Below, piece after piece: positions 1 through 64,000 of a DNA stretch of 64,000 nucleotides. The DNA comes from Prevotella sp. GTDB taxonomy: Bacteria > Bacteroidota > Bacteroidia > Bacteroidales > Bacteroidaceae. Position numbers and translations under genes: made by a program. The stretch spans positions 1 through 64,000 of the forward strand of contig JAFZIL010000036.1 in the NCBI GenBank assembly GCA_017554385.1, in the 5' to 3' direction. Every line of letters begins with the position of its first letter. Positions within the stretch are counted from its first letter, which is position 1. A model generated the notes under the pieces. The model was given only the letters and a program-made list of their open reading frames with translations. It had not been told where the DNA came from and searched no databases.

Positions 1-113
1 CCCCTCCCTTCAAGGGGAGGGGCAGGGGTGGGGTCTGTATATTCCTCGCTGTCTGATATTTACAAACCCCACCCTGGCCTTCGGCCACCCCTCCCCTTGA
101 AGGGAGGGGAGTG
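1..113. repeat. G/C-rich palindrome pair in inverted orientation
   Basis: Positions 1-34 and 66-113 are imperfect reverse complements of each other. Each contains its own palindromic core of the form CCCCTCCC-TT-AAGGGGAGGGG followed by a GGGGTGGGG-like tract. The same two-copy inverted arrangement recurs at 14558-14698, and single copies occur inside genes at 21600-21640, 48760-48790 and 50371-50403. The left copy begins at the window edge, so the element may extend further. Confidence 0.8.
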
Positions 114-177
114 GCTGCGCCTCCCGTTGCGGCAGTATGTGGACTTTTTAAAGTGGACTCCTGTTTTGAAACTAAAA

Positions 178-236
178 CGAGAACTATTCTCGTGGCATGC
201 GAGAACTATTCTCGTGGCAAGTGAGAACTATTCTCG
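178..236. repeat. Three palindromes CGAGAACTATTCTCG at 22-23 base spacing
   Basis: Copies start at 178, 200 and 223 (the third lacks the first C). Each is a perfect inverted repeat, CGAGAA-CTA-TTCTCG, and the copies sit about two helical turns apart. That is the geometry of a protein-binding operator array, but no adjacent gene starts close by on the + strand. The word GCGAGAACTATT also occurs at 31262-31273 in another repeat. Confidence 0.7.
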
Positions 237-571
237 CCGCTACACAGCACCGCTAAGTCCGCAAACAGCCCCTGTTTCCAAGCAGGTTTAAGGGTATTGG
301 GGAAAGAGGGAGGGGGGCATACAGGGGGCACACTGGGGGCGCGTTTTTAGGCATGGTGTGCCCCCCGTAAATGCCGATATACAAAGGGAAAGTACGAAAA
401 AGGGGGCACAGGGGCACACTATTTTCATCATTAAACATTACTCACATCTTCATTCTGCGCATTTTGCACCAGGACAAGACACTCAACGAATGGCAGCAAT
501 GGTGCGACCGCCTACACGCAAAAAGTGACACTGTGGCAGATATTTCGGGGCATAAACGAAAAAAATGGTAT

Positions 572-608
572 AATTATTTCGGCATCACGAAATAATTGAT
601 TAATTTTG
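572..608 (+). promoter_or_regulatory. Promoter of the aminotransferase gene with overlapping inverted repeat
   Basis: TAATTTTG at 601-608 matches the Bacteroidetes -7 element TAnnTTTG and lies 27 bases before the ATG at 636. Immediately upstream is a perfect 10-base inverted repeat, AATTATTTCG (572-581) and CGAAATAATT (588-597), which covers the region where the -33 element should be. It could be a repressor site; this is inference. Confidence 0.55.
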
Positions 609-635
609 CGCGTTATTTATTAAAAAGGAAGCAAT

Positions 636-1835
636 ATGGCACAACTTTCCAACCGCTTGCAGCGACTCGCACCATCGGCCACGCTGGCCATGTCGCAGAA
701 GAGCGCCGAGATGAAGGCGCAGGGCATTGACGTCATCAACATGAGTGTGGGTGAACCCGACTTCAACACTCCCGACCATATCAAGGAGGCCGCCAAGCAG
801 GCAGTAGACCAGAACTATTCGCGCTATTCGCCCGTGCCAGGCTATCCCGAGCTGCGCAAGGCTGTCGTGGAGAAGCTGAAGCGCGAAAACGGACTTGACT
901 ACTCGACAAGCGAGATCCTGGTGTCGAACGGAGCAAAGCAGAGCGTCTGCAACACGGTGATGGCACTGGTGAACCCCGGTGAGGAAGTCATCATCCCCGC
1001 CCCCTACTGGGTAAGCTATCCACAGATGGCCCTGTTGGCCGGTGGTACCCCAGTCTTCGTCGAAGCCACGTTCGAGCAGAACTTCAAGATGACGCCCGAG
1101 CAGCTCGAGGCTGCCATCACGCCAAAGACAAGGCTGCTGATACTCTGCTCGCCCAGCAATCCTACCGGCTCGGTCTATAATAAAGAGGAATTGCGCGCAC
1201 TCGCGAACATTATATTACAACATGACGACCTCTTTGTGCTGGCCGACGAGATCTATGAGCACATCAACTACGTGGGTAAGCATGAATCCATCGCCCAGTT
1301 CCCGGGTATGAAAGAGCGCACCATCATCGTCAACGGCGTGTCGAAGGCATACGCTATGACGGGATGGCGTATCGGCTATATCGCTGCACCCGAATGGATT
1401 GTGAAAGGCTGTAACAAACTGCAGGGACAATACACCAGCGGCCCTTGCTCGGTGAGCCAGAAGGCTGCCGAATTTGCCTATACCCAGAGCCAGGACTGTG
1501 TCGAAGAGATGAGACAGGCCTTTGAGCGTCGCCGTAACCTTATCGTCGAGCTGGCCAAGGACATTCCCGGATTAGAGGTCAACGTGCCGGAGGGCGCCTT
1601 CTACCTCTTCCCCAAATGCTCGTCGTTCTACGGAATGACCGCCCCCAACGGCTCCGTCATTGGAAACAGCACCGAACTGGCCCTCTACTTGCTCGAAGAG
1701 GCTCACGTGGCCACTGTCGGAGGCGATGCTTTTGGCGACCCAGACTGCTTCCGTATGAGCTATGCCACAAGCGATGACAACATCCGCGAGGCCATGCGAC
1801 GCATCAAGGAAGCATTGGCCAAACTGAAAAAATAA
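636..1835 (+). CDS. aspC: Aspartate aminotransferase (class I/II PLP aminotransferase)
   Basis: The 399-residue protein is a fold-type I PLP aminotransferase that most likely interconverts aspartate and 2-oxoglutarate with oxaloacetate and glutamate in the cytoplasm. Visible hallmarks are SPSNPTG at residues 172-178, the ADEIY motif with PLP-ring Asp204 and Tyr207, and the Schiff-base lysine Lys237 in GVSKAYAMTGWRIGY. A late CFRMSYA motif supplies the carboxylate-binding arginine. Length is normal for the family. The ATG at 636 is preceded by AAAAAGGAAG and a -7 promoter element. It stands alone, followed after its stop by a weak hairpin and then the promoter of the ExbB operon. Exact substrate among aspartate, aromatic or related amino acids cannot be fixed by motif alone. 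Confidence 0.9.
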   Translation: MAQLSNRLQRLAPSATLAMSQKSAEMKAQGIDVINMSVGEPDFNTPDHIKEAAKQAVDQNYSRYSPVPGYPELRKAVVEKLKRENGLDYSTSEILVSNGAKQSVCNTVMALVNPGEEVIIPAPYWVSYPQMALLAGGTPVFVEATFEQNFKMTPEQLEAAITPKTRLLILCSPSNPTGSVYNKEELRALANIILQHDDLFVLADEIYEHINYVGKHESIAQFPGMKERTIIVNGVSKAYAMTGWRIGYIAAPEWIVKGCNKLQGQYTSGPCSVSQKAAEFAYTQSQDCVEEMRQAFERRRNLIVELAKDIPGLEVNVPEGAFYLFPKCSSFYGMTAPNGSVIGNSTELALYLLEEAHVATVGGDAFGDPDCFRMSYATSDDNIREAMRRIKEALAKLKK

Positions 1836-1851
1836 CGTCCCACCGACGTTA
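1833..1851 (+). terminator. Short hairpin at the end of the aminotransferase gene
   Basis: TAACGTC (1833-1839, containing the stop codon) pairs with GACGTTA (1845-1851) across a five-base loop. There is no run of T after it, so it is a weak candidate terminator. Confidence 0.3.
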
Positions 1852-1889
1852 AAAGTGGTTAAATAGTCGCAAAGTACGCATTTTCTTGT

Positions 1890-1897
1890 TATCTTTG
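1890..1897 (+). promoter_or_regulatory. Promoter -7 element for the ExbB operon
   Basis: TATCTTTG matches TAnnTTTG. It predicts a transcript start near 1903 and a leader of roughly 105 bases before the exbB ATG at 2010. No convincing -33 TTTG is seen at the right distance. Confidence 0.55.
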
Positions 1898-2009
1898 CGC
1901 GAGATTCTGTCATGTCGGGACGTCATTGCATCCTATGACTGGCAGGAAAGCATGAACAGATATTTACATTCAATCAATTTTTAATAACTAAAAAACAAAA
2001 ATCAAACTT

Positions 2010-2837
2010 ATGGCAACAACAACAAAGGCTGCAGCCCCAGCCAAGAAACAGGGCTTCGGTGGTATCAAAGCTGCTTGGATTATCCTCGTCATTTGCTGCG
2101 TACTCGCTTATTCGTTCTACTATTTCGTACTCGGTAATCCCGACAACTTCGTGGGTGGCGACCGTGAAGGTCATCCCGCAAACCTGATGGGTACTGTGTA
2201 CAAGGGCGGTTTCGTTGTAGGTGTGATCCTCACCCTGCTGCTCACCGTGATCGTGCTTGGTGTAGAGCGCTTCTTCGCCATCAAGTCGGCTTCCGGCACC
2301 ATGAATCTTGGTAAGTTCACTGCTCAGGTGAAGGCCCTCATCCGTGACCAGAAGTTCACCGAGGCTCGCGCTCTCTGCAACAAGATGCAGGGTTCGGTGG
2401 CCAATGTGGTGCTCGCTTCCATCAACGCCTATGAGGACGTGGAGAAGAACGAGACGCTGAAGAAGGCTCAGAAGGTTGCTAAGATCCAGCAGGCTCACGA
2501 AGAGGCAACCCAGCTCGAGATGCCTACGCTGCAGATGAACCTCCCGATGGTGGCTACCATCGTTTCTCTCGGTACCCTGACCGCTCTGTTCGGTACTGTG
2601 CTCGGTATGATCGGATCATTCCAGGCTCTGTCTGCCGGTGGTGGTGCTGACTCTATGGCTCTGTCGGCTGGTATCTCTGAGGCTCTTGTGAACACCGCTT
2701 CAGGTATCTTGACCTCTTGGTTCGCAACCGTTATCTACAACTTCTTCTCGAACAAGATCGACAAGCTGACTTACGCTCTCGACGAGGTTGGTTACACCAT
2801 CGCTGCTACTTACGATTCTAACCACACCGAGGCATAA
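2010..2837 (+). CDS. exbB: MotA/TolQ/ExbB proton channel family protein
   Basis: This 275-residue inner-membrane protein is the proton-channel pentamer component that energises TonB. After a short Ala/Lys-rich N-terminus there is a membrane segment around residues 15-45 and a second around 70-90. The conserved ExbB core lies at about 170-250, with two glycine/threonine-rich helices (MVATIVSLGTLTALFGTVLG and the segment with NTASGILTSWFATVIYNFF). The extra N-terminal helix is typical of the Bacteroidetes form. It is the first gene of an operon with two exbD genes, tonB, a PstS-like lipoprotein gene and a TPR gene, all on the + strand with short gaps. The start has no Shine-Dalgarno sequence, only an A-rich leader. 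Confidence 0.93.
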   Translation: MATTTKAAAPAKKQGFGGIKAAWIILVICCVLAYSFYYFVLGNPDNFVGGDREGHPANLMGTVYKGGFVVGVILTLLLTVIVLGVERFFAIKSASGTMNLGKFTAQVKALIRDQKFTEARALCNKMQGSVANVVLASINAYEDVEKNETLKKAQKVAKIQQAHEEATQLEMPTLQMNLPMVATIVSLGTLTALFGTVLGMIGSFQALSAGGGADSMALSAGISEALVNTASGILTSWFATVIYNFFSNKIDKLTYALDEVGYTIAATYDSNHTEA

Positions 2838-2873
2838 TTTGTTTTACCTTATTAATTAATAACGCTTTAATCA

Positions 2874-3488
2874 ATGGGTAAAATAAAAATTGCAAAAAAG
2901 GACATCTGGATCGACATGACGCCAATGTCGGACGTGATGACCCTGTTGCTCTGCTTCTTCATGTTGACATCAACATTCTTGACGCCAGAGCCAGTGAAGG
3001 TCAACACTCCGAGTTCGGTTTCTGAGGTCAAAGTGCCCGAGAACGACGTCTTGAACATTCTGATTGACCCGAATGGCAAGATTTTCGTGGGCACGGAGAA
3101 CAAGAACAACATGCTCGCCATGATGCAGGACGTGACCGATAAGTTCGGCATCACGCTCAACGCTACCCAGATCAAGCACTTCCGCGAGGATGCTATGATC
3201 GGTGCGCCCCTGAGCAAGTTTGCCGACTATCTGAATCTCGAGCCTGACAAAATGGGCGAAGCGATCCAGACCATGGGCATCCCCACCGATAGTATCGATG
3301 GCGGGATGAGCGAGTTCCAGGAATGGGTGAAAGCGGCCCGCGAAGCCAACAGCGACATCAAGATTGCCATCAAGAGCGACGCCACCACGTCGTACAAGGT
3401 CATCAAGACTGTGATGTCTGAGCTGCAGGACATGAACGAGAACCGCTACCAGCTGATTACTAATCTTAAAACATCGTCGGAGGAGTAA
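2874..3488 (+). CDS. exbD: Biopolymer transporter ExbD (first copy)
   Basis: This 204-residue ExbD/TolR family protein has a short cytoplasmic N-terminus, one membrane helix at about residues 18-38 and a periplasmic domain. The key proton-relay aspartate is Asp20 in the motif TPMSDVMTLLLCFFML. It would sit inside the ExbB pentamer and couple proton flow to TonB. The periplasmic part (residues 40-204) is longer than the classical Escherichia coli ExbD (141 aa), as is usual in Bacteroidetes. It lies 36 bases after exbB and 3 bases before a second, divergent exbD, so the two could form a heterodimer in one motor. Confidence 0.92.
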   Translation: MGKIKIAKKDIWIDMTPMSDVMTLLLCFFMLTSTFLTPEPVKVNTPSSVSEVKVPENDVLNILIDPNGKIFVGTENKNNMLAMMQDVTDKFGITLNATQIKHFREDAMIGAPLSKFADYLNLEPDKMGEAIQTMGIPTDSIDGGMSEFQEWVKAAREANSDIKIAIKSDATTSYKVIKTVMSELQDMNENRYQLITNLKTSSEE

Positions 3489-3491
3489 GCT

Positions 3492-4157
3492 ATGGCAAAA
3501 AAGAAAATGAGTAAGCAGAAGAAAATGGATACCCGCGTGAACTTCACGCCGATGGTAGACATGATGATGCTGCTGATTACGTTCTTCATGCTCTGTACGA
3601 CGCTGAGCAAGCCTCAGGCTATGCAGCTGACGATGCCGAGTAATGATGATCAGTTACAGAAAGAAGACAAATCGGTGACCAAGGCTTCTTACACCATCAC
3701 GGTGTATCTGGCTGGTGAGGACAAGATCTACTATGTAGCAGGTCTGCCCGAGTACGAGAATCCCGAGTGCATGAAGGAGACCTCATGGGGCTCCAAGGGC
3801 ATCCGCGACGTGCTCATCCACCACACTACCGAGGACGGCACCAACCCTGTTGCACAGGTGATGCAGGCCAAGGTCGAGCTGGACAAGAAGAAACTTGCCG
3901 CCGGTGACAAGATGTCGGACGAGGAGTATCAGAAACAGCTCTCCGCCATCAAGAATGGTGACATCTATGGCAATGGTCAGAAGATTCAGACCATGACCGT
4001 CATCATTAAGCCTATGGACACGGCCAACTACAACAATATGGTACAGGCCCTTGACGAGATGCAGATTTGCAGTATTGGTAAGTATGTCATCGACAAGATT
4101 AACGAAGACGACGAGAAGCTTCTCACGTTGAAGGGAATCAAGTTTGCCGCTGACTAA
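3492..4157 (+). CDS. exbD: Biopolymer transporter ExbD (second copy)
   Basis: A 221-residue second ExbD/TolR family protein. It begins with a Lys/Met-rich stretch, then NFTPMVDMMMLLITFFMLC, in which Asp23 is the expected proton-relay residue and residues 23-40 the single membrane helix. The periplasmic part is enlarged and charged. It starts three bases after the first exbD, so translation is probably coupled. Its partners are the ExbB upstream and TonB downstream. The two ExbD proteins differ clearly in sequence, so this is not a recent duplication. Confidence 0.92.
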   Translation: MAKKKMSKQKKMDTRVNFTPMVDMMMLLITFFMLCTTLSKPQAMQLTMPSNDDQLQKEDKSVTKASYTITVYLAGEDKIYYVAGLPEYENPECMKETSWGSKGIRDVLIHHTTEDGTNPVAQVMQAKVELDKKKLAAGDKMSDEEYQKQLSAIKNGDIYGNGQKIQTMTVIIKPMDTANYNNMVQALDEMQICSIGKYVIDKINEDDEKLLTLKGIKFAAD

Positions 4158-4177
4158 CATTAAAACAAGACAGAACT

Positions 4178-5011
4178 ATGGGAAGAATAGATCTTATTGA
4201 CAATCGCTGGGTCGATCTCGTATTTGAAGGCAAAAACCAGGCGTTCGGTGCCTATGCCCTCCGCAAGGACACGGGTAAGCGCAACCTGAAGGCGCTGATT
4301 CTGACTGTTGCCACGATTGTTGCCATTATGCTTCTTGTGGCTGCTAAGGTGGCCATCGAGAACCAGTTGGCAAGCCGTGTAGCTATTACTGATGATGTGG
4401 AGCTGTCGAAGCTAGCACAGAAGAAGGAAACCAAGGTGGAACGTAAGGAACCCGTCAAGATTGAAATGGAGAAGCAGGTCGTCGAGAAGGTAAAGAGCTC
4501 GGTGAAGTTTACTGCTCCTGAGATCAAGAAGGATAACGAGGTGAATCCTGAGGACGAAATCAAGTCGCAGGACGACCTCTCGAAGACCAACACGGCCATC
4601 GGTTCGTTCGGTGTGAAAGGTAACGACGAGGAAGGCGGTGAGGTGCTGAAGGCTCAGCAGGTTGCCGTCGACGAGGCTCCGAAGGAAGAAGAGACCAAGG
4701 TCTTCGACGTGGTAGAGCAGATGCCGTCGTTCCCCGGTGGCGATGCAGCGCTGATGAAGTTCCTGAGCGAGCACATCAAGTACCCCGTTGTGGCTGAGGA
4801 GAATGGTATCCAGGGCCGTGTTATCGCCACCTTCGTGGTTGAGCGCGACGGTTCGATTACCGACGTGAAGGTTATCAAGAGCGTTGACCCCTCACTCGAC
4901 AAGGAGGCCATCCGCGTGCTGAAGTCCATGCCTAAGTGGATTCCCGGTAAGCAGAACGGTTCGGCTGTTCGTGTGAAGTACACCGTGCCTGTGACCTTCA
5001 GACTCCAGTAA
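4178..5011 (+). CDS. tonB: Energy transducer TonB
   Basis: The 277-residue protein spans the inner membrane once (about residues 39-57) and reaches through the periplasm to outer-membrane TonB-dependent receptors. The conserved Bacteroidetes N-terminus has GKNQAFGAYALRK before the helix. A charged Lys/Glu-rich linker at about 70-175 replaces the Pro-rich linker of enterobacteria. The C-terminal TonB fold (about 190-277) shows MPSFPGGDAALMKFL, then GRVIATFVVERDGSI, and ends VRVKYTVPVTFRLQ. It is the fourth gene of the operon and takes proton-motive energy from the ExbB/ExbD proteins encoded just upstream. Confidence 0.95.
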   Translation: MGRIDLIDNRWVDLVFEGKNQAFGAYALRKDTGKRNLKALILTVATIVAIMLLVAAKVAIENQLASRVAITDDVELSKLAQKKETKVERKEPVKIEMEKQVVEKVKSSVKFTAPEIKKDNEVNPEDEIKSQDDLSKTNTAIGSFGVKGNDEEGGEVLKAQQVAVDEAPKEEETKVFDVVEQMPSFPGGDAALMKFLSEHIKYPVVAEENGIQGRVIATFVVERDGSITDVKVIKSVDPSLDKEAIRVLKSMPKWIPGKQNGSAVRVKYTVPVTFRLQ

Positions 5012-5022
5012 GCACTATAAGT

Positions 5023-5085
5023 CTCATGGGGCCTATGAGTCCAATGAGCCCAATAGGGCAAATGGGGCAAATGAGTCCCATGAGA
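5023..5085. repeat. Array of seven 9-base units inside a 12-base inverted repeat
   Basis: The gap between tonB and the next gene is filled by consecutive nonamers: CTCATGGGG, CCTATGAGT, CCAATGAGC, CCAATAGGG, CAAATGGGG, CAAATGAGT, CCCATGAGA. The outermost words make a perfect inverted repeat, AAGTCTCATGGG (5019-5030) with CCCATGAGACTT (5077-5088). A second nonamer array of similar words lies at 28045-28089. Confidence 0.85.
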
Positions 5086-5108
5086 CTTCAACCTTACAAA
5101 ATCAAAGT

Positions 5109-6071
5109 ATGAACAGAAACTCATTCGGTATTATTATCGGATTTACCTTTATTTTAGGCTTGTTCCTCGCTTGTGGGAACAAGCCTAAAAATGGTCAAGC
5201 CGCCTACGACTACGAGGCAGCTGCCAGCTTCTTCACCGCTGACGAGAGCTTCTTCCCTATCCTTGACGAAGAGCTCGAGGTCTATCAGGCCCTGCATGCA
5301 CAGGGTGAGCTCCGTGCTGAGTACACCAGTCAGGAGGAAGCCATGAGGAAGCTAATGAACAACGAGACCTGGCTGGCTTTCACCACCCGCGATTTCACGG
5401 CAAAGGAGCTGCAGAACCTGAAGGACCGCAAGTTCCTGCCTCGCACCATCCCCATCGCTTACGACGGTCTGGCCATCATCGTCAACAACCAGAATCCCGA
5501 CACTATGATTACAGTCAAGGACTTCGCACGCATTCTCAGCGGCGAGGCACAGTTGTGGCGGGACATCTACCCCAACTCACGGCTCGACAGCATCGACGTG
5601 GTGTTCGACAATCCTAAGTCAAGCACCGTGCGCTACTGCGTCGACTCGATTCTGGGCGGTAAGCCTATCAACAGCCACAACATCGGTGCCGTGCTGAAGA
5701 GCAGCGAGGTTATCGACTATGTCGAAAACCACAAGAATGCCATCGGCATCATCGGTTCCAACTGGCTCAACGACAAGCGCGACACCACCAATGTCACCTT
5801 TAAGAAAGAAATCACCGTCATGAAGGTATCCAAACTCGATTCCGCTACCGTCTCGAACAGTTGGCGACCCTATCAGGGATACCTATATAATGGCAACTAC
5901 CCTCTCGTGCGCACTATCTATGCCTTGCTCAACGAGCCGCGCAGTGGTGTGCCATCGGGGTTTGCCCACTTCTGCCGACTGCCCAAGGGCCAGCTCATCA
6001 TCTTCAAGGCCGGCCTGCTGCCCATACAGGGTAATATCAACGTCAGGGAAGTAACTGTCAGCGAAGAATAA
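5109..6071 (+). CDS. PstS-like substrate-binding lipoprotein in the TonB operon
   Basis: A 320-residue lipoprotein: the signal ends in the lipobox LFLAC with Cys22. The mature part resembles the periplasmic phosphate-binding (PstS, PBP-like) fold, with a TFTTRDFTAKEL-like loop region, the segment IPIAYDGLAIIVNN and IGIIGSNWLND. No ABC transporter genes for phosphate lie nearby. This gene and the following TPR gene are commonly found after tonB in Bacteroidales, so a role linked to the TonB motor or periplasmic sensing is possible, not established. It starts after the nonamer repeat and is followed by an octamer repeat. Confidence 0.75.
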   Translation: MNRNSFGIIIGFTFILGLFLACGNKPKNGQAAYDYEAAASFFTADESFFPILDEELEVYQALHAQGELRAEYTSQEEAMRKLMNNETWLAFTTRDFTAKELQNLKDRKFLPRTIPIAYDGLAIIVNNQNPDTMITVKDFARILSGEAQLWRDIYPNSRLDSIDVVFDNPKSSTVRYCVDSILGGKPINSHNIGAVLKSSEVIDYVENHKNAIGIIGSNWLNDKRDTTNVTFKKEITVMKVSKLDSATVSNSWRPYQGYLYNGNYPLVRTIYALLNEPRSGVPSGFAHFCRLPKGQLIIFKAGLLPIQGNINVREVTVSEE

Positions 6072-6083
6072 ACCTTTTTGAGC

Positions 6084-6163
6084 GTGTTACGTCATAACGA
6101 TATAACGAAATACCGTCATAACGAAACAACGAAACAACGAGACTACGAAACAACAGAATTACG
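6084..6163. repeat. Array of ten 8-base units ending mostly in ACG
   Basis: Consecutive octamers such as TCATAACG, ATATAACG, AAATACCG, AAACAACG (twice in a row) and GAATTACG fill most of the gap between the PstS-like gene and the TPR gene. Nearly every unit ends in CG. No gene is visible in it. Confidence 0.85.
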
Positions 6164-6185
6164 AACTTAAAAAAGAAAGAGAGTT

Positions 6186-7616
6186 ATGAAAGCAATTAAA
6201 TATCTATTCATTGGAGCCCTGATGCTCAGCGTCTGCGCTCCCGTTGTCGCTCAGGACAACAAGGCCGCCATTGACGAAGCTGCACAGCTCGTCAAGTCGA
6301 AGGCCGATGCAAAGGAAATCAAGTCGTTCGCAAAGAAGTACAAGAAGAACGGCGAAGTGCTCACAGGACTGGCACGTGCCTTCTACGAGCAGCAGGATAC
6401 TGCCAACGCCCGTATCTATGCCGAGCAGGCTACTACCCTGAAGTATGCACCTGCCTACGTGCTCCTTGGTGACATTGCCGCTCTCGCCGATGACGGTGGC
6501 CTGGCCGGACAAATGTATCAGCAGGCCATGTATTTCGACCCGAAGCTTCCCGAGGCCTACACCAAGTATGCCACGATGTACAGCAAGATCGACCCTGCCG
6601 GTGCCATCCAGAAGCTCGAGGATCTGCGTGTCAACGTGCCCGACTATCCTGTCGACCTGCCTATGGCCCGACTCTATACCAAGGCAAATAAGATGGACGA
6701 GGCAATGGCTGCCTACGACCGCTGGTACACCACCACCGACTACTCTAAGAAAGAGCCGGGCGATGTGGCTGGCTACGCACTCATCCACCACATGAAGAAG
6801 AACTACGACAAGAGCATGCAGATCATCAACGAGGCATCTCAGAAGTATCCGCGCAGCTCCTCTATCAACCGTATCGGCTTGATGAACACCATCGCACAGC
6901 AGAAGTTTGAAGAGGCACTCGTTTGGGGCGACCGTCTGTTCAATAAGAGTGACTCAGCCAACTTCAACGACTTCGACTACACCAACTACGCTCAGGCACA
7001 TATCGGTGTGGGCAAGTACGACGAGGCCATCAATCTCTACCGCAAGGGTATGGAGGTCAGTAAGGCCGACCAGGACGCTGTGAACAACCTGCGCAAGGAG
7101 ATTTCTGACGCCTACATGCAGAAGGGCGACTTCGATCAGGCTGTGGCAGAGTATCGCCTCTACCTCGAGGGCACCACGAAGAAGACTGCCAGCGACTACA
7201 GTACGCTCGCTGAGATGTACTACAAGCACGCTGCCGACCTGCAGGGCGAGGAGCAGATGAACGCCATCCGCGAGGCCGACAAGATCTATGCCGATGTCGA
7301 GGAGAAATTCGCCAACAATACCGACGTGCTCGCCTACGTGCTCAACCGTCGCGGTACGCTCAACGTGATTCTCGATCCCGACAGCAAGCAGGGACTGGCC
7401 AAGCCCGTCTTCGAGAAGCTTATGCAGCTCATGGAGGGTAAGGAGAACCGTACCGATGCCGACAACAAGAAGCTTGTCACCAGCTATCGCTACATGATGT
7501 CCTACGACCTGCTCGTGCAGGACAACAAGCAGGCTGCACGTGACTGGGCTCAGAAGATTCTGACCGTCGATCCTGAGAACGAACAGGCCAAGCAGGTGAT
7601 TGAGAATATCAAGTAA
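6186..7616 (+). CDS. Secreted tetratricopeptide-repeat protein
   Basis: A 476-residue protein with a cleavable signal peptide (about residues 1-23, ending APVVAQ). The rest is made of helical TPR-like repeats rich in Ala/Tyr/Asp; examples are the stretches starting ARAFYEQQDTANARIYAEQA, FNDFDYTNYAQAHIGVGKYD and EYRLYLEGTTKKTASDYSTL. It is the last gene of the ExbB-ExbD-ExbD-TonB-PstS-like operon and is followed by a good terminator. TPR proteins are protein-interaction scaffolds; here it probably works in the periplasm with the TonB machinery, which is inferred from position only. Confidence 0.85.
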   Translation: MKAIKYLFIGALMLSVCAPVVAQDNKAAIDEAAQLVKSKADAKEIKSFAKKYKKNGEVLTGLARAFYEQQDTANARIYAEQATTLKYAPAYVLLGDIAALADDGGLAGQMYQQAMYFDPKLPEAYTKYATMYSKIDPAGAIQKLEDLRVNVPDYPVDLPMARLYTKANKMDEAMAAYDRWYTTTDYSKKEPGDVAGYALIHHMKKNYDKSMQIINEASQKYPRSSSINRIGLMNTIAQQKFEEALVWGDRLFNKSDSANFNDFDYTNYAQAHIGVGKYDEAINLYRKGMEVSKADQDAVNNLRKEISDAYMQKGDFDQAVAEYRLYLEGTTKKTASDYSTLAEMYYKHAADLQGEEQMNAIREADKIYADVEEKFANNTDVLAYVLNRRGTLNVILDPDSKQGLAKPVFEKLMQLMEGKENRTDADNKKLVTSYRYMMSYDLLVQDNKQAARDWAQKILTVDPENEQAKQVIENIK

Positions 7617-7638
7617 ATACAGCATACCAAAACGCAAC

Positions 7639-7672
7639 CGGGCAGACTCAACAGTCTGCCCGTTGTTGTTTA
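7639..7672 (+). terminator. Terminator of the ExbB-TonB operon
   Basis: CGGGCAGACT (7639-7648) and AGTCTGCCCG (7653-7662) form a perfect 10-base stem with a CAAC loop, followed by TTGTTGTTTA. It lies just after the TPR gene. Confidence 0.85.
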
Positions 7673-7761
7673 TAGGGGGCTGTATGACAGGTTGATAGAT
7701 AAAACGGAGGTGTAATTACAAAAAACTCAGTATGATTCTTCGGTGTATCGACTTTTTTGAT

Positions 7762-7769
7762 TACCTTTG
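7762..7769 (+). promoter_or_regulatory. Promoter -7 element for gltX
   Basis: TACCTTTG is a perfect TAnnTTTG match 21 bases before the gltX ATG, which predicts a short leader of about 15 bases. Confidence 0.65.
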
Positions 7770-7790
7770 CATCCAAAATACGACAACTAA

Positions 7791-9308
7791 ATGGAAAACA
7801 GAAGAGTGAGGGTGCGCTTTGCGCCCAGTCCTACAGGACCTTTGCATATCGGCGGTGTGCGTACTGCCTTGTATAATTACCTCTTTGCCCGCCAGCATGG
7901 CGGCGACCTCGTGTTCCGTATTGAGGATACCGACTCCACGCGCTTCGTGCCACAAGCCGAGGCCTACATCATCGAGGCTTTCAACTGGTTAGGCATTAAG
8001 TTCGACGAGGGAGTCTCCTTCGGTGGTGAGTATGGTCCCTATCGCCAGAGCGAGCGCCGCGACATCTATAAGAAATATGTGCAGCAGCTGCTCGACAACG
8101 GCAAGGCCTACATCGCCTTCGACACGCCCGAAGAGCTGGAGCAGAAGCGTCAGGAGATACAGAACTTCCAGTACGACAACAAGACGCGTTCGATGATGCG
8201 CAACTCGCTCACCCTTCCAAAGGAAGAGGTCGACAGTCTCATCGCCAACGGCGAGAAATACGTGGTGCGCATCAAAATCGATGCCGGCGAGGAAGTGCTC
8301 GTCGACGACATGATCCGTGGCGAGGTGCGCGTGAAGAGCGACATCCTCGACGACAAGGTGCTCTACAAGAGTGCCGACGAACTGCCTACCTATCACTTGG
8401 CAAACATTGTCGACGACCACCTGATGAAGATTACCCACGTCATCCGTGGCGAGGAGTGGCTGCCGTCGGCTCCGCTCCATGTGCTGCTCTACAAGGCTTT
8501 CGGCTGGCAGGACACCATGCCGCGCTTCGCCCATCTGCCACTGTTGCTCAAGCCGGATGGAAAAGGAAAGCTGTCGAAACGCGACGGCGACCGACTGGGT
8601 TTCCCCGTGTTCCCACTCGACTGGAAGGACGACGAAGGCAATGTCACCGCTACGGGCTATCGTGAGCAAGGCTACTTCCCTGAGGCAGTGGTCAACTTCC
8701 TGGCGCTGTTAGGCTGGAACCCCGGTGGCGAGCAGGAGCTCTTCACGCTCGACGAGCTGGTGCCGCTGTTCGACATTGCGAAGTGCTCGAAGGCCGGCGC
8801 AAAGTTTGCCTATGAGAAAGGCATCTGGTTCAACCATGAGTATATCCTGAAGAAGAGTGCCGAGGAGATTGCCCGTCTGTGGGAACCCGAATGCCGTGAG
8901 CATGGCGTTACAGACAGCTTCGAACGCATCGTAAAGGTATGTGAGATGATGAAAGACCGCGTGTCGTTCGTCAAGGAGCTATGGCCACTGTGCTCGTTCT
9001 TCTTCCAGGCACCGACAAGCTACGACGAGAAGACGGTGAAGAAACGTTGGAAGGAAGACTCCGCCCAGACACTTGGTGAATTGTGCGGCCTGCTCGAGAG
9101 TCTCGATGACTTCTCGTTGGAGCACCAGGAACAGGTGGTACACGCCTGGGTTGAGGAGAAAGAGCTGAAGCTGGGCAACGTGATGAACGCCTGGCGCTTG
9201 GCACTCGTAGGCGAGGGCAAGGGTCCTGGCATGTTCGACATCTCTGCGTTCCTCGGCAAGGAGGAAACTATCAGAAGGACAAAGAGAGCCATAGATGTTC
9301 TGGGGTAA
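7791..9308 (+). CDS. gltX: Glutamyl-tRNA synthetase
   Basis: The 505-residue class I aminoacyl-tRNA synthetase charges tRNA-Glu with glutamate using ATP. The HIGH-type motif is HIGG at residues 19-22 within [13 protein letters not shown], and the KMSKS-type motif is KLSKR at about residue 260. The C-terminal helical anticodon-binding domain follows to the end. Length is normal for bacterial GluRS. It has its own promoter and is followed after 40 bases, filled by a heptamer array, by waaA on the same strand, so the two may be co-transcribed. Confidence 0.96.
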
Positions 9309-9312
9309 GCCC

Positions 9313-9347
9313 GATTGTCAATTATCCATTATCAATTGTCAGTTCTG
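9313..9347. repeat. Heptamer array between gltX and waaA
   Basis: Five consecutive 7-base units, GATTGTC, AATTATC, CATTATC, AATTGTC and AGTTCTG, fill almost the whole 40-base gap. Confidence 0.7.
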
Positions 9348-9348
9348 A

Positions 9349-10599
9349 ATGTATAACCTGATCATCTACCTCTATCTGCTCGGTGTAGCCGTAGCGAGCC
9401 TTTTCAACGAGAAGGTGCGGAAGATGTGGCGTGGTGAGCGCGACGCCTTCCGTGTGCTGCGCGAGAAGGTAGACCCCGAGGCACGCTACGTGTGGTTCCA
9501 TGCTGCCTCCTTAGGCGAATTTGAACAGGGGCGTCCACTCATGGAGCAGATTCGTCGTTCGCATCCCGAGCTGAAGATTCTGTTGACATTCTTCTCGCCT
9601 TCGGGCTACGAGGTGCGCAAGAACTACGAGGGAGCCGACATCATCTGCTACCTGCCACTCGATACCATCACCAATGCACGTCGTTTCCTGCGTATCATCC
9701 GTCCGGAGATGGCATTCTTCATCAAGTACGAGTTCTGGTACAACTACCTTCACATCTTGAAGCATCGTGGCGTGCCTACCTATAGCGTGAGCAGCATCTT
9801 CCGCGACGACCAGATATTCTTCCGCTGGTACGGCCACCAGTATGGCCGTGTGCTGAACTGCTTTACCCATTTCTTCGTACAGAACGAGAAAAGCCGCACG
9901 TTGCTGGCAGGTCTTGGCCTGACCAATGTCACCGTGACGGGCGACACCCGCTTCGACCGCGTGCTGCAGATCAAAGAACAGGCCAAGGTGCTGCCCATCG
10001 TCGAACAGTTCGTTCATGTGGGCGACGATAATCCTAAAGTCTTTGTGGCCGGTTCTTCATGGCCTCCCGATGAAGAAATCTTCATCAGCTATTTCAATGA
10101 ACATAAGGACTGGAAACTGATCATTGCCCCTCATGTCATCGGCGAAGATCATCTGAGACAGATAGAGAAACTGCTGGAAGGACGTAAGGTCGTCCGCTAT
10201 ACACAATCAGAGAAGCTTGGCGCTGAAGCAAATTCTTTACTTCAGGATGCCGACATTTTGATTATCGACTGCTTCGGGTTGCTTTCGAGCATCTACCGTT
10301 ACGCTGATGTGACCTATGTGGGTGGCGGTTTTGGCGTGGGCATCCACAATGTGCTGGAGGCTGCCGTCTGGGACGTGCCCGTCATCTTCGGTCCTAACAA
10401 CCAGAAGTTCCAAGAGGCACAGGAACTGAAGACTGCCGGTGGCGGTATCGAAATCCAAGGTTTCAATGATTTCGCACAGCTCATGGACCGTTTCGCAGCC
10501 CAACCCGATAGTCTTCAGGAAGCAAGCCGTAAAGCTGGCGGCTACGTAGAGAGCAAGTCAGGTGCCACACCACGCATCCTGAAAGAAGTGGGACTCTGA
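9349..10599 (+). CDS. waaA: 3-deoxy-D-manno-octulosonic acid transferase
   Basis: This 416-residue GT-B glycosyltransferase adds Kdo from CMP-Kdo to the lipid A precursor at the inner-membrane surface, the first step of LPS core assembly. The N-terminus has a membrane-anchoring hydrophobic stretch (residues 3-18). The N-terminal domain shows WFHAASLGEFEQGRP, whose Glu57 corresponds to the catalytic glutamate region of WaaA. The donor domain includes GGGFGVGIHNVLEAAVWDVP and FGPNNQKFQEA. It follows gltX and ends at a strong bidirectional terminator. lpxA, another lipid A gene, lies nearby on the opposite strand. Confidence 0.93.
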   Translation: MYNLIIYLYLLGVAVASLFNEKVRKMWRGERDAFRVLREKVDPEARYVWFHAASLGEFEQGRPLMEQIRRSHPELKILLTFFSPSGYEVRKNYEGADIICYLPLDTITNARRFLRIIRPEMAFFIKYEFWYNYLHILKHRGVPTYSVSSIFRDDQIFFRWYGHQYGRVLNCFTHFFVQNEKSRTLLAGLGLTNVTVTGDTRFDRVLQIKEQAKVLPIVEQFVHVGDDNPKVFVAGSSWPPDEEIFISYFNEHKDWKLIIAPHVIGEDHLRQIEKLLEGRKVVRYTQSEKLGAEANSLLQDADILIIDCFGLLSSIYRYADVTYVGGGFGVGIHNVLEAAVWDVPVIFGPNNQKFQEAQELKTAGGGIEIQGFNDFAQLMDRFAAQPDSLQEASRKAGGYVESKSGATPRILKEVGL

Positions 10600-10618
10600 A
10601 CGCTATGGTAAGGTATAT

Positions 10619-10664
10619 TAAATTGGGGTGCGAGTGTTTTATCACTCGCACCCCAATTTATTTT
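10619..10664. terminator. Bidirectional terminator between waaA and the convergent gene
   Basis: An 18-base perfect stem (10619-10636 with 10643-10660) closes a six-base loop. It is flanked by TTTTAAT on the + side and is A/T-rich on the other side, so it can serve both converging genes. Confidence 0.9.
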
Positions 10665-12171
10665 AATATTGCAGAGCGATGCGCAGACCATTAGGATATG
10701 TATCACTGGTCGGTGCTCTGTTATCACGACGCGACACACGGCATTCGTCCTCATTATTGCTAATAGAGCCTCCACGCATCACACGGTTTTCGCCCGTCGA
10801 CGGGCCTGTAGGATTGCTGACGGTAGAGTTCTTATAATAGGAGTAGTCGTACCAGTCGCTGCACCACTCACGTACGTTGCCGCTCATGTCGTAGAGCCCC
10901 AGCTCGTTGGCCTTCTTAGTGGCTACAGGATGTGTTTGTTCTGCAGGATTCACTTGGTACCATGCCACTTCATCAATCTTGTTGCTTCCAGCATACTTGT
11001 AGCCCTTGGTCTTCGTGCCGCCTCGTGCTGCAAACTCCCACTCAGCCTCTGTAGGCAAACGGAACTTACGCCCCGTCACACTGTTCAGCTTAGTAATAAA
11101 CTCCTGAGCCAGATTCCAGCTGATGTAGTAGGCAGGATAATCGCTACCAAGGCCCCACGCCCTCCACTCTTTATCACTTGAAGGCTTCTGGCCCATGATG
11201 GCATACCACAGTCCCTGCGTAACCTCCGTCTCACCGATGTAGTAGGTGCTCAGCGTCACTTTGTGTACCGGTTTTTCGTTAGTAACTTCGGTACTGATGC
11301 CCTGTTCGCTGGTGGCTCCCATCTGGAAGGTGCCACCGTCCACGCGGATCATCTTGAACGAGACACCATTGATGGTGTAGGTAATCTCTCTGCCGTCAGC
11401 CGATGCAGTCTCGTTCCACGTTCCCCAGCCACTCGGTTGGGTCTCACCGTTGAGTGAGTAGACGTAGTCTTCGACAATCTCTGGCCTGTCGCCCCAACTT
11501 AATGGGTTTTTCGTCAATTTTCCATAAATCACCACGTTGTCGCCCACTGCAATCTGATCCTCACTGGTGAAATCCCTTTCCTGGAGGTATCTACACTCAT
11601 TGGCAAACAGCGTCGCATTGTCAGAGGTTGTATCGGCAAGATAAAAACCTCCCCAACCAAAGGTTGTCGACAACACAACAATCTGTTTGACGACACCCTT
11701 TACATAGCAGTAGTCAGTCACTTCCCCAACATTCAGCGCGTTGGCAATCTTCACCGCCTCAGAGACTGTGTAAGGGTTCGACAGCGTACCTTTGTTAGTG
11801 GTTGGGTCTGTAGGAGTCGTAGGTGTTCCATTAGCTGACTGTATCACAGCCACCTGACGAGTAACACCTTCTGCCTTTACCGTAACGATAGCCGAACGAT
11901 CAGTCACATTACCGGTGGCAGTGAGGACGACCTGACCGTTTCCAGTGCCACTCAATGTAGAAAGCGTCAACCACGAGGCGGTCGTACTGACATTCCACGA
12001 GACGTTCGACGAGATGTTCAATACGGCCACGCCGCTGGCATCCAAGTAGATATTCTCTGGTGCCACCTCCAGGAACGCATCCTCCTTGTCGTCCTTAGAA
12101 CAACTCACGGTCAACAACTGTGCAGTTATCAGGGCAAACATGCACAACACTGCCCAGACATTGCGTTTCAT
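10663..12171 (-). CDS. BACON / OB-fold / sulfatase-modifying-factor-fold lipoprotein
   Basis: The frame is open from 12198, but the ATG at 12171 begins a clear lipoprotein signal (MKRNVWAVLCMF, lipobox LLTVSC) and is preferred, giving 502 residues. Then come a BACON immunoglobulin-like domain (about 30-115, with NISSNVSWNVSTTASWLTL), an OB-fold-like domain (about 130-245, with YCYVKGVVKQI and AVGDNVVIYGKL), and a C-terminal FGE-sulfatase domain (about 270-502). The last shows FRLPTEAEWEFAARGG, GNVREWCSDWY and VMRGGS. Many family members are not true sulfatase activators. It is probably a surface or periplasmic protein binding carbohydrate or other ligands; no sulfatase gene is nearby. Confidence 0.8.
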   Translation of the reverse strand: MKRNVWAVLCMFALITAQLLTVSCSKDDKEDAFLEVAPENIYLDASGVAVLNISSNVSWNVSTTASWLTLSTLSGTGNGQVVLTATGNVTDRSAIVTVKAEGVTRQVAVIQSANGTPTTPTDPTTNKGTLSNPYTVSEAVKIANALNVGEVTDYCYVKGVVKQIVVLSTTFGWGGFYLADTTSDNATLFANECRYLQERDFTSEDQIAVGDNVVIYGKLTKNPLSWGDRPEIVEDYVYSLNGETQPSGWGTWNETASADGREITYTINGVSFKMIRVDGGTFQMGATSEQGISTEVTNEKPVHKVTLSTYYIGETEVTQGLWYAIMGQKPSSDKEWRAWGLGSDYPAYYISWNLAQEFITKLNSVTGRKFRLPTEAEWEFAARGGTKTKGYKYAGSNKIDEVAWYQVNPAEQTHPVATKKANELGLYDMSGNVREWCSDWYDYSYYKNSTVSNPTGPSTGENRVMRGGSISNNEDECRVSRRDNRAPTSDTYPNGLRIALQY

Positions 12172-12257
12172 TTGAATCTGATTGCAAAATCTATCCATAT
12201 CATTTTTCTTTGGCAGAGTCTCACTGCCAACTATTTAAGTTAGTAATTAGTTGCATA

Positions 12258-13034
12258 CTACATTTTCGAGATGATTCCCATCTCTGACGAGCGCAGGAAC
12301 TGGATGACGTTCTGGATTTCAGGACTGTCGGGCACCTGCTCCTCAATCTGGTTCACGGCATCGAAGAGCGAGGTCTGTCCGTGGAACACAAGGCGGTAGG
12401 CATTGGCAATGTGTTTGAGTACTTTCTCGTCGACACCATAGCTGCGCCCCATGGTGAAGTTGACACCACCATAGGTGTTCTTTCGTGTGCAGATGATGTA
12501 GGGTGGCACGTCCTTGGAGAAAGTGGTGCCAGCCTGCACCATAGCTCCTCGTCCCACACGGGTCTTGGCGTTTTCGATGACTGAGGATGAGAAGATGACA
12601 CCGTCCTGAATTTGGCAGTCGCCTGCAATCTTCGTACCGTAGCCGAAAACGCAGCGGTTGCCCACCTTCGTGTCGTGGGAGATGTGGGCACCTTCCATCA
12701 GTACGTTGTCGTTTCCAATGACGGTCTGACCACCGGTATGTGTGGCTCGGTTGATGACAACGTTCTCGCGAATGATGTTGTTGTCGCCGATGATGCACTC
12801 GGTCTTCTCGCCACGAAAGTCGAAGTCCTGGGGCAGGGCGGCGATGACGCTGCCCTGATGGATCTTGTTGTGACTGCCCATGCGGGTACCGTTGAGGATG
12901 CTGACGAACGGGAAGATGATGCAGTCATCACCAATCACTACGTCGTCCTCGATATACACGAACGGAAATATCTTGCAGTTGTTGCCGATACGGGCCTTCG
13001 GGCTTATTTCGGCTTTTGGACTTATTTCGCTCAT
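12258..13034 (-). CDS. lpxA: Acyl-ACP--UDP-N-acetylglucosamine O-acyltransferase
   Basis: The 258-residue left-handed beta-helix protein carries out the first step of lipid A synthesis, moving a hydroxyacyl chain from ACP to UDP-GlcNAc in the cytoplasm. Hexapeptide repeats run through residues 4-185, and the catalytic His is in GAHISHD (His120 by comparison with the E. coli enzyme). The C-terminal helical part follows. The N-terminus carries a short duplication, SEISPKA-EISPKA, from a 15-18 base direct repeat near 13000-13030. The gene stands 170 bases downstream of the efflux outer-membrane gene, with a heptamer element in between, so a shared transcript is uncertain. The stop codon is TAG. 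Confidence 0.95.
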   Translation of the reverse strand: MSEISPKAEISPKARIGNNCKIFPFVYIEDDVVIGDDCIIFPFVSILNGTRMGSHNKIHQGSVIAALPQDFDFRGEKTECIIGDNNIIRENVVINRATHTGGQTVIGNDNVLMEGAHISHDTKVGNRCVFGYGTKIAGDCQIQDGVIFSSSVIENAKTRVGRGAMVQAGTTFSKDVPPYIICTRKNTYGGVNFTMGRSYGVDEKVLKHIANAYRLVFHGQTSLFDAVNQIEEQVPDSPEIQNVIQFLRSSEMGIISKM

Positions 13035-13040
13035 TGTTGT

Positions 13041-13203
13041 AATTTACAATTTAACAATTTACCATTTACTATTTATTTTCCGATTTAGCAATTTGGCAAT
13101 TTATTCTTTGCGACAGACAAACCCGTTATCAACCAAAAACAAATTGATTAATAATCCAATTGGCCAATCAATCGTAAATTGTAAATTGTCAAATTGTAAA
13201 TAG
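13041..13203. repeat. AT-rich heptamer element with inverted arms
   Basis: The left arm (13041-13103) is built of 7-base words such as AATTTAC, AATTTAA, CAATTTA and CCATTTA. The right arm (about 13174-13203) carries inverted words such as GTAAATT, GTAAATT and GTCAAATT. A related element fills the gap between the RND permease and adaptor genes at 17961-18099. No gene is visible. Confidence 0.8.
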
Positions 13204-13205
13204 AT

Positions 13206-14624
13206 CTACTTTCCCCCTCCTCCCAGTGCTTGGTACAGGTTGACCACGGCCTGCATCTTCGAGAAATCGTCGCTGACCTTTGAGATGCGGGCATTGAGCA
13301 GACTGGTCTCGGCTTGGATGACCTCGAGATAGGTGCTACCCTTGGAGGTATAGAGTTGCTTGGTGTCGTTGACGTTCTTTGAGAGCACCTCGACCTGACG
13401 GGCTTCGAGCTGGGACTTCTCGTCGCTACTGTTGTAGAGCAGCAGGGCGTTGGACACCTCGTTACCAGCCTTGAGGATGGCGTTCTGCCAGGTATTGAAG
13501 GCCTGTTCCTGCTTTGCCTTGGCCACACGCAGTCCGGCTACGATGGCACCATGCTGGAAGATGGGCTGGGTGAGCGAGCCAACGGCTGAAAGCAGCCATT
13601 TTCCTGGGTTGACGATAGCACCGAGGTTGTTGGTGAATGCGGCTGTTCCGGTGATGGTGATGTTAGGATAGAACTTCGAGCGGGCGGTCTCAACGTCGTA
13701 GAAGCACTGGGCGAGCGCCATCTCGGCAGCATGCACGTCGGCACGGTTGGAGAGAAGCTGTATGCCCACGCCAGCAGAGAACTTCTGGGGCAGCGACTGG
13801 TTGTAGAACTTGCCACGCTCGATCTTATGACCGGCCTCGTTGAGCAGCAGCGACATGGAGTTCTCCATCTCGCGAATCTGACGTTTCAAGTCTATGGCCT
13901 GTGCCTGCACGGAGTAGTAGCTGGCCTCGGCACTCTGCACGCTGGTAGAACGGGCACGTCCTAAGTCCATCTGGAGCTTCATCATGTCCCAGGTCTCCTT
14001 GACCAGCGACTCCATGTCGGTGACAATGGCGAGCTGCTCGTCGAGCATCATCAGCGTATAGTAGAGGTTGGCAATGCCGCAGACGATGCGGGTCTTGACG
14101 GCCACCTGATAGTCCTTCGTGGCGAGAAGCTGCACCTGTGCGCTACGCTTCTGCGAGAGGATATTGCCGAAGAGATCGACGTTCCAAGAGGCCGAGACGG
14201 GCAGCGTGTAGGTCTTCGACGTCGAGGCACCGTCCATCTGCACACGGCTGATGGTACCGCTCGGAGCAAGGGCCACGCCGGGCAGGTAGGCAAGTTTGGC
14301 CACCTTGAGCATGTCCTCCATCATCTTGACGTTGAGGGCAGCATTGCGCAGGTCGGTATTGTTCTCGAGTGCCTTCTCGATAAGCCCTTGCAGCTGCGGG
14401 TCGGTGAAGACCTCGCGCCAGGGCAGGTCACCAAAGTTCTCGTCACCGTTCACCTGCAAGGTGTCGGTATCGATGACGATGTCGCGTATCAGTCCCGTCG
14501 TGTTCACGTCAGGACGCTCGTATTTGTTGTAGAGACCACAGCTGCTAAGCAGGAGCAAGCCCACCCCAACCCCTCCCCAAGGGAGGGGCTTTAAGATACT
14601 TTTTACTATACTTGCAATATTCAT
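13206..14624 (-). CDS. Outer-membrane efflux lipoprotein (TolC/OprM-type)
   Basis: A 472-residue outer-membrane channel of the NodT/OprM type, the exit duct of the RND pump encoded upstream. The lipobox is LLSSC with Cys29. Two OEP repeat domains follow (about 55-250 and 260-465), with the typical GLIEKALENNTDLRNAALNV and VEVLSKNVNDTKQLYTSKGS segments. Residues 12-23 of the signal peptide are encoded by a G/C-rich palindrome repeat, which makes the signal unusually rich in Gly, Pro and Trp. Its gene is third in the adaptor-permease-channel operon. Substrates are unknown; multidrug or bile-salt export is typical of the family. Confidence 0.92.
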   Translation of the reverse strand: MNIASIVKSILKPLPWGGVGVGLLLLSSCGLYNKYERPDVNTTGLIRDIVIDTDTLQVNGDENFGDLPWREVFTDPQLQGLIEKALENNTDLRNAALNVKMMEDMLKVAKLAYLPGVALAPSGTISRVQMDGASTSKTYTLPVSASWNVDLFGNILSQKRSAQVQLLATKDYQVAVKTRIVCGIANLYYTLMMLDEQLAIVTDMESLVKETWDMMKLQMDLGRARSTSVQSAEASYYSVQAQAIDLKRQIREMENSMSLLLNEAGHKIERGKFYNQSLPQKFSAGVGIQLLSNRADVHAAEMALAQCFYDVETARSKFYPNITITGTAAFTNNLGAIVNPGKWLLSAVGSLTQPIFQHGAIVAGLRVAKAKQEQAFNTWQNAILKAGNEVSNALLLYNSSDEKSQLEARQVEVLSKNVNDTKQLYTSKGSTYLEVIQAETSLLNARISKVSDDFSKMQAVVNLYQALGGGGK

Positions 14625-14698
14625 ATTATATAGTTCAGTTTGTTGTTTAACAATGTAACCAACCTCCCCTCCCTTGGGGAGGGGTCAGGGGTGGGCTT
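14558..14698. repeat. G/C-rich palindrome pair between RND permease and channel genes
   Basis: Positions 14558-14590 and 14661-14698 are inverted copies of the palindrome seen at the left window edge, about 70 bases apart. One copy abuts the permease stop codon and the other lies inside the signal-peptide codons of the channel gene. In the mRNA the two could pair into a long hairpin across the start of the channel gene. Confidence 0.85.
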
Positions 14699-17600
14699 TA
14701 TTTCTGTAAATCGTATTCCACCGGTCTCTTCGCATACTGTTGCAACTCTGTGGCCACATCGGGATTCTCGTCGTCGCCCTCGAACTTCATCGGACGGAAC
14801 TTCTCCTGGAGGCTCTGGAAGATGACGAACAGGCCGGGTACGACGAGCACCTGCAACAAGGTACCAATCAACATACCTCCAACAGCGGCAGCACCCAGCG
14901 TCTGGTTACCGTTCTTGCCGACGCCCGAGGCGAACATCATGGGCAACAGACCGACAATCATGGCGAGCGATGTCATGAGGATAGGACGCAGACGGGCAGC
15001 AGCACCGAGGATGGCCGACCACGAGATGGCCATACCCGTCTCACGGCGTTCGAGTGCGAACTGCACAATCAGAATGGCGTTCTTGGCCAACAGACCGATC
15101 AGCATGATCAGTGAGATCTGCATGTAGATGTCGTTGGCATGGCCGAACAGCATCGTGAACAAGAAGGCGCCTGCAAGTCCGAAGGGCACCGAGAGCACCA
15201 CAGCCAACGGCAGGATGTAGGACTCGTACTGTGCCGACAGGATGAGATAGATGAAGATGAAGCAAAGCAATAAGATCACGGCGGTCGAGTTGCTTGCCTT
15301 TGCCTCCTGACGGGTCAGGCCCTGGAAGTCGTAGGTGTAGCCCGTAGGCAGCATGGTGGATGCCACCTCCTGAACAGCCTTGATAGCTTCACCCGTAGAG
15401 TAGCCGCTGGCTACGGTAGCGGTGACGGTAATCGAGGTGAACATGTTGAAACGCGTGATGTTCGTCGGTCCGTAGACGCGGTCTACGTTGCAGAACTCCA
15501 GCACAGGCGACATGCCCTTAGGCGTGCGTACATATATATTATTAAGAGACTCCTTTGTCATGCGGGTCTCAGGTGCGCCCTGGATCATCACGCGGTAGAG
15601 CTTACCGTAGGAGTTGAAGTTCGATGCATACAGACCACCATAGTAACCCTGCAGGGTGCTCAGCACGGTCGACGGCGAGATGCCGCTCTGCTTACACTTC
15701 GCCACGTCGACGTGGATCATGTACTGCGGATAGTTCGGGTTGTACGAGGTCTGGGCCATCTGGATCTCCGGTCGCTTGTTCAACTCGGCCAGATAGTCCT
15801 TCGTGATGTTGAAGAACTTCGTCAGTTCGCCACCTGTACGGTCCTGCATGACAAGCGACACACCGCTGTTGGCCGAGAAACCGGGCACCATTGGCGGTGA
15901 GAAGGCCAGTATCGAGGCATCCTTGATATGAGCCGTCTTGATGAAGATCTGTGCAGCCACCATCTGGGCATCCATCGGATTGATTAGGAAACGGTAGATG
16001 CCGTCGCCTTCCCACAGTCCGCTAATCTTCCACCATAGTCCCTTCTGGCGCTCCGAGAACGGCTTCAGCTTCAGGATGAACGTTGCCTGGTCGGAACCGG
16101 CACCGGCGATGAAGTTGTAACCCTGAATCTGCTCACGGCTCTGGATGGCCGGATCGGCAGCAAGGATGGAGTCTACCTGGTTGATGATCTGACGTGTGCG
16201 AGCCACTGACGTTGCAGGAGGCATCGAGACAGTACAGAACACGGTACCCGTATCTTCATCAGGCACAAGACCCGTCTTCGTAAACGAGAAGGTAGCAACG
16301 AGCGCTACGATACCCAGAATCACCGTTGTAAGCACGGGGATAGGCCTGCGAACCAGCTTTTCGACATTGCCTTTGTATTTGCCCAGGATCTTGTCGTATG
16401 CCACGTTGAATGCGGCATGGAAGCGGTCAATGCGCGACATCTTCACCTCATGTCCGTCCTTATCATGCGGTTTCAGGAAGATGGCACAGAGGGCAGGCGA
16501 CAGCGTCAGGGCGTTCAGCGCCGAGATGAAGATGGCCACTGCCATCGTCACACCGAACTCACGATAGAACGTACCCGTCATGCCACCGATGAACGACACG
16601 GGGATGAACACCGAGGCCATCACCAGGGTAATGGAGATGATGGCACCCGAGATCTCGTTCATGGCATCGATCGAAGCGGTGAGCGACGACTTGTAGCCCT
16701 GATCCAGCTTGGCATGCACGGCCTCAACCACCACGATGGCATCATCGACCACAATGGCAATAGCCAGCAGCAGGGCCGACAGCGTCAGCAAGTTGATGGA
16801 GAAGCCGAAGACGCTCAGGAAGAAGAACGTACCAATCAGCGACACCGGCACGGCAATGAGCGGGATGAGCGTAGAACGCCAGTCCTGCAGGAAGACATAG
16901 ATGACGATGAACACCAGCAACAGGGTGAACACCAGCGTGAACACCACCTCCTCGATAGAAGCATAGAGGAACTCGGTGACGTCGTAGTTGATCTTATACA
17001 TCATGCCCGGCGGGAACAGCTTGGCCTGCTCCTTCAGCTCGGCCTTCACCTGCTTGGCAATCTCGTTGGCGTTAGAGCCGGCAATCTGCTGCACCATACC
17101 CATGACCGACGGGATGTTATTATTCTTCATCGACACAGAGTATTGCAGACCGCCCAGTTCAATCTTAGCCACGTCCTTCAGCTTCAGCGTCTGGCCGTTG
17201 GCATCGCTCGAGATGATGATATTGCCAAACTCTTCGGCAGTCTTCAGACGACCCGTGTAGCGCATGGCATACTCGTAGGCCACGTTGCTACGCTCACCAA
17301 ACGTACCCGGTGCTGCCTCGATGTTCTGTTCAGCCAGCACGCCGCTGATGTCAGAGGGCATGAGGTTGTACTGCTTCATCACGTCGGGCTTCAGCCAGAT
17401 GCGCATGGAGTAGGTCTTCACACCAGGGCTCTGCACGTCGCCCACGCCCTGGATACGTTTCACGGCAGGGATAATGTTGATGTTGTTGTAGTTCGTCAGG
17501 AACTCGTCGTCGTAACGACCATCCGAGGTCAGGGTGAACATCATCACCTGCGAGGTCTGACGCTTCATCACGGTCACACCGATACGCGTCACTTCGGCGG

Positions 17601-17955
17601 GCAGCAAGGCCTGTGCCTGTTGGACACGGTTCTGCACGTTCACAGCACACATGTCGGCATTCAGTCCCTGACGGAACATGATAGAAATGCTGGCCGAACC
17701 CGATGAGGCCGTCGAACTCATATAGTCCATGCCTTCCACACCGTTGATACTCTCCTCAAGAGGTGCAAGCACGGAGTTCTTCACCGTCTCGGCATCAGCA
17801 CCGGGATAGCTGGTATAGACCACTACGGTAGGCGGTGCAATGTCCGGATACTGCTCAATAGGCAGTGTAGCCAGTCCGATGAAACCCAGCAAGACGATGA
17901 GGATTGAGATCACCGTCGACAACACTGGGCGTTTTATGAATGTTGTAAAAGTCAT
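14698..17955 (-). CDS. RND efflux permease (HAE-1 / AcrB family)
   Basis: The 1085-residue inner-membrane pump of a tripartite efflux system uses proton-motive force. It has the standard RND layout of twelve membrane helices and two large periplasmic loops. The N-terminus is FIKRPVLSTVISILIVLLG, and the proton-relay aspartate pair is in LLAIAIVVDDAIVVVEAV. The second half shows LTRQEAKASNSTAVILLL and LIMLIGLLAKNAILIVQFAL, the hallmark of the HAE-1 group. It lies between the adaptor gene (18104-19273) and the outer-membrane channel gene, with repeat elements in both gaps. Export of hydrophobic drugs or bile salts is the family norm; the specific substrate is unknown. Confidence 0.96.
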   Translation of the reverse strand: MTFTTFIKRPVLSTVISILIVLLGFIGLATLPIEQYPDIAPPTVVVYTSYPGADAETVKNSVLAPLEESINGVEGMDYMSSTASSGSASISIMFRQGLNADMCAVNVQNRVQQAQALLPAEVTRIGVTVMKRQTSQVMMFTLTSDGRYDDEFLTNYNNINIIPAVKRIQGVGDVQSPGVKTYSMRIWLKPDVMKQYNLMPSDISGVLAEQNIEAAPGTFGERSNVAYEYAMRYTGRLKTAEEFGNIIISSDANGQTLKLKDVAKIELGGLQYSVSMKNNNIPSVMGMVQQIAGSNANEIAKQVKAELKEQAKLFPPGMMYKINYDVTEFLYASIEEVVFTLVFTLLLVFIVIYVFLQDWRSTLIPLIAVPVSLIGTFFFLSVFGFSINLLTLSALLLAIAIVVDDAIVVVEAVHAKLDQGYKSSLTASIDAMNEISGAIISITLVMASVFIPVSFIGGMTGTFYREFGVTMAVAIFISALNALTLSPALCAIFLKPHDKDGHEVKMSRIDRFHAAFNVAYDKILGKYKGNVEKLVRRPIPVLTTVILGIVALVATFSFTKTGLVPDEDTGTVFCTVSMPPATSVARTRQIINQVDSILAADPAIQSREQIQGYNFIAGAGSDQATFILKLKPFSERQKGLWWKISGLWEGDGIYRFLINPMDAQMVAAQIFIKTAHIKDASILAFSPPMVPGFSANSGVSLVMQDRTGGELTKFFNITKDYLAELNKRPEIQMAQTSYNPNYPQYMIHVDVAKCKQSGISPSTVLSTLQGYYGGLYASNFNSYGKLYRVMIQGAPETRMTKESLNNIYVRTPKGMSPVLEFCNVDRVYGPTNITRFNMFTSITVTATVASGYSTGEAIKAVQEVASTMLPTGYTYDFQGLTRQEAKASNSTAVILLLCFIFIYLILSAQYESYILPLAVVLSVPFGLAGAFLFTMLFGHANDIYMQISLIMLIGLLAKNAILIVQFALERRETGMAISWSAILGAAARLRPILMTSLAMIVGLLPMMFASGVGKNGNQTLGAAAVGGMLIGTLLQVLVVPGLFVIFQSLQEKFRPMKFEGDDENPDVATELQQYAKRPVEYDLQK

Positions 17956-17960
17956 TGGGA

Positions 17961-18099
17961 TTTACTATTTGACAATTTACTATTTACTATTTATTTCCAC
18001 ATTTTTACGATTTAACAGCGACTGTCCGATTCACAATAAATTGCCAAATAATCAAATTGCCAAATAAATTGTAAATTGTAAATCGCAAAATCGTAAATG
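17961..18099. repeat. AT-rich heptamer element with inverted arms
   Basis: The left arm (from about 17961) has words such as TTTACTA, TTTGACA and ATTTACT. The right arm (to about 18099) carries inverted AAATTGT and AAATCGC words. The element is similar to the one at 13041-13203 and fills the adaptor-permease gap of the efflux operon. No gene is visible. Confidence 0.8.
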
Positions 18100-18103
18100 G
18101 ATT

Positions 18104-19273
18104 CTATTTTTTCATCGCATTGACAATGTCTCCGGCACTCATGGCCTTGGCCTGTTCCTGGATCTTTTGCTGGTAACGCTCAGGAGTGATGGGAACAATC
18201 TCCATCTGGTCAGAGAGCTTGGTGATGCCGTTGGTCACATACTTATCGCCAACCTGCAGGCCACCTGTCACGATGTAGTTGTTGCCGTCGTTCTGCGGGT
18301 CGACGGTAATCTCGGTGTATTTCACCTTATTGTCCTTGCCCAGTACATAGACGAACTTCTTGTTCTGCACTTCCATCACGCAGGATTGGGGAATGACGAT
18401 GGCCGATGAATTGTCGTGGGGAATGACGATGGCACCAGAGCCACCACTCTTCAGCAGTCGCTCAGGATTGGGGAACACGGCAATCATCTGCACCGTACCC
18501 GTAGCCTGGTCGATGACACCGCTCATCTTGGCCACCTTGCCATCGTGCCCGTAGATGGTACCGTCGGCCAGCTGCAGTTTCACGTCGGGCAGCGTGTTCA
18601 GACCGTTGCCACTCTTCGACATCTCCAGTGCATCCTTCTCGTTCATTGAGAAGTAGACTTCCATTGACGAGTTGTTCGACACGGTTGTCAGCACCGAGGC
18701 AGCGCTCACCAGCGCTCCGACCTTCAGGGGAAGTGTGCCGACCACACCGGCAGACGGACTCTTCACATAGCAGAAACTCAACATCTCCTTGGCATTGGCC
18801 AGTGAGGCCTGGGCCTGAGCAAGTGCAGCCTTGGCACTCTCATACGAGTTCTGGGCTGTCTGCAACTCATAGTCGCCCACCACCTTATTCTGATGCAGCT
18901 GCTGGGTGTTCTCGAATGTCAGCTTGGCGGTGTTCACCGAGGCCTGCGCCGTGTTCACGGCTGCCTGGGCCTGTCGCACCGTAGCCTGATAGGTGGCGTT
19001 GTCAATCTCAAAAAGTACCTGTCCGGCACTTACCGTCTGACCTTCCTTTACGAAGATTCTTGTGATGAAGCCACCCACCTTCGGGCTGATCTGTACGTCC
19101 TGTACACCTTTGATAGTAGCAGGATAAGTGGTCTGCATGGCGGCACTCGACGTTCCCACAGTCACCACCGGGTACTCATTGTCGCCAAAGCTCGGGCGAC
19201 CGCCACCGCTCTTACCGCACGAGGCAACGAGTAGTGCAGAGGCCGCAAAAAGCAAAATCTTACTCTTTTTCAT
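18104..19273 (-). CDS. RND efflux periplasmic adaptor lipoprotein (AcrA/MexA type)
   Basis: A 389-residue membrane-fusion protein linking the inner-membrane pump to the outer-membrane channel. The signal ends LLVASC, so it is anchored by lipid at Cys20. Domains in order: barrel-sandwich and lipoyl half-motifs (about 45-75 and 165-200), an alpha-hairpin with Ala/Gln-rich heptads (about 80-160), a beta-barrel (about 205-285) and a membrane-proximal domain to the end. It is the first gene of the three-gene efflux operon and has its own promoter, with an inverted repeat at the predicted transcript start. No regulator gene is adjacent. Confidence 0.93.
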   Translation of the reverse strand: MKKSKILLFAASALLVASCGKSGGGRPSFGDNEYPVVTVGTSSAAMQTTYPATIKGVQDVQISPKVGGFITRIFVKEGQTVSAGQVLFEIDNATYQATVRQAQAAVNTAQASVNTAKLTFENTQQLHQNKVVGDYELQTAQNSYESAKAALAQAQASLANAKEMLSFCYVKSPSAGVVGTLPLKVGALVSAASVLTTVSNNSSMEVYFSMNEKDALEMSKSGNGLNTLPDVKLQLADGTIYGHDGKVAKMSGVIDQATGTVQMIAVFPNPERLLKSGGSGAIVIPHDNSSAIVIPQSCVMEVQNKKFVYVLGKDNKVKYTEITVDPQNDGNNYIVTGGLQVGDKYVTNGITKLSDQMEIVPITPERYQQKIQEQAKAMSAGDIVNAMKK

Positions 19274-19356
19274 ACTTATTTTTGAATTGATATGTTAATT
19301 TCTTTGTCAAACATAATTATCCACAAGCCTGCATTGGTTTCCTTCAGCAAGCTCGT

Positions 19357-19403
19357 GTCTGAAAACTCTCGGAAAGACCATTGGTTTTCAGACTGCAAAA
19401 TTA
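19357..19403 (-). promoter_or_regulatory. Promoter and start-site palindrome of the RND efflux operon
   Basis: On the - strand TAATTTTG (19403-19396) is a perfect -7 element. Directly downstream, covering the predicted start point, is a perfect 10-base inverted repeat, GTCTGAAAAC with GTTTTCAGAC (arms 19384-19393 and 19357-19366, 17 bases apart). It could be a repressor operator or a 5' hairpin in a leader of roughly 115 bases. Confidence 0.6.
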
Positions 19404-19407
19404 CAAA

Positions 19408-19441
19408 AAAGATGTGTAAGTTATCCGACCTACACATCTTT
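19408..19441 (-). terminator. Terminator after the GH125 gene
   Basis: AAAGATGTGTA and TACACATCTTT form an 11-base stem (19431-19441 with 19408-19418). On the - strand it is followed by a T run, TTTTTTGTAATTTTG. It ends the mannosidase transcript just before the efflux operon promoter. Confidence 0.8.
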
Positions 19442-19462
19442 CTTAAGTCTTATTAGCATTTG

Positions 19463-20893
19463 TTACAATGCGTTGAGCAGTTTTGTCTTGCCATCGTTGA
19501 TGAGCTTCAGCACCAGTTCACCGAAGAGCGTGTTCTGCCAAGCGAACCAAGGACGGGTGAACTTCGACGCGTCATCTTTGTGAAATGCCTCGTGCATAAA
19601 GCCCGTGCCGGCATCGGTCTGCATGAGCATACGCATGCAGAGGCGTATCTCGTCATCGCTCTGGGCCGTGAAGCATTTCATCATAATGCTCATGGGCCAA
19701 ACCATATCATAGCCGACATGCGGGCCACCGATGCCCTCGCCGGCCTTTCCACGGAAGAACCAGGGATTGTCCTCACTCCAGACAAAGCGGCGTGTGTTCT
19801 GGTAGACAGGGTCGTTCATCGGCACATCGCCCAGATAGCCCATCGCTAAGAGTGACGGCACATTGGCATCGTCCATCAGCAGGTAGTTTCCGAAACCGTC
19901 GACTTCGAAGGCATAGATCTTTCCGTATTTGGGATGCTCCACCACAGCATGCTCGTGTAGCGCCTGTTCCACCTCATCGGCCAGCATGGTGCATGATTGC
20001 GCGAGGTCGGTGCGCCGGTTCACCTTTGTCAGAATTTCAGCTGCCTTGCGCAACGAACTGACAGCCATGAAGTTCGAGGGGACGAGAAACGGCAGTATGG
20101 TGGCATCGTCACTGGGACGAAATGCTGATGCAATCAATCCGATGGGACGGACGGGTGCCCCATAGCCGTCCCAGCCCATAGTATCGAAAGCGCGGTCGGT
20201 CTTGCGCAGAAAGCGATAAGGACCTCGGTTCTCCTTGCGTTGCTGTTCGCGGAAGATTCTCAGGATGTTGTCTATGGCCTGTAGCCACTGTTCGCCAAAG
20301 ACGGTGTCGTCACCCGTCACTTTCCAGTATTCGTAGGCCAGGCGTATCGGGTAGCATTCTGAGTCTATCTCATACTTCCTTTCGTGGAGTTCAGGTTTCA
20401 TCTCGGTCTTGTCCGTCTGCCACCCACCACCCGTCGCTCCGTCATTGAAGGCGTTGGCATAGGGGTCTATGTTGATACACTTCCACTGGCGCAGAATGAC
20501 TCCACGTAGCATTTTCTTTAGCTGCGGATCTTCATTGGCAAACTGAACGTATGGCCACACTTGAGCTCCCGAGTCGCGTAGCCACATGGCATGGATGTCG
20601 CCCGTATAGACGAAGGTGTCGTCCTCACCGTCAACATGACGATAGTGAACAGTAGTCTCTAACGTGTTGGGGAAGCAGTTCTCGAACATCCACGCCAGCT
20701 TAGGATTGTCTTTTAGCAGATGCTTCACTTCCTCTATCTTCTTATCGATGACCTCCGAGCGGAACAGCCGGTCCTCCACCTTTGGCCGTCTCGATTCCTG
20801 CGCATTTAAAGGTAAAAGGGTAAAAAGGTAAAATAGTAAAATCCATTTTGCCTTGACACCTATCTTGTTATATGTCATCATTGCTTGTCTCAT
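19463..20893 (-). CDS. Glycoside hydrolase family 125 (exo-alpha-1,6-mannosidase type)
   Basis: A 476-residue protein of the GH125 (former DUF1237) family, whose characterised members remove alpha-1,6-linked mannose with inversion. A signal peptide occupies residues 1-32, and its core is encoded by an octamer repeat. The (alpha/alpha)6 fold is indicated by YTGDIHAMWLRDSGAQVWPY, YEIDSECYPIRLAYEYWKVTG, MGWDGYGAPVRPIG and DAGTGFMHEAFHKDD. It starts 19 bases after the end of the GH92 gene, so the two mannosidases were probably one operon for degrading N-glycan or yeast-type mannan. Confidence 0.93.
   Translation of the reverse strand: MRQAMMTYNKIGVKAKWILLFYLFTLLPLNAQESRRPKVEDRLFRSEVIDKKIEEVKHLLKDNPKLAWMFENCFPNTLETTVHYRHVDGEDDTFVYTGDIHAMWLRDSGAQVWPYVQFANEDPQLKKMLRGVILRQWKCINIDPYANAFNDGATGGGWQTDKTEMKPELHERKYEIDSECYPIRLAYEYWKVTGDDTVFGEQWLQAIDNILRIFREQQRKENRGPYRFLRKTDRAFDTMGWDGYGAPVRPIGLIASAFRPSDDATILPFLVPSNFMAVSSLRKAAEILTKVNRRTDLAQSCTMLADEVEQALHEHAVVEHPKYGKIYAFEVDGFGNYLLMDDANVPSLLAMGYLGDVPMNDPVYQNTRRFVWSEDNPWFFRGKAGEGIGGPHVGYDMVWPMSIMMKCFTAQSDDEIRLCMRMLMQTDAGTGFMHEAFHKDDASKFTRPWFAWQNTLFGELVLKLINDGKTKLLNAL
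20808..20847. repeat. Octamer array inside the GH125 signal peptide
   Basis: Octamers AAAGGTAA, AAGGGTAA, AAAGGTAA, AATAGTAA and AATCCATT follow one another. Read in the gene's frame they encode signal-peptide residues 16-29, the hydrophobic core LLFYLFTLLPL. Confidence 0.8.
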
Positions 20894-20912
20894 TTTTCCC
20901 TTTTAACCTTTC

Positions 20913-22253
20913 CTACGGTCTGTCTTTTTTGTTTGTTCCAAAGGCTGAGGGTTGTGGCCCCATCTGGAATTCGAGTGTGCCGCCACTGACGATATCCTTG
21001 TACATGATAAAGGAACGTGTGTAAGGCTTGCCGTTTAAACGGACGCCCTGAATATAGATATTCTGGTCGCTGACGTCGTGGGTATGGATGGTGAATGTTT
21101 TTCCATTGCCAACATCCAGAGTAACCTCAGGAAACAGCGGGGTACCGAAGACGTACTTTCCACCAGCAGGCTCTACCTGATAGATGCCCATAGCCGAGAG
21201 GATATACCACGCTGACATCTGCCCCACATCCTCGTTACCGCTGAGACCGTCAGGAGCGTTGTGATAGAGTTCACGCAGGGTGCGACGGATAAGCTTGGCA
21301 CCCTTCCAAGGCTGGCCCACATAATCATAGAGGTATAGCACATGGTGACTGGGCTCGTTGCCATGGGCATACTGGCCGATGAGACCGGAGATGTCGGGCG
21401 GTGCCTCCTCTCCCAGATCGCCCTCAACGATAAAGAGCGAGTCGAGCTTCGAGACAAAGCGCTGCTCAGCATTCGCTTTCGTGCCGAAGAGCGACACCAA
21501 CCCGTGCACGTCGTGAGGCACGAGCCAGGTATACTGCCAGGCATTGCCCTCGGTATAGTCGCGGTTCTTGGGAGCAGAGTGGAAGGGATTGAAAGCCTCC
21601 TCCAACCTCCCCCGACTGGGGGAGGCTTTCTGGCCATCCTCTGAGAGGGATGAGAAGGAGTAGCGGCCCTTGCTGTCGAGACCGCGCATAAAACCGGTCT
21701 TGGGATCGAAGTACTTACGGTAGCTCTGGGCACGCTGGTCGAAGTATGTCTGGTCGGACTTCTTCTTCAATTGTTGTGCCACACGGGCCACGCACCAGTC
21801 GGCCAGTGCATATTCCAGTCCTCGGCCAACCGTCTCGTTGTCACTGAACAGGTCGCAGGGGATATAGCCGTACTCTTTCAACAGTTTCAGCCCTCGTTCG
21901 TCCAACATTGCCGATGCCTTCATCGCCTCGAACGCCTGCTCACCCTGGGTAGTCAGCCCTTTCATTACCAAGTCGGCGAGCACGGGGATGGCGGGGTTGC
22001 CCACCATGCAGTTGGTCTCACAGCCCATCAGGTGCCACACGGGCAGCTTACCTTGTTCGCGCCAAATATTCAGCATCGTGGTGGCGATGTCCTCCTGACG
22101 GTCTGGATGGATGAGCGTCATCAGCGGATGGGCAGCACGGTAGGTGTCCCACAGCGAGAAGGTGGTATAGTTCACGTAGTTGCCCTGATGTACCTCACCG
22201 TCGGAACCGCGATAGCTGCCGTCCACGTCGCAGAACACCGAGGGGGCCGTCAT
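20913..22253 (-). CDS. GH92 alpha-mannosidase, C-terminal part after the amber codon
   Basis: This 446-residue frame starts at the first ATG after the in-frame TAG at 22326-22328 and carries most of the catalytic GH92 (alpha/alpha)6 domain. Visible motifs are FYTALYH just upstream of the ATG, YTEGNAWQYTWLVPHDVHGL, QYAHGNEPSHHVLYLYDYVG (substrate and calcium-site region) and SGNEDVGQMSAWYILSAMGIY. Residues KASPSRGRLEEAF come from a G/C-rich palindrome in frame at about 21600-21640. Alone it lacks the N-terminal beta-sandwich and a signal peptide, so an independent function is unlikely. Its own stop is TAG. Confidence 0.75.
   Translation of the reverse strand: MTAPSVFCDVDGSYRGSDGEVHQGNYVNYTTFSLWDTYRAAHPLMTLIHPDRQEDIATTMLNIWREQGKLPVWHLMGCETNCMVGNPAIPVLADLVMKGLTTQGEQAFEAMKASAMLDERGLKLLKEYGYIPCDLFSDNETVGRGLEYALADWCVARVAQQLKKKSDQTYFDQRAQSYRKYFDPKTGFMRGLDSKGRYSFSSLSEDGQKASPSRGRLEEAFNPFHSAPKNRDYTEGNAWQYTWLVPHDVHGLVSLFGTKANAEQRFVSKLDSLFIVEGDLGEEAPPDISGLIGQYAHGNEPSHHVLYLYDYVGQPWKGAKLIRRTLRELYHNAPDGLSGNEDVGQMSAWYILSAMGIYQVEPAGGKYVFGTPLFPEVTLDVGNGKTFTIHTHDVSDQNIYIQGVRLNGKPYTRSFIMYKDIVSGGTLEFQMGPQPSAFGTNKKDRP
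21600..21640. repeat. G/C-rich palindrome inside GH92
   Basis: The sequence around CCTCCCCCGACTGGGGGAGG is a palindrome of the same class as those at 1-113 and 14558-14698. It is read in frame as KASPSRGRLEEAF between two conserved GH92 segments. Confidence 0.6.
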
Positions 22254-22325
22254 CGTATGGTAAAGGGCGGTGTAGAAAATGGTTCGCTCGTCATCGGTGC
22301 CGCCCTTTATCTGGATCTTCTGCAG

Positions 22326-25300
22326 CTATTCCTCCCACTTACGGTCGGCTTCGGCCAACGTTCCACGGAAGTCCCAGCCTGTCTGTTCGGCTTTAAGGTT
22401 GGCCTTGGCCCCCTCTATGCTGACAGCCGATAGTCCCACACGCACCAACAGTGGCTGGTCGCCCCCTGCGAAGCGCAATACCGTGGTGGGGTGCTGAGAA
22501 TGGATAAGCATTGACCCGCTTTCCATTGTCAATTGTTCTACAGGACGGGAGAACTCTGCCACAAAGAACACCTTTTGGTTGTTAGCCCATCCTTTGGAAT
22601 AGCGGTAGCCTGTGATAACGGTTGGACTCTCCTGACGGGCCTCGCACTCTGTCATCTTGTCCCAGCCGATGCCTTGCTCCAGATCGAGCCGCAGATAGCC
22701 TACAGAAGCGTCAGCCGGTAAGGTGTAGCGATGCATGCCCGTTCGTTCTGTAGCAGTCAACTCCACACGGATGCCGTTGTTGAGCATCACGGAGTAATAT
22801 CCCGGACGCACGTACTCAGCCTGATGAGAGAACATCACGCTCTTCTGTTCTGCATCGAGTACCGGCAGGAAGGCGATGTCACCCAGGTCGGCACACCCCG
22901 TGCCGCTGAGATGCAGATGGCCGAAGCCTATTATCACGGAGTCGCTGTAGTGATAGCCCGAACACCAGTCCCACCCATCCTTACGGTTCGTAGGTCCTAA
23001 CTGTACGAAGCCGAAAGGCACGTTGGCACCGAGGAACACGTGACCGTGGTCACCAGTGCCTATAAGGGGATTGACATATTTAGTGTGAGTCAAGGGCGAT
23101 TGGGCATTTTGCATTGAGCATTCTTGCTTTTGCAAACGTCCCTGTGGGCCGAGCGCTGCATGGCAAACAAGGCGGACAAAGACGGGATAATGATCGGAGG
23201 GCAGGCGCCGCTGGTCGGCCCAATAGGTGTTGGTCAGCACACCGTAACGGTCTACATTGAACTGTGGCGAAACGAACACATGGTCGATGCGGCTGTTCGT
23301 TTTCCGCTCCTGATGGAAGGCGTTGAACGTACCGTTCTCGGCAAAGCGCAGACGTGCCTCGGTGTAGCAGTCAAGCAGATGCCCCGTCTGAGTGAAGATG
23401 GAGTATATCTCATCATTCTGGTCGACGTTGAAGTCGCCTGTCAGCACAACAGGATAGCCCTCTTCCGTCTTCTTGCCTATCCGTTCCAACACCAGCTTGG
23501 CAGCCTCTCGCCGCGCTACGACACCTTCGTGGTCCATGTGCAGGTTGAAGAAACAGAACTGCAAGCCCGTCATGCAGTCCTCGAACAATCCCCAGGTACA
23601 GATGCGGATGCAGGCAGCATCCCAGCCAAAGCTGGGCTTGTCGGGTGTCTGTGAGAGCCAGAAGTGTCCGCTGTCCACGAGGCGCAACTTTTTCTTGTCG
23701 TAGAAGATGGCGGCATACTCGCCTTTCTGCTTGCCGTCCTCGCGTCCCACGCCAACATAGTCGTAGCTATCGAGACGAACCAGCATGTCGCGCAATTGCG
23801 GTTCCAGCACCTCCTGCGCTCCAAATACGTCGGGGTGCTCGAAGTTCAGTTGGTCACACACCACTGGACAACGCTGTTTCCAATCGTCACCTTGTTCGGT
23901 ATCTTCGGTATTGATATATCTGATATTATATGAACCCACATAGAGGTTCTGGGCACTTGCCGACAGCGTGAGTAGCAAGAACCATATAAGGAAAGAGGCG
24001 AGTCCCATCTTACGGGCCTTCTCGAAAAGCAATTTCATAAGAGGTTCGCGCTCGTTCTCGACACGGTTGTCGAGTACTGCATCCTTAAGATACTGCTTGA
24101 GCGTGCCCACCTCGCGACTGGGTTTAAGATGGAAGAGCTGCATGATCTCGTTGCCGTCGATGACGGGCTGTAACAGTCGCTTGTAGTCTTTCTCCTTGAG
24201 GTCGGCCAGTTTCTCGCGTACCATGCGGAAGTTCTCGAGGAACATTTTCTTTTTCACCTCGTTCTTCGAGGTGATATCGGCCTCGCAGAGCGTCATCAAG
24301 TCATCGATGTCATCACCAGCATCGTTAAGCAGTCGGCGCACCGCACTGTCGGTGACCTCTTCGTCGGCAATGGCCTGTGGCCGCATGTGGAGCTCCACGA
24401 GCTTCTCCACGTACTTCATCTCGGCGCCCATGGGCAACTTGAGCCGACGGAATATCTGTGGCACCATCTTCGCACCTATGTAGTTATGGTTGTGGAACGT
24501 CCATCCAGTCCCAGGCTCCCACCGCTTGGTCTTGGTCTTCCCGATGTCATGGAGTAGTGCGGCCCACCTTAAATATAATGAGGAATGAGGAATGAGGAAT
24601 GAGGAATGGGCAGCGTCATCGGCATTTGTAATATCTTCATTTTCATTTCTCATTTCTAATTTCTCATTACTCATTTTGACAATATTCTCCAGGACCTCGA
24701 GCGTATGATAGAAGTTGTTCTTGTGAGCCCGCCCGTCACGCTGTTCCACGATGTCGAGTGCTGCCAGCTCAGGCAGGATGAGCTGTAGCAGTCCGGAACG
24801 CTGTAGGTCGACGAAGCCTTTGCTGGGATGGGGCGACATGATGATCTTGTTCAGCTCGACCATGATACGCTCGCCGCTCACTATCTTGATGCGCTGGGCC
24901 ATGCGCTCCAACCCCTCGAAGGTCTCATCCTCAATCTGGAAGTTCAGCTGTGTGGCAAAGCGTATACAGCGCATCATACGCAGGGGATCGTCGCTGAAGG
25001 TGATGTCAGGATCGAGAGGCGTGGCAATGATACCGTCCTCAAGGTCAGCAAGTCCGTTAAAGGGGTCGACCAGTTCACCGAAGCGTTCATGGTTCAGACA
25101 GATGGCCATGGCGTTGATGGTGAAGTCGCGCCGGTTCTGGTCGTCCTCAAGCGTACCATCCTCCACGATGGGCTTGCGCGAGTCGTGACTGTAACTCTCA
25201 CGACGCGCTCCAACAAACTCCACCTCAAGGGGATAGTGAAGAGTGAAAAGTGAAGAATTTGCTGCCGCCGTTCCAACAGGCGAAGGAATGGCGGTAGCAA

Positions 25301-25598
25301 ATTCTTCACTTTTCACTTTTCCTTTTTCCCTTATACAGACCTGCGCCGTACCGAAATTCTTGAACACGGAGAGGTGGGCTTGGCGGCCTAAGCGACGCTT
25401 CAGCTCCTTTGCCACCTCAATACCACTGCCCACGACGACGACATCTATATCGTTGGAGGGACGCTCAAGAAAGATGTCACGCACGTAACCGCCCACCACA
25501 TAGCACTCTACGCCTAAGTGGTCGGCAGCGTCACTGATTTGATGGAAAATATCCTGGTCGAGTATCTCGGCCAGTTCTTCGTCGGAGTATAGTTTCAT
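22326..25598 (-). CDS. cca: Fused reading frame: tRNA nucleotidyltransferase + EEP domain + GH92 N-terminus
   Basis: One uninterrupted frame of 1090 codons from the ATG at 25598 joins three enzymes. Residues 1 to about 531 are a CCA-adding enzyme: GGYVRDIFLERPSNDIDVVVV (nucleotidyltransferase), RRDFTINAMA, and an HD domain with AALLHDIGKT. Next, from Met at 24008, comes a secreted endonuclease/exonuclease/phosphatase domain, then the N-terminal beta-sandwich of GH92 up to the TAG. Relatives normally encode these separately, and the cca part seems about 50 residues long because of two repeat insertions (24577-24678 and 25243-25316). The frame is open to 25703, but MKLYSDEELAE at 25598 is the family start. 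Internal initiation at 24008 is plausible because it begins a signal peptide. Confidence 0.8.
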   Translation of the reverse strand: MKLYSDEELAEILDQDIFHQISDAADHLGVECYVVGGYVRDIFLERPSNDIDVVVVGSGIEVAKELKRRLGRQAHLSVFKNFGTAQVCIREKGKVKSEEFATAIPSPVGTAAANSSLFTLHYPLEVEFVGARRESYSHDSRKPIVEDGTLEDDQNRRDFTINAMAICLNHERFGELVDPFNGLADLEDGIIATPLDPDITFSDDPLRMMRCIRFATQLNFQIEDETFEGLERMAQRIKIVSGERIMVELNKIIMSPHPSKGFVDLQRSGLLQLILPELAALDIVEQRDGRAHKNNFYHTLEVLENIVKMSNEKLEMRNENEDITNADDAAHSSFLIPHSSLYLRWAALLHDIGKTKTKRWEPGTGWTFHNHNYIGAKMVPQIFRRLKLPMGAEMKYVEKLVELHMRPQAIADEEVTDSAVRRLLNDAGDDIDDLMTLCEADITSKNEVKKKMFLENFRMVREKLADLKEKDYKRLLQPVIDGNEIMQLFHLKPSREVGTLKQYLKDAVLDNRVENEREPLMKLLFEKARKMGLASFLIWFLLLTLSASAQNLYVGSYNIRYINTEDTEQGDDWKQRCPVVCDQLNFEHPDVFGAQEVLEPQLRDMLVRLDSYDYVGVGREDGKQKGEYAAIFYDKKKLRLVDSGHFWLSQTPDKPSFGWDAACIRICTWGLFEDCMTGLQFCFFNLHMDHEGVVARREAAKLVLERIGKKTEEGYPVVLTGDFNVDQNDEIYSIFTQTGHLLDCYTEARLRFAENGTFNAFHQERKTNSRIDHVFVSPQFNVDRYGVLTNTYWADQRRLPSDHYPVFVRLVCHAALGPQGRLQKQECSMQNAQSPLTHTKYVNPLIGTGDHGHVFLGANVPFGFVQLGPTNRKDGWDWCSGYHYSDSVIIGFGHLHLSGTGCADLGDIAFLPVLDAEQKSVMFSHQAEYVRPGYYSVMLNNGIRVELTATERTGMHRYTLPADASVGYLRLDLEQGIGWDKMTECEARQESPTVITGYRYSKGWANNQKVFFVAEFSRPVEQLTMESGSMLIHSQHPTTVLRFAGGDQPLLVRVGLSAVSIEGAKANLKAEQTGWDFRGTLAEADRKWEE
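23115..24008 (-). other. Secreted endonuclease/exonuclease/phosphatase domain within the fused frame
   Basis: From the ATG at 24008 the frame encodes a signal peptide (MGLASFLIWFLLLTLSASAQ) and then an EEP-fold hydrolase of about 270 residues. It shows VGSYNIRYINTED, FGAQEV, FNLHMDHEGV, LTGDFNVDQND, RIDHVFVSPQF and the closing SDHYPVFVRLV, which together supply the metal-binding and catalytic His/Asp/Asn set. In Bacteroidales such secreted EEP proteins often sit beside mannosidases, as here. No stop codon separates it from cca upstream or GH92 downstream. The short linker to GH92 (about 23112-23150) contains AATGCTCAATGC-type repeat words. Confidence 0.75.
24577..24678. repeat. Heptamer element inside the cca frame
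   Basis: Four perfect AATGAGG units and one AATGGGC (24577-24611) face an inverted arm of CATTTCT, CATTTCT, AATTTCT, CATTACT and CATTTTG (24644-24678). The whole element is translated in frame within the HD-domain region of cca, just before the LLHDIGK metal-binding motif. Confidence 0.85.
25243..25316. repeat. 32-base inverted repeat inside the cca frame
   Basis: Arms 25243-25274 and 25285-25316 are inverted with the outer 21 bases identical and only a few mismatches further in, around a 10-base loop. The arms contain GTGAAAAGTGAAGA words. It is translated as an insert ending SSLFTLHYPLE between the two nucleotidyltransferase motifs of cca. Confidence 0.85.
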
Positions 25599-25622
25599 GC
25601 TTTTGTTCCTGATTTTTAGGTG

Positions 25623-25630
25623 CAAAGTTA
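25623..25630 (-). promoter_or_regulatory. Promoter -7 element for cca
   Basis: TAACTTTG on the - strand matches TAnnTTTG and lies 24 bases before the cca ATG at 25598. It is back to back with the promoter of the + strand lipoprotein gene. Confidence 0.6.
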
Positions 25631-25726
25631 CGAAAAAGAAGTGAAACGTGAATGGTGAAGAGCAAAGATTTTTGCTCCAGCCAATAAAAATATGCATTAG
25701 CATGACTTCTTATGCATAATTATTTG

Positions 25727-25734
25727 TACCTTTG
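25727..25734 (+). promoter_or_regulatory. Promoter -7 element adjacent to a start codon
   Basis: TACCTTTG ends only five bases before the ATG at 25740, so the predicted transcript would begin at or within a few bases of the start codon (leaderless). Confidence 0.55.
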
Positions 25735-25739
25735 CAGCC

Positions 25740-26108
25740 ATGATGAAGAAAAAGACTTTGATACTGGGCCTTCTGGCCATCATGCTTCTGACAGCAGCCT
25801 GCGGTCCGAAGTCACGCCGTGACGAGATTGAGCAGCGCAAAGAGGCACTTAAGCACAAACAGGACTCGACGCTACTGGCCTCGCAACAAGAGCTGGCGTG
25901 GGTCGACAGCGCCCTACAGGTAGCCACCGCCCGTCATCAGCACCTGCTTGACGAACTGAAGTCAGGCCGATACAGCGGACAACAGCTACAGCAGTTGGGC
26001 GAGCAACTTACGCTGGCACGACTGGAACGCGACTCGCTAAAGGTGCGCTTCGAGGTGCTTTGCGGCACAATCAAGTATATTCACAGAAAACAACAGGAGG
26101 GTCTCTGA
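25740..26108 (+). CDS. Small coiled-coil lipoprotein of unknown function
   Basis: A 122-residue protein with a lipoprotein signal (MMKKKTLILGLLAIML, lipobox LTAAC, Cys21). The mature part is charged and Gln/Leu-rich, with heptad-like spacing from about residue 27 to 105, so it probably forms a helical coiled coil in the periplasm or at the membrane. No family is recognised. It is divergent from cca and followed by the DUF1599 gene. Its -7 element nearly touches the ATG, which suggests a leaderless mRNA. The lipoprotein signal argues that the ATG at 25740, or the one three bases later, is the true start. Confidence 0.75.
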   Translation: MMKKKTLILGLLAIMLLTAACGPKSRRDEIEQRKEALKHKQDSTLLASQQELAWVDSALQVATARHQHLLDELKSGRYSGQQLQQLGEQLTLARLERDSLKVRFEVLCGTIKYIHRKQQEGL

Positions 26109-26157
26109 CGTCTCGAGCACTTTACACGGAGGGAAAGCGCAAAATGAAGCACGAAAG

Positions 26158-26189
26158 TTTGGCAGTTTCAGCAGAATTGAGTAATTTTG
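26158..26189 (+). promoter_or_regulatory. Promoter of the DUF1599 gene
   Basis: TTTG (26158-26161), 20 bases, then TAATTTTG (26182-26189) is a full match to the Bacteroidetes consensus. It lies eight bases before the ATG at 26198 and so indicates that ATG rather than the upstream open frame, with almost no leader. Confidence 0.7.
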
Positions 26190-26197
26190 CACCCGAT

Positions 26198-26749
26198 ATG
26201 AATAAATTCGAGAAGACGAATGCCCAGTTCGAGGCAGCAATTGGCGAATGTGCCACGCTCTTCGAACAGAAGCTGCACGACTACCGTGCATCGTGGCGCA
26301 TCCTGCGCCCACAGTCGCTCACCGACCAGCTTTTCATCAAGGCCAAGCGCATCCGCCAGTTAGAGCTGACGGGTGAGTCGCTCGTAGGCGAAGGCATACG
26401 TCCGGAGTTCGTGGCGCTGGTGAACTACGGCATTGTAGGCCTGATACAGTTGGAGCACGGTTTCAGCGATACGGTCGACATGGACAACGACACTGCGCTG
26501 AATGAATATAGAAAATATGCGCGCGAAGCCCTGGAGCTGATGAAGCGAAAGAACCACGACTACGACGAGGCGTGGAGAGGCATGCGCGTGAGCAGCTATA
26601 CCGACCTGATACTGACAAAGATTGAGCGCATCAAAGAGATTGAGAACCTGAGTGGAAAGACCCTTGTGAGCGAGGGCATCGACGCCAACTATATGGACAT
26701 CATCAACTACTCGGTGTTTGCGCTGATCAAGTTGAAAGTGGAGGATTGA
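26198..26749 (+). CDS. DUF1599 domain protein with two repeats
   Basis: The 183-residue protein consists of two tandem copies of the DUF1599 (nucleotide modification associated) domain. Each has a helix with the pattern F/K-x-HDY-x-x-x-W, DYRASWRILRPQSLTDQLFIKA first and HDYDEAWRGMRVSSYTDLIL second, then KAKRIRQLE or KIERIKEIE, and a closing YGIVGLIQL or YSVFALIKL. The frame is open upstream to 26060, but a consensus promoter directly before the ATG at 26198 fixes the start. Biochemical role is unknown; the family is linked computationally to nucleotide metabolism. It lies 15 bases before the DoxX-like gene, probably in the same operon. Confidence 0.82.
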   Translation: MNKFEKTNAQFEAAIGECATLFEQKLHDYRASWRILRPQSLTDQLFIKAKRIRQLELTGESLVGEGIRPEFVALVNYGIVGLIQLEHGFSDTVDMDNDTALNEYRKYAREALELMKRKNHDYDEAWRGMRVSSYTDLILTKIERIKEIENLSGKTLVSEGIDANYMDIINYSVFALIKLKVED

Positions 26750-26764
26750 CAACCAAGGGAACGG

Positions 26765-28063
26765 ATGCTTAAGGTAGTTGTGAATGTTTGCAGGCTGGTA
26801 GTCGCGGTGACGTTTATCCTGTCAGGATTCGTCAAGGCCGTTGACCCGAAGGGCACTGCCTATAAAATAGCCGACTATCTGCATGCCATGCACCTGGACG
26901 GGCTGGTAAGCGACACTGGCACCATCGTGGCCAGCATTGCGCTGTCGACGCTCGAGTTTGCCATCGGCATCTTTCTGCTCTTTGCCATCCGGCGACGGCT
27001 GGCATCGAGAATGGCGGTGGTGCTGCTGGCGGTGATGACACCGCTGACGCTCTGGTTGGCAGTGGCCAACCCTGTGAGCGACTGTGGCTGCTTCGGTGAT
27101 GCACTGGTGCTCACCAACTGGCAGACATTCTGGAAAAACGTAGTGCTGCTTGGTGCAGCTCTCGTCGTAGCATGGAAGCCAATGGAATTGTTCCGCTTCG
27201 TGAGCGAGTCGAACCAGTGGATAGTAGTGAACTATACCGTGCTGTTTATCCTTATCGTTGCCTCGTTGAGTCTTTACGACCTCCCTATGTTCGACTTCCG
27301 GCCCTATCACATAGGAGCCAACATACGCCAGGGAATGGAGATTCCAGAGGGTGAGGAGCAACCGCAGTTCGAGACGACCTTCATCCTTGAGAAGGACGGA
27401 GAACGTCGCGAGTTCGGCATTGATGACTATCCCGACTCCACATGGACGTTCGTCGACTCCCACACGGTGCAGACGGTCAAGGGCTACGTGCCGCCCATAC
27501 ACGACTTCGTGCTCCAAACCGAGGAGGGTGACGACATCACCGAGGAGGTGCTTGCCGACACGAGCTATGTGTTCCTACTCGTATCGCCTCACCTGGAGAC
27601 TGCCGATGACTCGCGACTGGATCTCATCAACGAGCTCTACGAATACTGCGAGGAGCAGGGCTACGCCTTCTACGGGCTGACGGCAAGCAATGAGAATGCT
27701 ATTTCACGTTGGCGCGACAGGACGGGTGCCGAATATCCGTTCTGCCTGGTCGACGAGATCACGCTGAAGACCATCATACGCAGCAATCCTGGTCTGCTCC
27801 TGCTGAAGAACGGTACCGTGACTCGTAAGTGGAGCCACAACAACCTGCCACAGATAGCTCCGAATCAGGCATCGATGCCCTTGGAGAGCTTAGAGATAGG
27901 CCAGATGCCCGATGACGGTGTGCCTTCGAAGATAGCCCGTCTGCTGCTTTGGTTTGTGCTGCCACTGGCACTCCTCACCATCGCCGACCGCACATGGATG
28001 TGGACCAAGTGGCTGCGCCGAACAAGGAAAGAAACAAAGGACAAGCCCCATGAGCCCAATTAG
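26765..28063 (+). CDS. DoxX-like membrane protein with thioredoxin-like domain (BT_3928 type)
   Basis: A 432-residue inner-membrane protein. Residues 1-155 form a four-helix DoxX-like unit (RLVVAVTFILSGFVKAVDP, then FAIGIFLLFAI and a cysteine pair in SDCGCFGD). A further helix follows near 158-175, a soluble region at 190-380 resembles a thioredoxin-fold domain without a CxxC, and the last helix is around 395-415. The family is common in Bacteroidales and uncharacterised; DoxX relatives deal with redox or quinone chemistry. The stop codon (TAG) and the last few codons lie in a nonamer repeat, so the C-terminal PHEPN is repeat-derived. tpiA follows 48 bases later. Confidence 0.8.
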   Translation: MLKVVVNVCRLVVAVTFILSGFVKAVDPKGTAYKIADYLHAMHLDGLVSDTGTIVASIALSTLEFAIGIFLLFAIRRRLASRMAVVLLAVMTPLTLWLAVANPVSDCGCFGDALVLTNWQTFWKNVVLLGAALVVAWKPMELFRFVSESNQWIVVNYTVLFILIVASLSLYDLPMFDFRPYHIGANIRQGMEIPEGEEQPQFETTFILEKDGERREFGIDDYPDSTWTFVDSHTVQTVKGYVPPIHDFVLQTEEGDDITEEVLADTSYVFLLVSPHLETADDSRLDLINELYEYCEEQGYAFYGLTASNENAISRWRDRTGAEYPFCLVDEITLKTIIRSNPGLLLLKNGTVTRKWSHNNLPQIAPNQASMPLESLEIGQMPDDGVPSKIARLLLWFVLPLALLTIADRTWMWTKWLRRTRKETKDKPHEPN

Positions 28064-28089
28064 CCCCATTAGCCCCATAACAACCCAAT
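28045..28089. repeat. Nonamer array at the end of the DoxX-like gene
   Basis: Units GCCCCATGA, GCCCAATTA, GCCCCATTA, GCCCCATAA and CAACCCAAT run from the last codons of the gene through most of the gap to tpiA. The word set resembles the array at 5023-5085 in reverse complement. Confidence 0.8.
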
Positions 28090-28111
28090 TATAAAAAACA
28101 AAAAAAGTATT

Positions 28112-28870
28112 ATGAGAAAGAAAATCGTAGCCGGCAACTGGAAGATGAACATGAATCTTCAGGACGGCATTGCTCTTGCCAAAGAGCTCAATGAGACACT
28201 GAAGGCCGAAAAGCCCAACTGTGACGTTGTCATCTGCACACCTTTTATCCATCTGGCCAGCATCGCACAGTTCCTCGACCAGAACATCATCGGTCTGGGT
28301 GCTGAGAACTGCGCTGACAAAGAGAAGGGTGCCTACACCGGTGAGGTGAGCGCCGAGATGGTGAAGTCGACAGGTGCACAGTATGTCATCCTCGGCCACA
28401 GCGAGCGCCGTGAGTACTACAAGGAGACTCCCGAGATCCTGAAGGAGAAGGTGCAGCTGGCACAGAAGAACGGTCTGAAGGTCATCTTCTGCATCGGCGA
28501 GAGCCTGGAAGAGCGTGAGGCCGGCAAGCAGAACGAGGTGGTGAAGGCAGAACTGGAAGGTTCAGTGTTCAACCTCGCTGAAGAGGACTTCCGCAAGATT
28601 GTCATTGCCTACGAGCCTATCTGGGCCATTGGTACCGGTAAGACTGCCACTGCCGAGCAGGCCGAAGAGATTCACGCCTACATCCGCTCGATCATTGCTG
28701 AGAAGTATGGTCAGGCTGTGGCCGACGATACCAGCATCCTCTATGGCGGTTCGTGCAAGGCTTCTAACGCTCCCGAGCTGTTTGCCAAGCCCGACATCGA
28801 CGGTGGCCTTATCGGTGGCGCCTCGCTGAAGGCAGCCGACTTCAAGGGCATCATAGAAGCCTTCGGCTAA
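28112..28870 (+). CDS. tpiA: Triosephosphate isomerase
   Basis: The 252-residue TIM-barrel enzyme interconverts dihydroxyacetone phosphate and glyceraldehyde 3-phosphate in glycolysis. Catalytic residues are all present: Asn9 and Lys11 in AGNWKMN, His96 in VILGHSERR and Glu168 in [11 protein letters not shown]. The phosphate-binding GGSCKASN and GGLIGGASL loops follow. Length is standard. The stop codon runs straight into a heptamer array in front of the SPOR gene. Genes around it (DoxX-like, SPOR, folE) are unrelated housekeeping genes on the same strand. Confidence 0.97.
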
Positions 28871-29044
28871 ATGAGAAATGGGAAATGAGGAATGAGAAAT
28901 AGGTAATGAAGAGATGAAATACAGCATGAATATGAAAAAAATGAGGAAAAGAAATGAAGCGTGTCTGACTGAGCAGAGACAAGGTCTGGCACGGCCATTT
29001 CTCATTTTTGCATTTGCATTTCTCATTTCTCATTTCTCATTCCT
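28870..29044. repeat. Heptamer element with inverted arms over the SPOR gene start
   Basis: The left arm (28870-28918) has seven units such as AATGAGA, AATGGGA and AATGAGG. The right arm (28996-29044) has inverted CATTTCT and CATTCCT units. The right arm is translated as the hydrophobic core of the SPOR protein's signal peptide, and the left arm lies between tpiA and that gene. Confidence 0.85.
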
Positions 29045-29639
29045 CGTTTGTAATGCGCAGACTTTTACCCAGCGGCTGCAAAAGCAGGCGAAGGGCGAAG
29101 GCATTGTCACGCTGCATCAGGACAAGACCATTGACGAGCTGGTCAACGGGCCTAAAGCCATCTCCGTGCCACAGCCCACTACAGTAAAGCCTACCATCAA
29201 GAAAGACATTAGTCACCTCAAGACACCTGCTGTAACGCCAGTAACCAAGAAGAAAGAAGAAAAGCCCGCCGCAGTGCCTACAGTCGCAAAACCGCGACAG
29301 AACGACACGCTCGTCACAGTGGCTCCCCCCATTCAGACAACCGTCGACTCGACACTTGTCAAGCCCAAGCGCACCTATCGCACCACTGGCTATCGCGTGC
29401 AGGTGTTCGCTGGTGGCAACTCCCGTCAAGACCGCCAGCGGGCTGAGCAGATAGGCAATCAGCTCAGGTCGCTCTTCCCCGAGCATCAGGTCTACGTACA
29501 TTTCTTCTCGCCCCGATGGATATGCCGCATCGGCAACTTCAAGGAGTACGATGAGGCCGTAAAGATGAAGGGCGAGCTGAAGCAGATGGGCTACGGATCG
29601 ACCACTATCGTCAAGGGAAAAATCACCCTACCCCTTTAA
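28914..29639 (+). CDS. SPOR domain protein, exported
   Basis: A 241-residue protein with a C-terminal SPOR domain (about residues 160-235, with YRVQVFAGGNSRQDRQRAEQ and FFSPRWICRIGNFKEYDEA), which binds denuded peptidoglycan glycan strands at division sites or elsewhere. A Lys/Pro-rich linker spans about 70-155. The ATG at 28914 is followed by a charged stretch and a hydrophobic core at about 29-46 encoded by CATTTCT repeats, then a probable cleavage site after CNAQ. Later ATGs at 28926 and 28932 are also possible starts. folE begins nine bases after the stop. Confidence 0.85.
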   Translation: MKYSMNMKKMRKRNEACLTEQRQGLARPFLIFAFAFLISHFSFLVCNAQTFTQRLQKQAKGEGIVTLHQDKTIDELVNGPKAISVPQPTTVKPTIKKDISHLKTPAVTPVTKKKEEKPAAVPTVAKPRQNDTLVTVAPPIQTTVDSTLVKPKRTYRTTGYRVQVFAGGNSRQDRQRAEQIGNQLRSLFPEHQVYVHFFSPRWICRIGNFKEYDEAVKMKGELKQMGYGSTTIVKGKITLPL

Positions 29640-29648
29640 AACATTTTC

Positions 29649-30272
29649 ATGATAACAGAAAACGAATACAGAGAAGAAAACGAAGCTGCAACCAAGCAGG
29701 CACAGACCTGTGAGGAGTTGGCAGCCCACTACCGACAGGTGTTGCAACTTTTAGGCGAAGACCCCACCCGCGAAGGTCTGCAGAAGACCCCCATGCGTGT
29801 GGCAAAAGCCATGCAGGTACTTACCCGAGGCTACGAGATGGACGCCCACAAGGTGCTTACCGACGCACTTTTCAAGGAAGACTACTCGCAGATGGTCATC
29901 GTCAAGGACATCGACTTCTTCTCATTGTGCGAACACCACATGCTGCCCTTCTACGGAAAGGCACACGTGGCCTATATCCCCAACGGTTACATCACCGGAT
30001 TGTCTAAAATTGCACGGGTTGTCGACATCTACAGCCACCGCCTACAAGTACAGGAGCGCATGACACTGCAGATCAAGGAATGCATCGAGCAGACCCTCCA
30101 CCCCTTGGGCGTCATGGTCGTCGTCGAAGCACGCCACATGTGCATGCAGATGCGGGGGATTGAAAAGCAGAACGCCATCACAACGACCAGCGACTTCAGC
30201 GGAGCTTTCAATCAGGCAAAAACCCGTCAGGAGTTCATGAACCTCATCCATAGTTCCAGAACCCTTCCCTAA
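29649..30272 (+). CDS. folE: GTP cyclohydrolase I
   Basis: The 207-residue enzyme converts GTP to 7,8-dihydroneopterin triphosphate, the first step of folate (and queuosine precursor) synthesis. The zinc ligands are Cys94 and His97 in [10 protein letters not shown] and Cys165 in [30 protein letters not shown] and the pterin-site [10 protein letters not shown] are typical. Length and domain match the FolE type IA family. It lies directly after the SPOR gene on the same strand, and its 3' gap carries a heptamer array. Confidence 0.96.
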
Positions 30273-30276
30273 CCCC

Positions 30277-30304
30277 CATTCTCCACTTTCCACCTTTAAC
30301 CCTC
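30277..30304. repeat. Heptamer array after folE
   Basis: Units CATTCTC, CACTTTC, CACCTTT and AACCCTC lie in the 37-base gap between folE and the next gene. Confidence 0.6.
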
Positions 30305-30309
30305 CATCT

Positions 30310-30873
30310 ATGTATCAGACAGACCGCGGTTCCTACCGTACACAAGAATCGATAGCACGAAAATTCCGGAACAGCTGCTTCGGACAAATCATTATCGTAG
30401 TTGTCACCATAGGCATCCTATTGCTCATCGCCATGCTGACAAAACCTTCTGACAAGACCATGAAAGCCGAGATGGACGACAACATCTTGCAGTGCATAGA
30501 AGAACGCGACAGCCTCAACAGAGACTGGCTTGACGATGTCGTGTCGAATACCGGCTACGTATTCACTGCCTCTGACTCAGCTGCTGATTGCCAGACAATG
30601 AAGAACTTCATGCATTACAACGACCTGCAATACTACTCACACTCGCTATACAATACTGTCTACTTATATAATAACTTCTTGCCTGAAGGCAAACGGTGCG
30701 GCATCGGTGTTTTCGGCATCGTCATTCCCATGCTCGACTATAACGAATTCATCCTGCACGAGGAGATTATGCGTACCGACTCCATGAACCAGAAACTCAT
30801 AGAAATAGATCCGGAAAGCGAATATTTTGGCGAGAACCCCATGCTCGAACCCTTCCGTTTCCGCGGAGAGTAA
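30310..30873 (+). CDS. Membrane-anchored protein of unknown function
   Basis: A 187-residue protein that I do not recognise. It has a basic N-terminus (about 1-24), one membrane helix at about 26-45 (IIIVVVTIGILLLIAML) and a soluble domain of about 140 residues. The soluble domain is rich in Asp, Asn and Tyr, with three cysteines, and contains YYSHSLYNTVYLYNNFLPEG and GVFGIVIPMLDYNEF. The topology suggests a periplasmic or extracellular domain held by one helix. It is the last gene of the + strand run and is followed by a hairpin that may end the transcript. Confidence 0.7.
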   Translation: MYQTDRGSYRTQESIARKFRNSCFGQIIIVVVTIGILLLIAMLTKPSDKTMKAEMDDNILQCIEERDSLNRDWLDDVVSNTGYVFTASDSAADCQTMKNFMHYNDLQYYSHSLYNTVYLYNNFLPEGKRCGIGVFGIVIPMLDYNEFILHEEIMRTDSMNQKLIEIDPESEYFGENPMLEPFRFRGE

Positions 30874-30895
30874 GCCGTCAACCTACATCAATAGC

Positions 30896-30935
30896 GAAAG
30901 CAGCTCTTAGGGTAGAGGCCCAAAGAGCTGCTTTC
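30896..30935. terminator. Strong hairpin after the unknown membrane protein gene
   Basis: GAAAGCAGCTCTT (30896-30908) pairs perfectly with AAGAGCTGCTTTC (30923-30935). There is no T run on either side, so it may be a factor-assisted terminator or an RNA structural element. Confidence 0.55.
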
Positions 30936-31107
30936 ATACGAATATTAATAACTAAAAACCTTGATTCTAAGTAAAGCAGTGCGCGTCATCACGACGCCTC
31001 TGCAAGTCTTTCACTTACTTGTTATCCTTACATTCAATCTTGTTTCACCTCTTCAGAACTATTCGTTACCTACCGAATCCTTACTAACAAACTTTACCTT
31101 ATGAAAA

Positions 31108-31276
31108 CTAACACTCGGCCTTTCACGGCCGCTCGCCGAAGCGAGAACTACTGAATTTGCTTTTTCTTTGCTTTCTCTGCCTTCCCAGGCATTTGCAAAT
31201 CATTGAATAACTAATCTTTTACCTAACTAACACTCGGTCTTTTCTCGACCGCTCGCTCAAGGCGAGAACTATTGAA
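31108..31276. repeat. Two copies of a 50-base hairpin unit, 119 bases apart
   Basis: Unit 1 (31108-31155) and unit 2 (31227-31276) both begin CTAACACTCGG, contain two adjacent stem-loops and end GCGAGAACTAYTGAA. The similarity extends upstream, with an ACTAA...CTTTACCT-like stretch before each. A degenerate third trace, CAGAACTATTCG, lies near 31054. Confidence 0.75.
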
Positions 31277-31295
31277 GATTTTCTTTTTGACGATG

Positions 31296-31327
31296 CAAAG
31301 GTACGACGTTTTTTCGTACAACGCAAC
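31296..31327 (-). promoter_or_regulatory. Promoter reading into the gene-free region
   Basis: On the - strand GTTG (31327-31324), a 20-base spacer and TACCTTTG (31303-31296) fit the Bacteroidetes consensus. No protein gene lies downstream on this strand before 30873, so it would drive an untranslated RNA. Confidence 0.5.
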
Positions 31328-31408
31328 ATCTTTCACCCGCTTTCGATGAAAAATCACCTGATTATTGACAAAAATCAACCAATTGTGCTCGCACACAACA
31401 ACAAAATA

Positions 31409-32203
31409 TCATTTCAGCTCCTGAGCCACGAGGTTTGTCAGTTCAACAAACTCGGCAATCGTCAATTCCTCAGGGCGACGTGTAAGAAACGTAGGATGAA
31501 GAGTAAAAAGCGAAGAATCAGCAGGAAGCAACTGGCGAAGGGATACGCGGAGCATTTTCCTACGCTGGTTGAAGGTCGTCTTCACCACACGACGGAATAG
31601 TTGCTCGTCGCAACCCAAATGCTCAACGTCATCCCGTCGTGTCATACGTATTACTGCGCTCTGAACCTTGGGTGGTGGATTGAACACCGACGGCTCCACC
31701 GTAAAGAGGTACTCCACGTTGTACCAGGCCTGAACCAGGACCGAAAGAATACCATAGTCCTTGCAACCCGGCTTCGCCGCCATACGCAGGGCAACCTCAT
31801 GCTGTATCATGCCCGTACAGCAGGGAATGTATTCACGGTTGTCGAGCATCTTGAAAAATATCTGCGACGAAATGTCGTAGGGGTAATTGCCCGTGAGCAC
31901 GAACTGACCGCCATCGAACAATGTCCCCAAGTCCATGCGCAGGAAGTCGCCACCTATTATATTATCGCGCAGGCGAGGGAAATGCTCGTTCAGATAGGCC
32001 ACCGACTCGCGGTCTATCTCTACCACACGTAGAGGTCGCGGCTTCTCCACCAGATATTGGGTCATCACTCCCATGCCGGGACCTACCTCGAGCACAGGAA
32101 GATCTGGATACGGCACATCCACGGTGTCCGCTATCCTACGTGCAATCGTCAGGTCGGTCAGGAAATGCTGACCGAGGTTCTTCTTTGGTCTTACTTGTTT
32201 CAT
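31409..32203 (-). CDS. rsmA: 16S rRNA (adenine1518/1519-N6)-dimethyltransferase
   Basis: The 264-residue KsgA/RsmA methylates two adjacent adenines in the 3' hairpin of 16S rRNA during 30S maturation. The N-terminal family signature KKNLGQHFLTD, the SAM-binding LEVGPGMGVMTQYL and the catalytic NYPYDISSQI (N-x-P-Y) are all present. Near the C-terminus, residues DSSLFTLHPT are encoded by heptamer-repeat words at 31495-31515, an in-frame insert also seen in cca and the FAD oxidase. The -7 element ends five bases before the ATG, so the mRNA may be leaderless. It is alone on its strand, between convergent and divergent neighbours. Confidence 0.96.
   Translation of the reverse strand: MKQVRPKKNLGQHFLTDLTIARRIADTVDVPYPDLPVLEVGPGMGVMTQYLVEKPRPLRVVEIDRESVAYLNEHFPRLRDNIIGGDFLRMDLGTLFDGGQFVLTGNYPYDISSQIFFKMLDNREYIPCCTGMIQHEVALRMAAKPGCKDYGILSVLVQAWYNVEYLFTVEPSVFNPPPKVQSAVIRMTRRDDVEHLGCDEQLFRRVVKTTFNQRRKMLRVSLRQLLPADSSLFTLHPTFLTRRPEELTIAEFVELTNLVAQELK
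31495..31515. repeat. Heptamer words inside rsmA
   Basis: GATGAAG, AGTAAAA and AGCGAAG follow one another and encode part of SSLFTLH. The same peptide arises from GTGAARA heptamers in two other genes of the window. Confidence 0.5.
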
Positions 32204-32208
32204 GCCTG

Positions 32209-32216
32209 CAAAGATA
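32209..32216 (-). promoter_or_regulatory. Promoter -7 element touching the rsmA start codon
   Basis: TATCTTTG on the - strand ends five bases before the ATG at 32203, predicting a transcript with almost no leader. Confidence 0.55.
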
Positions 32217-32256
32217 ACTTAATTTCGTCAAGCGACCTAACATTTTTTTCTATTTT

Positions 32257-32287
32257 TTTGGCGGTTCACTTTTTTTTCGTACCTTTG
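32257..32287 (+). promoter_or_regulatory. Consensus promoter of the zinc-ribbon/FHA gene
   Basis: TTTG (32257-32260), 19 bases, TACCTTTG (32280-32287) is a full Bacteroidetes consensus, 34 bases before the ATG at 32322. Confidence 0.75.
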
Positions 32288-32321
32288 CGGCACTAACTTA
32301 TAAAACAAAGACACGAAGAAA

Positions 32322-32909
32322 ATGAAAAGATGCCAGTTTTGTGGATGGAACAATCCGTCAGATAGCGAGAAGTGTGAGAAATGCGGACTGCCTTTAGACA
32401 GCAAAGTCCAGAAAGCCAAGGCTGCAGAAAAGAAAGCAGAGGAAACGAAAGGTGACGGTGAGCAGAACCAGCAAGAAGAACGTCCGGCCACCTCGGCAAA
32501 GACCCAGATATGGCACAAGGGGACACTGAAGCCCAACCGTCGCAAGACACCCCGCACCCCAGAAGTCCCTGCACAGCCCATGAACGTGGATACTGAAGGT
32601 CAGTTCACGCTGATGATGATGCCCGACGAAGGTGAGGATTTCATGCCCTATGCCTCCAAGTTCGAAGGTCACGAAGTGATACTGAACCGTAGTAATACAG
32701 AGAGTTCGAACAAGACCATCACCGGCAAGAAGCAGGCTCGTCTGACGAACGTTGATAACAAATGGTTTATTGAGGATTGCAGCGAGATGAAGACCACCTT
32801 TGTCAGGTCAGCCCAAAAAATCGAGTTGCATTCAGGCGACCTGATTCTCATGGGCGACCGTGTGTTCCGGTTCGACGACCTGAACGATCCTACAGACTTG
32901 GATGAATAA
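32322..32909 (+). CDS. Zinc-ribbon and FHA-like domain protein
   Basis: A 195-residue protein with an N-terminal four-cysteine zinc ribbon (Cys4, Cys7, Cys18, Cys21 in MKRCQFCGWN and KCEKCG), a charged Lys/Glu linker rich in Ala (about 27-85), and a C-terminal FHA-like beta-sandwich (about 90-190). The latter has a VILNRSNTESSNKTITGKK segment in place of the usual RS..H loop, then ARLTNVDNKWFIEDCSE, LHSGDLILMGDRVFRFDDL. FHA domains read phosphothreonine, but loop conservation here is weak, so binding is uncertain. The following gene overlaps its last eight bases, indicating translational coupling. Confidence 0.8.
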   Translation: MKRCQFCGWNNPSDSEKCEKCGLPLDSKVQKAKAAEKKAEETKGDGEQNQQEERPATSAKTQIWHKGTLKPNRRKTPRTPEVPAQPMNVDTEGQFTLMMMPDEGEDFMPYASKFEGHEVILNRSNTESSNKTITGKKQARLTNVDNKWFIEDCSEMKTTFVRSAQKIELHSGDLILMGDRVFRFDDLNDPTDLDE

Positions 32910-33894
32910 GTTTCAAAGTGCTATCAGGTTCCTGTTACCACTGGTGCTGGGAGGTGCGATACTCTGGTGGATGTATCGCGACTTTGACTTTCAGCGCATA
33001 GAGCATGTGTTGTGGCACGAGATGAACTGGACGTGGATGCTACTGTCACTGCCCTTCGGTGTCTTGGCTCAGATGTTTCGCGGCTGGCGGTGGCGACAGA
33101 CACTCGAGCCCATGGGCGAGAAGCCACGTACGTCGGTAGCCGTCAACAGCGTGTTCCTGAGCTATGCAGCATCGTTAGTAGTGCCACGCATCGGCGAGTT
33201 CACGCGCTGTGGCGTGTTGAAGCGTTGGGATGACATATCATTTCCGAAAGCATTAGGAACGGTGGTCACCGAGCGAGCCGTGGACTCACTCGTCGTACTC
33301 TTTGTGACGGGCACGACGCTGCTATTCCAGATGAGCGTCTTCGGCACATTCTTCAAGAAGACGGGCACTTCGATGGATACCATCCTGCATCAATTCTCTG
33401 CTACAGGCTACGTCGTCACCTTTATTTGCGGCATAGCCGTACTGCTATTACTGCATCTGTTCTTAAAACGTCTCTCCATATATAATAAGGTAAAGACAAC
33501 GCTCTCCGGCATTTGGGAAGGAGTACTCTCACTGCGGGGTGTGAAGAGTCTGCCGCTGTTCCTGTTGTTCACCGGGGGCATCTGGCTCAGCTATTTCCTG
33601 CACTATTACCTCACCTTTTTCTGTTTCGACTTCACCAGTCACCTTGGCATCGGCTGTGCACTGGTGTCGTTCGTCGTGGGTTCCATCGCAGTGATCGTAC
33701 CCACGCCAAATGGTGCCGGTCCCTGGCACTTTGCCGTGAAGACGATGCTCATCCTCTATGGCGTACAAGACGAGCAGGCGCTCTACTTCGTCCTTATCGT
33801 ACACACCATTCAGACATTCCTTGTCGTCCTGCTTGGAGTATGGGCATGGCTGAGACTCCAATACGTCAAAAGGACTACTCATAGTAACCTCTAA
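32902..33894 (+). CDS. YbhN/UPF0104 family integral membrane protein
   Basis: A 330-residue polytopic protein of the lysylphosphatidylglycerol-synthase transmembrane (UPF0104, YbhN-like) family, with about eight helices. Typical segments are VNSVFLSYAASLVVPRIGEF, the RAVDSLVVLFVTGTTLL helix and IAVIVPTPNGAGPWHFAVK. In the flippase-synthase MprF this domain moves lipids, but the stand-alone form has no firm function. It lacks the MprF catalytic domain. It overlaps the FHA gene by eight bases and precedes pepD by 16 bases, so the three form an operon. Confidence 0.85.
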   Translation: MNKFQSAIRFLLPLVLGGAILWWMYRDFDFQRIEHVLWHEMNWTWMLLSLPFGVLAQMFRGWRWRQTLEPMGEKPRTSVAVNSVFLSYAASLVVPRIGEFTRCGVLKRWDDISFPKALGTVVTERAVDSLVVLFVTGTTLLFQMSVFGTFFKKTGTSMDTILHQFSATGYVVTFICGIAVLLLLHLFLKRLSIYNKVKTTLSGIWEGVLSLRGVKSLPLFLLFTGGIWLSYFLHYYLTFFCFDFTSHLGIGCALVSFVVGSIAVIVPTPNGAGPWHFAVKTMLILYGVQDEQALYFVLIVHTIQTFLVVLLGVWAWLRLQYVKRTTHSNL

Positions 33895-33910
33895 TATTAA
33901 ACAAAAAAAC

Positions 33911-35371
33911 ATGAACGAAATTCAGAACCTCGCGCCCCAATGCATCTGGCGCAATTTCTACAAACTGACACAGGTGCCCCGCCCCAGCGGACACTTAGAG
34001 AAAATCCAGCAGTTCCTGCTCGACTTCGGCAAGGAGTGCGGCGTCTATGCCGTGAAGGACCCTGCCGGTAACATCCACTTCCGTAAGCCCGCCACACCGG
34101 GCATGGAGAACCGCAAGGGCATCATCCTGCAGGCCCACATGGACATGGTGCCGCAGAAGACACCCGAGTCGACCCATAACTTCGAGACCGACCCCATCGA
34201 GCCGTGGATCGACGGTGAGTGGGTGAAGGCGAAGGGAACGACGCTCGGTGCCGACAACGGACTGGGCGTAGCCTCGATCATGGCCATCATGGAGGACAAG
34301 ACCCTGAAGCATGGTCCCATCGACGCGCTGATCACAGCTGATGAAGAGACCGGCATGTTCGGTGCCAACGACCTGCCCGAAGGACAGCTTCAGGGCGACA
34401 TCCTGCTGAACCTCGACTCCGAGCACTGGGGTAAGTTCGTCATCGGCTCGGCCGGTGGCATCGACGTTACCGCTACGCTGGAATATAAAGAGGTGGATAC
34501 CGACCCGGACGACGTAGCCGTAGCCATCACGGTACAGGGCTTGCGCGGCGGCCACAGCGGCCTGGAGATCAACGAGGGTCGTGCCAATGCCAACAAGCTG
34601 TTGGTACAGGTCGTTCGCGAGGCCATCGAGGACTATGAGGCACGCCTCTGTTCATGGCATGGCGGCAACATGCGCAACGCCATCCCCTTCAAGGCCGAGG
34701 CTGTGCTTACCCTGCCGAAGGAGAACGTGCCTGCAGTGAAGGGCATCGTAGAGGAATGGGCTGCCACGTTCAACGACGAGTTCAAGCTCATCGAACCGCA
34801 GGGTGTCAAGGTGAGCTGCGAGGAGGTAGAGGCTCCGAAGACACAGGTGCCTGAGGAGATACAGGACAATATCATCAACGCCATCTTCGCCTGCCACGAC
34901 GGTGTCATCCGTTTCATCCCCGCCTATCCCGCCGTGGTAGAGACATCGAGCAACCTTGCCATTATCGACATCACCGAGGGCCGTGCCGCCATCAAGATCC
35001 TGGCACGTTCGAGCCGCGAGGACATGAAGGACTATGTGGTGACCATGCTCGAGAGCTGCTTCTCCATGGCTGGCATGAAGGTCGAGACGGCTGGCTCGTA
35101 TGGCGGCTGGGATCCGAACCCTGACTCAGAGATCCTGCACCTGCTGTTGAAGGAGTACAAGGAGCTGTTCGGCCAAGACGGCATCATCCAGGTAGACCAC
35201 GCTGGTCTCGAGTGCTCGGTCATCCTGGGTAAGTACCCGCACCTCGACGTTGTCTCGCTGGGTCCCACGATGAAGTCGCCTCACACCACCACCGAACGTG
35301 CCCTCATCGCCACCGTCGAGCCCTTCTGGCAGTTGCTGAAGAAGGCGCTCGAGGATGTGCCTGAGAAGTAA
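33911..35371 (+). CDS. pepD: Aminoacyl-histidine dipeptidase (Xaa-His, M20 family)
   Basis: The 486-residue cytosolic metallopeptidase of the M20C family splits dipeptides, notably those ending in His such as carnosine. Metal and catalytic residues are seen in LQAHMDMVPQ, GADNGLGVASIMA, ADEETGMFGA, LDSEHWG and the closing MKSPHTTTERALI. The dimerisation domain lies at about 200-385. Length equals the family norm. It is last in the FHA-YbhN-pepD operon and is followed by a strong bidirectional terminator. Confidence 0.95.
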   Translation: MNEIQNLAPQCIWRNFYKLTQVPRPSGHLEKIQQFLLDFGKECGVYAVKDPAGNIHFRKPATPGMENRKGIILQAHMDMVPQKTPESTHNFETDPIEPWIDGEWVKAKGTTLGADNGLGVASIMAIMEDKTLKHGPIDALITADEETGMFGANDLPEGQLQGDILLNLDSEHWGKFVIGSAGGIDVTATLEYKEVDTDPDDVAVAITVQGLRGGHSGLEINEGRANANKLLVQVVREAIEDYEARLCSWHGGNMRNAIPFKAEAVLTLPKENVPAVKGIVEEWAATFNDEFKLIEPQGVKVSCEEVEAPKTQVPEEIQDNIINAIFACHDGVIRFIPAYPAVVETSSNLAIIDITEGRAAIKILARSSREDMKDYVVTMLESCFSMAGMKVETAGSYGGWDPNPDSEILHLLLKEYKELFGQDGIIQVDHAGLECSVILGKYPHLDVVSLGPTMKSPHTTTERALIATVEPFWQLLKKALEDVPEK

Positions 35372-35391
35372 AGCGAATAGTGTACTATACC

Positions 35392-35435
35392 GAAATCAGC
35401 CGAAAGTGCAATGACTTTCGGCTGATTTCTTATTC
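35392..35435. terminator. Bidirectional terminator after pepD
   Basis: A perfect 16-base stem (35392-35407 with 35414-35429), loop GCAATG, then TTATTCC on the + strand. It separates pepD from the convergent LruC gene. Confidence 0.9.
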
Positions 35436-35471
35436 CTACATGAATCCATTTTTTCAACGATTCTACTGACT

Positions 35472-37718
35472 TTATTCTGTAGTATCTATGACCTCAGAAT
35501 CGAGATGCTTCAGATACCAGTCAGAATTCTTCTTGCCTTCACTAATTGACCACTCCAGAAAATCGGGGAAGAACACGTCTATACGCTTGCTCTCATTTTC
35601 GCGTTTTAAAATGGTGTTCTGGAATTCACTGATAGATACTCCTTCCAAATAGAACGCGAACGGGAACTCACCATTACCCACATAGTACATCTTCTGTCCG
35701 TTTGACTTCTTGACATTAGGATTAGACTTGTCGGCCTTTGTACCAAACAGGCTCGTGTCTGCCTGCTTCGTTGGCTCTGTCCAGGGAAGGTGTACTTCCA
35801 ATTGTTTACCATTTTCTAATTTACGCCAGAGGAAAGGTCTGATGGTCGACTGGCCTTTGTTCAAGGCTTTCGTATAAGTCACCTCAAACACCCATGTCAC
35901 GCCTTCACCAGTAGCTTTGTTTTCGTTCTTTGTGATGTCGTCAGTCAGATACCACATTCTTGTCTCCTTCGGGGTGTCGTTGCCTCCCCATCTGATTTCT
36001 GGCAGGTAGTAGTACATCTTATTATACATCGTGTAGTTCTCTGAAGCGAACTTAGTCTGTCCAGGCAAAAGCTTGTTCACATAGATGGTGGCAATATCGG
36101 ATCCTTGGAGGTCGACAGCCAGTCCATCCTTCAATGTGATGTAGTTATGATAAGTAGTGAGGTAGAATCGCTCCTTGCTCAGTTTCTTTGAGCCATCGGG
36201 GTGAGTGTAAAACTCTAACTCATGCTTACAGTTAATCATGAGGTCGTTCATGTCGTAATCACCAGACTCAGGCCATTTGTCCTCAAAGCCATAGACGCCT
36301 TCGACCGTGGCTCTTCGGCTTTCAATTTTTGGGGTATCTTTCAAATCAAAGGCATTGGCAGGATTGAGGGCGAACATCAGGTCATCGTAGTCCTTATCGT
36401 CGCAAGCATCCTCAAACGATATCACTACATACTCGTTGCCGTTGGGAGCCGTATAGGCAAACTTTGCAGAGCGTGCTTCGCCATTAGGATTGGGGAATTT
36501 GACCCCTTCGTCGTATGCGGAAGACAACCCGTCCGTCGTGGATGCCCAGATGTTATGTTTTTTTGCATAGCTATTACCGTTGACCGCATAATCTTTGCCT
36601 CTCTGTCCCCACGCGTTGGTCTTAAGAATAAACCCAATCTTTGTGCCGGCGGGGAAGATGGTGGTACCATTATTAGTGTCAATGCCTCCGTCAGCCGTGG
36701 GTGGATAATACATTAACTGAACCACATCGCCACGAAGGGCACCAATATTCCCGTTATATTTGTTGTTGGGATAACTGCCTCGTGGCCATTCACCGTCCTG
36801 TGTGTTGGGGAATACCATGATGATGTTCAGGTCCATCTTGTTTGTAGGAGCATTGCCAGTGTAATAGTAATAGCCTAAAGAACTGTTCCAGCAGGTGCTA
36901 CTACCCATTGCAGTAAGACTTACCTCTGAGGCTTTTAATAGATGCAGGTCGCTGGCAGCACGATAGCTCTCCTTAAGAGTCGTACCCGAGTTAAGGGCAT
37001 CACAGGCAGTACTGTACATACCGTTGAATTCTTCTTCTGTAAATATCAAGCCCTTGTTGATGAGGGTTTGATTCGTTTTGTCAAGCAGATAGTCTGGACG
37101 ACCACTTGCCGAGTTCCAAGTGCCTAATGGCGTTACCCAAGGCTTGTACACCTGTGTACCATCACCTTTCTTGTAAAGATGCGTCATACTCGACAGGTCT
37201 TTGGTGGATGTACCTGCACCTGCCACTCGTTTTGGTGCATTTTGCCTGCTTGAATTACTCACAGGGTTCTTCACCACCATGACAGCCGAACCGTTCTCTA
37301 CGACAGTCATGTTGCGCCTCAAGCCAATCAAGAAGTTGCCGGTGACAATATGTAGCCTCTTGGCGTATGCTGGCAATGTAACTGTTTCGTCGTACTTTCC
37401 CTGCTTATCGGTATAACCGGAAAAGATGGGCTTTATATTCTCATTGATATACTCTCCGAGCGAATTCTCATTGACAATGGGATTGACATTGTACACACTG
37501 AAGAATATTGGGATATTGGCATTGAAGTCCGAATAGTCTACAATCAAGTCTACATTCTGTGTAGTAGAGAAGTCAAAAGAATTTGCGACCTTTTCATTTT
37601 CTATTGGAGAATCATTCCCTTTGTCGAAAAACTCATCTGTATCCTTACATGAGGCGGCCAAAAAACAAACAAATGCATAAAAGCACATGTGTGATAATAA
37701 ACGATTCATCTTTGTCAT
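35472..37718 (-). CDS. DUF4114-LruC domain lipoprotein
   Basis: The frame is open from 37811, but the ATG at 37718 sits behind a consensus promoter and begins a lipoprotein signal (MTKMNRLLSHMCFYAF, lipobox LAASC), giving 748 residues. A Ca-binding-like DUF4114 segment (EDACDDKDYDDLMFAL) lies in the middle, followed by the LruC/DUF4842 domain with FEDKWPESGDYDMNDLMIN near residue 490 and the rest of the C-terminus. Acidic DxDxND motifs suggest metal binding. Such proteins are surface or secreted in Bacteroidales and spirochaetes; the function is unknown. It has its own promoter but lies only about 100 bases after the CotH gene. Confidence 0.82.
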   Translation of the reverse strand: MTKMNRLLSHMCFYAFVCFLAASCKDTDEFFDKGNDSPIENEKVANSFDFSTTQNVDLIVDYSDFNANIPIFFSVYNVNPIVNENSLGEYINENIKPIFSGYTDKQGKYDETVTLPAYAKRLHIVTGNFLIGLRRNMTVVENGSAVMVVKNPVSNSSRQNAPKRVAGAGTSTKDLSSMTHLYKKGDGTQVYKPWVTPLGTWNSASGRPDYLLDKTNQTLINKGLIFTEEEFNGMYSTACDALNSGTTLKESYRAASDLHLLKASEVSLTAMGSSTCWNSSLGYYYYTGNAPTNKMDLNIIMVFPNTQDGEWPRGSYPNNKYNGNIGALRGDVVQLMYYPPTADGGIDTNNGTTIFPAGTKIGFILKTNAWGQRGKDYAVNGNSYAKKHNIWASTTDGLSSAYDEGVKFPNPNGEARSAKFAYTAPNGNEYVVISFEDACDDKDYDDLMFALNPANAFDLKDTPKIESRRATVEGVYGFEDKWPESGDYDMNDLMINCKHELEFYTHPDGSKKLSKERFYLTTYHNYITLKDGLAVDLQGSDIATIYVNKLLPGQTKFASENYTMYNKMYYYLPEIRWGGNDTPKETRMWYLTDDITKNENKATGEGVTWVFEVTYTKALNKGQSTIRPFLWRKLENGKQLEVHLPWTEPTKQADTSLFGTKADKSNPNVKKSNGQKMYYVGNGEFPFAFYLEGVSISEFQNTILKRENESKRIDVFFPDFLEWSISEGKKNSDWYLKHLDSEVIDTTE

Positions 37719-37754
37719 ATAGTTACTTTTTTGGTAATTAGTAGTATTCGACTG

Positions 37755-37786
37755 CAAATATAGTAATAAATATCGGAACAAACAAA
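37755..37786 (-). promoter_or_regulatory. Consensus promoter of the first LruC gene
   Basis: On the - strand TTTG (37786-37783), 20 bases, TATATTTG (37762-37755) is a full match, about 37 bases before the ATG at 37718. It allows this gene to be expressed apart from the polysaccharide operon. Confidence 0.7.
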
Positions 37787-37815
37787 TAATATTGTGTTTA
37801 TTTTTACACAAATCA

Positions 37816-39678
37816 TTAACGTATTTTTATTTTAGCTGCTTGATGACCCTGTTTGACGACGTATATACCTGTAGACAAACATTCCAAGTTGGAGTTACAG
37901 GGTTGTCCTGCCATATTGAACACTTGATATGGCTGTGACAAATCCATTTTCGTCATTGCAATGCCATCATCAATATAAGTATAGCCCAACTTTTTGTCCA
38001 TCCAAAGCAGTCGCTCACTGATGAAACGGCGCACATTCTGAACTTCTGCTTTGTAACTCCCAAACACAGTATGGTTCATGTGAACTATTTCGTTCATAAT
38101 GGGCCAACGGATAAAATTCAACATCTGTGACTGTTGCAGGGACTCCTCCAAAGAATCTACGTATGCCAGAAGATGTTTCTCGTTGATGCGATCATGTCGA
38201 GCCTTGTCCCATATATTACGTATTTGCACCTGAGCATTGGCATTCCGGACAATAATATTATCAGCGAATACCTTCATATTGCCTGTCGTGCTTCCCCCAC
38301 TACGATAGACATAATCGCTTTTGCTGTTGACAGGATAGGTTCGTTTGTCGTTATCAAAAGCAAGGTCGAAATCCCACACAGGGCCAGTGAAGATAGTATC
38401 ATTCTCACGATGCTTGTACATATATACGCTCCAATAGGTGTCAGTATTTCCCGACAACTCACCGACGAGAAAGTGACGAAGAAAAGTGTTTAAATCTAGG
38501 TATTTCTCCCATTCATCTTCCATCCTATTGAAGTTCTCTTCAATATACACCTTTTGCAAGTCTGATATTTCGTCATCATCAGGATAATGAATCGTCATCG
38601 GAGTTCCTTTCGCCGATTTGAACCAACAGGGTTCACCAGATGCACGTGCATCGACTTCAACGAGGTATGCTGTGACGCTCAACGAGTCGGCCCTTTCCTC
38701 TTTTAGTGTATCAACGAGTTCTACTCGATTTTTCTTCACATCAATGTGGTCACATAGCTGGTAGTTCCCTTTGTACTCTCCGTTTAATAGCACATCTACA
38801 GACTGACCGTAGGGCGTGTAAGGCATATCCATGCAACGGCTCAATTCAAAAGCCAGCAAATTACGCATTAGCGTCTTGTCACCGTAATTGTTGATGAGCG
38901 TCCATTTCTTTGCTTTTGCCGGTGAGTCCACCACCCGATGCTTCTCGTTGAACTTGATACGATAAGGCTTCTTGGGGAAGCTGATGGAGCCGTTACCTCG
39001 CAGACGAACGACACCCGTGTCTGATCGCAACACCTTTCCCCTATCACTGATAACCGTTATTACTGCTTTGATATTATGAATTTTATCGTATGGCTCCACA
39101 TTTCCTTCTGTATGGATGCTCACCGTTGGCAGGTTTGTAAGACGATAAAGATTGGATTCATCGCCCTCCCCTGCATGACCATAGAACTCCAGTTCACCAA
39201 TATTGCACCGCATATCAGAAGGTCCGACGTAACGCACATATCGAAAGCCTTTGGAACATGAAATGTTAGCATACGACATTTTCATGGCGGTACCCACCTC
39301 TGTGATGATGTACAGCGGCAACGCATCCATAAAGTCGGGACTGTTGGCTCCCTCAATAACGCCAAGTAACATTCTTTCACCAGCACGGCTACGATTGGCA
39401 GGCGCCCAAGCAACAAACGTTATGATATGAGGCTCACCCAAATCAAGTCCTACCCAGGCATAACTTCGATCGTAGGCCGCAAAATAGGTAGTCAGGTCAC
39501 CGTCAAAAGCACATTCTCGAGTATTGACAGTAGTCGTCGGTTGGTCGTTGGCATAGTCTACCGACTTTGACGTTCCAATCACCGTTCCTGTCAGTTTCTT
39601 GTCATAAAAGTCTGCCTGTGCAATGCTACTGCAAAGGCAAAAGAAAACAAGAATAGTATAAATGCGTGCCTTTTTCAT
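37816..39678 (-). CDS. CotH-kinase-like surface protein with type IX secretion tail
   Basis: From the ATG at 39678 (the frame is open to 39699) the 620-residue protein has a signal peptide (MKKARIYTILVFFCLC, cut near AQA) and a discoidin-like domain (about 30-165, AFDGDLTTYFAAYD and WVGLDLGEPHIITF). A CotH kinase domain follows (about 200-520). The CotH part shows FPKKPYRIKFNEKH, WTLINNYGDKTLMRNLLAFEL, YKGNYQLCDHID and GPVWDFDLAFDND. The end (YQVFNMAGQPCNSNLECLSTG to KIKIR) is a type IX sorting tail. CotH proteins are atypical kinases that phosphorylate spore-coat or secreted proteins; a neighbouring LruC protein is a possible substrate, which is inference. Confidence 0.88.
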   Translation of the reverse strand: MKKARIYTILVFFCLCSSIAQADFYDKKLTGTVIGTSKSVDYANDQPTTTVNTRECAFDGDLTTYFAAYDRSYAWVGLDLGEPHIITFVAWAPANRSRAGERMLLGVIEGANSPDFMDALPLYIITEVGTAMKMSYANISCSKGFRYVRYVGPSDMRCNIGELEFYGHAGEGDESNLYRLTNLPTVSIHTEGNVEPYDKIHNIKAVITVISDRGKVLRSDTGVVRLRGNGSISFPKKPYRIKFNEKHRVVDSPAKAKKWTLINNYGDKTLMRNLLAFELSRCMDMPYTPYGQSVDVLLNGEYKGNYQLCDHIDVKKNRVELVDTLKEERADSLSVTAYLVEVDARASGEPCWFKSAKGTPMTIHYPDDDEISDLQKVYIEENFNRMEDEWEKYLDLNTFLRHFLVGELSGNTDTYWSVYMYKHRENDTIFTGPVWDFDLAFDNDKRTYPVNSKSDYVYRSGGSTTGNMKVFADNIIVRNANAQVQIRNIWDKARHDRINEKHLLAYVDSLEESLQQSQMLNFIRWPIMNEIVHMNHTVFGSYKAEVQNVRRFISERLLWMDKKLGYTYIDDGIAMTKMDLSQPYQVFNMAGQPCNSNLECLSTGIYVVKQGHQAAKIKIR

Positions 39679-39731
39679 CTTGAGGAGAATAAAGGACATG
39701 CCAAAATGCTTGACGTGTCCTCTTTGTTTGA

Positions 39732-41000
39732 TTATAGTCTTCCGTCAATGATGTCGCGCGGCAGAATACCCTTCACGTCGTAAATGAGGCCATTGTCATT
39801 GAGCATTGCCTTGAGATCAACAGACAAGAACTCCTTGTGTGCTACAGCCAGGATTATCACGTCGAAGTGATCATCAGGTAGTGTGTTCACGATCGGCACA
39901 TGATACTCTTCCTCTACATGCGCAGCATTGGCCCACGGGTCATACACCGTGATGTTATCCGAATACTCATGCAGAGCCCCATAGATATCTACAACCTTCG
40001 TATTACGGATGTCTGGACAGTTCTCCTTGAACGTAATACCTAAAATCAGTATCTTCGCATCCTTTACCAACACACCCCGTTTGTTCATCAGTTTGATGAC
40101 CTGTTCAGCCACATATTCACCCATCGTGTCATTCAGACGGCGGGAAGTCATCATGATGCGGGGCCATACGCCATAGACCTGTGCCTTCTGTATGAGATAA
40201 TACGGGTCAACACTGATACAGTGACCACCGACGAGTCCTGGCGACAGCTTGATGAAGTTCCACTTCGACGCAGCAGCCTCAATGACGTCGTGTGTGTCGA
40301 TGCCCATCACATTGAACACCCTGGCGAGCTCGTTCATAAAGGCAATATTCACATCTCGCTGCGAGTTCTCAATGATTTTCGAGGCCTCGGCCACCTTGAT
40401 GCTTGGTGCCTTGTGCGTACCATTAATCAGTACTGAGTTGTACACATCGTCCACGATGTCAGCAATCTCAGGCGTAGAGCCAGACGTTACCTTCTTGATC
40501 TTCTCCACGGTATGTTCCTTGTCACCCGGGTTGATACGCTCAGGTGAGTAGCCAGCAAAGAAATCTTCGTTAAACTTCATACCGCTGACACGCTCTACCA
40601 CGGGCAGACATTCATCTTCCGTCACACCAGGGTACACTGTGCTCTCATAAACCACGATGTCACCCTTTGAAATTACCTTACCCACCGTCTCGCTGGCTCC
40701 GCGAAGAGGTGCCAGGTCGGGATAGTTGTCCTCATCCACAGGCGTTGGCACTGCCACCACATAGAAATTACAGTCGCGAATCTTTTCTATGTCCGTAGTA
40801 CATACAAAACCATGGTTATTGATGGCATCCTGAAGGAGTTCGTCACTCACTTCGAGTGTAGCGTCATGCCCAGTCATCAGGGCATCCACGCGTCTTTGGT
40901 TCATGTCGAAACCAACGGTTGGATACTTCGTTGAAAACAGTCGAGCTAGAGGAAGGCCTACATATCCGAGGCCTATCACACAGATTTTTAAGTTTTTCAT
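39732..41000 (-). CDS. UDP-N-acetylglucosamine 6-dehydrogenase-like nucleotide-sugar dehydrogenase
   Basis: The 422-residue enzyme belongs to the UDP-glucose/GDP-mannose dehydrogenase family, TviB/WbpA group, which oxidises C6 of UDP-N-acetylhexosamine with two NAD. It has an N-terminal Rossmann motif (VIGLGYVGLPLA), the AVPTPVDEDNYPDL loop, and the catalytic Cys261 in GLVGGHCISVDPYYL. The C-terminal domain has ILGITFKENCPDIRNTKVVD. It lies between the CotH gene and the OmpA-like gene, so it is co-transcribed with surface-protein genes. Together with the WbpB-like gene at 46985 it points to an amino-uronic acid in the polysaccharide. UDP-glucose as substrate is less likely but not excluded. 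Confidence 0.9.
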   Translation of the reverse strand: MKNLKICVIGLGYVGLPLARLFSTKYPTVGFDMNQRRVDALMTGHDATLEVSDELLQDAINNHGFVCTTDIEKIRDCNFYVVAVPTPVDEDNYPDLAPLRGASETVGKVISKGDIVVYESTVYPGVTEDECLPVVERVSGMKFNEDFFAGYSPERINPGDKEHTVEKIKKVTSGSTPEIADIVDDVYNSVLINGTHKAPSIKVAEASKIIENSQRDVNIAFMNELARVFNVMGIDTHDVIEAAASKWNFIKLSPGLVGGHCISVDPYYLIQKAQVYGVWPRIMMTSRRLNDTMGEYVAEQVIKLMNKRGVLVKDAKILILGITFKENCPDIRNTKVVDIYGALHEYSDNITVYDPWANAAHVEEEYHVPIVNTLPDDHFDVIILAVAHKEFLSVDLKAMLNDNGLIYDVKGILPRDIIDGRL

Positions 41001-41038
41001 AATTATAATTTATTAAGTTTGTATTATCGGTTTCAATT

Positions 41039-42733
41039 CTATTCTTCAATTACTACCACCCTTCCATTTTGTATTTTCCAGTTGACGTTTCCTTCCATGG
41101 CCTTTATGACATTGCCAACATATTTAGCTTGCCTTGAAGTACCAGCCTTTTGAAGATATTTCTTCGCATCGACCAAACGTTTCGTCATTACACAGCCACA
41201 GGCAGCATTGAGGTTGGCGGTCTCATCATCAGGGAATTGCTCAACGGCAATCAGCAGTGCGTCGAGCCAATTTTCAGAACCCTCCTTGTAGCTTGTTGCT
41301 ACTTTATACATCTCTTCCAAACTTAATGCTTCGGGATGTGTATAAATGAGCTTTCGTCCCTTTTCTACCGAAAAAGCTCTTACCTTATATTCTATGATAT
41401 AGTCAGTATGGCGCAGTCCAGGATAGACATGTTCCAGCAACCAGCGGTAAGGCTCACCGCCCCCAACCTTCTTTAAGAGTTCTTCTTTAGCATCAGGATC
41501 CATACTCCTGCCGATGATGCGTAGCATTTCGTCACGATGGTTGAGCACATAATCAGGAGTCTCAGGAGTCTCGACAATATCTTTACTCTCGTACCAGAAA
41601 TCACCTTTCACTTTCCGAGTCTTACTGTCTATGAGGAAGCCTCGCAGGTTTTCCCAGTCTTCAGGGGTGTAATTAGTCTGGAATACTTGTGTGTTGAAAT
41701 TATAGTTTCGTATCAAGTAATTCTTCAAAGCCTCAGTACGTCCCTTTGCCAAACGGGTATTGTTGCTATAGGGACTTTCGGGTGAAGCATAGCCGTGAAG
41801 AGAAATGCGAGTCACAACAACCGTCTTGTCAAACAAGGCACTGTCTACCGACTTTTTAATTCTGGCCAGTTCCTCTGGGTTTCTGCGGTACTCAGGATAA
41901 ATAACCGTCTCGTTGACCGGGAAATCGAGAAAAGCATGTCCTGCAATCTGTCGTAACTTGGTTTCCTCTGGATCTGGCATCATGAACGGTAACGGAGGGC
42001 ACTCTCTTAACTTGTTTAAGCGAATGACTGGTTTCGTAACTCTTTGTTTCTTAACAAAGAGGTAAGTCAAACCCACTTTTAGGTTTGTTCTTGTGTCTAA
42101 CGGTGCATCGTAAGCCACACCATTGAAATGGTCTTCATACAGTGTCTGACTCAATTCCGCACCGATACGCCACTGGTCTGACAATTTCCATGTAGCCGTT
42201 ACACCTGCACGCAGAGCCGGTATCAGCTTACTGGAGCGAGAATAAGGATGAATGTATGACAATGGCACATCATCGAAGTTCCATGTGTAGGCAACACCCA
42301 CCCCAGCAAAGGCCTTTAAATTGAAACGAGACGAATGTACACGAGGTAACGAGTCCAATCGGATGTATCTTGGTTTATGAAAAGCATCAGTTACATCGAA
42401 AGTGACATCGCCAAACAATGCCGTATTATTCCATCCCCATACATCCTTCGATTCGCACTCTGGCACATTCCTACTTTTATTGCGATTAAAGCGAAATGCA
42501 GCACGCCACCCTAACAATGGATTCACTTCACGGCCAATGCCGACGAACATACCAGTTGACCACGGGTAGCCACTGAACTCCGTCCACGGCAGGTTCTCGT
42601 TAGCCGATTTGTTGATACCGATATAAAGTTGCAGATAGTAGGGATCTTTGTCAGCCTTGATGCTGTCTTGTTCGTTGTCGGCATACATGCCAATTGAACA
42701 GAGGACAAAGCCTACGATTATCAATATTCTCAT
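41039..42733 (-). CDS. Outer-membrane barrel protein with OmpA-like C-terminal region
   Basis: A 564-residue exported protein (signal peptide about 1-18, MRILIIVGFVLCSIGMYA). Residues 30-235 look like an outer-membrane beta-barrel (alternating aromatic strands, for example YLQLYIGINKSANENLP and FNLKAFAGVGVAYTWNF). The following part (about 260-420) has an OmpA-family layout: FPVNETVIYPEYRRNPEELA, TRISLHGYASPESPYSNNTR and LAKGRTEALKNYL. The C-terminus (about 470-550) is helical and TPR-like. It lies 12 bases after an LruC lipoprotein gene, so the two are probably co-expressed. Similar DUF3868-like proteins accompany fimbria-like surface systems in Bacteroidales; no fimbrillin is seen here. Confidence 0.75.
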   Translation of the reverse strand: MRILIIVGFVLCSIGMYADNEQDSIKADKDPYYLQLYIGINKSANENLPWTEFSGYPWSTGMFVGIGREVNPLLGWRAAFRFNRNKSRNVPECESKDVWGWNNTALFGDVTFDVTDAFHKPRYIRLDSLPRVHSSRFNLKAFAGVGVAYTWNFDDVPLSYIHPYSRSSKLIPALRAGVTATWKLSDQWRIGAELSQTLYEDHFNGVAYDAPLDTRTNLKVGLTYLFVKKQRVTKPVIRLNKLRECPPLPFMMPDPEETKLRQIAGHAFLDFPVNETVIYPEYRRNPEELARIKKSVDSALFDKTVVVTRISLHGYASPESPYSNNTRLAKGRTEALKNYLIRNYNFNTQVFQTNYTPEDWENLRGFLIDSKTRKVKGDFWYESKDIVETPETPDYVLNHRDEMLRIIGRSMDPDAKEELLKKVGGGEPYRWLLEHVYPGLRHTDYIIEYKVRAFSVEKGRKLIYTHPEALSLEEMYKVATSYKEGSENWLDALLIAVEQFPDDETANLNAACGCVMTKRLVDAKKYLQKAGTSRQAKYVGNVIKAMEGNVNWKIQNGRVVVIEE

Positions 42734-42745
42734 TTCTCTTGCTTA

Positions 42746-44671
42746 TTAATACGTAACGAAAGAATCCAATTCTGGCGTCTTATACCATTCCCAAAAGCGC
42801 GTCCTCGTCTCATCCTGAGCCCATCTGGAGAAATCGCCGTAAGCATCAAAGATATGTTTCCCTTCCATAGGCCATTGCCACTCACCGGCCACCAACACAG
42901 CCTCAGGCATCTGCCCCGGTTCATGTGCAAGTGTGATAACATCAGTACAGTCCGTACAAGTTCCACGTTGTATCTCAATGTAGAAACGTTTAGCATCCTC
43001 AGCCATGGTGTAACCCTTCGGCCAAGGCACACAGTCTATCAGAACAAATGGTGTACCAGCCAAAGCGCTCTTGGTATTGACATAGGTTTGTCTGCAACCC
43101 AACAGGTCGTGTATTTCTCCCATATTTACATCACCATAGGGGCCATCGTAATGCAGGTACATTTTCGCAGTGGAACCGGCAGCCATCACCGTGACACAAC
43201 ACAATTCATTCTCATAATCCGGCACCAGTTTGATGACGGCATCATTAAAGTCAAAATCAGGATTACGGTTCACATCCTCGTAAGCAACAGTCCATGGAAA
43301 GAGGTTATAGTCATCACCAACGGGTTCTGGTTCTGGATCTGGTTCTGGATCTGGATCTTCATTTGCTAATTTTGGATCAATAATGTCCGGCATCCATATT
43401 TTCAAATCTGCTTCCACACCGAAGATCACATCATTACAGTCGTGGTCGCCACCATCTAAGAGATCTTCCATGCCCATCCAATAAACTTCATCATAATCTT
43501 TGATGAAACTACGATGTTTTCCTCTTCCATTGCCTTCTACGTTCATAAATTCAGCACAGAAACAAGTTCCCATAAATGCGTCTTGATTCGAGACATATGG
43601 TCTAACACCCTTAGACCTTAATAAAGTCCACTGCTCAGGTAACGGTTCTTCATCAGAGCGTAGGTAAAAGCCAACGCGCATGCCTTCTGGCACATCAATC
43701 TTAAACGAAATGCCACGTAGGGCAGAAATGTCAGTGCCATAGTGATTATATATCCCATGCATGTTGAAGGCATCATCCCCCACTCGATCCATATTGTAGC
43801 ATGTCGTGGCACCAAACAGGTCTGACATGTCAAAGTTGGCGTCATACCATGTGTTGGCATAGAATGTCTGTCCTCCTATACGTTCGTCTTTCGCAATTTG
43901 GTATTGCACTTTTGCCAAACCATCAATATAATCCCACTTGTGGGTTTCAGACAAATCTACATATACAATATCATCGTATGTAGTGGACGAATGATAATAA
44001 TAGCCCAAAATATGGGAACGCTGCTCAGCTTCATTACCAGTAACCCAAGTGATATAGAATGGACCATTAGACACCAATTCATAGTTACAAACCTGTCCAA
44101 CGACTTCTTTGGCATCAACCCTCTCTACATTTGTAGACATCCATGCAAAGAAATCATATAGTTGAGCGTTAGAGAACTGATAGTATTTTGCATTTCTGCC
44201 AATACTATTGCCACATAACGATGAGGGAGGATTGGCAACATGCCTTGCTCCATGTCGCATTGTAGCTGTAGTCGTGGTCAGGGACACATGTTCAACAGAT
44301 TTACCACTGAGGGTAATATTTTGGGTCTTTTGCTTGCCTTTATAGAAATACCTCAAATAAAGCGTATTACCTTGACCTTGTGGTGCTGTCATAGTTACAG
44401 TACCACTGGCAGCTACCTCTTTATAATCATATAGCACAGTCCTGTTACCTTGGGAAGAGAGCAACACCAGCTTGACGGAATCATCAGTAGTAATGGTGAC
44501 ACTTAGCTTTACGGCTGTTCGCCACCATTGCGTGGAACTGACATTCCCACCTAAGCTGTCCAAGAATGCAGCATTCGTGCGTTCGAACTCTGTTGCTTCC
44601 TCAGTACTACATGCAAATAAGAACAGGAAGAAAGCAACAAAAGGAGAAAATAGATATTTCATTCTTTTCAT
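42746..44671 (-). CDS. Second DUF4114-LruC domain lipoprotein
   Basis: A 641-residue lipoprotein: signal MKRMKYLFSPFVAFFLF with lipobox FLFAC and Cys21. The N-terminal half is beta-rich and unfamiliar. A DUF4114 core follows at about 395-440 (MEDLLDGGDHDCNDVIFGV), then a Pro/Glu/Asp repeat linker (DPDPEPDPEPEP) and an LruC/DUF4842 domain at about 465-630 with VAYEDVNRNPDFDFNDAVIKL. It shares its architecture with the protein encoded at 35472-37718, though the sequences differ. The ATG overlaps the stop of the glycosyltransferase gene by four bases (ATGA), so it belongs to the polysaccharide operon. Confidence 0.8.
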   Translation of the reverse strand: MKRMKYLFSPFVAFFLFLFACSTEEATEFERTNAAFLDSLGGNVSSTQWWRTAVKLSVTITTDDSVKLVLLSSQGNRTVLYDYKEVAASGTVTMTAPQGQGNTLYLRYFYKGKQKTQNITLSGKSVEHVSLTTTTATMRHGARHVANPPSSLCGNSIGRNAKYYQFSNAQLYDFFAWMSTNVERVDAKEVVGQVCNYELVSNGPFYITWVTGNEAEQRSHILGYYYHSSTTYDDIVYVDLSETHKWDYIDGLAKVQYQIAKDERIGGQTFYANTWYDANFDMSDLFGATTCYNMDRVGDDAFNMHGIYNHYGTDISALRGISFKIDVPEGMRVGFYLRSDEEPLPEQWTLLRSKGVRPYVSNQDAFMGTCFCAEFMNVEGNGRGKHRSFIKDYDEVYWMGMEDLLDGGDHDCNDVIFGVEADLKIWMPDIIDPKLANEDPDPEPDPEPEPVGDDYNLFPWTVAYEDVNRNPDFDFNDAVIKLVPDYENELCCVTVMAAGSTAKMYLHYDGPYGDVNMGEIHDLLGCRQTYVNTKSALAGTPFVLIDCVPWPKGYTMAEDAKRFYIEIQRGTCTDCTDVITLAHEPGQMPEAVLVAGEWQWPMEGKHIFDAYGDFSRWAQDETRTRFWEWYKTPELDSFVTY

Positions 44672-45414
44672 ACGCTATATTTTAGTGTGCAAAAGATCCT
44701 GACACATATATATTTCATACGTTCAATCAAACCTTGAAGACGACTCTGCTTCTTTACCCACGATGCCATATAATGATGAATGGTACGTGTATTATCAGTG
44801 ATGCCCATTTGTCCGGTATAATAGTTTAACGGACAGAAATACTCAATGGGATAGATGTACAAGCCGTTGACCTTTACTATTCCACCATCAAGCACTTCCT
44901 TATGATCATAATCAATGAATCGTGTAACCTTATGAGTGATATTACCAGAGTTTTTTCCGTTCCATCTTACGAAATGATGATGGTTGTAGAAGTCTAGCAT
45001 GATACCGAAGAATGAATGGTTTGGAGGTACTGCCACTCCCAGTCCGGGATTCAGATTTCCGTTAGGATTATCCAATGGCGTACCCTCTTGACATTCGAAA
45101 CCCAGAAACGAGCCTCGAGCAATAATATCATCCAAAGGACGGATGACCTCTACGTCGGTATCAAAATAGATGCCACCAAAATGGTAGAGTATCCAAAAAC
45201 GGGCATAATCACTTACATGAGCATATTTTTTCAACTTATATGCCTCCGCAATATATGGAGCCTGATAAACATCGAAGTTGCTCTCATTCCATTCTTTGAT
45301 TTCGTAATCGGGAAGATACTTCCTCCATGAGGCTATACATTTATTTGCCAAGTCAGGCAGAGGATTTCCACCAAACCAGCAATAGTGAATTACCTTGGGA
45401 ATCTGAACTATCAT
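44668..45414 (-). CDS. Glycosyltransferase family 32 (capsular polysaccharide type)
   Basis: A 248-residue cytoplasmic glycosyltransferase with the GT32/OCH1-like fold. The start is IPKVIHYCWFGGNPLP, and the metal-binding DxD is Asp85-Asp87 in FGGIYFDTDVEV. Family members transfer mannose, galactose or related sugars during capsule or O-antigen assembly; the donor here is not known. It overlaps the flippase gene upstream and the LruC gene downstream by four bases each, so all three are translationally coupled. Confidence 0.92.
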   Translation of the reverse strand: MIVQIPKVIHYCWFGGNPLPDLANKCIASWRKYLPDYEIKEWNESNFDVYQAPYIAEAYKLKKYAHVSDYARFWILYHFGGIYFDTDVEVIRPLDDIIARGSFLGFECQEGTPLDNPNGNLNPGLGVAVPPNHSFFGIMLDFYNHHHFVRWNGKNSGNITHKVTRFIDYDHKEVLDGGIVKVNGLYIYPIEYFCPLNYYTGQMGITDNTRTIHHYMASWVKKQSRLQGLIERMKYICVRIFCTLKYSV

Positions 45415-46967
45415 CTATATTGTTTTGGGGTGTTCTTCAATTTAGCGATTATCGTCTTCACCTTATTCTTTACATTGGTTCGCTCTTGTGCTTCAAGACC
45501 GAAAATGTAGCTGATAACGATTGTGCTAATAACCATTAATAAGATATTCAGAATAGAAATAAGTGTTCCTGGGGCAATTAGCAGTACGACTGCAAACGGA
45601 ATGATAAGAGATAGTAACAATACAATTGCACAACGCATAACAGCATATCTTGCATATTCCCTCAGAGATAATTCTATCTGTGGTAAGACAATGTAAAGAA
45701 TAGTAAAGTAGCCTATCACGACAATGGTCAGATATACCACAAAAACTGACCAAGGTGCTCCGCCCAAGCATAGGACGATATAGGAAATAGGTAAGATCGT
45801 TAGCATGAGGATACTCATCGTAACCTCATATTTCCGGATTTTTCCTGTTGCAGCCACAGCAGTCACTAATACACTGGTACTCTGCCTTATCATCAAAATG
45901 ACAAGCATTAATCTTAAGAAGGTGACGCTTCCTTCAGGAACTTCCTTGAGCCAAAGTCCTAGAACAGCAGGCGTTTCTATAAGAAGAGGAAGACAAACTA
46001 TCAGCAACATACAGAACGTTATTCTTGTTCCTGTAAAGACAAGTTGATGCATTTTTTTTAGCTGTCCAGAAGCGTATGTCTTCATAATTTGAGGATTAAT
46101 GGCCATCTGAAAATTACTGGCAAAATTGCCCACCGCGCCTTGGGCATAATGCGCTGCTGCACGAGCAGCGTTGACAACAGGTCCAAAAAACACATTCAAA
46201 AGCAAGTCCAACCCTTGTATATAGAAGACCATCGCCAACTCACCCCACATCTTCCATCCTGCGAAAGAAGCCATTTCTTTGAATAGATCTTTTCGGAAGA
46301 ACCACCGGTATTTACACTCATCGAAATTTCGCACGCAATAGATATTGTATATCAAACGGATGAGCAACTTCTCCGCAGCATACAAAATCGCATAGAATAT
46401 AAGCCTATCATAGTCAAACACTAACAACAGATATACCAATAGCAATTTCAGAACCGCATCGAGAATGGCGATGTAGGCAAAGGATGACATCTTCTCATGG
46501 GCGATAATGGCTGAGATATACGGGTAGCTCAAAACATTTAGGACTGCTGTAAAGATACTAAGCTGATAGCACCATTCTGCCGCATACATACGCTCTGGTG
46601 GGATAACCATTTTCTCATGCAGGAACCACAAGCCTACGGTCTCACCAAGGAGCACAATCACCAAAGAGATGACAAAATGTATATTAATACTTGTAGCAAA
46701 GACCTCACGTAATTTCTGTTTATTGCCAGAGCCCAGTTCAAATGAAAGGAAACGTTGTGTGGAGGCCGTCATGCTGTCGTTGACGAAACTCAGCATGACG
46801 ACTATTCCTCCCACAACATTATAAATACCATAGTCTTCCACACCCAGAGTATGCAACACAATACGTGATGTGTACAGATTAATACACATCATCAGTGCCA
46901 TTCTGAAGTAGAGCAAGACGGTATTCCTTGCTAACCTCGTGTTATCTGGGTTGTAAGCTTTAGGCAT
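45411..46967 (-). CDS. Wzx-like polysaccharide flippase
   Basis: A 518-residue integral membrane protein of the MATE/MVF superfamily (polysaccharide biosynthesis protein family) with about 12-14 helices. Typical parts are TLGVEDYGIYNVVGGIVVML near the N-terminus and SFELGSGNKQKLREVFATS. It would flip undecaprenyl-diphosphate-linked repeat units across the inner membrane for Wzy-dependent assembly. It overlaps the GT32 gene by four bases and follows the WbpB-like gene by 17 bases. Confidence 0.9.
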   Translation of the reverse strand: MPKAYNPDNTRLARNTVLLYFRMALMMCINLYTSRIVLHTLGVEDYGIYNVVGGIVVMLSFVNDSMTASTQRFLSFELGSGNKQKLREVFATSINIHFVISLVIVLLGETVGLWFLHEKMVIPPERMYAAEWCYQLSIFTAVLNVLSYPYISAIIAHEKMSSFAYIAILDAVLKLLLVYLLLVFDYDRLIFYAILYAAEKLLIRLIYNIYCVRNFDECKYRWFFRKDLFKEMASFAGWKMWGELAMVFYIQGLDLLLNVFFGPVVNAARAAAHYAQGAVGNFASNFQMAINPQIMKTYASGQLKKMHQLVFTGTRITFCMLLIVCLPLLIETPAVLGLWLKEVPEGSVTFLRLMLVILMIRQSTSVLVTAVAATGKIRKYEVTMSILMLTILPISYIVLCLGGAPWSVFVVYLTIVVIGYFTILYIVLPQIELSLREYARYAVMRCAIVLLLSLIIPFAVVLLIAPGTLISILNILLMVISTIVISYIFGLEAQERTNVKNKVKTIIAKLKNTPKQYR

Positions 46968-46984
46968 AAAAAATAAGAATCTAA

Positions 46985-47968
46985 TTACCTCTTGTCATCC
47001 CATCCGAAGGGGTGTGCAGCCAGCGGCATTCTTGCCATCGGATGATAGTCACCCTTGAGACCAATGGGAGATGCATTGCGGATGTCGCTGACAATCTCGA
47101 TGCTGGGACGTGCTTCGCTGATGCGGAAGCCCTCGCCGGCCAGGATCTTCTCGTAGCTCTTGGTGTGCAGCTCTGTGAAGCCTACACTGAACTCAAACTC
47201 CTCACCGTCGATGTTCAGGGTACGGTAGGTACGCTTCTCACCCTGCACGGCATTGGGAGGCAGACAATCGGCATTGATGCTGAGGAAGTAACGCACGCGG
47301 GCCTTCTCCAACTCTAAGTAACCCGACACACGGTCGAAGCTCATCACATGCACTACATTGCGCTTCACGGGACCGAACACCCACTGCAGCATATCGTAGA
47401 AGTGAACACCGATATTCGTGGCCACGCCACCACTCTTGCGGATATCGCCCTTCCAGGAGATATAGTACCACTTACCACGTGAGGTGATATAGGTCAGGTC
47501 CACATCATGGATCTTATCCTGCGGACCTTCGTCCACCTTCTTCTTCAGTGCTACGATGGCATCGTGCAGACGCAGCTGCAGGATGGTGTAGGCCTTATGG
47601 CCTGTCTCCTTCTCCATCTCCACCAGGTTGTCGATGTTCCAAGGATTCAACACCAGCGGCTTCTCACAGATGACGTCTGTGCCGAGACGGAGACCGTAGC
47701 GAATGAAAGCATCGTGGGTATAGTTAGGCGTACAGATAGAGGTAAAATGCAGTGGGTTGGGCTTACGCATCTGCTTGGAGCAGAAACGGTCGAACTGCTC
47801 ATTCTCAGTATAGAACATACAGTCGGGGAACGAGCTGTCAAGACGTCCTACACTGTCAAACTTGTCGTAAGCCACCATCAGGTTGTTACCTGTGTCTGCA
47901 ATAGCCTTGATGTGACGTGGGGCAATGTAGCCCGCAGCACCAATGAGTGCAAAATTTTTCTTTTCCAT
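46985..47968 (-). CDS. WbpB-like Gfo/Idh/MocA sugar-nucleotide oxidoreductase
   Basis: A 327-residue NAD-dependent oxidoreductase. NFALIGAAGYIAPRHIKAI is the hallmark N-terminus of the WbpB/WlbA group, followed by CEKPLVLNPWN and the C-terminal beta-domain with KSGGVATNIGVHFYDMLQWVFG. WbpB oxidises UDP-N-acetylglucosaminuronate at C3, ahead of a WbpE aminotransferase. The enzyme that would make its substrate is encoded at 39732. The partners wbpE and wbpD are not in the window. Two starts are possible, 47989 and 47968; the latter matches the usual family N-terminus and is chosen with moderate certainty. Confidence 0.9.
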   Translation of the reverse strand: MEKKNFALIGAAGYIAPRHIKAIADTGNNLMVAYDKFDSVGRLDSSFPDCMFYTENEQFDRFCSKQMRKPNPLHFTSICTPNYTHDAFIRYGLRLGTDVICEKPLVLNPWNIDNLVEMEKETGHKAYTILQLRLHDAIVALKKKVDEGPQDKIHDVDLTYITSRGKWYYISWKGDIRKSGGVATNIGVHFYDMLQWVFGPVKRNVVHVMSFDRVSGYLELEKARVRYFLSINADCLPPNAVQGEKRTYRTLNIDGEEFEFSVGFTELHTKSYEKILAGEGFRISEARPSIEIVSDIRNASPIGLKGDYHPMARMPLAAHPFGWDDKR

Positions 47969-47993
47969 TTTCTTTTGTTTTGGTTTCATAAAG

Positions 47994-50900
47994 TTATTGA
48001 TTATTTGATTTTAAATATTTGTATAATATTTCTATCGGATGGACAGCCCTAACGCCTGTGCCGTCAAGGATCTGCTGTCGGCATGAAGTTCCTGGTGCAA
48101 CAATGAAAGTTGAGGTTTGAGATTTGAGACTTGAGATTTGAGAAACCTTTCTGATTTCAGGGAAAAGCACCATCTCACCAATGGCCAACGAGGTCTTGTA
48201 ATGCTCCTTCTCATAGCCGAAGGAACCTGCCATACCGCAACAGCCACTGGGAATCACGTTTACCTTAGCGTTAAGCAGTTGGCGTAGTACCTCTGCCATT
48301 ACCTCTACTCCTACCAACGCCTTCTGATGGCAATGACCGTGCAGGAAAATCTCAATGGATGCCTGTTCGAAGCTATCGCGTTTAATACGTCCTGCCTTAA
48401 TCTCACGAAGCAAGAATTCGTCGAACAACAGGCTATGCCTACCTAATTCTTTTGCATCATTTCGCAGTTCTGCAGGCACCAAGTCAGGATATTCGTCACG
48501 GAAGGAGAGGATGCACGAAGGTTCAAGACCAACAAGGCTGAGGGAGGAGGAAGGAGGAAGGAGGGAGAAGAGGCGTTTGACATTCTCTTCAGCGATATGT
48601 TTGGCGCGTTTCAGGCAGCCTTTGGAGATGGCAGCGCGACCGCTTTCCAAGAGATCAGGTATTTCCACCTGATAGCCCAACGAATTTAGCAGTCCTATGA
48701 AATGCTCTGCCAGTTCCGGTTCATGATGACGGGTAAACTCATCGAGGAACAGCAAAACAGACCCCACCCCGGCCCCACCCCTTGGATGGGAGATGAGTGT
48801 CGTAAGAGGTTTCATCTTTTGAAGTCTCGGTAGTTCTCTTTCTTCCGCAAACCCGATGACCTTTTTGATAAGTAGCGACGTGGGCTTCCATGTGACCATG
48901 AAGTTATAGAGTGGTCGTACATACTGTCCGATGGCTTCCATCTGTGCAGTCCTGGCAACCAACCATGAGCGCAGTGGCGTTCCATGCTGGTCGTAGTAAT
49001 GCTGTAGCAGTTCAGCTCTCAGTCGGGTCATGTCTACATTCGACGGACATTCACTCTTGCATCCTTTGCAGGCCAGACAGGAGTCAAGGACCTCCTTAAT
49101 AAGTGAAAAGTGAAGAGTGAAAAGTGAAGAGTGAAAAGTGAAAAGTGAAGAGTGAAGAGTGAAAAGTGAAGAATGAAGAGTGAACAGTGAAGAGTGAAGA
49201 GAGAAGAGTGAAGAATCACCACCGCGAGTGAGGACTTCGCGCAGTACATTGGCACGGGCACGGGTGGTCTTGAGTTCGTCGCGACTCACCTTATATGCAG
49301 GACACATCGTGCCACCAATAAGATTGCTTTTCCTGCAATCACCAGCACCATTACATTGTTCGATGGTACACATCAAGGCATGCGTCTGCGACTTGGCACC
49401 TGTAGCCCCAGGCGCATCACACTCGTCAAAAGCTGCTTTCCAATTAAAGTAGGTTTTATCTGTTCCGATAATCTTTTCCACAGCATACTGCTGATCTTCC
49501 TCGAATCGCAGCATCGAGTCCATCGGCAGCGTGTCTACAATCTTATGACGGTTCAACAGTCCGTCGGGGTCCCAGCACCGCTTCACCTGCCGCATCAGCT
49601 CGTAAGCCTCATCGCCATAGAGTAACGGGATAAACTCACCGCGCAACCTACCGTCACCATGTTCACCGCTGATGCTGCCTCGGTGTTTCTTTACCAACAG
49701 AGCTGTTTCGTGAGCAAGTGTGCGGAACAATGCCCTACCCTCTTTCGTCTTCAGATTGATGATCGGACGCAGGTGCAGTTCACCCGTGCTGATATGGCCG
49801 TAGAAGACGCATTTTGCACCGAGCCGGTCTAACAGCTGTCTGAAGTCCTTCATATACGCTGGCAGACGAGACGGTGCCACTGCCGTATCTTCAATCACGC
49901 CCATCGGCTTCGCGTCGCCCTTCATGCCACCAAGGATGCCAAGCCCTGCCTTGCGCAGGTTCCACACCTTGGCAACATCGGCTCCATAGACGCGGGTACA
50001 TCTATATATTAGTCCGCTGTTGAGCAAGTCCTGCTCCAAAGCGTCAGCCATGCTGTCAAGTTCTTCTCGTGTCTCAGCCCTTAACTCCGTTATGAGCAGT
50101 GCTGCAGGGTCGCCCTCTACGAAGAATCGGTTCTTCTGTTGTTCGACATTGCCCTTACTCAATTGCAGAATGTCACCATCCATCAGTTCAATGGCTGTTG
50201 GCTGATGTTTCAGTGCCACAAGATTTCCTTCGAAACTCTTCTCTAACGCATCGCAATGCCCACACACCACCATAATCTCCTTCGGTGGTAACACGTCGAG
50301 GCTCACCGTAATCTCTGTGATGAACGCCAGTGTTCCCTCACTACCAGCCAACAGCTTACAGAGGTTAATACTCCCCTCGCCCTTTGGAGAGGGGTTGGGG
50401 ATGAGGCTTTCTATCACTTCATCAATGGCATAGCCGCAACTTCTTCTTTGTAATTCCTTGTCAGGATAGTGCTCGGCAATGAGTCTCGTCGTCTTTTCAT
50501 CGAGGGCAAAGCGTATGAGCTGGGCGTAAATCTTTTCGATGAGTGATTCGTGATTCGCGCGAGCTGGCACAGGGCCTGCCCCTACACTCGCGTCGTGGCC
50601 TTCCCCTACATTTTCCCAGAACCTCTCGCCAAACCTCTCCTCTAATTCTTCAATTCTATAATTCTTAAATTCTTCAACGCTTCCATCGGCAAGCAGGCCT
50701 TTTGCAGCAATCACATGATGCCTCGTACTGCCATAGACGAGTGAGTGGGTGCCGCAGCTATTGTTGCCAAACATTCCTCCGATACAGCAACGGTTGCTCG
50801 TCGATGTCTCTGGACTGAAGAACAGGCCGTAAGGCTTCAAGGCAATGTTCAGCTCATCGCGAACCACGCCCGGCTGCACCCTCGCCCAACGTTCCTCAGC

Positions 50901-51149
50901 ATTGATCTCTAAGATCCTGTTCCAGTGTTTACTGATGTCTACAACGATACCGCTACCCACCACCTGGCCTGCCAGGGAAGTACCGCCAGCCCTTGGAATC
51001 AGGTCAACGCCCTTTTCCCTTGCCATCTGCATCAGTTCCCGCACGTCGTCTTCCGTTTCCGGATAGGCCACGCCATACGGTATCTCCCGATACACAGAGG
51101 CATCGGTAGCGTAGGCTATTTTATGCAGACTGTCTGTGAAGAGGTGCAT
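47994..51149 (-). CDS. FAD-linked oxidase / Fe-S protein (D-lactate dehydrogenase-like fusion)
   Basis: A 1051-residue fusion of an FAD-binding PCMH domain (about 20-250, VDLIPRAGGTSLAGQVVG), an FAD-oxidase C-terminal domain (about 270-560, GRLRGEFIPLLYG), two 4Fe-4S cysteine clusters (CTIEQCNGAGDCR and CLACKGCKSECPS) and cysteine-rich CCG domains at the end (GHCHQKALVG, PSGCCGMAGSFGYEKEHY). Such GlcD/GlpC-type proteins oxidise D-2-hydroxy acids such as D-lactate and pass electrons to the quinone pool. It looks about 100 residues longer than usual, because at least seven repeat elements are translated in frame. It lies four bases or more before the WbpB-like gene, but its function is not obviously linked to polysaccharide. 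Confidence 0.88.
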   Translation of the reverse strand: MHLFTDSLHKIAYATDASVYREIPYGVAYPETEDDVRELMQMAREKGVDLIPRAGGTSLAGQVVGSGIVVDISKHWNRILEINAEERWARVQPGVVRDELNIALKPYGLFFSPETSTSNRCCIGGMFGNNSCGTHSLVYGSTRHHVIAAKGLLADGSVEEFKNYRIEELEERFGERFWENVGEGHDASVGAGPVPARANHESLIEKIYAQLIRFALDEKTTRLIAEHYPDKELQRRSCGYAIDEVIESLIPNPSPKGEGSINLCKLLAGSEGTLAFITEITVSLDVLPPKEIMVVCGHCDALEKSFEGNLVALKHQPTAIELMDGDILQLSKGNVEQQKNRFFVEGDPAALLITELRAETREELDSMADALEQDLLNSGLIYRCTRVYGADVAKVWNLRKAGLGILGGMKGDAKPMGVIEDTAVAPSRLPAYMKDFRQLLDRLGAKCVFYGHISTGELHLRPIINLKTKEGRALFRTLAHETALLVKKHRGSISGEHGDGRLRGEFIPLLYGDEAYELMRQVKRCWDPDGLLNRHKIVDTLPMDSMLRFEEDQQYAVEKIIGTDKTYFNWKAAFDECDAPGATGAKSQTHALMCTIEQCNGAGDCRKSNLIGGTMCPAYKVSRDELKTTRARANVLREVLTRGGDSSLFSLHSSLFTLHSSLFTLHSSLFTFHSSLFTLHFSLIKEVLDSCLACKGCKSECPSNVDMTRLRAELLQHYYDQHGTPLRSWLVARTAQMEAIGQYVRPLYNFMVTWKPTSLLIKKVIGFAEERELPRLQKMKPLTTLISHPRGGAGVGSVLLFLDEFTRHHEPELAEHFIGLLNSLGYQVEIPDLLESGRAAISKGCLKRAKHIAEENVKRLFSLLPPSSSLSLVGLEPSCILSFRDEYPDLVPAELRNDAKELGRHSLLFDEFLLREIKAGRIKRDSFEQASIEIFLHGHCHQKALVGVEVMAEVLRQLLNAKVNVIPSGCCGMAGSFGYEKEHYKTSLAIGEMVLFPEIRKVSQISSLKSQTSTFIVAPGTSCRQQILDGTGVRAVHPIEILYKYLKSNNQ
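48109..48143. repeat. Five heptamers inside the FAD oxidase gene
   Basis: GTTGAGG, TTTGAGA, TTTGAGA, CTTGAGA and TTTGAGA follow one another and encode part of SQISSLKSQTS near the C-terminus. Confidence 0.8.
48546..48573. repeat. Heptamer GGAGGAA array inside the FAD oxidase gene
   Basis: GGAGGAA, GGAGGAA, GGAGGGA and GAAGAGG encode the segment LFSLLPPSSS. Confidence 0.7.
48760..48790. repeat. G/C-rich palindrome-type repeat inside the FAD oxidase gene
   Basis: A CCCCACCCC-rich tract ending CCCTTGGATGGG, related to the palindromes at 1-113, is read in frame as SHPRGGAGVGSV. Confidence 0.7.
49103..49214. repeat. Sixteen tandem heptamers GTGAARA inside the FAD oxidase gene
   Basis: Sixteen contiguous 7-base units (mostly GTGAAAA or GTGAAGA, with ATGAAGA, GTGAACA and GAGAAGA variants) run for 112 bases. 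They encode the repetitive HSSLFTL stretch between the two Fe-S cysteine clusters. Because 7 is not a multiple of 3, loss or gain of one unit would shift the frame. Confidence 0.9.
50371..50403. repeat. G/C-rich palindrome inside the FAD oxidase gene
   Basis: CTCCCCTCGCCCTTTGGAGAGGGG and the following GTTGGGG are another copy of the palindrome class, read in frame as IPNPSPKGEGS. Confidence 0.75.
50551..50610. repeat. Repeat-like insert encoding GAGPVPAR in the FAD oxidase gene
   Basis: The segment with CGCGAGCTGGCACAGGGCCTGCCCC has a different composition from its surroundings and encodes DASVGAGPVPARANHES, which does not look like part of the FAD domain. Confidence 0.5.
50643..50674. repeat. 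Four octamers inside the FAD oxidase gene
   Basis: TAATTCTT, CAATTCTA, TAATTCTT and AAATTCTT encode part of EEFKNYRIEELEE. Confidence 0.75.
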
Positions 51150-51187
51150 TGATCTGTTTCGTTGGAAAATTATTTTTTTGCCATTTT

Positions 51188-51276
51188 TACTTACACTACT
51201 TACACTATCTTCGAAAACACCTGTATTTATTAGCGTTTCAGAGGTGTAAGTAACTTCAAAAATTGGTGTAGTTAGG
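51188..51276. repeat. TTACAC-rich flank on the 3' side of the VirE gene
   Basis: It contains TACTTACACTACTTACACTATC, then GGTGTAAGTAA and GGTGTAGTTAGG in inverted sense. The block at 53951-54034, on the other side of the VirE/DUF6078 pair, has the same organisation and orientation. It overlaps the VirE stop codon. Confidence 0.65.
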
Positions 51277-53359
51277 ATTTTTCTTTCACCAGATAGACAA
51301 CCCCCGTTCTGAGTCGCCTGCGCTGGATGCCCTCGATGTTGGAGATCATGCGACCGAAACGGCTGACACCCATCGCGTTAAGGCTGGAACCGACGAGGGT
51401 GCGTAGGCGTTCGTAGATGGCAGTCACAGAGAGCCATGTTCCTTCATCTTCATCCTGCACCATCTCGAAATGCTCATGGAAGTAATAAACAGCGGGAGGC
51501 ACCAACTGATAATCGCGGTTATGCGCCATGATGGCTTTCACCTCGTCGGCTTCAAAGTACCATTTCATCCGACGCTCCATCACAATCGTATAGGCCTGTC
51601 CGTAGAGAGCCTCATAGTTTGGCTGGTAGTCGGTGTTCACGGGAGCCGTCAGTTGCACGCAGATGAAGCGTCGGCTGCCCGTCGGGTCGCTCAGCACGTT
51701 CGTGTCGTTGGTCGTGGCGATAAACGAGGCATAGCGTTTGAACTCTTCGACATGCTTGCCATACGGACGCTTGATCTTTACGCTGGGCAACTGGATGACA
51801 TTCTTCAGGAATCCCTCCTGCACCTTCGGGCTGATCTGGTTGAACTCGTCGAGGTTGATGAGCAGGAAGTTGTGCATGGCCTGCAGCGTGGACCGCTTCT
51901 CGCTGACGTCGAGGTTTTCCAGGAAACCCCAGCTCAGTTCACGTGGCAGGATCATCCTACAGAAAGAAGTCTTGCCGTCGCCCTGCGGCGAGATGAGCAG
52001 CGGAACGATGGCATTGCCATATTCCTGACGGGGCATCATCCACTGTGCGACCATCGACACGAACCATTTCTTGAACCACGACTCCCACTGCGGAATGTCG
52101 CAGGACACCTGACGGGCCAGCATGGCGATATGGTCGGTCTTGCCATCCCAAGCTTTCGACACCTTTATGAGATAGTCCTCAATGGGGTCGCTCTTACGTA
52201 TCATATCGGAGTGAACATAGCGGCGCACGTCTTTATCTCTCACGTCAAGGTTGGAGAGGCGTGCCTGCAAGGTAATGCCGTTGATGGCATTCTCGTCGCA
52301 AGGCTGCCAGTCTTGTACCCAGGTATTGTTGGGACGATACTCCGTATAGCCCATCACCGTATTGTAGCGGAACACGTAGCGGGTTTTCAGGAAGCTGATC
52401 AGCTGCCTTGTCTCCCTGCTCGTCATCTCGCCGGGCGCTTTTCGTTTAGGCTTCTCCTCTGCGTAGACGGCCGAGACAATAGCGCGGAAGTTATACTCAT
52501 CGTATGTTTTCTCATAGATATGATGGTTGCGAATGTGCAGGAACGCCTCTTCCTCGGGCATGCCCGACAGGCAGAGTCTCCGTGCCAGTTCCGTGATATA
52601 GGCATCCTGCCACTGCGACTCAATGACATCGCTAGTTTCTTCGTAGGCCTCCTCGACAGCACGGCGGTACATCAGCTCGTAGTCACCATAAAGTTCAATG
52701 TCCACCTCTCGCTGCTCGACTTCGGCTTCGCCTTCCGCTGCCGGTCCACCTGTAGCCATCCTGGCGTCGACGCTGAGCGGCGTGGCCTCGGGGTGATAGT
52801 AGGGCTCTTCGTCAAGCGGCATCAGGAATCCACTTCTCGCATGAACAGCCTGACGGTCAATAGGTTTCGGAAGCATGCCGCCATAGATGCTAAAAGCCAC
52901 GTCGTATGCTCTCTGGCAGAAGCCATCCAATTCCGCATCCGTCATCGGCACCTCAACTCCTTTCCTTGCCACCGCGACAAGTATCTCCACACTGCGTCCG
53001 TCGGCTCCCTTGAAGGCGGCAAAGGTGGTCGGAAGGATTTTCGAGCTCTCTTTCACAGCCTCAATATCCTCCTGATGCACCAGTCCTGCCACATGCAGCC
53101 ATACCAGACCGTTGAAAGCCACCGTCTTCAGGTTGCCGTTCTCGGTCTTCGACAGCTCTACCGACGGACATACGCGGGCAATCTTCGTCTCATAGCCACT
53201 CCCTTTGATATGGCCAGTCATCGCTACATATCCTCGCAGAGAGGCAATATCACCGGCTTTAGTGTCGGCCAACATGCGCTTCATCAGCCATTCAGCCGTC
53301 TTCAAGCTGAGGCGAAGCACACCATTCTTATCAGTTCTAACTATCGATAGTTTCATCAT
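51272..53359 (-). CDS. VirE/VapE-family P-loop ATPase with N-terminal BT4734-like region
   Basis: A 695-residue protein. The N-terminal region (about 1-200) resembles the BT4734/VirE-N part of Bacteroidales replication-type proteins. The C-terminal half (about 390-600) is a VirE superfamily helicase-like ATPase, with Walker A in LLISPQGDGKTSFCRMIL near residue 460, Walker B in FLLINLDEFNQ and a sensor-like SFIATTNDTNVLSDPTGSRRF. A winged-helix-like DUF3874 end follows. Phage and plasmid relatives act as primase-helicases for DNA replication. In Bacteroidales such genes often sit next to capsule loci. Six 22-base repeats lie directly upstream, in the position of iterons. Confidence 0.85.
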   Translation of the reverse strand: MMKLSIVRTDKNGVLRLSLKTAEWLMKRMLADTKAGDIASLRGYVAMTGHIKGSGYETKIARVCPSVELSKTENGNLKTVAFNGLVWLHVAGLVHQEDIEAVKESSKILPTTFAAFKGADGRSVEILVAVARKGVEVPMTDAELDGFCQRAYDVAFSIYGGMLPKPIDRQAVHARSGFLMPLDEEPYYHPEATPLSVDARMATGGPAAEGEAEVEQREVDIELYGDYELMYRRAVEEAYEETSDVIESQWQDAYITELARRLCLSGMPEEEAFLHIRNHHIYEKTYDEYNFRAIVSAVYAEEKPKRKAPGEMTSRETRQLISFLKTRYVFRYNTVMGYTEYRPNNTWVQDWQPCDENAINGITLQARLSNLDVRDKDVRRYVHSDMIRKSDPIEDYLIKVSKAWDGKTDHIAMLARQVSCDIPQWESWFKKWFVSMVAQWMMPRQEYGNAIVPLLISPQGDGKTSFCRMILPRELSWGFLENLDVSEKRSTLQAMHNFLLINLDEFNQISPKVQEGFLKNVIQLPSVKIKRPYGKHVEEFKRYASFIATTNDTNVLSDPTGSRRFICVQLTAPVNTDYQPNYEALYGQAYTIVMERRMKWYFEADEVKAIMAHNRDYQLVPPAVYYFHEHFEMVQDEDEGTWLSVTAIYERLRTLVGSSLNAMGVSRFGRMISNIEGIQRRRLRTGVVYLVKEKS

Positions 53360-53378
53360 TAATACTTAATTACATTTG

Positions 53379-53510
53379 TCCCAGGGGGTGGGACGGTTCT
53401 TCCCAGGGGGTGGGACGGTTCTTCCCAGGGGGTGGGACAATTCTTCTCAGGGGTTGGGACAATTCTTCTCAGGGGTTGGGACTGTCCGTTACAGGGGTTG
53501 GGGCATCCGC
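53379..53510. repeat. Six tandem 22-base iteron-like units upstream of VirE
   Basis: Units start at 53379, 53401, 53423, 53445, 53467 and 53489 with form TCCCAGGGGGTGGGACGGTTCT. Units 1-2 are identical; later ones drift (TCTCAGGGGTTGGGACAATTCT and so on). Each of the first three has the inverted repeat TCCCA-GGGGG-TGGGA. The array starts 20 bases before the VirE ATG and ends inside the last 14 codons of the DUF6078 gene. Confidence 0.9.
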
Positions 53511-53948
53511 ACAGACCTTTGTAAAGTCGTATGATTCAACATATTCGTCAAAGACAGGAGCATCATTCACCCCATGCTTTTGCATCATGTTCGCAATCAT
53601 CTGCTGTTGTTCAGGATTCAGCCACCGTTCGCCGTCCCTGTAGCGATAGTAGGTGCCCTTACTCTTGAAAAAAGCCGTCAGATCCTCGCGAATTTCATGT
53701 TGTGCGTACTTGTTTTCGATATTCTTGAAAAGGCCTTTGAAGCCCCGTGCCATCCGCACTTTCTCTGCCTTCTGGAAGTACTGGCATTTTCCGTCCTTCA
53801 TTGCCGTCGGCAGCACACACGGCCACCGGGTAATCTTCTCTGGTACCTCAACAAAGGCTATATGCCGCAAGCACTCTCCTGCAAGTCCACATTGGCTGTT
53901 GCCGCACAGCGGCCACCATTCAGGTATTTGTTCAAAATCTATCATCAA
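53469..53948 (-). CDS. DUF6078-like cysteine-rich protein paired with VirE
   Basis: A 159-residue protein with an N-terminal cysteine cluster (LCGNSQCGLAGECLRH, then RWPCVL and GKCQYF) that could bind zinc, followed by a helical part (about 65-130: KVRMARGFKGLFKNIEN, GTYYRYRDGERWLNPEQQ). It resembles the DUF6078 family of Bacteroidales, of unknown function. The last 14 residues (CADAPTPVTDSPNP) are encoded by the 22-base repeat array. It is directly upstream of the VirE gene on the same strand. Either of the first two ATGs (53948, 53945) could be used. Confidence 0.7.
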   Translation of the reverse strand: MMIDFEQIPEWWPLCGNSQCGLAGECLRHIAFVEVPEKITRWPCVLPTAMKDGKCQYFQKAEKVRMARGFKGLFKNIENKYAQHEIREDLTAFFKSKGTYYRYRDGERWLNPEQQQMIANMMQKHGVNDAPVFDEYVESYDFTKVCADAPTPVTDSPNP

Positions 53949-53950
53949 TT

Positions 53951-54034
53951 CTACTTACACCAACTACACCTCTACTTACACCACCTAAACCGCTATTAAT
54001 CAGTCCATTACACGACGGTGTAAGCAGTGTAGGT
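53951..54034. repeat. TTACAC-rich flank on the 5' side of the DUF6078 gene
   Basis: TACTTACACC, AACTACACC, TACTTACACC and then inverted GGTGTAAGCAGTGTAGG lie in the 130-base gap before wecB. It matches the organisation of the block at 51188-51276. Confidence 0.65.
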
Positions 54035-54078
54035 AAAAATTAAAAATTTTATTTTCTAAACGACACAATATTACTTCC

Positions 54079-55218
54079 TCAATAGTTTCGAATAGTTTCC
54101 AATATCTGTTCTGCTGCCCTGCCATTCCCAAATATTTTCGGGAATCTTACTGTTTTGTTCGTTAGTTGCTGATATGCTTCAACGATTCTATTGTAGTCAG
54201 CATCTGCAATGATACCGGCACCATGCTGTACGATCTCAACCCATTCCGTCTCGGGACGCAGAATGACACATGGCCTCTCAAAGAAAAACGATTCTTTCTG
54301 TACTCCGCCACTATCGGTCATCACCAAGCGGGCATTTCGTTCCAATTCTATGATTTCAAAGAAAGAGGCAGGTGGAATCATCCTAACCCGTGTAGATGAC
54401 AACAGACGGTTATATACTGTTGAATATAAATTCAATGGAAGCAGCTTCTTTGTTCTCGGATGCAAAGGCAGAATCACATCAATGCCATCTTGCTCTGAAA
54501 TATCAAGCAATGCACGGAATATGTTTGTCAGCCGTTCTTTATCATCCGTGTTATTATCCCGATGGATGGTGGCGAGCACGTATCCTTCAGGCATTAGTTC
54601 AAGCTGATTGATGATGTCGCAACGCTCCTTGGCCAACCCACAGTAGTAGAGACTATTGTCATACATTACGTCGCCACTATTCACTACCAACCGCTTTTTA
54701 CCATTCTTGAAACGGGCTTCTGACTTGAAGAAGCCCTCTTCACGCAAATTATTCATACCCGTCTCCGTTGGAGGGAACAGAATACTTGACAGCTGGTCGC
54801 ACACTATCCGGTTCACTTCCTCAGGCATGGCCATGTTATGTGAGCGCAGTCCCGCCTCTACATGGAAGATAGGCACATGAAGTTTTGACGCAGCTACAGC
54901 GCCTGCCAACGTAGAGTTAGTATCACCATACAACAGGATTCCATCGAAACGATCTTCCAGCAACACCTCTTCGATACCGGCAATCATTTTCGCTGTCTGC
55001 TCACCATGCTTTCCTGAACCTACACCAAGGTTATAATCTGGCTGCGGGATACCCAGTTCATCAAAGAACACCTGCGACATGTTCTGATCATAGTGTTGTC
55101 CAGTATGCAGAATCTTTTCCTGAATGACATCAGGAAACACGTTTCTCACTGCTCGTGAGATGGCAGCTGCCTTAATAATCTGTGGACGAGCACCTATAAC
55201 GGTTAATATTCTGATCAT
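54079..55218 (-). CDS. wecB: UDP-N-acetylglucosamine 2-epimerase (non-hydrolysing)
   Basis: The 379-residue GT-B-fold epimerase interconverts UDP-GlcNAc and UDP-ManNAc, or acts on a related UDP-diacetamido uronate (WbpI-like). Seen are the N-terminal VIGARPQIIKAAAISRA, GDTNSTLAGAVAASKL, HVEAGLRSHNMAMPEEVNR and TDSGGVQKESFFFERP. Length and motif set are standard for the hydrolysis-free group. It overlaps the DUF354 gene by four bases and ends the right-hand polysaccharide gene block just before the VirE cassette. Confidence 0.93.
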   Translation of the reverse strand: MIRILTVIGARPQIIKAAAISRAVRNVFPDVIQEKILHTGQHYDQNMSQVFFDELGIPQPDYNLGVGSGKHGEQTAKMIAGIEEVLLEDRFDGILLYGDTNSTLAGAVAASKLHVPIFHVEAGLRSHNMAMPEEVNRIVCDQLSSILFPPTETGMNNLREEGFFKSEARFKNGKKRLVVNSGDVMYDNSLYYCGLAKERCDIINQLELMPEGYVLATIHRDNNTDDKERLTNIFRALLDISEQDGIDVILPLHPRTKKLLPLNLYSTVYNRLLSSTRVRMIPPASFFEIIELERNARLVMTDSGGVQKESFFFERPCVILRPETEWVEIVQHGAGIIADADYNRIVEAYQQLTNKTVRFPKIFGNGRAAEQILETIRNY

Positions 55219-56309
55219 TTGAAATTGAATTGATAGTTCGGATTATCCAACTGTGCCCGTCTGCTTTGGGGGTAGTTCTCAATGAACCAAGTCATGAAAG
55301 CTGTGACATCTATCTTCTCGTCAAGCATTTTCTTTCGTCGATCCTGGAATTCAGCCCTCACATCCGACATGCCAAGTAACTTTGCCTCTTCATCGATCAA
55401 CCGTTGTGGTTCATTGGTCTTAATACCAATGGTCAGGCCATATTCATTCTCCAACTCCTCCAACACACTGATTCGACCTGCAAAATCACTGAAGCGCAGG
55501 TTGGGCACTCCTAACATAGCTGCCTCGACCGACATGCTTTGACTGTCTGAAATAAGTAATGATGCGTATGCCATCACATGATGGATGTCCGTATGTTTGA
55601 TTCTAAGTTGATACTTCTTTAGACGTTCCTCTAAATTCGTTTCAGAACTAACAAAAACCTGATATCCATTATTCTCTGCAGTAGAAATGACCTTGTCTAC
55701 AAGATTTCTATCCAGCCCTTTGATTCCGTCATCATGGTGAGCCGACAGTTTGGCAAGCCTGATGAGTATGAAACGTTGATTGATGCCGTAGCTGCTGACA
55801 ATGCTTCTGTCGGGTGTAAAGTAGTTAGGATGCAAATAAGCAAGTTTCATGTATCCAGCATATCCGATTTTCTTAGCATTCCATTTGCCCACCCTACACA
55901 CAAAAGGTACTAACAGGTTACTGGTAAAGGGGAAGGTAAGCTTGGCAAAAGTTTTGATGACCTCCACATCGTCTTCCAATGTCGTTATAGTGGGCTTTCG
56001 CAACAACCAACCAGCCTGTGCTATAGACGAGTCTGTCCCTGCCAACAAATCTGCTTTAAAACTTCGGGCTATTTGATATACAGCCCATGCCCTCTTTAAT
56101 GACGCGCTCAAGATTCCCCATTTGGTATTCTTCCTAAACGTGTCTTGGATGTTTTGATATTCCTGACCGTCTTCTTTTAAAAGCAGTTCCAGAATATCCT
56201 TGGTCTTGATGAGTAGCTTAACCTCATTTCCGTCTTCCTTCAGTTTCCTGATGGTATGCTTGAAAAAATGATACTGGGCAGGATGGCCTACATAAATCAG
56301 AACCTTCAT
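55215..56309 (-). CDS. DUF354 family protein (GT-B-like)
   Basis: A 364-residue protein with the N-terminus MKVLIYVGHPAQYHFFKHTI, typical of DUF354, which has a GT-B-like fold and is found in archaeal and bacterial polysaccharide loci. Further matches are TDSSIAQAGWLLRKPTITTLEDD and LLISDSQSMSVEAAMLGVPNLR, resembling the nucleotide-sugar side of GT-B enzymes. No reaction is known for the family. It is translationally coupled to wecB and 22 bases after the CapK-like gene. Confidence 0.85.
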   Translation of the reverse strand: MKVLIYVGHPAQYHFFKHTIRKLKEDGNEVKLLIKTKDILELLLKEDGQEYQNIQDTFRKNTKWGILSASLKRAWAVYQIARSFKADLLAGTDSSIAQAGWLLRKPTITTLEDDVEVIKTFAKLTFPFTSNLLVPFVCRVGKWNAKKIGYAGYMKLAYLHPNYFTPDRSIVSSYGINQRFILIRLAKLSAHHDDGIKGLDRNLVDKVISTAENNGYQVFVSSETNLEERLKKYQLRIKHTDIHHVMAYASLLISDSQSMSVEAAMLGVPNLRFSDFAGRISVLEELENEYGLTIGIKTNEPQRLIDEEAKLLGMSDVRAEFQDRRKKMLDEKIDVTAFMTWFIENYPQSRRAQLDNPNYQFNFK

Positions 56310-56331
56310 AGAATTGACAAAGATTTAAAAG

Positions 56332-57741
56332 CTATTGAAAATCAGTGAATTCAGAAACACAATAATCCTCTTTCCCGGAAGGCAATGGAGGTATTTCATC
56401 TACAAACTCAATATCTACTTTAGAGTCTGGGAAATAGGTATTAAAGTTATCTTTGACATAATCAAAAGTCTCTAAGGGTTCATGGCTGTCAACTGGTTTT
56501 ATCAAAATGTGCAGGTCTCCGCATTTGTCCTGCCGGATCTGGAAACGATCCATTTTCTCGTATAATCGTTGGCATTCCTCTGTATGTATATCCAGATCTT
56601 TAAAAAACATATTATCGATAACGATTGATGAGAACGGTCGGCCTTGTTTGTTGTATATAGCGCGACCCTCACGTCCTATTACTTCGCCCAACAGTCTGTG
56701 CTTCCTACCACAAGAACAAGGTTCTTTCTTGATATATGCCAGATCACCAACCTTATAGCGAAGGAAAGGGAACACATAGTTGTTCAAGTCAGTCGTAAGG
56801 ACATGCCCCACTTCACCATCAGGCAGACACCTCCCGTTATTATCTGCAATCTCAACCACACACTGTTCTTCAGCAATATGCAGACCTTCGTGCATATAAC
56901 ATTCATGGGCAGTAATCCCACCGTCAGCAGCACCATAACCATCAAAGACTGGAGCCTGAAATACCCGTTGAATCTTAAAGCGATATTTGGGATGCAGCTT
57001 TTCACCAGTAGTAAAAACAACTTTCACTTTACAGACAGGTAATTGGTTCTGCTCTATGTACTTGGCAAGAAAATACAAGGAGGAAGCATATCCACGAATT
57101 GCAGCGGGCTGATATTTCATCAACGCCTGATAATGCCCTTTGAGCGCCTCTGGTGTAATATCTGTGCAGTCGCGTTTGATGTTACGCATAATCAACCTAT
57201 CATACAGGTCTTTCACCAACAATTTCCGACCACCGGTATTTTTCTTTACCAAAGAGTTGCCTGCCAATGTGAAGAGTTTCTCTCCTACATAGAAACCAGC
57301 CCAAGTCCATCCCCTGAAATTCAAGCCTCTCAGTTTGTTCCATGTTACAATATCTTCCTTAAATCGCATTGGAGTGCCGGTGCTTCCACCAGTCGACCCG
57401 TCAACATACTTACGTTGATCGATATCTTTTGAAATTAACTCATCAAAATGGTCCTTAATGATTTGCTTTGTCAAGACGGGCAGTTTTGAAAGATCGGCTC
57501 TTGTATGGATATCATCGGGGGTGAGGTTTCTTTCTTCAAACACTTTCCTGTAATAAGGCACGTTCTCATAACAGTGTCTGACCAACATCTGAAGCTTCTT
57601 GTTTTGAAGTGCGAACAACTCTTCTTCAGAAAGCCACTGTGTGCTAAGTGCCTCAGAAAACTCACCATGCAGATTTCTGCCTTTTAGCTTGTCGCCTAAA
57701 GGTATTAAAACTTTTCTATCGAAGACACTATATAAGCTCAT
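56332..57741 (-). CDS. CapK/PaaK-like adenylate-forming ligase
   Basis: A 469-residue member of the phenylacetate-CoA ligase (PaaK) group, of the CapK subtype found in capsule loci. The ATP-binding loop is DGSTGGSTGTPMRF; later come FDGYGAADGGITAHECYMHE and the hinge region LNNYVFPFLRYKVGDLAYI. The enzyme probably activates a carboxylate, perhaps to decorate a sugar with an acyl or amino-acid-like group. It lacks an obvious carrier-protein partner here. It overlaps the CapA-like gene by four bases. Confidence 0.87.
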   Translation of the reverse strand: MSLYSVFDRKVLIPLGDKLKGRNLHGEFSEALSTQWLSEEELFALQNKKLQMLVRHCYENVPYYRKVFEERNLTPDDIHTRADLSKLPVLTKQIIKDHFDELISKDIDQRKYVDGSTGGSTGTPMRFKEDIVTWNKLRGLNFRGWTWAGFYVGEKLFTLAGNSLVKKNTGGRKLLVKDLYDRLIMRNIKRDCTDITPEALKGHYQALMKYQPAAIRGYASSLYFLAKYIEQNQLPVCKVKVVFTTGEKLHPKYRFKIQRVFQAPVFDGYGAADGGITAHECYMHEGLHIAEEQCVVEIADNNGRCLPDGEVGHVLTTDLNNYVFPFLRYKVGDLAYIKKEPCSCGRKHRLLGEVIGREGRAIYNKQGRPFSSIVIDNMFFKDLDIHTEECQRLYEKMDRFQIRQDKCGDLHILIKPVDSHEPLETFDYVKDNFNTYFPDSKVDIEFVDEIPPLPSGKEDYCVSEFTDFQ

Positions 57742-58826
57742 TCTTGCTTTAGAATATAATTCTTTATGTTTTTTATTAATTGAGTTTTATGCTGATGGCG
57801 TAAGTCAATGACTTTTTTTAAAAGATTCATGCGCATGTTTATCCGTTCCTTTTTGTGCTCTCGTATAAACGCTTTCGTGTAGACATCACGATAAGCTTCC
57901 TCAGACAGTTGTTGCAATTGATCATAGTTGTCAATAATCTGCGAGAAGTAACCATCAAAATCCTTTTTATTCATTGGCTTCACCAGGTCATCGCAGAAAG
58001 CCATGTCCTGTACCAACAAGCCTGAGAAGGAAATGTCATCGATTGCTTTATTCTGAATATTTATATGAGCCATCATTCCTATACCAAAATGATCAGACTG
58101 CACATCGTCAAAACAAAAATTGCCAAGAGAATAGATGATATAACCGCCATGATAACGCTCGAAAGGCAGAACCACATGAGGGTGATGTCCAACAACCAGA
58201 TTTGCACCTTCGTCAATCAATTTCTTTGCTAATCTCCTTTGGTCGGGTGATGGTAAATGGACATACTCATTCCCCCAGTGAAAAACAAAGATAATGACAT
58301 CGGGGTACATATCTTTCATACGTTCCAATGTCGCCATTACCTTATCCTCTGTAAGACTGGCAAAGCAACTGGGATTATCTACAGAACAAATTCGTTCATC
58401 ACAAAAAGCTGACATACAAATAGTCGTACCTTCTTGGCGTATTGACAGAATCCCAGACTGACCATTCTCTACCTCTCCTAATAGTAATAATCCCTTTTTT
58501 CGTAATGTAGTTACAGTATTCTGAAAACCCTCTGCCCCGTGTTCTGTGATATGGTTATTAGCAATATTGAGCACATTGATTCCACTGTCTTTAAGGACAT
58601 CGGCAAAAATAGGCTTTCCATAGAAGGTAGTCTTGGCAGCATCCTTGTCGTCCAATAAAGGGCTTTCAAGATTACCAATGATATAGTCTGCCTCACCAAC
58701 AATCTCAGTGACGTTCTTTGTCCAACGCCTTACATTTTCCTCATTCGTCTTCGACTTGATGCCAAAGCCGCACGTAAAAAGCTCGTCTGCCGGGAATATG
58801 TCTCCTATGAAAGTTAGTTTTATCAT
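57738..58826 (-). CDS. CapA-family metallophosphatase-like protein
   Basis: A 362-residue CapA/PgsA (PGA_cap) family protein with a calcineurin-like fold. Motifs: FIGDIFPADE, GNLESPLLD, LNIANNHITEHG, FHWGNEYVHLP and VVGHHPHVVLPFERY followed by IIYSLGNFCFD. In Bacillus CapA works in poly-gamma-glutamate capsule export; the role in polysaccharide loci is unknown. No signal peptide or membrane helix is seen at this start. The open frame extends to 58847 with a TTG, but the ATG at 58826 lies just after the previous stop and begins the family sequence. It is coupled to the CapK-like gene. Confidence 0.88.
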   Translation of the reverse strand: MIKLTFIGDIFPADELFTCGFGIKSKTNEENVRRWTKNVTEIVGEADYIIGNLESPLLDDKDAAKTTFYGKPIFADVLKDSGINVLNIANNHITEHGAEGFQNTVTTLRKKGLLLLGEVENGQSGILSIRQEGTTICMSAFCDERICSVDNPSCFASLTEDKVMATLERMKDMYPDVIIFVFHWGNEYVHLPSPDQRRLAKKLIDEGANLVVGHHPHVVLPFERYHGGYIIYSLGNFCFDDVQSDHFGIGMMAHINIQNKAIDDISFSGLLVQDMAFCDDLVKPMNKKDFDGYFSQIIDNYDQLQQLSEEAYRDVYTKAFIREHKKERINMRMNLLKKVIDLRHQHKTQLIKNIKNYILKQE

Positions 58827-58836
58827 AAAACTTATA

Positions 58837-59907
58837 TCAACGGACAATTGATGCTAGTACTTTGTTCCAAATCTTTCCATTGTTGGCAACGGAAATGCTG
58901 TCTTTTATCGTATAGGCTGTCTGCCGCATGGCTGCCAAGACATCATCATCTGCAAGAAGCTTCTCTAAACAACCAGTAAACTCATGCTCATCATCAGTAT
59001 CATTAAAAACATATCCATTTTCTCCATTTTGAATAACATCGACAATGTCGCCAACATTTGAGACAACTGGAACACACCCACAATTCATGGCTTCTAACAG
59101 GGATACAGGGAATCCTTCACCTTTGGAACAAGAAATAAAAATTTTGCTGTCAGAGAGAACTTTTACTTTTTCATCAAAAGCACTCACATAGCCTAAAAAG
59201 TCTATCATTTCTGCCACACCATATTTCTTGGAAGCTTCTTTGATGTTCTCTAACTGGTCACCGTCACCAGCTATGGCTACCCTTAGATTGTATTTTTCAC
59301 GAAGACGTGCCAGTGCCTTAATTAGAAGGATGATATTCTTGTTAAGGTCAACACGCGAGAATGATACAATGTCATAATGCCTCGTTTCGTTCTTGGGTAC
59401 TTTCGTAAATGCCTCATTCGGCAAGTTAGGAAGAATAAAAATCTTCTTGTCGTCAATTCCCTTTTTCAATAAATAGTTTTTCGTCTGGCTTCCCGTTACT
59501 GTGATAGCAGCGCCACTGCCAAAAGCCCATAAATTAATTTTCTCCATCTTTGGCCCGTCTACCCAATATTCTCTATGTCCTGCAATGGTCATGTGAACGT
59601 AAGGTGTGTGTGTTAGGAAACCTATTGTTCTTCCAATTAGGCCATGAGGAGTATTCAACACGCCAATGATTGCATCTATCTTGTACTTGCGCACAGCTTT
59701 GATTCCCCGCCACACTTTTGCGATATGACGAAGTTTGCTGTCAGACTGTTTTTCCGAACACAGATAAGTTACCCGGCCATTATATTCATCACTTTTTCTG
59801 TCTCTGAGCACATATATATGCTTTACTGTCTCACTGCTCAACAAAGGTTGCAAAACATTTTCCCGTAAAGTATGGTCTGCCAGCTTACATACTAATAAAA
59901 TGTTCAT
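58837..59907 (-). CDS. Glycosyltransferase family 4 type
   Basis: A 356-residue GT-B glycosyltransferase. The N-terminal domain includes LNTPHGLIGRTIGFLTHTPY and HMTIAGHREYWVDG. The C-terminal donor domain shows SFSRVDLNKNIILLIKALA, AIAGDGDQLENIKEASKKYG and the EX7E-type SCSKGEGFPVSLLEAMNCGC. Such enzymes transfer a sugar to the growing lipid-linked repeat unit on the cytoplasmic face. Donor and linkage cannot be read from the sequence. It lies between the polymerase-like and CapA-like genes. Confidence 0.92.
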   Translation of the reverse strand: MNILLVCKLADHTLRENVLQPLLSSETVKHIYVLRDRKSDEYNGRVTYLCSEKQSDSKLRHIAKVWRGIKAVRKYKIDAIIGVLNTPHGLIGRTIGFLTHTPYVHMTIAGHREYWVDGPKMEKINLWAFGSGAAITVTGSQTKNYLLKKGIDDKKIFILPNLPNEAFTKVPKNETRHYDIVSFSRVDLNKNIILLIKALARLREKYNLRVAIAGDGDQLENIKEASKKYGVAEMIDFLGYVSAFDEKVKVLSDSKIFISCSKGEGFPVSLLEAMNCGCVPVVSNVGDIVDVIQNGENGYVFNDTDDEHEFTGCLEKLLADDDVLAAMRQTAYTIKDSISVANNGKIWNKVLASIVR

Positions 59908-59970
59908 AATGATTCTATGTTAATAACAAAATGTATGATTATCATATATGCATAATAATACTCTTGGTTG

Positions 59971-61302
59971 TCACGCCCTAAGAACATTCCAGAAAAACAG
60001 GATGCCTATTACTACTGCATAAGTAAAGAAGGTAAAAAAATGTGTCAAGCGAACAGGTTGGAACCATCGATATAAACCATAGAAAGATAGTATATACATA
60101 AACGGCATGTGCAAGAGAACTTTACGCAACTCCAGACTGGCACAAATATAACCTGCAGAAACCATTTCAAGCAGAACAAACAAGATCAGCGGAAGCATTT
60201 CAAGCGCTCGATTCTTTATTGAATACAACAAACCTGCCCAAAAAGGAATGACAAGAAACAATTTATTCATCAGTCCAGCACCATAAAATACCAATCGTGA
60301 AGGAGAATCGGACTTTGAAAAGAAAGCAGGGAATGGTCCCAAGAATGCTCCGAAGAAACTGACAAAATAATTAAAAGAACCAGAATAGCTGCCATTGCTA
60401 CGATAAGCAATAACAGAATCGACATCTCCTCCTGCAGTGTATGAATCTACCATTCCTTGTATCATTTTCAGTGAAATGAGAAAACCTCCTGCAGCTGCTG
60501 CATAGAGGAAAAGAGAAATAGCCTTACCTTTCTGCGTAATGCCATAATACACAAATGCAGAAACAGCAATCATTCCTGCAACGGCAGGACGGAATAACAA
60601 CAACAGTGCAAGGCATAGTGCGACAGCCAATAATGAATAACGAGACTGGTTAGTAATGAACTGATATAGATAATATACAGTACAAATCACAACGAAGATG
60701 AACAGCGATTCCTTCAAGAAAGTACAATGAAACAGAATGATGTATGATGACGTACCATATGACATGGCTGCTAAAAAGGCATAAGAATCAGGCATGTAAT
60801 GCTTGCTTATTCTAAAAAGGAGAACTGACGAGAAAGCTCCTAATATCACATAGACGGCATTCAGAAACAGTTTGTTAGGTATGATCGACATGGCAATACT
60901 GTCGAAAATTAATGCTCCCCAATCATCGAAAGCATAATTATTCATAATAGTTCCTATACCAGATCTGAATCCAGATTCTGCCACATGCATACTTGTATTA
61001 TAGTAGAGCATGGCATCAGTCTTGCTAAACATAAATGTATCTCCATCATAATAATAGGAAATCCACATGAAAACCGTTCCAAGCAATATAGAGTAAATTA
61101 ACACCACTAAGAAAAGAGAGCGTTCTGAATAACTTCTTTCGTCTTCTCTCGAAAAGAGAAGCAACAATCCTCCTTGTGTAATAAATGCAACCACAGCACC
61201 TAATGTTATGATGCTGAAAGCTCTCTCGTAAGCCATTGAAGCCATGAAGCCTATGGTTAGTACTCCTAGAACGAGAAAAATGGTGTGCAACCTATATAAC
61301 AT
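59971..61302 (-). CDS. Polytopic membrane protein, candidate Wzy polymerase
   Basis: A 443-residue membrane protein with about ten to twelve helices, AT-rich in codon use. A larger loop at about residues 280-320 (MVDSYTAGGDVDSVIAYRSN) lies between helices, as in O-antigen polymerases, and there is an earlier loop near 85-125 (DGDTFMFSKTDAMLYYNTS). The latter could also fit a GT-C glycosyltransferase. Position in a Wzx-dependent locus that otherwise has no polymerase favours Wzy. Sequence alone does not prove it. Confidence 0.65.
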   Translation of the reverse strand: MLYRLHTIFLVLGVLTIGFMASMAYERAFSIITLGAVVAFITQGGLLLLFSREDERSYSERSLFLVVLIYSILLGTVFMWISYYYDGDTFMFSKTDAMLYYNTSMHVAESGFRSGIGTIMNNYAFDDWGALIFDSIAMSIIPNKLFLNAVYVILGAFSSVLLFRISKHYMPDSYAFLAAMSYGTSSYIILFHCTFLKESLFIFVVICTVYYLYQFITNQSRYSLLAVALCLALLLLFRPAVAGMIAVSAFVYYGITQKGKAISLFLYAAAAGGFLISLKMIQGMVDSYTAGGDVDSVIAYRSNGSYSGSFNYFVSFFGAFLGPFPAFFSKSDSPSRLVFYGAGLMNKLFLVIPFWAGLLYSIKNRALEMLPLILFVLLEMVSAGYICASLELRKVLLHMPFMYILSFYGLYRWFQPVRLTHFFTFFTYAVVIGILFFWNVLRA

Positions 61303-61312
61303 TTCGGGATAC

Positions 61313-62290
61313 TTATCCTAAGATACCCGTCCTAAGACGCCAATAAAGTCCCAAGACAAAAACAGTGTGCTTGATACCCATATGTTTTACCATCCAAGCA
61401 ACGCGCCCGGCTTTAGGTGTTGCTGCATAGTCTAGCAAATCAACATGTCGTTCCAAAATGGAGAGGGCCGTTGATTGATTTTCTTTTGGTAGTTTGTAAT
61501 AATTATATCCTCTGTTCACCCACATGTTGGCTAAATATATACGAATTGCCCGTGAGTTGACACATCCGTTATTGCATTGTTCCTTCCAATAAGCGAAAAT
61601 CTGGTCATAACTATGATAAACATGAAGTGACGGTGTTGACGAGAGGCTATCCTGGCGATGATGATATCCGTAAAAGTCCAGATTATTGACCCTCACCGTC
61701 TTGACTACTTGCCATAAATGCAGACTCCAAAATAAATCCTCACTAATATAACCTATTGGGAAAAACACTCCATGTTCAATTAAAAGTGTCCTTCGAACCA
61801 ACACGAAACAAGCACTCATACAGAATTTCTGAGTCTGAATCAGATGGGCAAAAACGGCCTGGGCATCGGGCAGTTGATGAAGTTCTTCCGCATCATAATC
61901 CTCTGTAACGGTCTTACGGCCTTTATCCCAGTAGTCGACGTTTTTAAATATAATCAAATCTGATGAAGGATTATTACCCTTTACCAATACTGCCAACCCA
62001 TCCTCTATAATCCACTCATCGTCTGAATCCAAAAAGATAAGATAGTCTCCCTTTGCACGGCAAATACCAACATTACGTGCAGCTGATAGGCCTTGGTTCT
62101 CTTGATGAATGACAATGATACGTTCATCGGTGGCAACTAATTGGTCGCATATCTCACTGCTGCCGTCCTTACTGCCGTCGTCAACAAGAATAATTTCCAA
62201 ATCCTTATAGGTCTGGCGCAACACCGACTTCACGCAACGCTCTAAATAGGGCTTGACATTATAGACGGGTATAACTACACTGACTTTCAT
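61313..62290 (-). CDS. Glycosyltransferase family 2
   Basis: A 325-residue GT-A glycosyltransferase. VSVVIPVYNVKPYLERCVKS begins it, followed by LVDDGSKDGSSEICDQ, NQGLSAARNVGICRAKGDYL and the DxD-type FLDSDDEW near residue 90. The C-terminal part carries EDLFWSLHLW and then a longer variable region. It probably adds one sugar of the repeat unit. It starts six bases after the stop of the AAA-ATPase gene, so its expression may depend on that gene's transcript. Confidence 0.93.
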   Translation of the reverse strand: MKVSVVIPVYNVKPYLERCVKSVLRQTYKDLEIILVDDGSKDGSSEICDQLVATDERIIVIHQENQGLSAARNVGICRAKGDYLIFLDSDDEWIIEDGLAVLVKGNNPSSDLIIFKNVDYWDKGRKTVTEDYDAEELHQLPDAQAVFAHLIQTQKFCMSACFVLVRRTLLIEHGVFFPIGYISEDLFWSLHLWQVVKTVRVNNLDFYGYHHRQDSLSSTPSLHVYHSYDQIFAYWKEQCNNGCVNSRAIRIYLANMWVNRGYNYYKLPKENQSTALSILERHVDLLDYAATPKAGRVAWMVKHMGIKHTVFVLGLYWRLRTGILG

Positions 62291-62296
62291 GATATC

Positions 62297-64000
62297 TTAA
62301 ATTGTTATTTCTTCTGCTCTGACCATATTGTAGCCCTTAATCTGGACGACTAATAGATGGAGGGTGGTGCTCTTTATGAGAGTTCTTACCATTGGAGCAG
62401 TAGAATATTGGCGAATTTGTTCAACAGCTTCTTCCCATTGAACCAAGGCAATGCTGTCATCATCGCTCTGTTTCAGATACTTCAACTCAAGAATGTAACT
62501 GTGCCCAATCATGGGATAGCGGCTAAGGTCTGGCATCAGGAAAAAGTCACAATAACCATGACTTAGCTCCATTTCGGGAGCTGTCAGATAATAGGGATTC
62601 AATGCTAAATAGGCATTCATAAACCCCTGGAGATTGCGCTCGCCCTCTATCAACTGTCTAACACTGGTCGTTTTCTCGTAGGCATCGGTTATCTCCTTTA
62701 TCATCGGTTGCCAGTTGCCATTCAGAGCAGCTTCTGTATAGGAGCGGCTAAGTTTTCTTGTGTCAACGTATGCGATTTCCTGATATTGCCTATATAAGTA
62801 ATCGTAATATTGCTTACGGACATTGTTGTTGGGAATCGTCAGTTTGACATCGGCTCCTTCTACATCTCCTATAGTCAGCATACCGTAATAGAAAAGCAGA
62901 CTCACGAAATTCTCTGCATTGGCCATGTCCTTCGCGGGGAATGACTCCACCGGGTTCTCATAGATGTAACCGTTTTCTGCTATCTCATTGAGCAATCCAC
63001 GGCGGTTACCATCAAGCTTGTCAAGCTGCAGCAACTTGTTCATCTTGGTATAGTCGGTACGCGTGTTGACATCAACCATCTCTTCAGGACCATGCCCTGT
63101 CTGAATGACACACCTCAGATAGTAGCTTACCATGTCGCAATTAAACAGCTTTGGATCTTTATAGACTGATGCTTTTGCAAAGCAATAGTTGTCGTACCAA
63201 GGCTTCATATCAGCTATCAGTGTCTCTTCGTTGGCCTTGAGCATACCGACCTCCTGATAATAGCGTATCATCTGGCGCACATCGTCCTCCGAGAAACCGA
63301 GCATGAGGTTGAACAGCGGGTTCATCGTGATATTTGAGGCTATATTATAGCCGCTGGTTACGTCATCCATCGTCACGGGACTCACGCCCATCATCAGAAT
63401 ACGGTCGAAATTGCCTTTGAACTTCTTGAACACATCACGATAGAAACCTGAGGCATGGGTGAGGGCATGATAGACAGCTTCCCCCTTTTCGTTGAGTACT
63501 GTATTGGTGAAATTGTCGTATTCGTCAATAATCAGATACATCTGATGCCCGTTGGTTTTGGCAGCCTGGTTGATATAGTTCAGCTTGCCGTCTGTTACCT
63601 TGATGTTTTTCACATCCTCAAGATAACCTACAGGGTAGCGATGGGCATAACGCTGGGCAAAGTCGTTAATCATCACGTCCATGTAGATGTCGAAATATCT
63701 CTTGAGCTCGTCTATGCTGCCACCAATTTGGGAAAAATCCAAATGGAGAACCTCAAATGAGTTTCGCAATTCTGTCGGATTGTCCTTTATCCAAAGCCCG
63801 TCGAATAGTGTATCAAAGTTGACGCGCTCGTTAATGTCGTAGTAGGCACGCATCATGCTCAAGAAGATGCTCTTACCAAACCGACGTGGCCGTATGAAGA
63901 ACAAGAAATTGCCCTGATTCTCCATGGGTGGAAGGAACATGGTCTTATCAACATAGTATTTGCCTTCTCGGCGCAACTGCTTAAAGTCTGAAATGCCGTA
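62297..64000 (-). CDS. AAA-ATPase-like / PDDEXK nuclease-fold protein, 5' end beyond the window
   Basis: The frame is open to the right edge (the first visible codons read YGISDFKQ), so the start is missing by a few residues. The visible 567 codons carry the AAA-ATPase_like domain (Walker A in RPRRFGKSIFLSMM, Walker B in MYLIIDEYDNF) and a C-terminal PDDEXK_9 nuclease-like domain (GYCDFFLMPD, then SYILELKYLK with the E-x-K pair). The family is much expanded in Bacteroidales and has no settled function; defence or mobile-element roles are suspected. It lies six bases upstream of a capsule glycosyltransferase gene. Confidence 0.88.
   Translation of the reverse strand, partial: YGISDFKQLRREGKYYVDKTMFLPPMENQGNFLFFIRPRRFGKSIFLSMMRAYYDINERVNFDTLFDGLWIKDNPTELRNSFEVLHLDFSQIGGSIDELKRYFDIYMDVMINDFAQRYAHRYPVGYLEDVKNIKVTDGKLNYINQAAKTNGHQMYLIIDEYDNFTNTVLNEKGEAVYHALTHASGFYRDVFKKFKGNFDRILMMGVSPVTMDDVTSGYNIASNITMNPLFNLMLGFSEDDVRQMIRYYQEVGMLKANEETLIADMKPWYDNYCFAKASVYKDPKLFNCDMVSYYLRCVIQTGHGPEEMVDVNTRTDYTKMNKLLQLDKLDGNRRGLLNEIAENGYIYENPVESFPAKDMANAENFVSLLFYYGMLTIGDVEGADVKLTIPNNNVRKQYYDYLYRQYQEIAYVDTRKLSRSYTEAALNGNWQPMIKEITDAYEKTTSVRQLIEGERNLQGFMNAYLALNPYYLTAPEMELSHGYCDFFLMPDLSRYPMIGHSYILELKYLKQSDDDSIALVQWEEAVEQIRQYSTAPMVRTLIKSTTLHLLVVQIKGYNMVRAEEITI

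Follow-up and report, generated by a model that had tools for sequence, protein, structure and literature searches.

Contig JAFZIL010000036.1 of a Prevotella sp. assembly (GCA_017554385.1) carries short tandem arrays between and inside its genes, raising the question of what kind of process makes them. The original prediction listed 14 sites in the window (the whole stretch analysed, 64,000 nt) with units of 7, 8 or 9 nt that differ between sites, and attributed them to a process yielding short-period arrays, often as two inverted arms around a spacer. In a lag test over the window, 12 of the 14 sites reached a self-match score of 24 (Table 1), whereas that at 9313-9347 was borderline (score 23) and that at 30277-30304 (score 13) was indistinguishable from chance. 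At this threshold the window contains 16 arrays at lag 7, 8 or 9, compared with a mean of 0.03 and a maximum of 1 in 60 composition-matched dinucleotide shuffles of the window; among the other lags, 4, 5, 10 and 13 gave no array, 6 and 11 one each, and 12 two. The proposed family of arrays, the differences in unit sequence between sites, and a generating process of narrow period range are supported. One further array pair, at 25235-25254 and 25305-25332, was missing from the earlier list.

Table 1. Arrays of period 7 to 9 in the window, with lag self-match scores.
Feature	Position	Strand	Score	Details
9-mer array, ATGGGGCCT type	5026..5084	+	35	Fills gap between ORFs 4178-5011 and 5109-6071
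8-mer array, ATAACGAA	6094..6154	+	46	Gap between ORFs 5109-6071 and 6186-7616
Weak 7-mer array	9314..9344	+	23 (borderline)	Gap 9309-9348
Inverted 7-mer pair	13041..13192	.	26; 22	AATTTAC arm 13041-13075, TAAATTG arm 13170-13192; gap 13035-13205
Inverted 7-mer pair	17969..18089	.	26; 26	Arms 17969-17993 and 18065-18089; gap between ORF 14698-17955 (AcrB type) and ORF 18104-19273
8-mer array AAAGGTAA, sense TTACCTTT	20808..20842	-	34	In apparent signal peptide (WILLFYLFTLLPLNAQ) of ORF 19463-20893(-)
In-frame insert, CCA-adding enzyme loop 2 (putative; HD domain)	24577..24675	-	50; 38	Inverted 7-mer arms AATGAGG / TCATTTC, 24577-24608 and 24640-24675
In-frame insert, CCA-adding enzyme loop 1 (putative; PolyA_pol head)	25235..25332	-	21; 27	7-mer arms AGTGAAG, 25235-25254 and 25305-25332, flank core TTTGCTGCCGCC...GGCGGTAGCAAA
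9-mer array AGCCCCATT	28044..28078	.	37	Spans end of ORF 26765-28063 and gap preceding triosephosphate isomerase gene
Inverted 7-mer pair	28869..29048	.	30; 40	Past triosephosphate isomerase gene; arms 28869-28900 and 29017-29048, the right arm in apparent signal peptide of SPOR-domain protein
Listed site, unsupported	30276..30296	+	13	
In-frame 7-mer array, FAD-oxidase/Fe-S protein	48110..48143	-	39	Near C terminus, aa 1003-1014
In-frame 7-mer array, FAD-oxidase/Fe-S protein	48540..48570	-	33	About aa 860-870
In-frame 16-copy 7-mer array (AGTGAAG), FAD-oxidase/Fe-S protein	49101..49214	-	149	Fe-S domain, aa 646-683
In-frame 8-mer array, FAD-oxidase/Fe-S protein	50644..50683	-	29	About aa 156-169

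The arrays had been said to occupy many of the short intergenic gaps in the left half, and several stop-to-start gaps are indeed filled by them, but six window sites lie in frame within protein ORFs (24577-24675, 25235-25332, 48110-48143, 48540-48570, 49101-49214 and 50644-50683). An insertion relative to homologues is seen for the two in the CCA-adding enzyme and for the 16-copy array of the FAD-oxidase/Fe-S protein, the latter being absent from homologues in eight other-family genomes. Homologues align through the two other 7-mer arrays of this protein and over most of its 8-mer array with no break reported.

The same periods dominate elsewhere in the genus. Other Prevotella genomes, sampled at 80 loci totalling 1.46 Mb, gave 189, 34 and 52 arrays at periods 7, 8 and 9, and 0, 0, 8 and 3 at periods 4, 5, 6 and 10; periods 7, 8 and 9 stood out again in plain, unshuffled counts from a second set of stretches. 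By gene position, 131 of 329 arrays from these loci lay inside ORFs, 117 were intergenic and 81 crossed an ORF end, with simple ORF calls covering 86.7% of the sequence, so that arrays are enriched outside genes and at gene ends, yet not confined there. The 80 loci hold 85 distinct 7-mer units, and many different units occur within the genome G000, as far as it was sampled. Prevotella ruminicola KHT3 had 5 arrays in 12 kb at one locus (L217) and 2 in 80 kb of other stretches (G073), Prevotella sp. ne3005 had 3 in 21 kb (L222), and Prevotella sp. tc2-28 had 0 in 21 kb (L189). One array was found in 6 kb of a Segatella hominis HDD12 plasmid, with none in the neighbouring 49 kb, and 2 in 6 kb of a Phocaeicola plasmid. 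Two genome rows of one count (G010 and G023), inflated by runs of N, were not used, one set of 27 loci was drawn from 14 genomes, and the signal-peptide comparison considered best hits only, in which orthologues and paralogues are mixed.

The CCA-adding enzyme shows how arrays come and go. They occupy two sites, putatively designated loops from the alignment alone; of 107 genomes, 22 carry arrays at the one and 31 at the other, comprising 17 and 24 exact units, with 19 and 24 changes by parsimony; when units were linked at one mismatch, these fell into 5 and 6 classes. Short loops were found in 7 of 8 outgroup rows. Units and encoded peptides at the same loop differ between species, and in one genome (L192) the alignment reads as the same arm-core-arm element present in both loops. 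Between relatives, copy number shifts by whole units (L164/L205 and L169/L188), as in the 21 nt difference between L169 and L188 at loop 2. Loop lengths are all divisible by three by construction and were not used as evidence. The reading frame was single and uninterrupted in 118 of 121 orthologues, the exceptions being L208 (stops) and L017 and L161 (two pieces). Since array-bearing orthologues of this enzyme stay open, and arrays are also present in the named strains KHT3 and ne3005 and in the Segatella and Phocaeicola plasmids, an assembly or sequencing artefact is hardly credible, even though most of the genomes used are, judged by their titles, MAGs.

For 129 of 257 array clusters the corresponding place in another locus could be identified, and an empty-like ortholog existed for 86 of the 129, with a flank identity of at least 85% in 10 of the 86. 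In aligned orthologous gaps, a comparison that the original prediction had suggested for strains, arrays are gained, lost and altered between species. Inspected by eye, without scoring, the empty-site alignments showed no clear target-site duplication of the kind that borders a MITE, and loop bases were replaced. Tolerated places receive arrays again and again: gaps between a stop and the next start, signal peptides and, in frame, the loops of housekeeping proteins.

The enrichment of arrays in gaps and at gene ends would also be expected if they were kept as protein or RNA binding sites, for instance at translation starts, as proposed for the Beggiatoaceae TAACTGA repeats (PMC4679880), or as mRNA hairpins. 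Folded as RNA, the two complete window elements gave z values of -2.6 and -12, the latter for the insert at 25235-25332 (-58.7 kcal/mol); two other folded pieces (28866-28966 and 13036-13120) are partial and uninformative on their elements, and no Rfam family scored above its gathering threshold in the window. The sequence GCAAAGGTA, the complement of the TACCTTTGC box, lies within 24 nt of 22 of 366 7-mer arrays, this box presumably resembling the Bacteroidetes -7 box. However, orthologous gaps whose flanks are 85-97% identical hold unrelated units or no array, and arrays in coding loops cannot act as start-site signals, which makes retention as functional sites rather improbable.

Neighbouring arrays were compared for the orientation of their units. 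Among 42 neighbouring pairs of 7-mer arrays within 200 bp, 32 were inverted copies of one unit, 16 of them in loops of the single CCA-adding enzyme gene, and only 1 was direct, with chance accounting for about 5% each; in the second set, only 2 of 10 pairs were inverted, none direct and 8 neither. The anticipated inverted arms around a spacer are therefore real. A core, GCGGTAGCAAATTCTTCA, has 83 matches within two mismatches in its own genome and none for the reversed pattern; this short, dispersed core occurs single or as an inverted pair, and ATGATTAC and TTGCTGCC/TTGCTACC are found repeatedly on the 3' side of the purine-rich strand. Some arrays are thus inverted pairs around recurring cores, resembling a mobile palindromic element, but because a recurring core adjoins only a minority, the evidence for a mobile element covers part of the arrays and not every one.

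Units also recur. Within G000, 36 identical-unit pairs were found among 55 arrays, compared with 2.9 for random units of equal composition, and the 80 loci gave 278 pairs among 163 arrays compared with 23; some of the 278 are pairs of orthologous arrays from the same region, so that part of this sharing reflects common descent. The units, which do differ by site, are nevertheless not free, since identical ones turn up much more often than chance allows. Some arrays, moreover, belong to dispersed core elements, and the statement that the family is not one transposed element was therefore only partly right. Unit pairs within one mismatch were more frequent within genomes (0.21) than across them (0.11), while the pool of the 80 loci would predict 40 identical pairs for G000, where 36 were seen; a genome-specific dialect is real but modest, and for G000 7-mers no stronger than that pool predicts. 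A first recurring-unit test allowing one mismatch was saturated for 7-mers.

Ordinary replication slippage would produce such arrays if chance duplications grew by polymerase slips of about 7 nt, with template switching at quasi-palindromes giving inverted arms; slippage that prefers this step has been put forward as the source of long simple sequence repeats in numerous bacteria (Mrazek 2007, cited in PMC4692102 and PMC4679880), and a 7-nt excess is known in other bacteria. In the length distribution, near-perfect lag-7 matched stretches of 7 to 13 nt numbered 92, 37, 8, 45, 13, 10 and 4, compared with 73-96, 21-35, 4-14, 22-45, 7-17, 2-7 and 1-3 at control lags 5, 10, 11 and 13. Two-copy forms at lag 7 are thus at or slightly above the controls, with little or no excess, and a gap then separates these short matches from a population of 64 near-perfect arrays, 22-38 nt long, in which 25 nt (10 arrays) and 32 nt (11 arrays) are the peak lengths. 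An alternative baseline gave a small two-copy excess (90 vs 62 at lag 7, 27 vs 18 at lag 8), in a test whose mask strips duplications of at least 10 nt, so that its zero rows are artefacts; rows 6, 9 and 12 of one lag baseline, which omitted lags divisible by three, were not used. A local seed was likewise not found: over 76 cases, the fraction in which the orthologous window lacking the array contained the unit was 0.197, compared with 0.185 for permuted units, in a comparison of diverged species that may miss seeds since mutated.

The array ends, moreover, are registered. Once same-unit arrays whose flanks resembled each other had been taken out, which left 284 of 318, a common start phase was shared by 200 same-unit pairs, compared with 88 simulated (maximum 128 in 150 runs), and a common end phase by 157, compared with 85 (maximum 115). 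This fixed phase could partly reflect selection beside start codons and promoters. On the other hand, variation within arrays leans to one unit position (0.537 vs 0.419; 15 of 112 arrays with p below 0.05), as expected if units spread by slippage, and the whole-unit copy changes in the CCA loops agree with it; among imperfect arrays, detection favours the longer ones. Weighed against these points, the near-absence of a two-copy excess, the gap before the array population, the lack of a local seed, the recurring words, the registered ends and the excess of inverted over direct neighbours leave slippage a somewhat unlikely origin.

Length peaks at 4+7k nt, a phase fixed at both ends and a period that holds across the 85 distinct units would suit a dedicated, telomerase-like polymerase that aligns about 4 nt on a short internal template, writes 7-nt units and has its product joined into breaks. 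One template leaves the many words per genome unexplained, and some loaded genomes, such as G060 and G062 (both incomplete), have no RVT_1 match, so this origin appears very improbable.

Among the Y1 transposase, SbcD and reverse transcriptase, no enzyme was found to track array load. Matches above cut-off occurred in 13 of the 19 genomes with higher load and 10 of the 17 with lower load for the Y1 transposase (PF01797), which had no match in G062, the most loaded but incomplete genome of the second set; in 5 of 19 and 3 of 17 for SbcD (TIGR00619); and in 8 of 19 and 8 of 17 for reverse transcriptase (PF00078). Such comparisons are weak: the initial ranking by load used only about 20 kb from each genome, and some genomes dropped in rank in the second set, where G068, G073 and G077 had 0.25, 0.25 and 0.5 arrays per 10 kb.

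The reading that we favour, with a probability of about one half, is that the arrays are short repeat cassettes, inserted or exchanged ready-made and kept where harmless. Repeated in-frame gains, shared border phase, the 25 and 32 nt peaks, little or no two-copy excess, recurring words, the missing local seed and core-bearing inverted pairs argue for it. Against it count the minority share of arrays beside a core, the few classes into which the CCA-loop units collapse, the modest likeness of units within a genome, the low share of inverted pairs in the second set, and the fact that neither a target-site duplication nor an integrase has been demonstrated. Each cassette would repeat one word about 3 to 5 times, the word being mostly of 7 nt, more rarely of 8 or 9, and coming from a recurring set. 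The mobile piece would be a single cassette, sometimes carrying a core, and two insertions or fold-back copying would generate the inverted pairs. Once in place, arms would gain or lose whole units, only frame-keeping changes surviving in coding sequence, and selection would clear cassettes except in gaps, loops and signal peptides. More speculatively, and on balance doubtfully, an undescribed repeat-writing or cassette-inserting machinery that advances in steps of 7 nt (at times 8 or 9) and starts and stops at a set phase might build the arrays and place them, single or as core-bearing inverted pairs, wherever tolerated, essential genes included; it would be sporadic in Bacteroidales and might also account for the heptamer arrays seen in cyanobacteria, Xanthomonas and Beggiatoaceae.

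Several known systems resemble these arrays in part. REP and REPIN sequences, associated with RAYT transposases, have a short dispersed core, single or as an inverted pair, and the Prevotella core is likewise short, dispersed, and single or paired; the Prevotella arms, however, are tandem arrays, and Y1_Tnp does not follow their load. Rickettsia palindromic elements are palindromic and lie in frame in metabolic genes (PMC10969869, PMC2996958), as do the palindromic inserts retained in frame in the CCA gene. They form families of about 150 bp with a conserved peptide, whereas the Prevotella inserts have tandem 7-mer arms, many sequences and short cores, and no conserved-peptide family, their units and peptides varying as described above. 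In the Nostoc tRNA-Leu intron, the P6b stem-loop is a hairpin of 7-nt repeats, TDNGATT or NNTGAGT, and either side of its stem can change by repeat units (PMC4476775); as described there, it involves one locus and two words, compared with the many loci, genes and words of Prevotella. Phase-variation contingency repeats vary in unit number among cells or strains and thereby switch a gene; in Prevotella, whole-unit differences are seen between species.

Together with the Rickettsia elements, the closest likeness is offered by the heptamer STRRs and long simple sequence repeats of Nostoc, Calothrix, Xanthomonas (GGGAATC) and Beggiatoaceae (TAACTGA), which have a 7-nt unit and are mostly intergenic and sporadic across taxa. 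As in those cases, tandem short-unit repeats are over-represented here relative to shuffles. The STRR papers follow one or few words per genome, whereas Prevotella has dozens, together with 8- and 9-mers, in-frame housekeeping inserts, signal-peptide arrays and registered ends. In a Beggiatoaceae genome each TAACTGA set has two to six copies, and TAACTGA heptamer arrays are reported in five Bacteroidetes (PMC4679880), which qualifies the novelty originally claimed for Prevotella-like genomes, even though searches of the open PMC literature found no description of the present pattern. Xanthomonas heptamers prefer four units and form convergent inverted pairs, and this preference was tied to G-quadruplexes (PMC4692102); in Prevotella the corresponding 30-35 nt mode persists among the arrays that contain no GG or CC (74 of 157). 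The dominance of 7-nt tandem repeats in many bacteria was noticed in 2007 (as cited in PMC4692102 and PMC4679880). With many gains per gene, many words and empty-site relatives, Prevotella allows slippage to be separated from ready-made insertion, and reveals a route to new protein segments in which repeat DNA fills the loops of an essential enzyme and the cores of signal peptides.

The period of the Prevotella arrays, tandem blocks of 7-, 8- or 9-nt units, is narrow, being concentrated at repeat periods (lags) 7, 8 and 9. The window covers bases 1-64000 of contig C32, and its parent genome (G000, 3.06 Mb in 98 contigs) is 81.3% complete. The original prediction had listed 14 sites of such arrays in the window; in a self-match test at each lag, 12 were confirmed, one was borderline and one failed, and one further array pair was found that had gone unlisted. 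A scan with the CCA-adding enzyme of this genome provided 80 loci (1,462,859 bases) from Prevotella, Prevotellaceae, Xylanibacter, uncultured Bacteroidales and one uncultured bacterium, many of them ruminant-derived. These held 189, 34 and 52 arrays at lags 7, 8 and 9, with eight, three, eight and 13 at lags 6, 10, 11 and 12 and none at lags 4, 5 and 13; one block shuffle of the same loci gave zero arrays at every lag. A second set of 40 stretches (762,900 bases, 10 from G000), taken mostly from genomes already sampled and picked among the more loaded ones, gave 73, 20 and 24 arrays at lags 7, 8 and 9, one, five, four and nine at lags 6, 10, 11 and 12, and none at lags 4, 5 and 13. Per 10 kb, the 80 loci held between 0 and 8 arrays, and this load showed a weak positive trend with GC (Spearman 0.30, p 0.006). 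Other families of the order were represented by 14 genomes (27 loci, 411,802 bases); every one of their 13 lag-7 arrays sat in one 20-kb stretch of a single genome (L267, G059:C1:100000-119999), and lags 8 and 9 contributed one array each. The units of L267 include ATCAACC and AAACACC, among others, with a recurrent flank GGAATCAGTGTTCAATTTCC; the other two samples of G059 (L268, L075) had none at lag 7. Lag 22 was likewise raised in the 80 loci (36).

Window features referred to in the text
Position (strand)	Feature	Detail
178-236; 53379-53514	22-bp tandem repeats	TCCCAGGGGGTGGGACAATTCT; CGAGAACTATTCTCGTGGCAAG
19463-20893 (-)	ORF unrelated to the SPOR-domain protein	contains 8-mer TTACCTTT
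22326-25703 (-)	ORF starting with CCA-adding enzyme	
24577-24675	Insert in CCA loop 2	predicted RNA fold -21.4 kcal/mol (z -2.6)
25235-25332	Insert in CCA loop 1	predicted RNA fold of complete element -58.7 kcal/mol (z -12)
28869-29048	Element at the SPOR-domain protein	
47994-51149 (-)	FAD-oxidase/Fe-S protein	16-copy array
50370-50402; 50547-50600	In-frame inserts of a second class	G+C-rich inverted repeats

Arrays were found within genes as well as between them. Simple ORF calls, covering 86.7% of the 80 loci, placed 117 of 329 arrays in intergenic positions, 81 across an ORF end, 24 near an N terminus, five near a C terminus and 102 internally. The right arm of the window element at the SPOR-domain protein encodes the putative signal peptide of that protein. 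A homologue was present in 53 loci, counting the window and pooling orthologues and paralogues; the corresponding region gave a lag signal in 18 of them, scoring at least 30 in 15, at lags 7 and 8 and with several units. There the 8-mer TTACCTTT encodes LPFYLFTFLPLNAQ-like peptides, and in the unrelated window ORF it encodes LLFYLFTLLPLNAQ. In genome G022, 9-mers lie within what read as putative lipoprotein signal peptides. Some of the internal arrays recurred in one loop of one gene, before KGIGFTMEGSEN, with units that differed between species (L160, L192, L200, L220, L226). In 22 of 366 sampled Prevotella 7-mer arrays, GCAAAGGTA, the complement of promoter-like TACCTTTGC, lay on the 5' side of the purine-rich strand at a distance of up to 24 nt.

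Many matches to the CCA-adding enzyme in same-genus genomes were interrupted near query residues 129/159 and 345/375, which are the array positions. In a codon alignment both loops were short in seven of eight outgroup rows (12-24 and 21 nt), the exception, L019, having a loop 2 of 99 nt without a clear 7-9 period; in many Prevotella both loops of this alignment held differing in-frame arrays. A single unbroken frame was read in 118 of 121 rows. The rows of L017 and L024 were incomplete at one loop. Arrays of 7-9 nt units occupied loop 1 in 22 and loop 2 in 31 of 107 genus genomes, and long loops of whatever kind were present in 45 and 63. The 17 exact units of loop 1 and 24 of loop 2 collapsed into 5 and 6 classes on linking units one mismatch apart, and parsimony changes numbered 19 versus 21.2 with shuffled labels (loop 1) and 24 versus 29.8 (loop 2). 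As read from the alignment, L192 has an identical arm-core-arm element at both loops and L147 a core common to both. The window ORF continues in one open frame into an endonuclease/exonuclease/phosphatase domain and a GH92 N-terminal domain; most relatives listed match just one of these three parts per frame, the last two sharing a frame in G032.

Residues 646-683 of the FAD-oxidase/Fe-S protein are encoded by its 16-copy array. In eight genomes of other families (G040, G041, G042, G044, G045, G047, G048, G049), homologues match to residue 642-649 and resume at 684-686, the two matched parts being separated by 12-33 nt in those genomes. For the remaining three arrays of the protein no break was reported, the homologues matching from residue 3 to 161-180 and from 684 to about 1046. 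Among 20 same-genus genomes, G015 matched the C-terminal half at 48% and the rest matched weakly or through the repeats only, and therefore, judging from these matches, this may be an acquired gene. Its 16-copy array has the unit AGTGAAG, common in this genome. Inserts of the second, G+C-rich class (CCCCTCCC...GGGAGGGG, GCCCCCGAGGGGGC) encode NPSPKGEG and VGAGPVPARANH in the window, and were also seen in the CCA loops of L017, L149, L152, L153, L177, L187, L196, L205 and L221.

Neighbouring arrays of the first set were inverted copies of one unit in 32 of 42 pairs (16 of them CCA loops), direct in one and neither in nine; the second set gave two inverted, no direct and eight other pairs among 10. 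From the pair list, most inverted pairs have the purine-rich arm 5' of a core, a short sequence recurring between or beside arms. The core GCGGTAGCAAATTCTTCA had 83 matches in G000 (at most two mismatches; reversed pattern, 0); outside this genome, 14 of the 80 loci together held 21 (at most three mismatches; reversed pattern, 1). In 10 of 44 rows around it, some of the 44 being false matches, a partner core lay upstream, amounting to five elements seen on both strands, and the rest were single. ATGATTAC, TTGCTGCC and TTGCTACC followed the purine-rich strand on its 3' side in 16, 10 and 8 of 366 arrays. At G000:C46:9591-9671 a core plus short array occurs three times in series, spaced by 35 and 28 bp, and a core-array query matched seven unannotated human-gut phage records at 88-94% identity (MT837435, MT838134, MT837047, MT835665, MT837731, MT839902, MT838345).

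With both flanks as anchors, 129 of 257 array clusters were located in one or more further loci, and for 86 of these the ortholog was at least 20 nt shorter and no longer than 35 nt, with flank identity of at least 85% in 10. A gap common to L164 and L187 (96-97% flank identity) is occupied by unrelated arrays. L164 and L205 (94%) carry the same unit in different copy numbers, and L184 and L185 (99%) one common, unchanged array; CCA loop 2 differs between L169 and L188 by 21 nt, that is, three units.

We give roughly even odds (about 0.5) to the reading that ready-made cassettes are inserted and then changed unit by unit: a cassette would arrive already formed, and the inserted array would later alter by whole units. 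Near-perfect 7-mer arrays of 2-2.9 copies were equal to or slightly above control lags, an alternative baseline giving a small excess of two-copy forms, and 64 near-perfect arrays of 22-38 nt made up a separate group with peaks at 25 nt (10) and 32 nt (11). All 7-mer arrays had a mode at 30-35 nt (104 of 228 in the first set, 36 of 88 in the second), which held 74 of the 157 free of GG or CC; the 8-mer peak at 30-35 nt of the first set was not clearly repeated in the second, and 9-mers had theirs near 25 nt. Pairs of arrays with the same unit had a common start phase in 200 cases and a common end phase in 157, far more than the 88 and 85 of a simulation allowing for chance extension. Identical-unit pairs numbered 36 among 55 G000 arrays versus 2.9 for random units; in the 80 loci, 163 arrays, orthologous ones included, gave 278 versus 23. 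At array-free orthologous sites the unit showed no excess (0.197 versus 0.185 for permuted units, 76 cases). Variation within arrays was somewhat concentrated at one unit position, the pattern to be expected should slippage also spread units once a cassette is in place.

None of the enzymes compared with array load (Y1 transposase, SbcD, reverse transcriptase) tracked it, at weak power. SbcD exceeded the curated cut-off in only 8 of 36 Prevotella genomes, themselves incomplete; palindrome-cutting SbcCD may therefore be missing or divergent across much of the genus.

Searches of the open-access PMC literature turned up no report of such arrays in Prevotella. Heptamer repeats are known from cyanobacteria. 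Tandem repeats are treated by phylum in PMC4060949; heptamer repeats are described in Beggiatoaceae and five Bacteroidetes (PMC4679880), in-frame palindromes in Rickettsia (PMC10969869, PMC2996958), hairpins from 7-nt repeats in the Nostoc tRNA-Leu intron (PMC4476775), and heptamers with a mode of four units and convergent pairs in Xanthomonas (PMC4692102).
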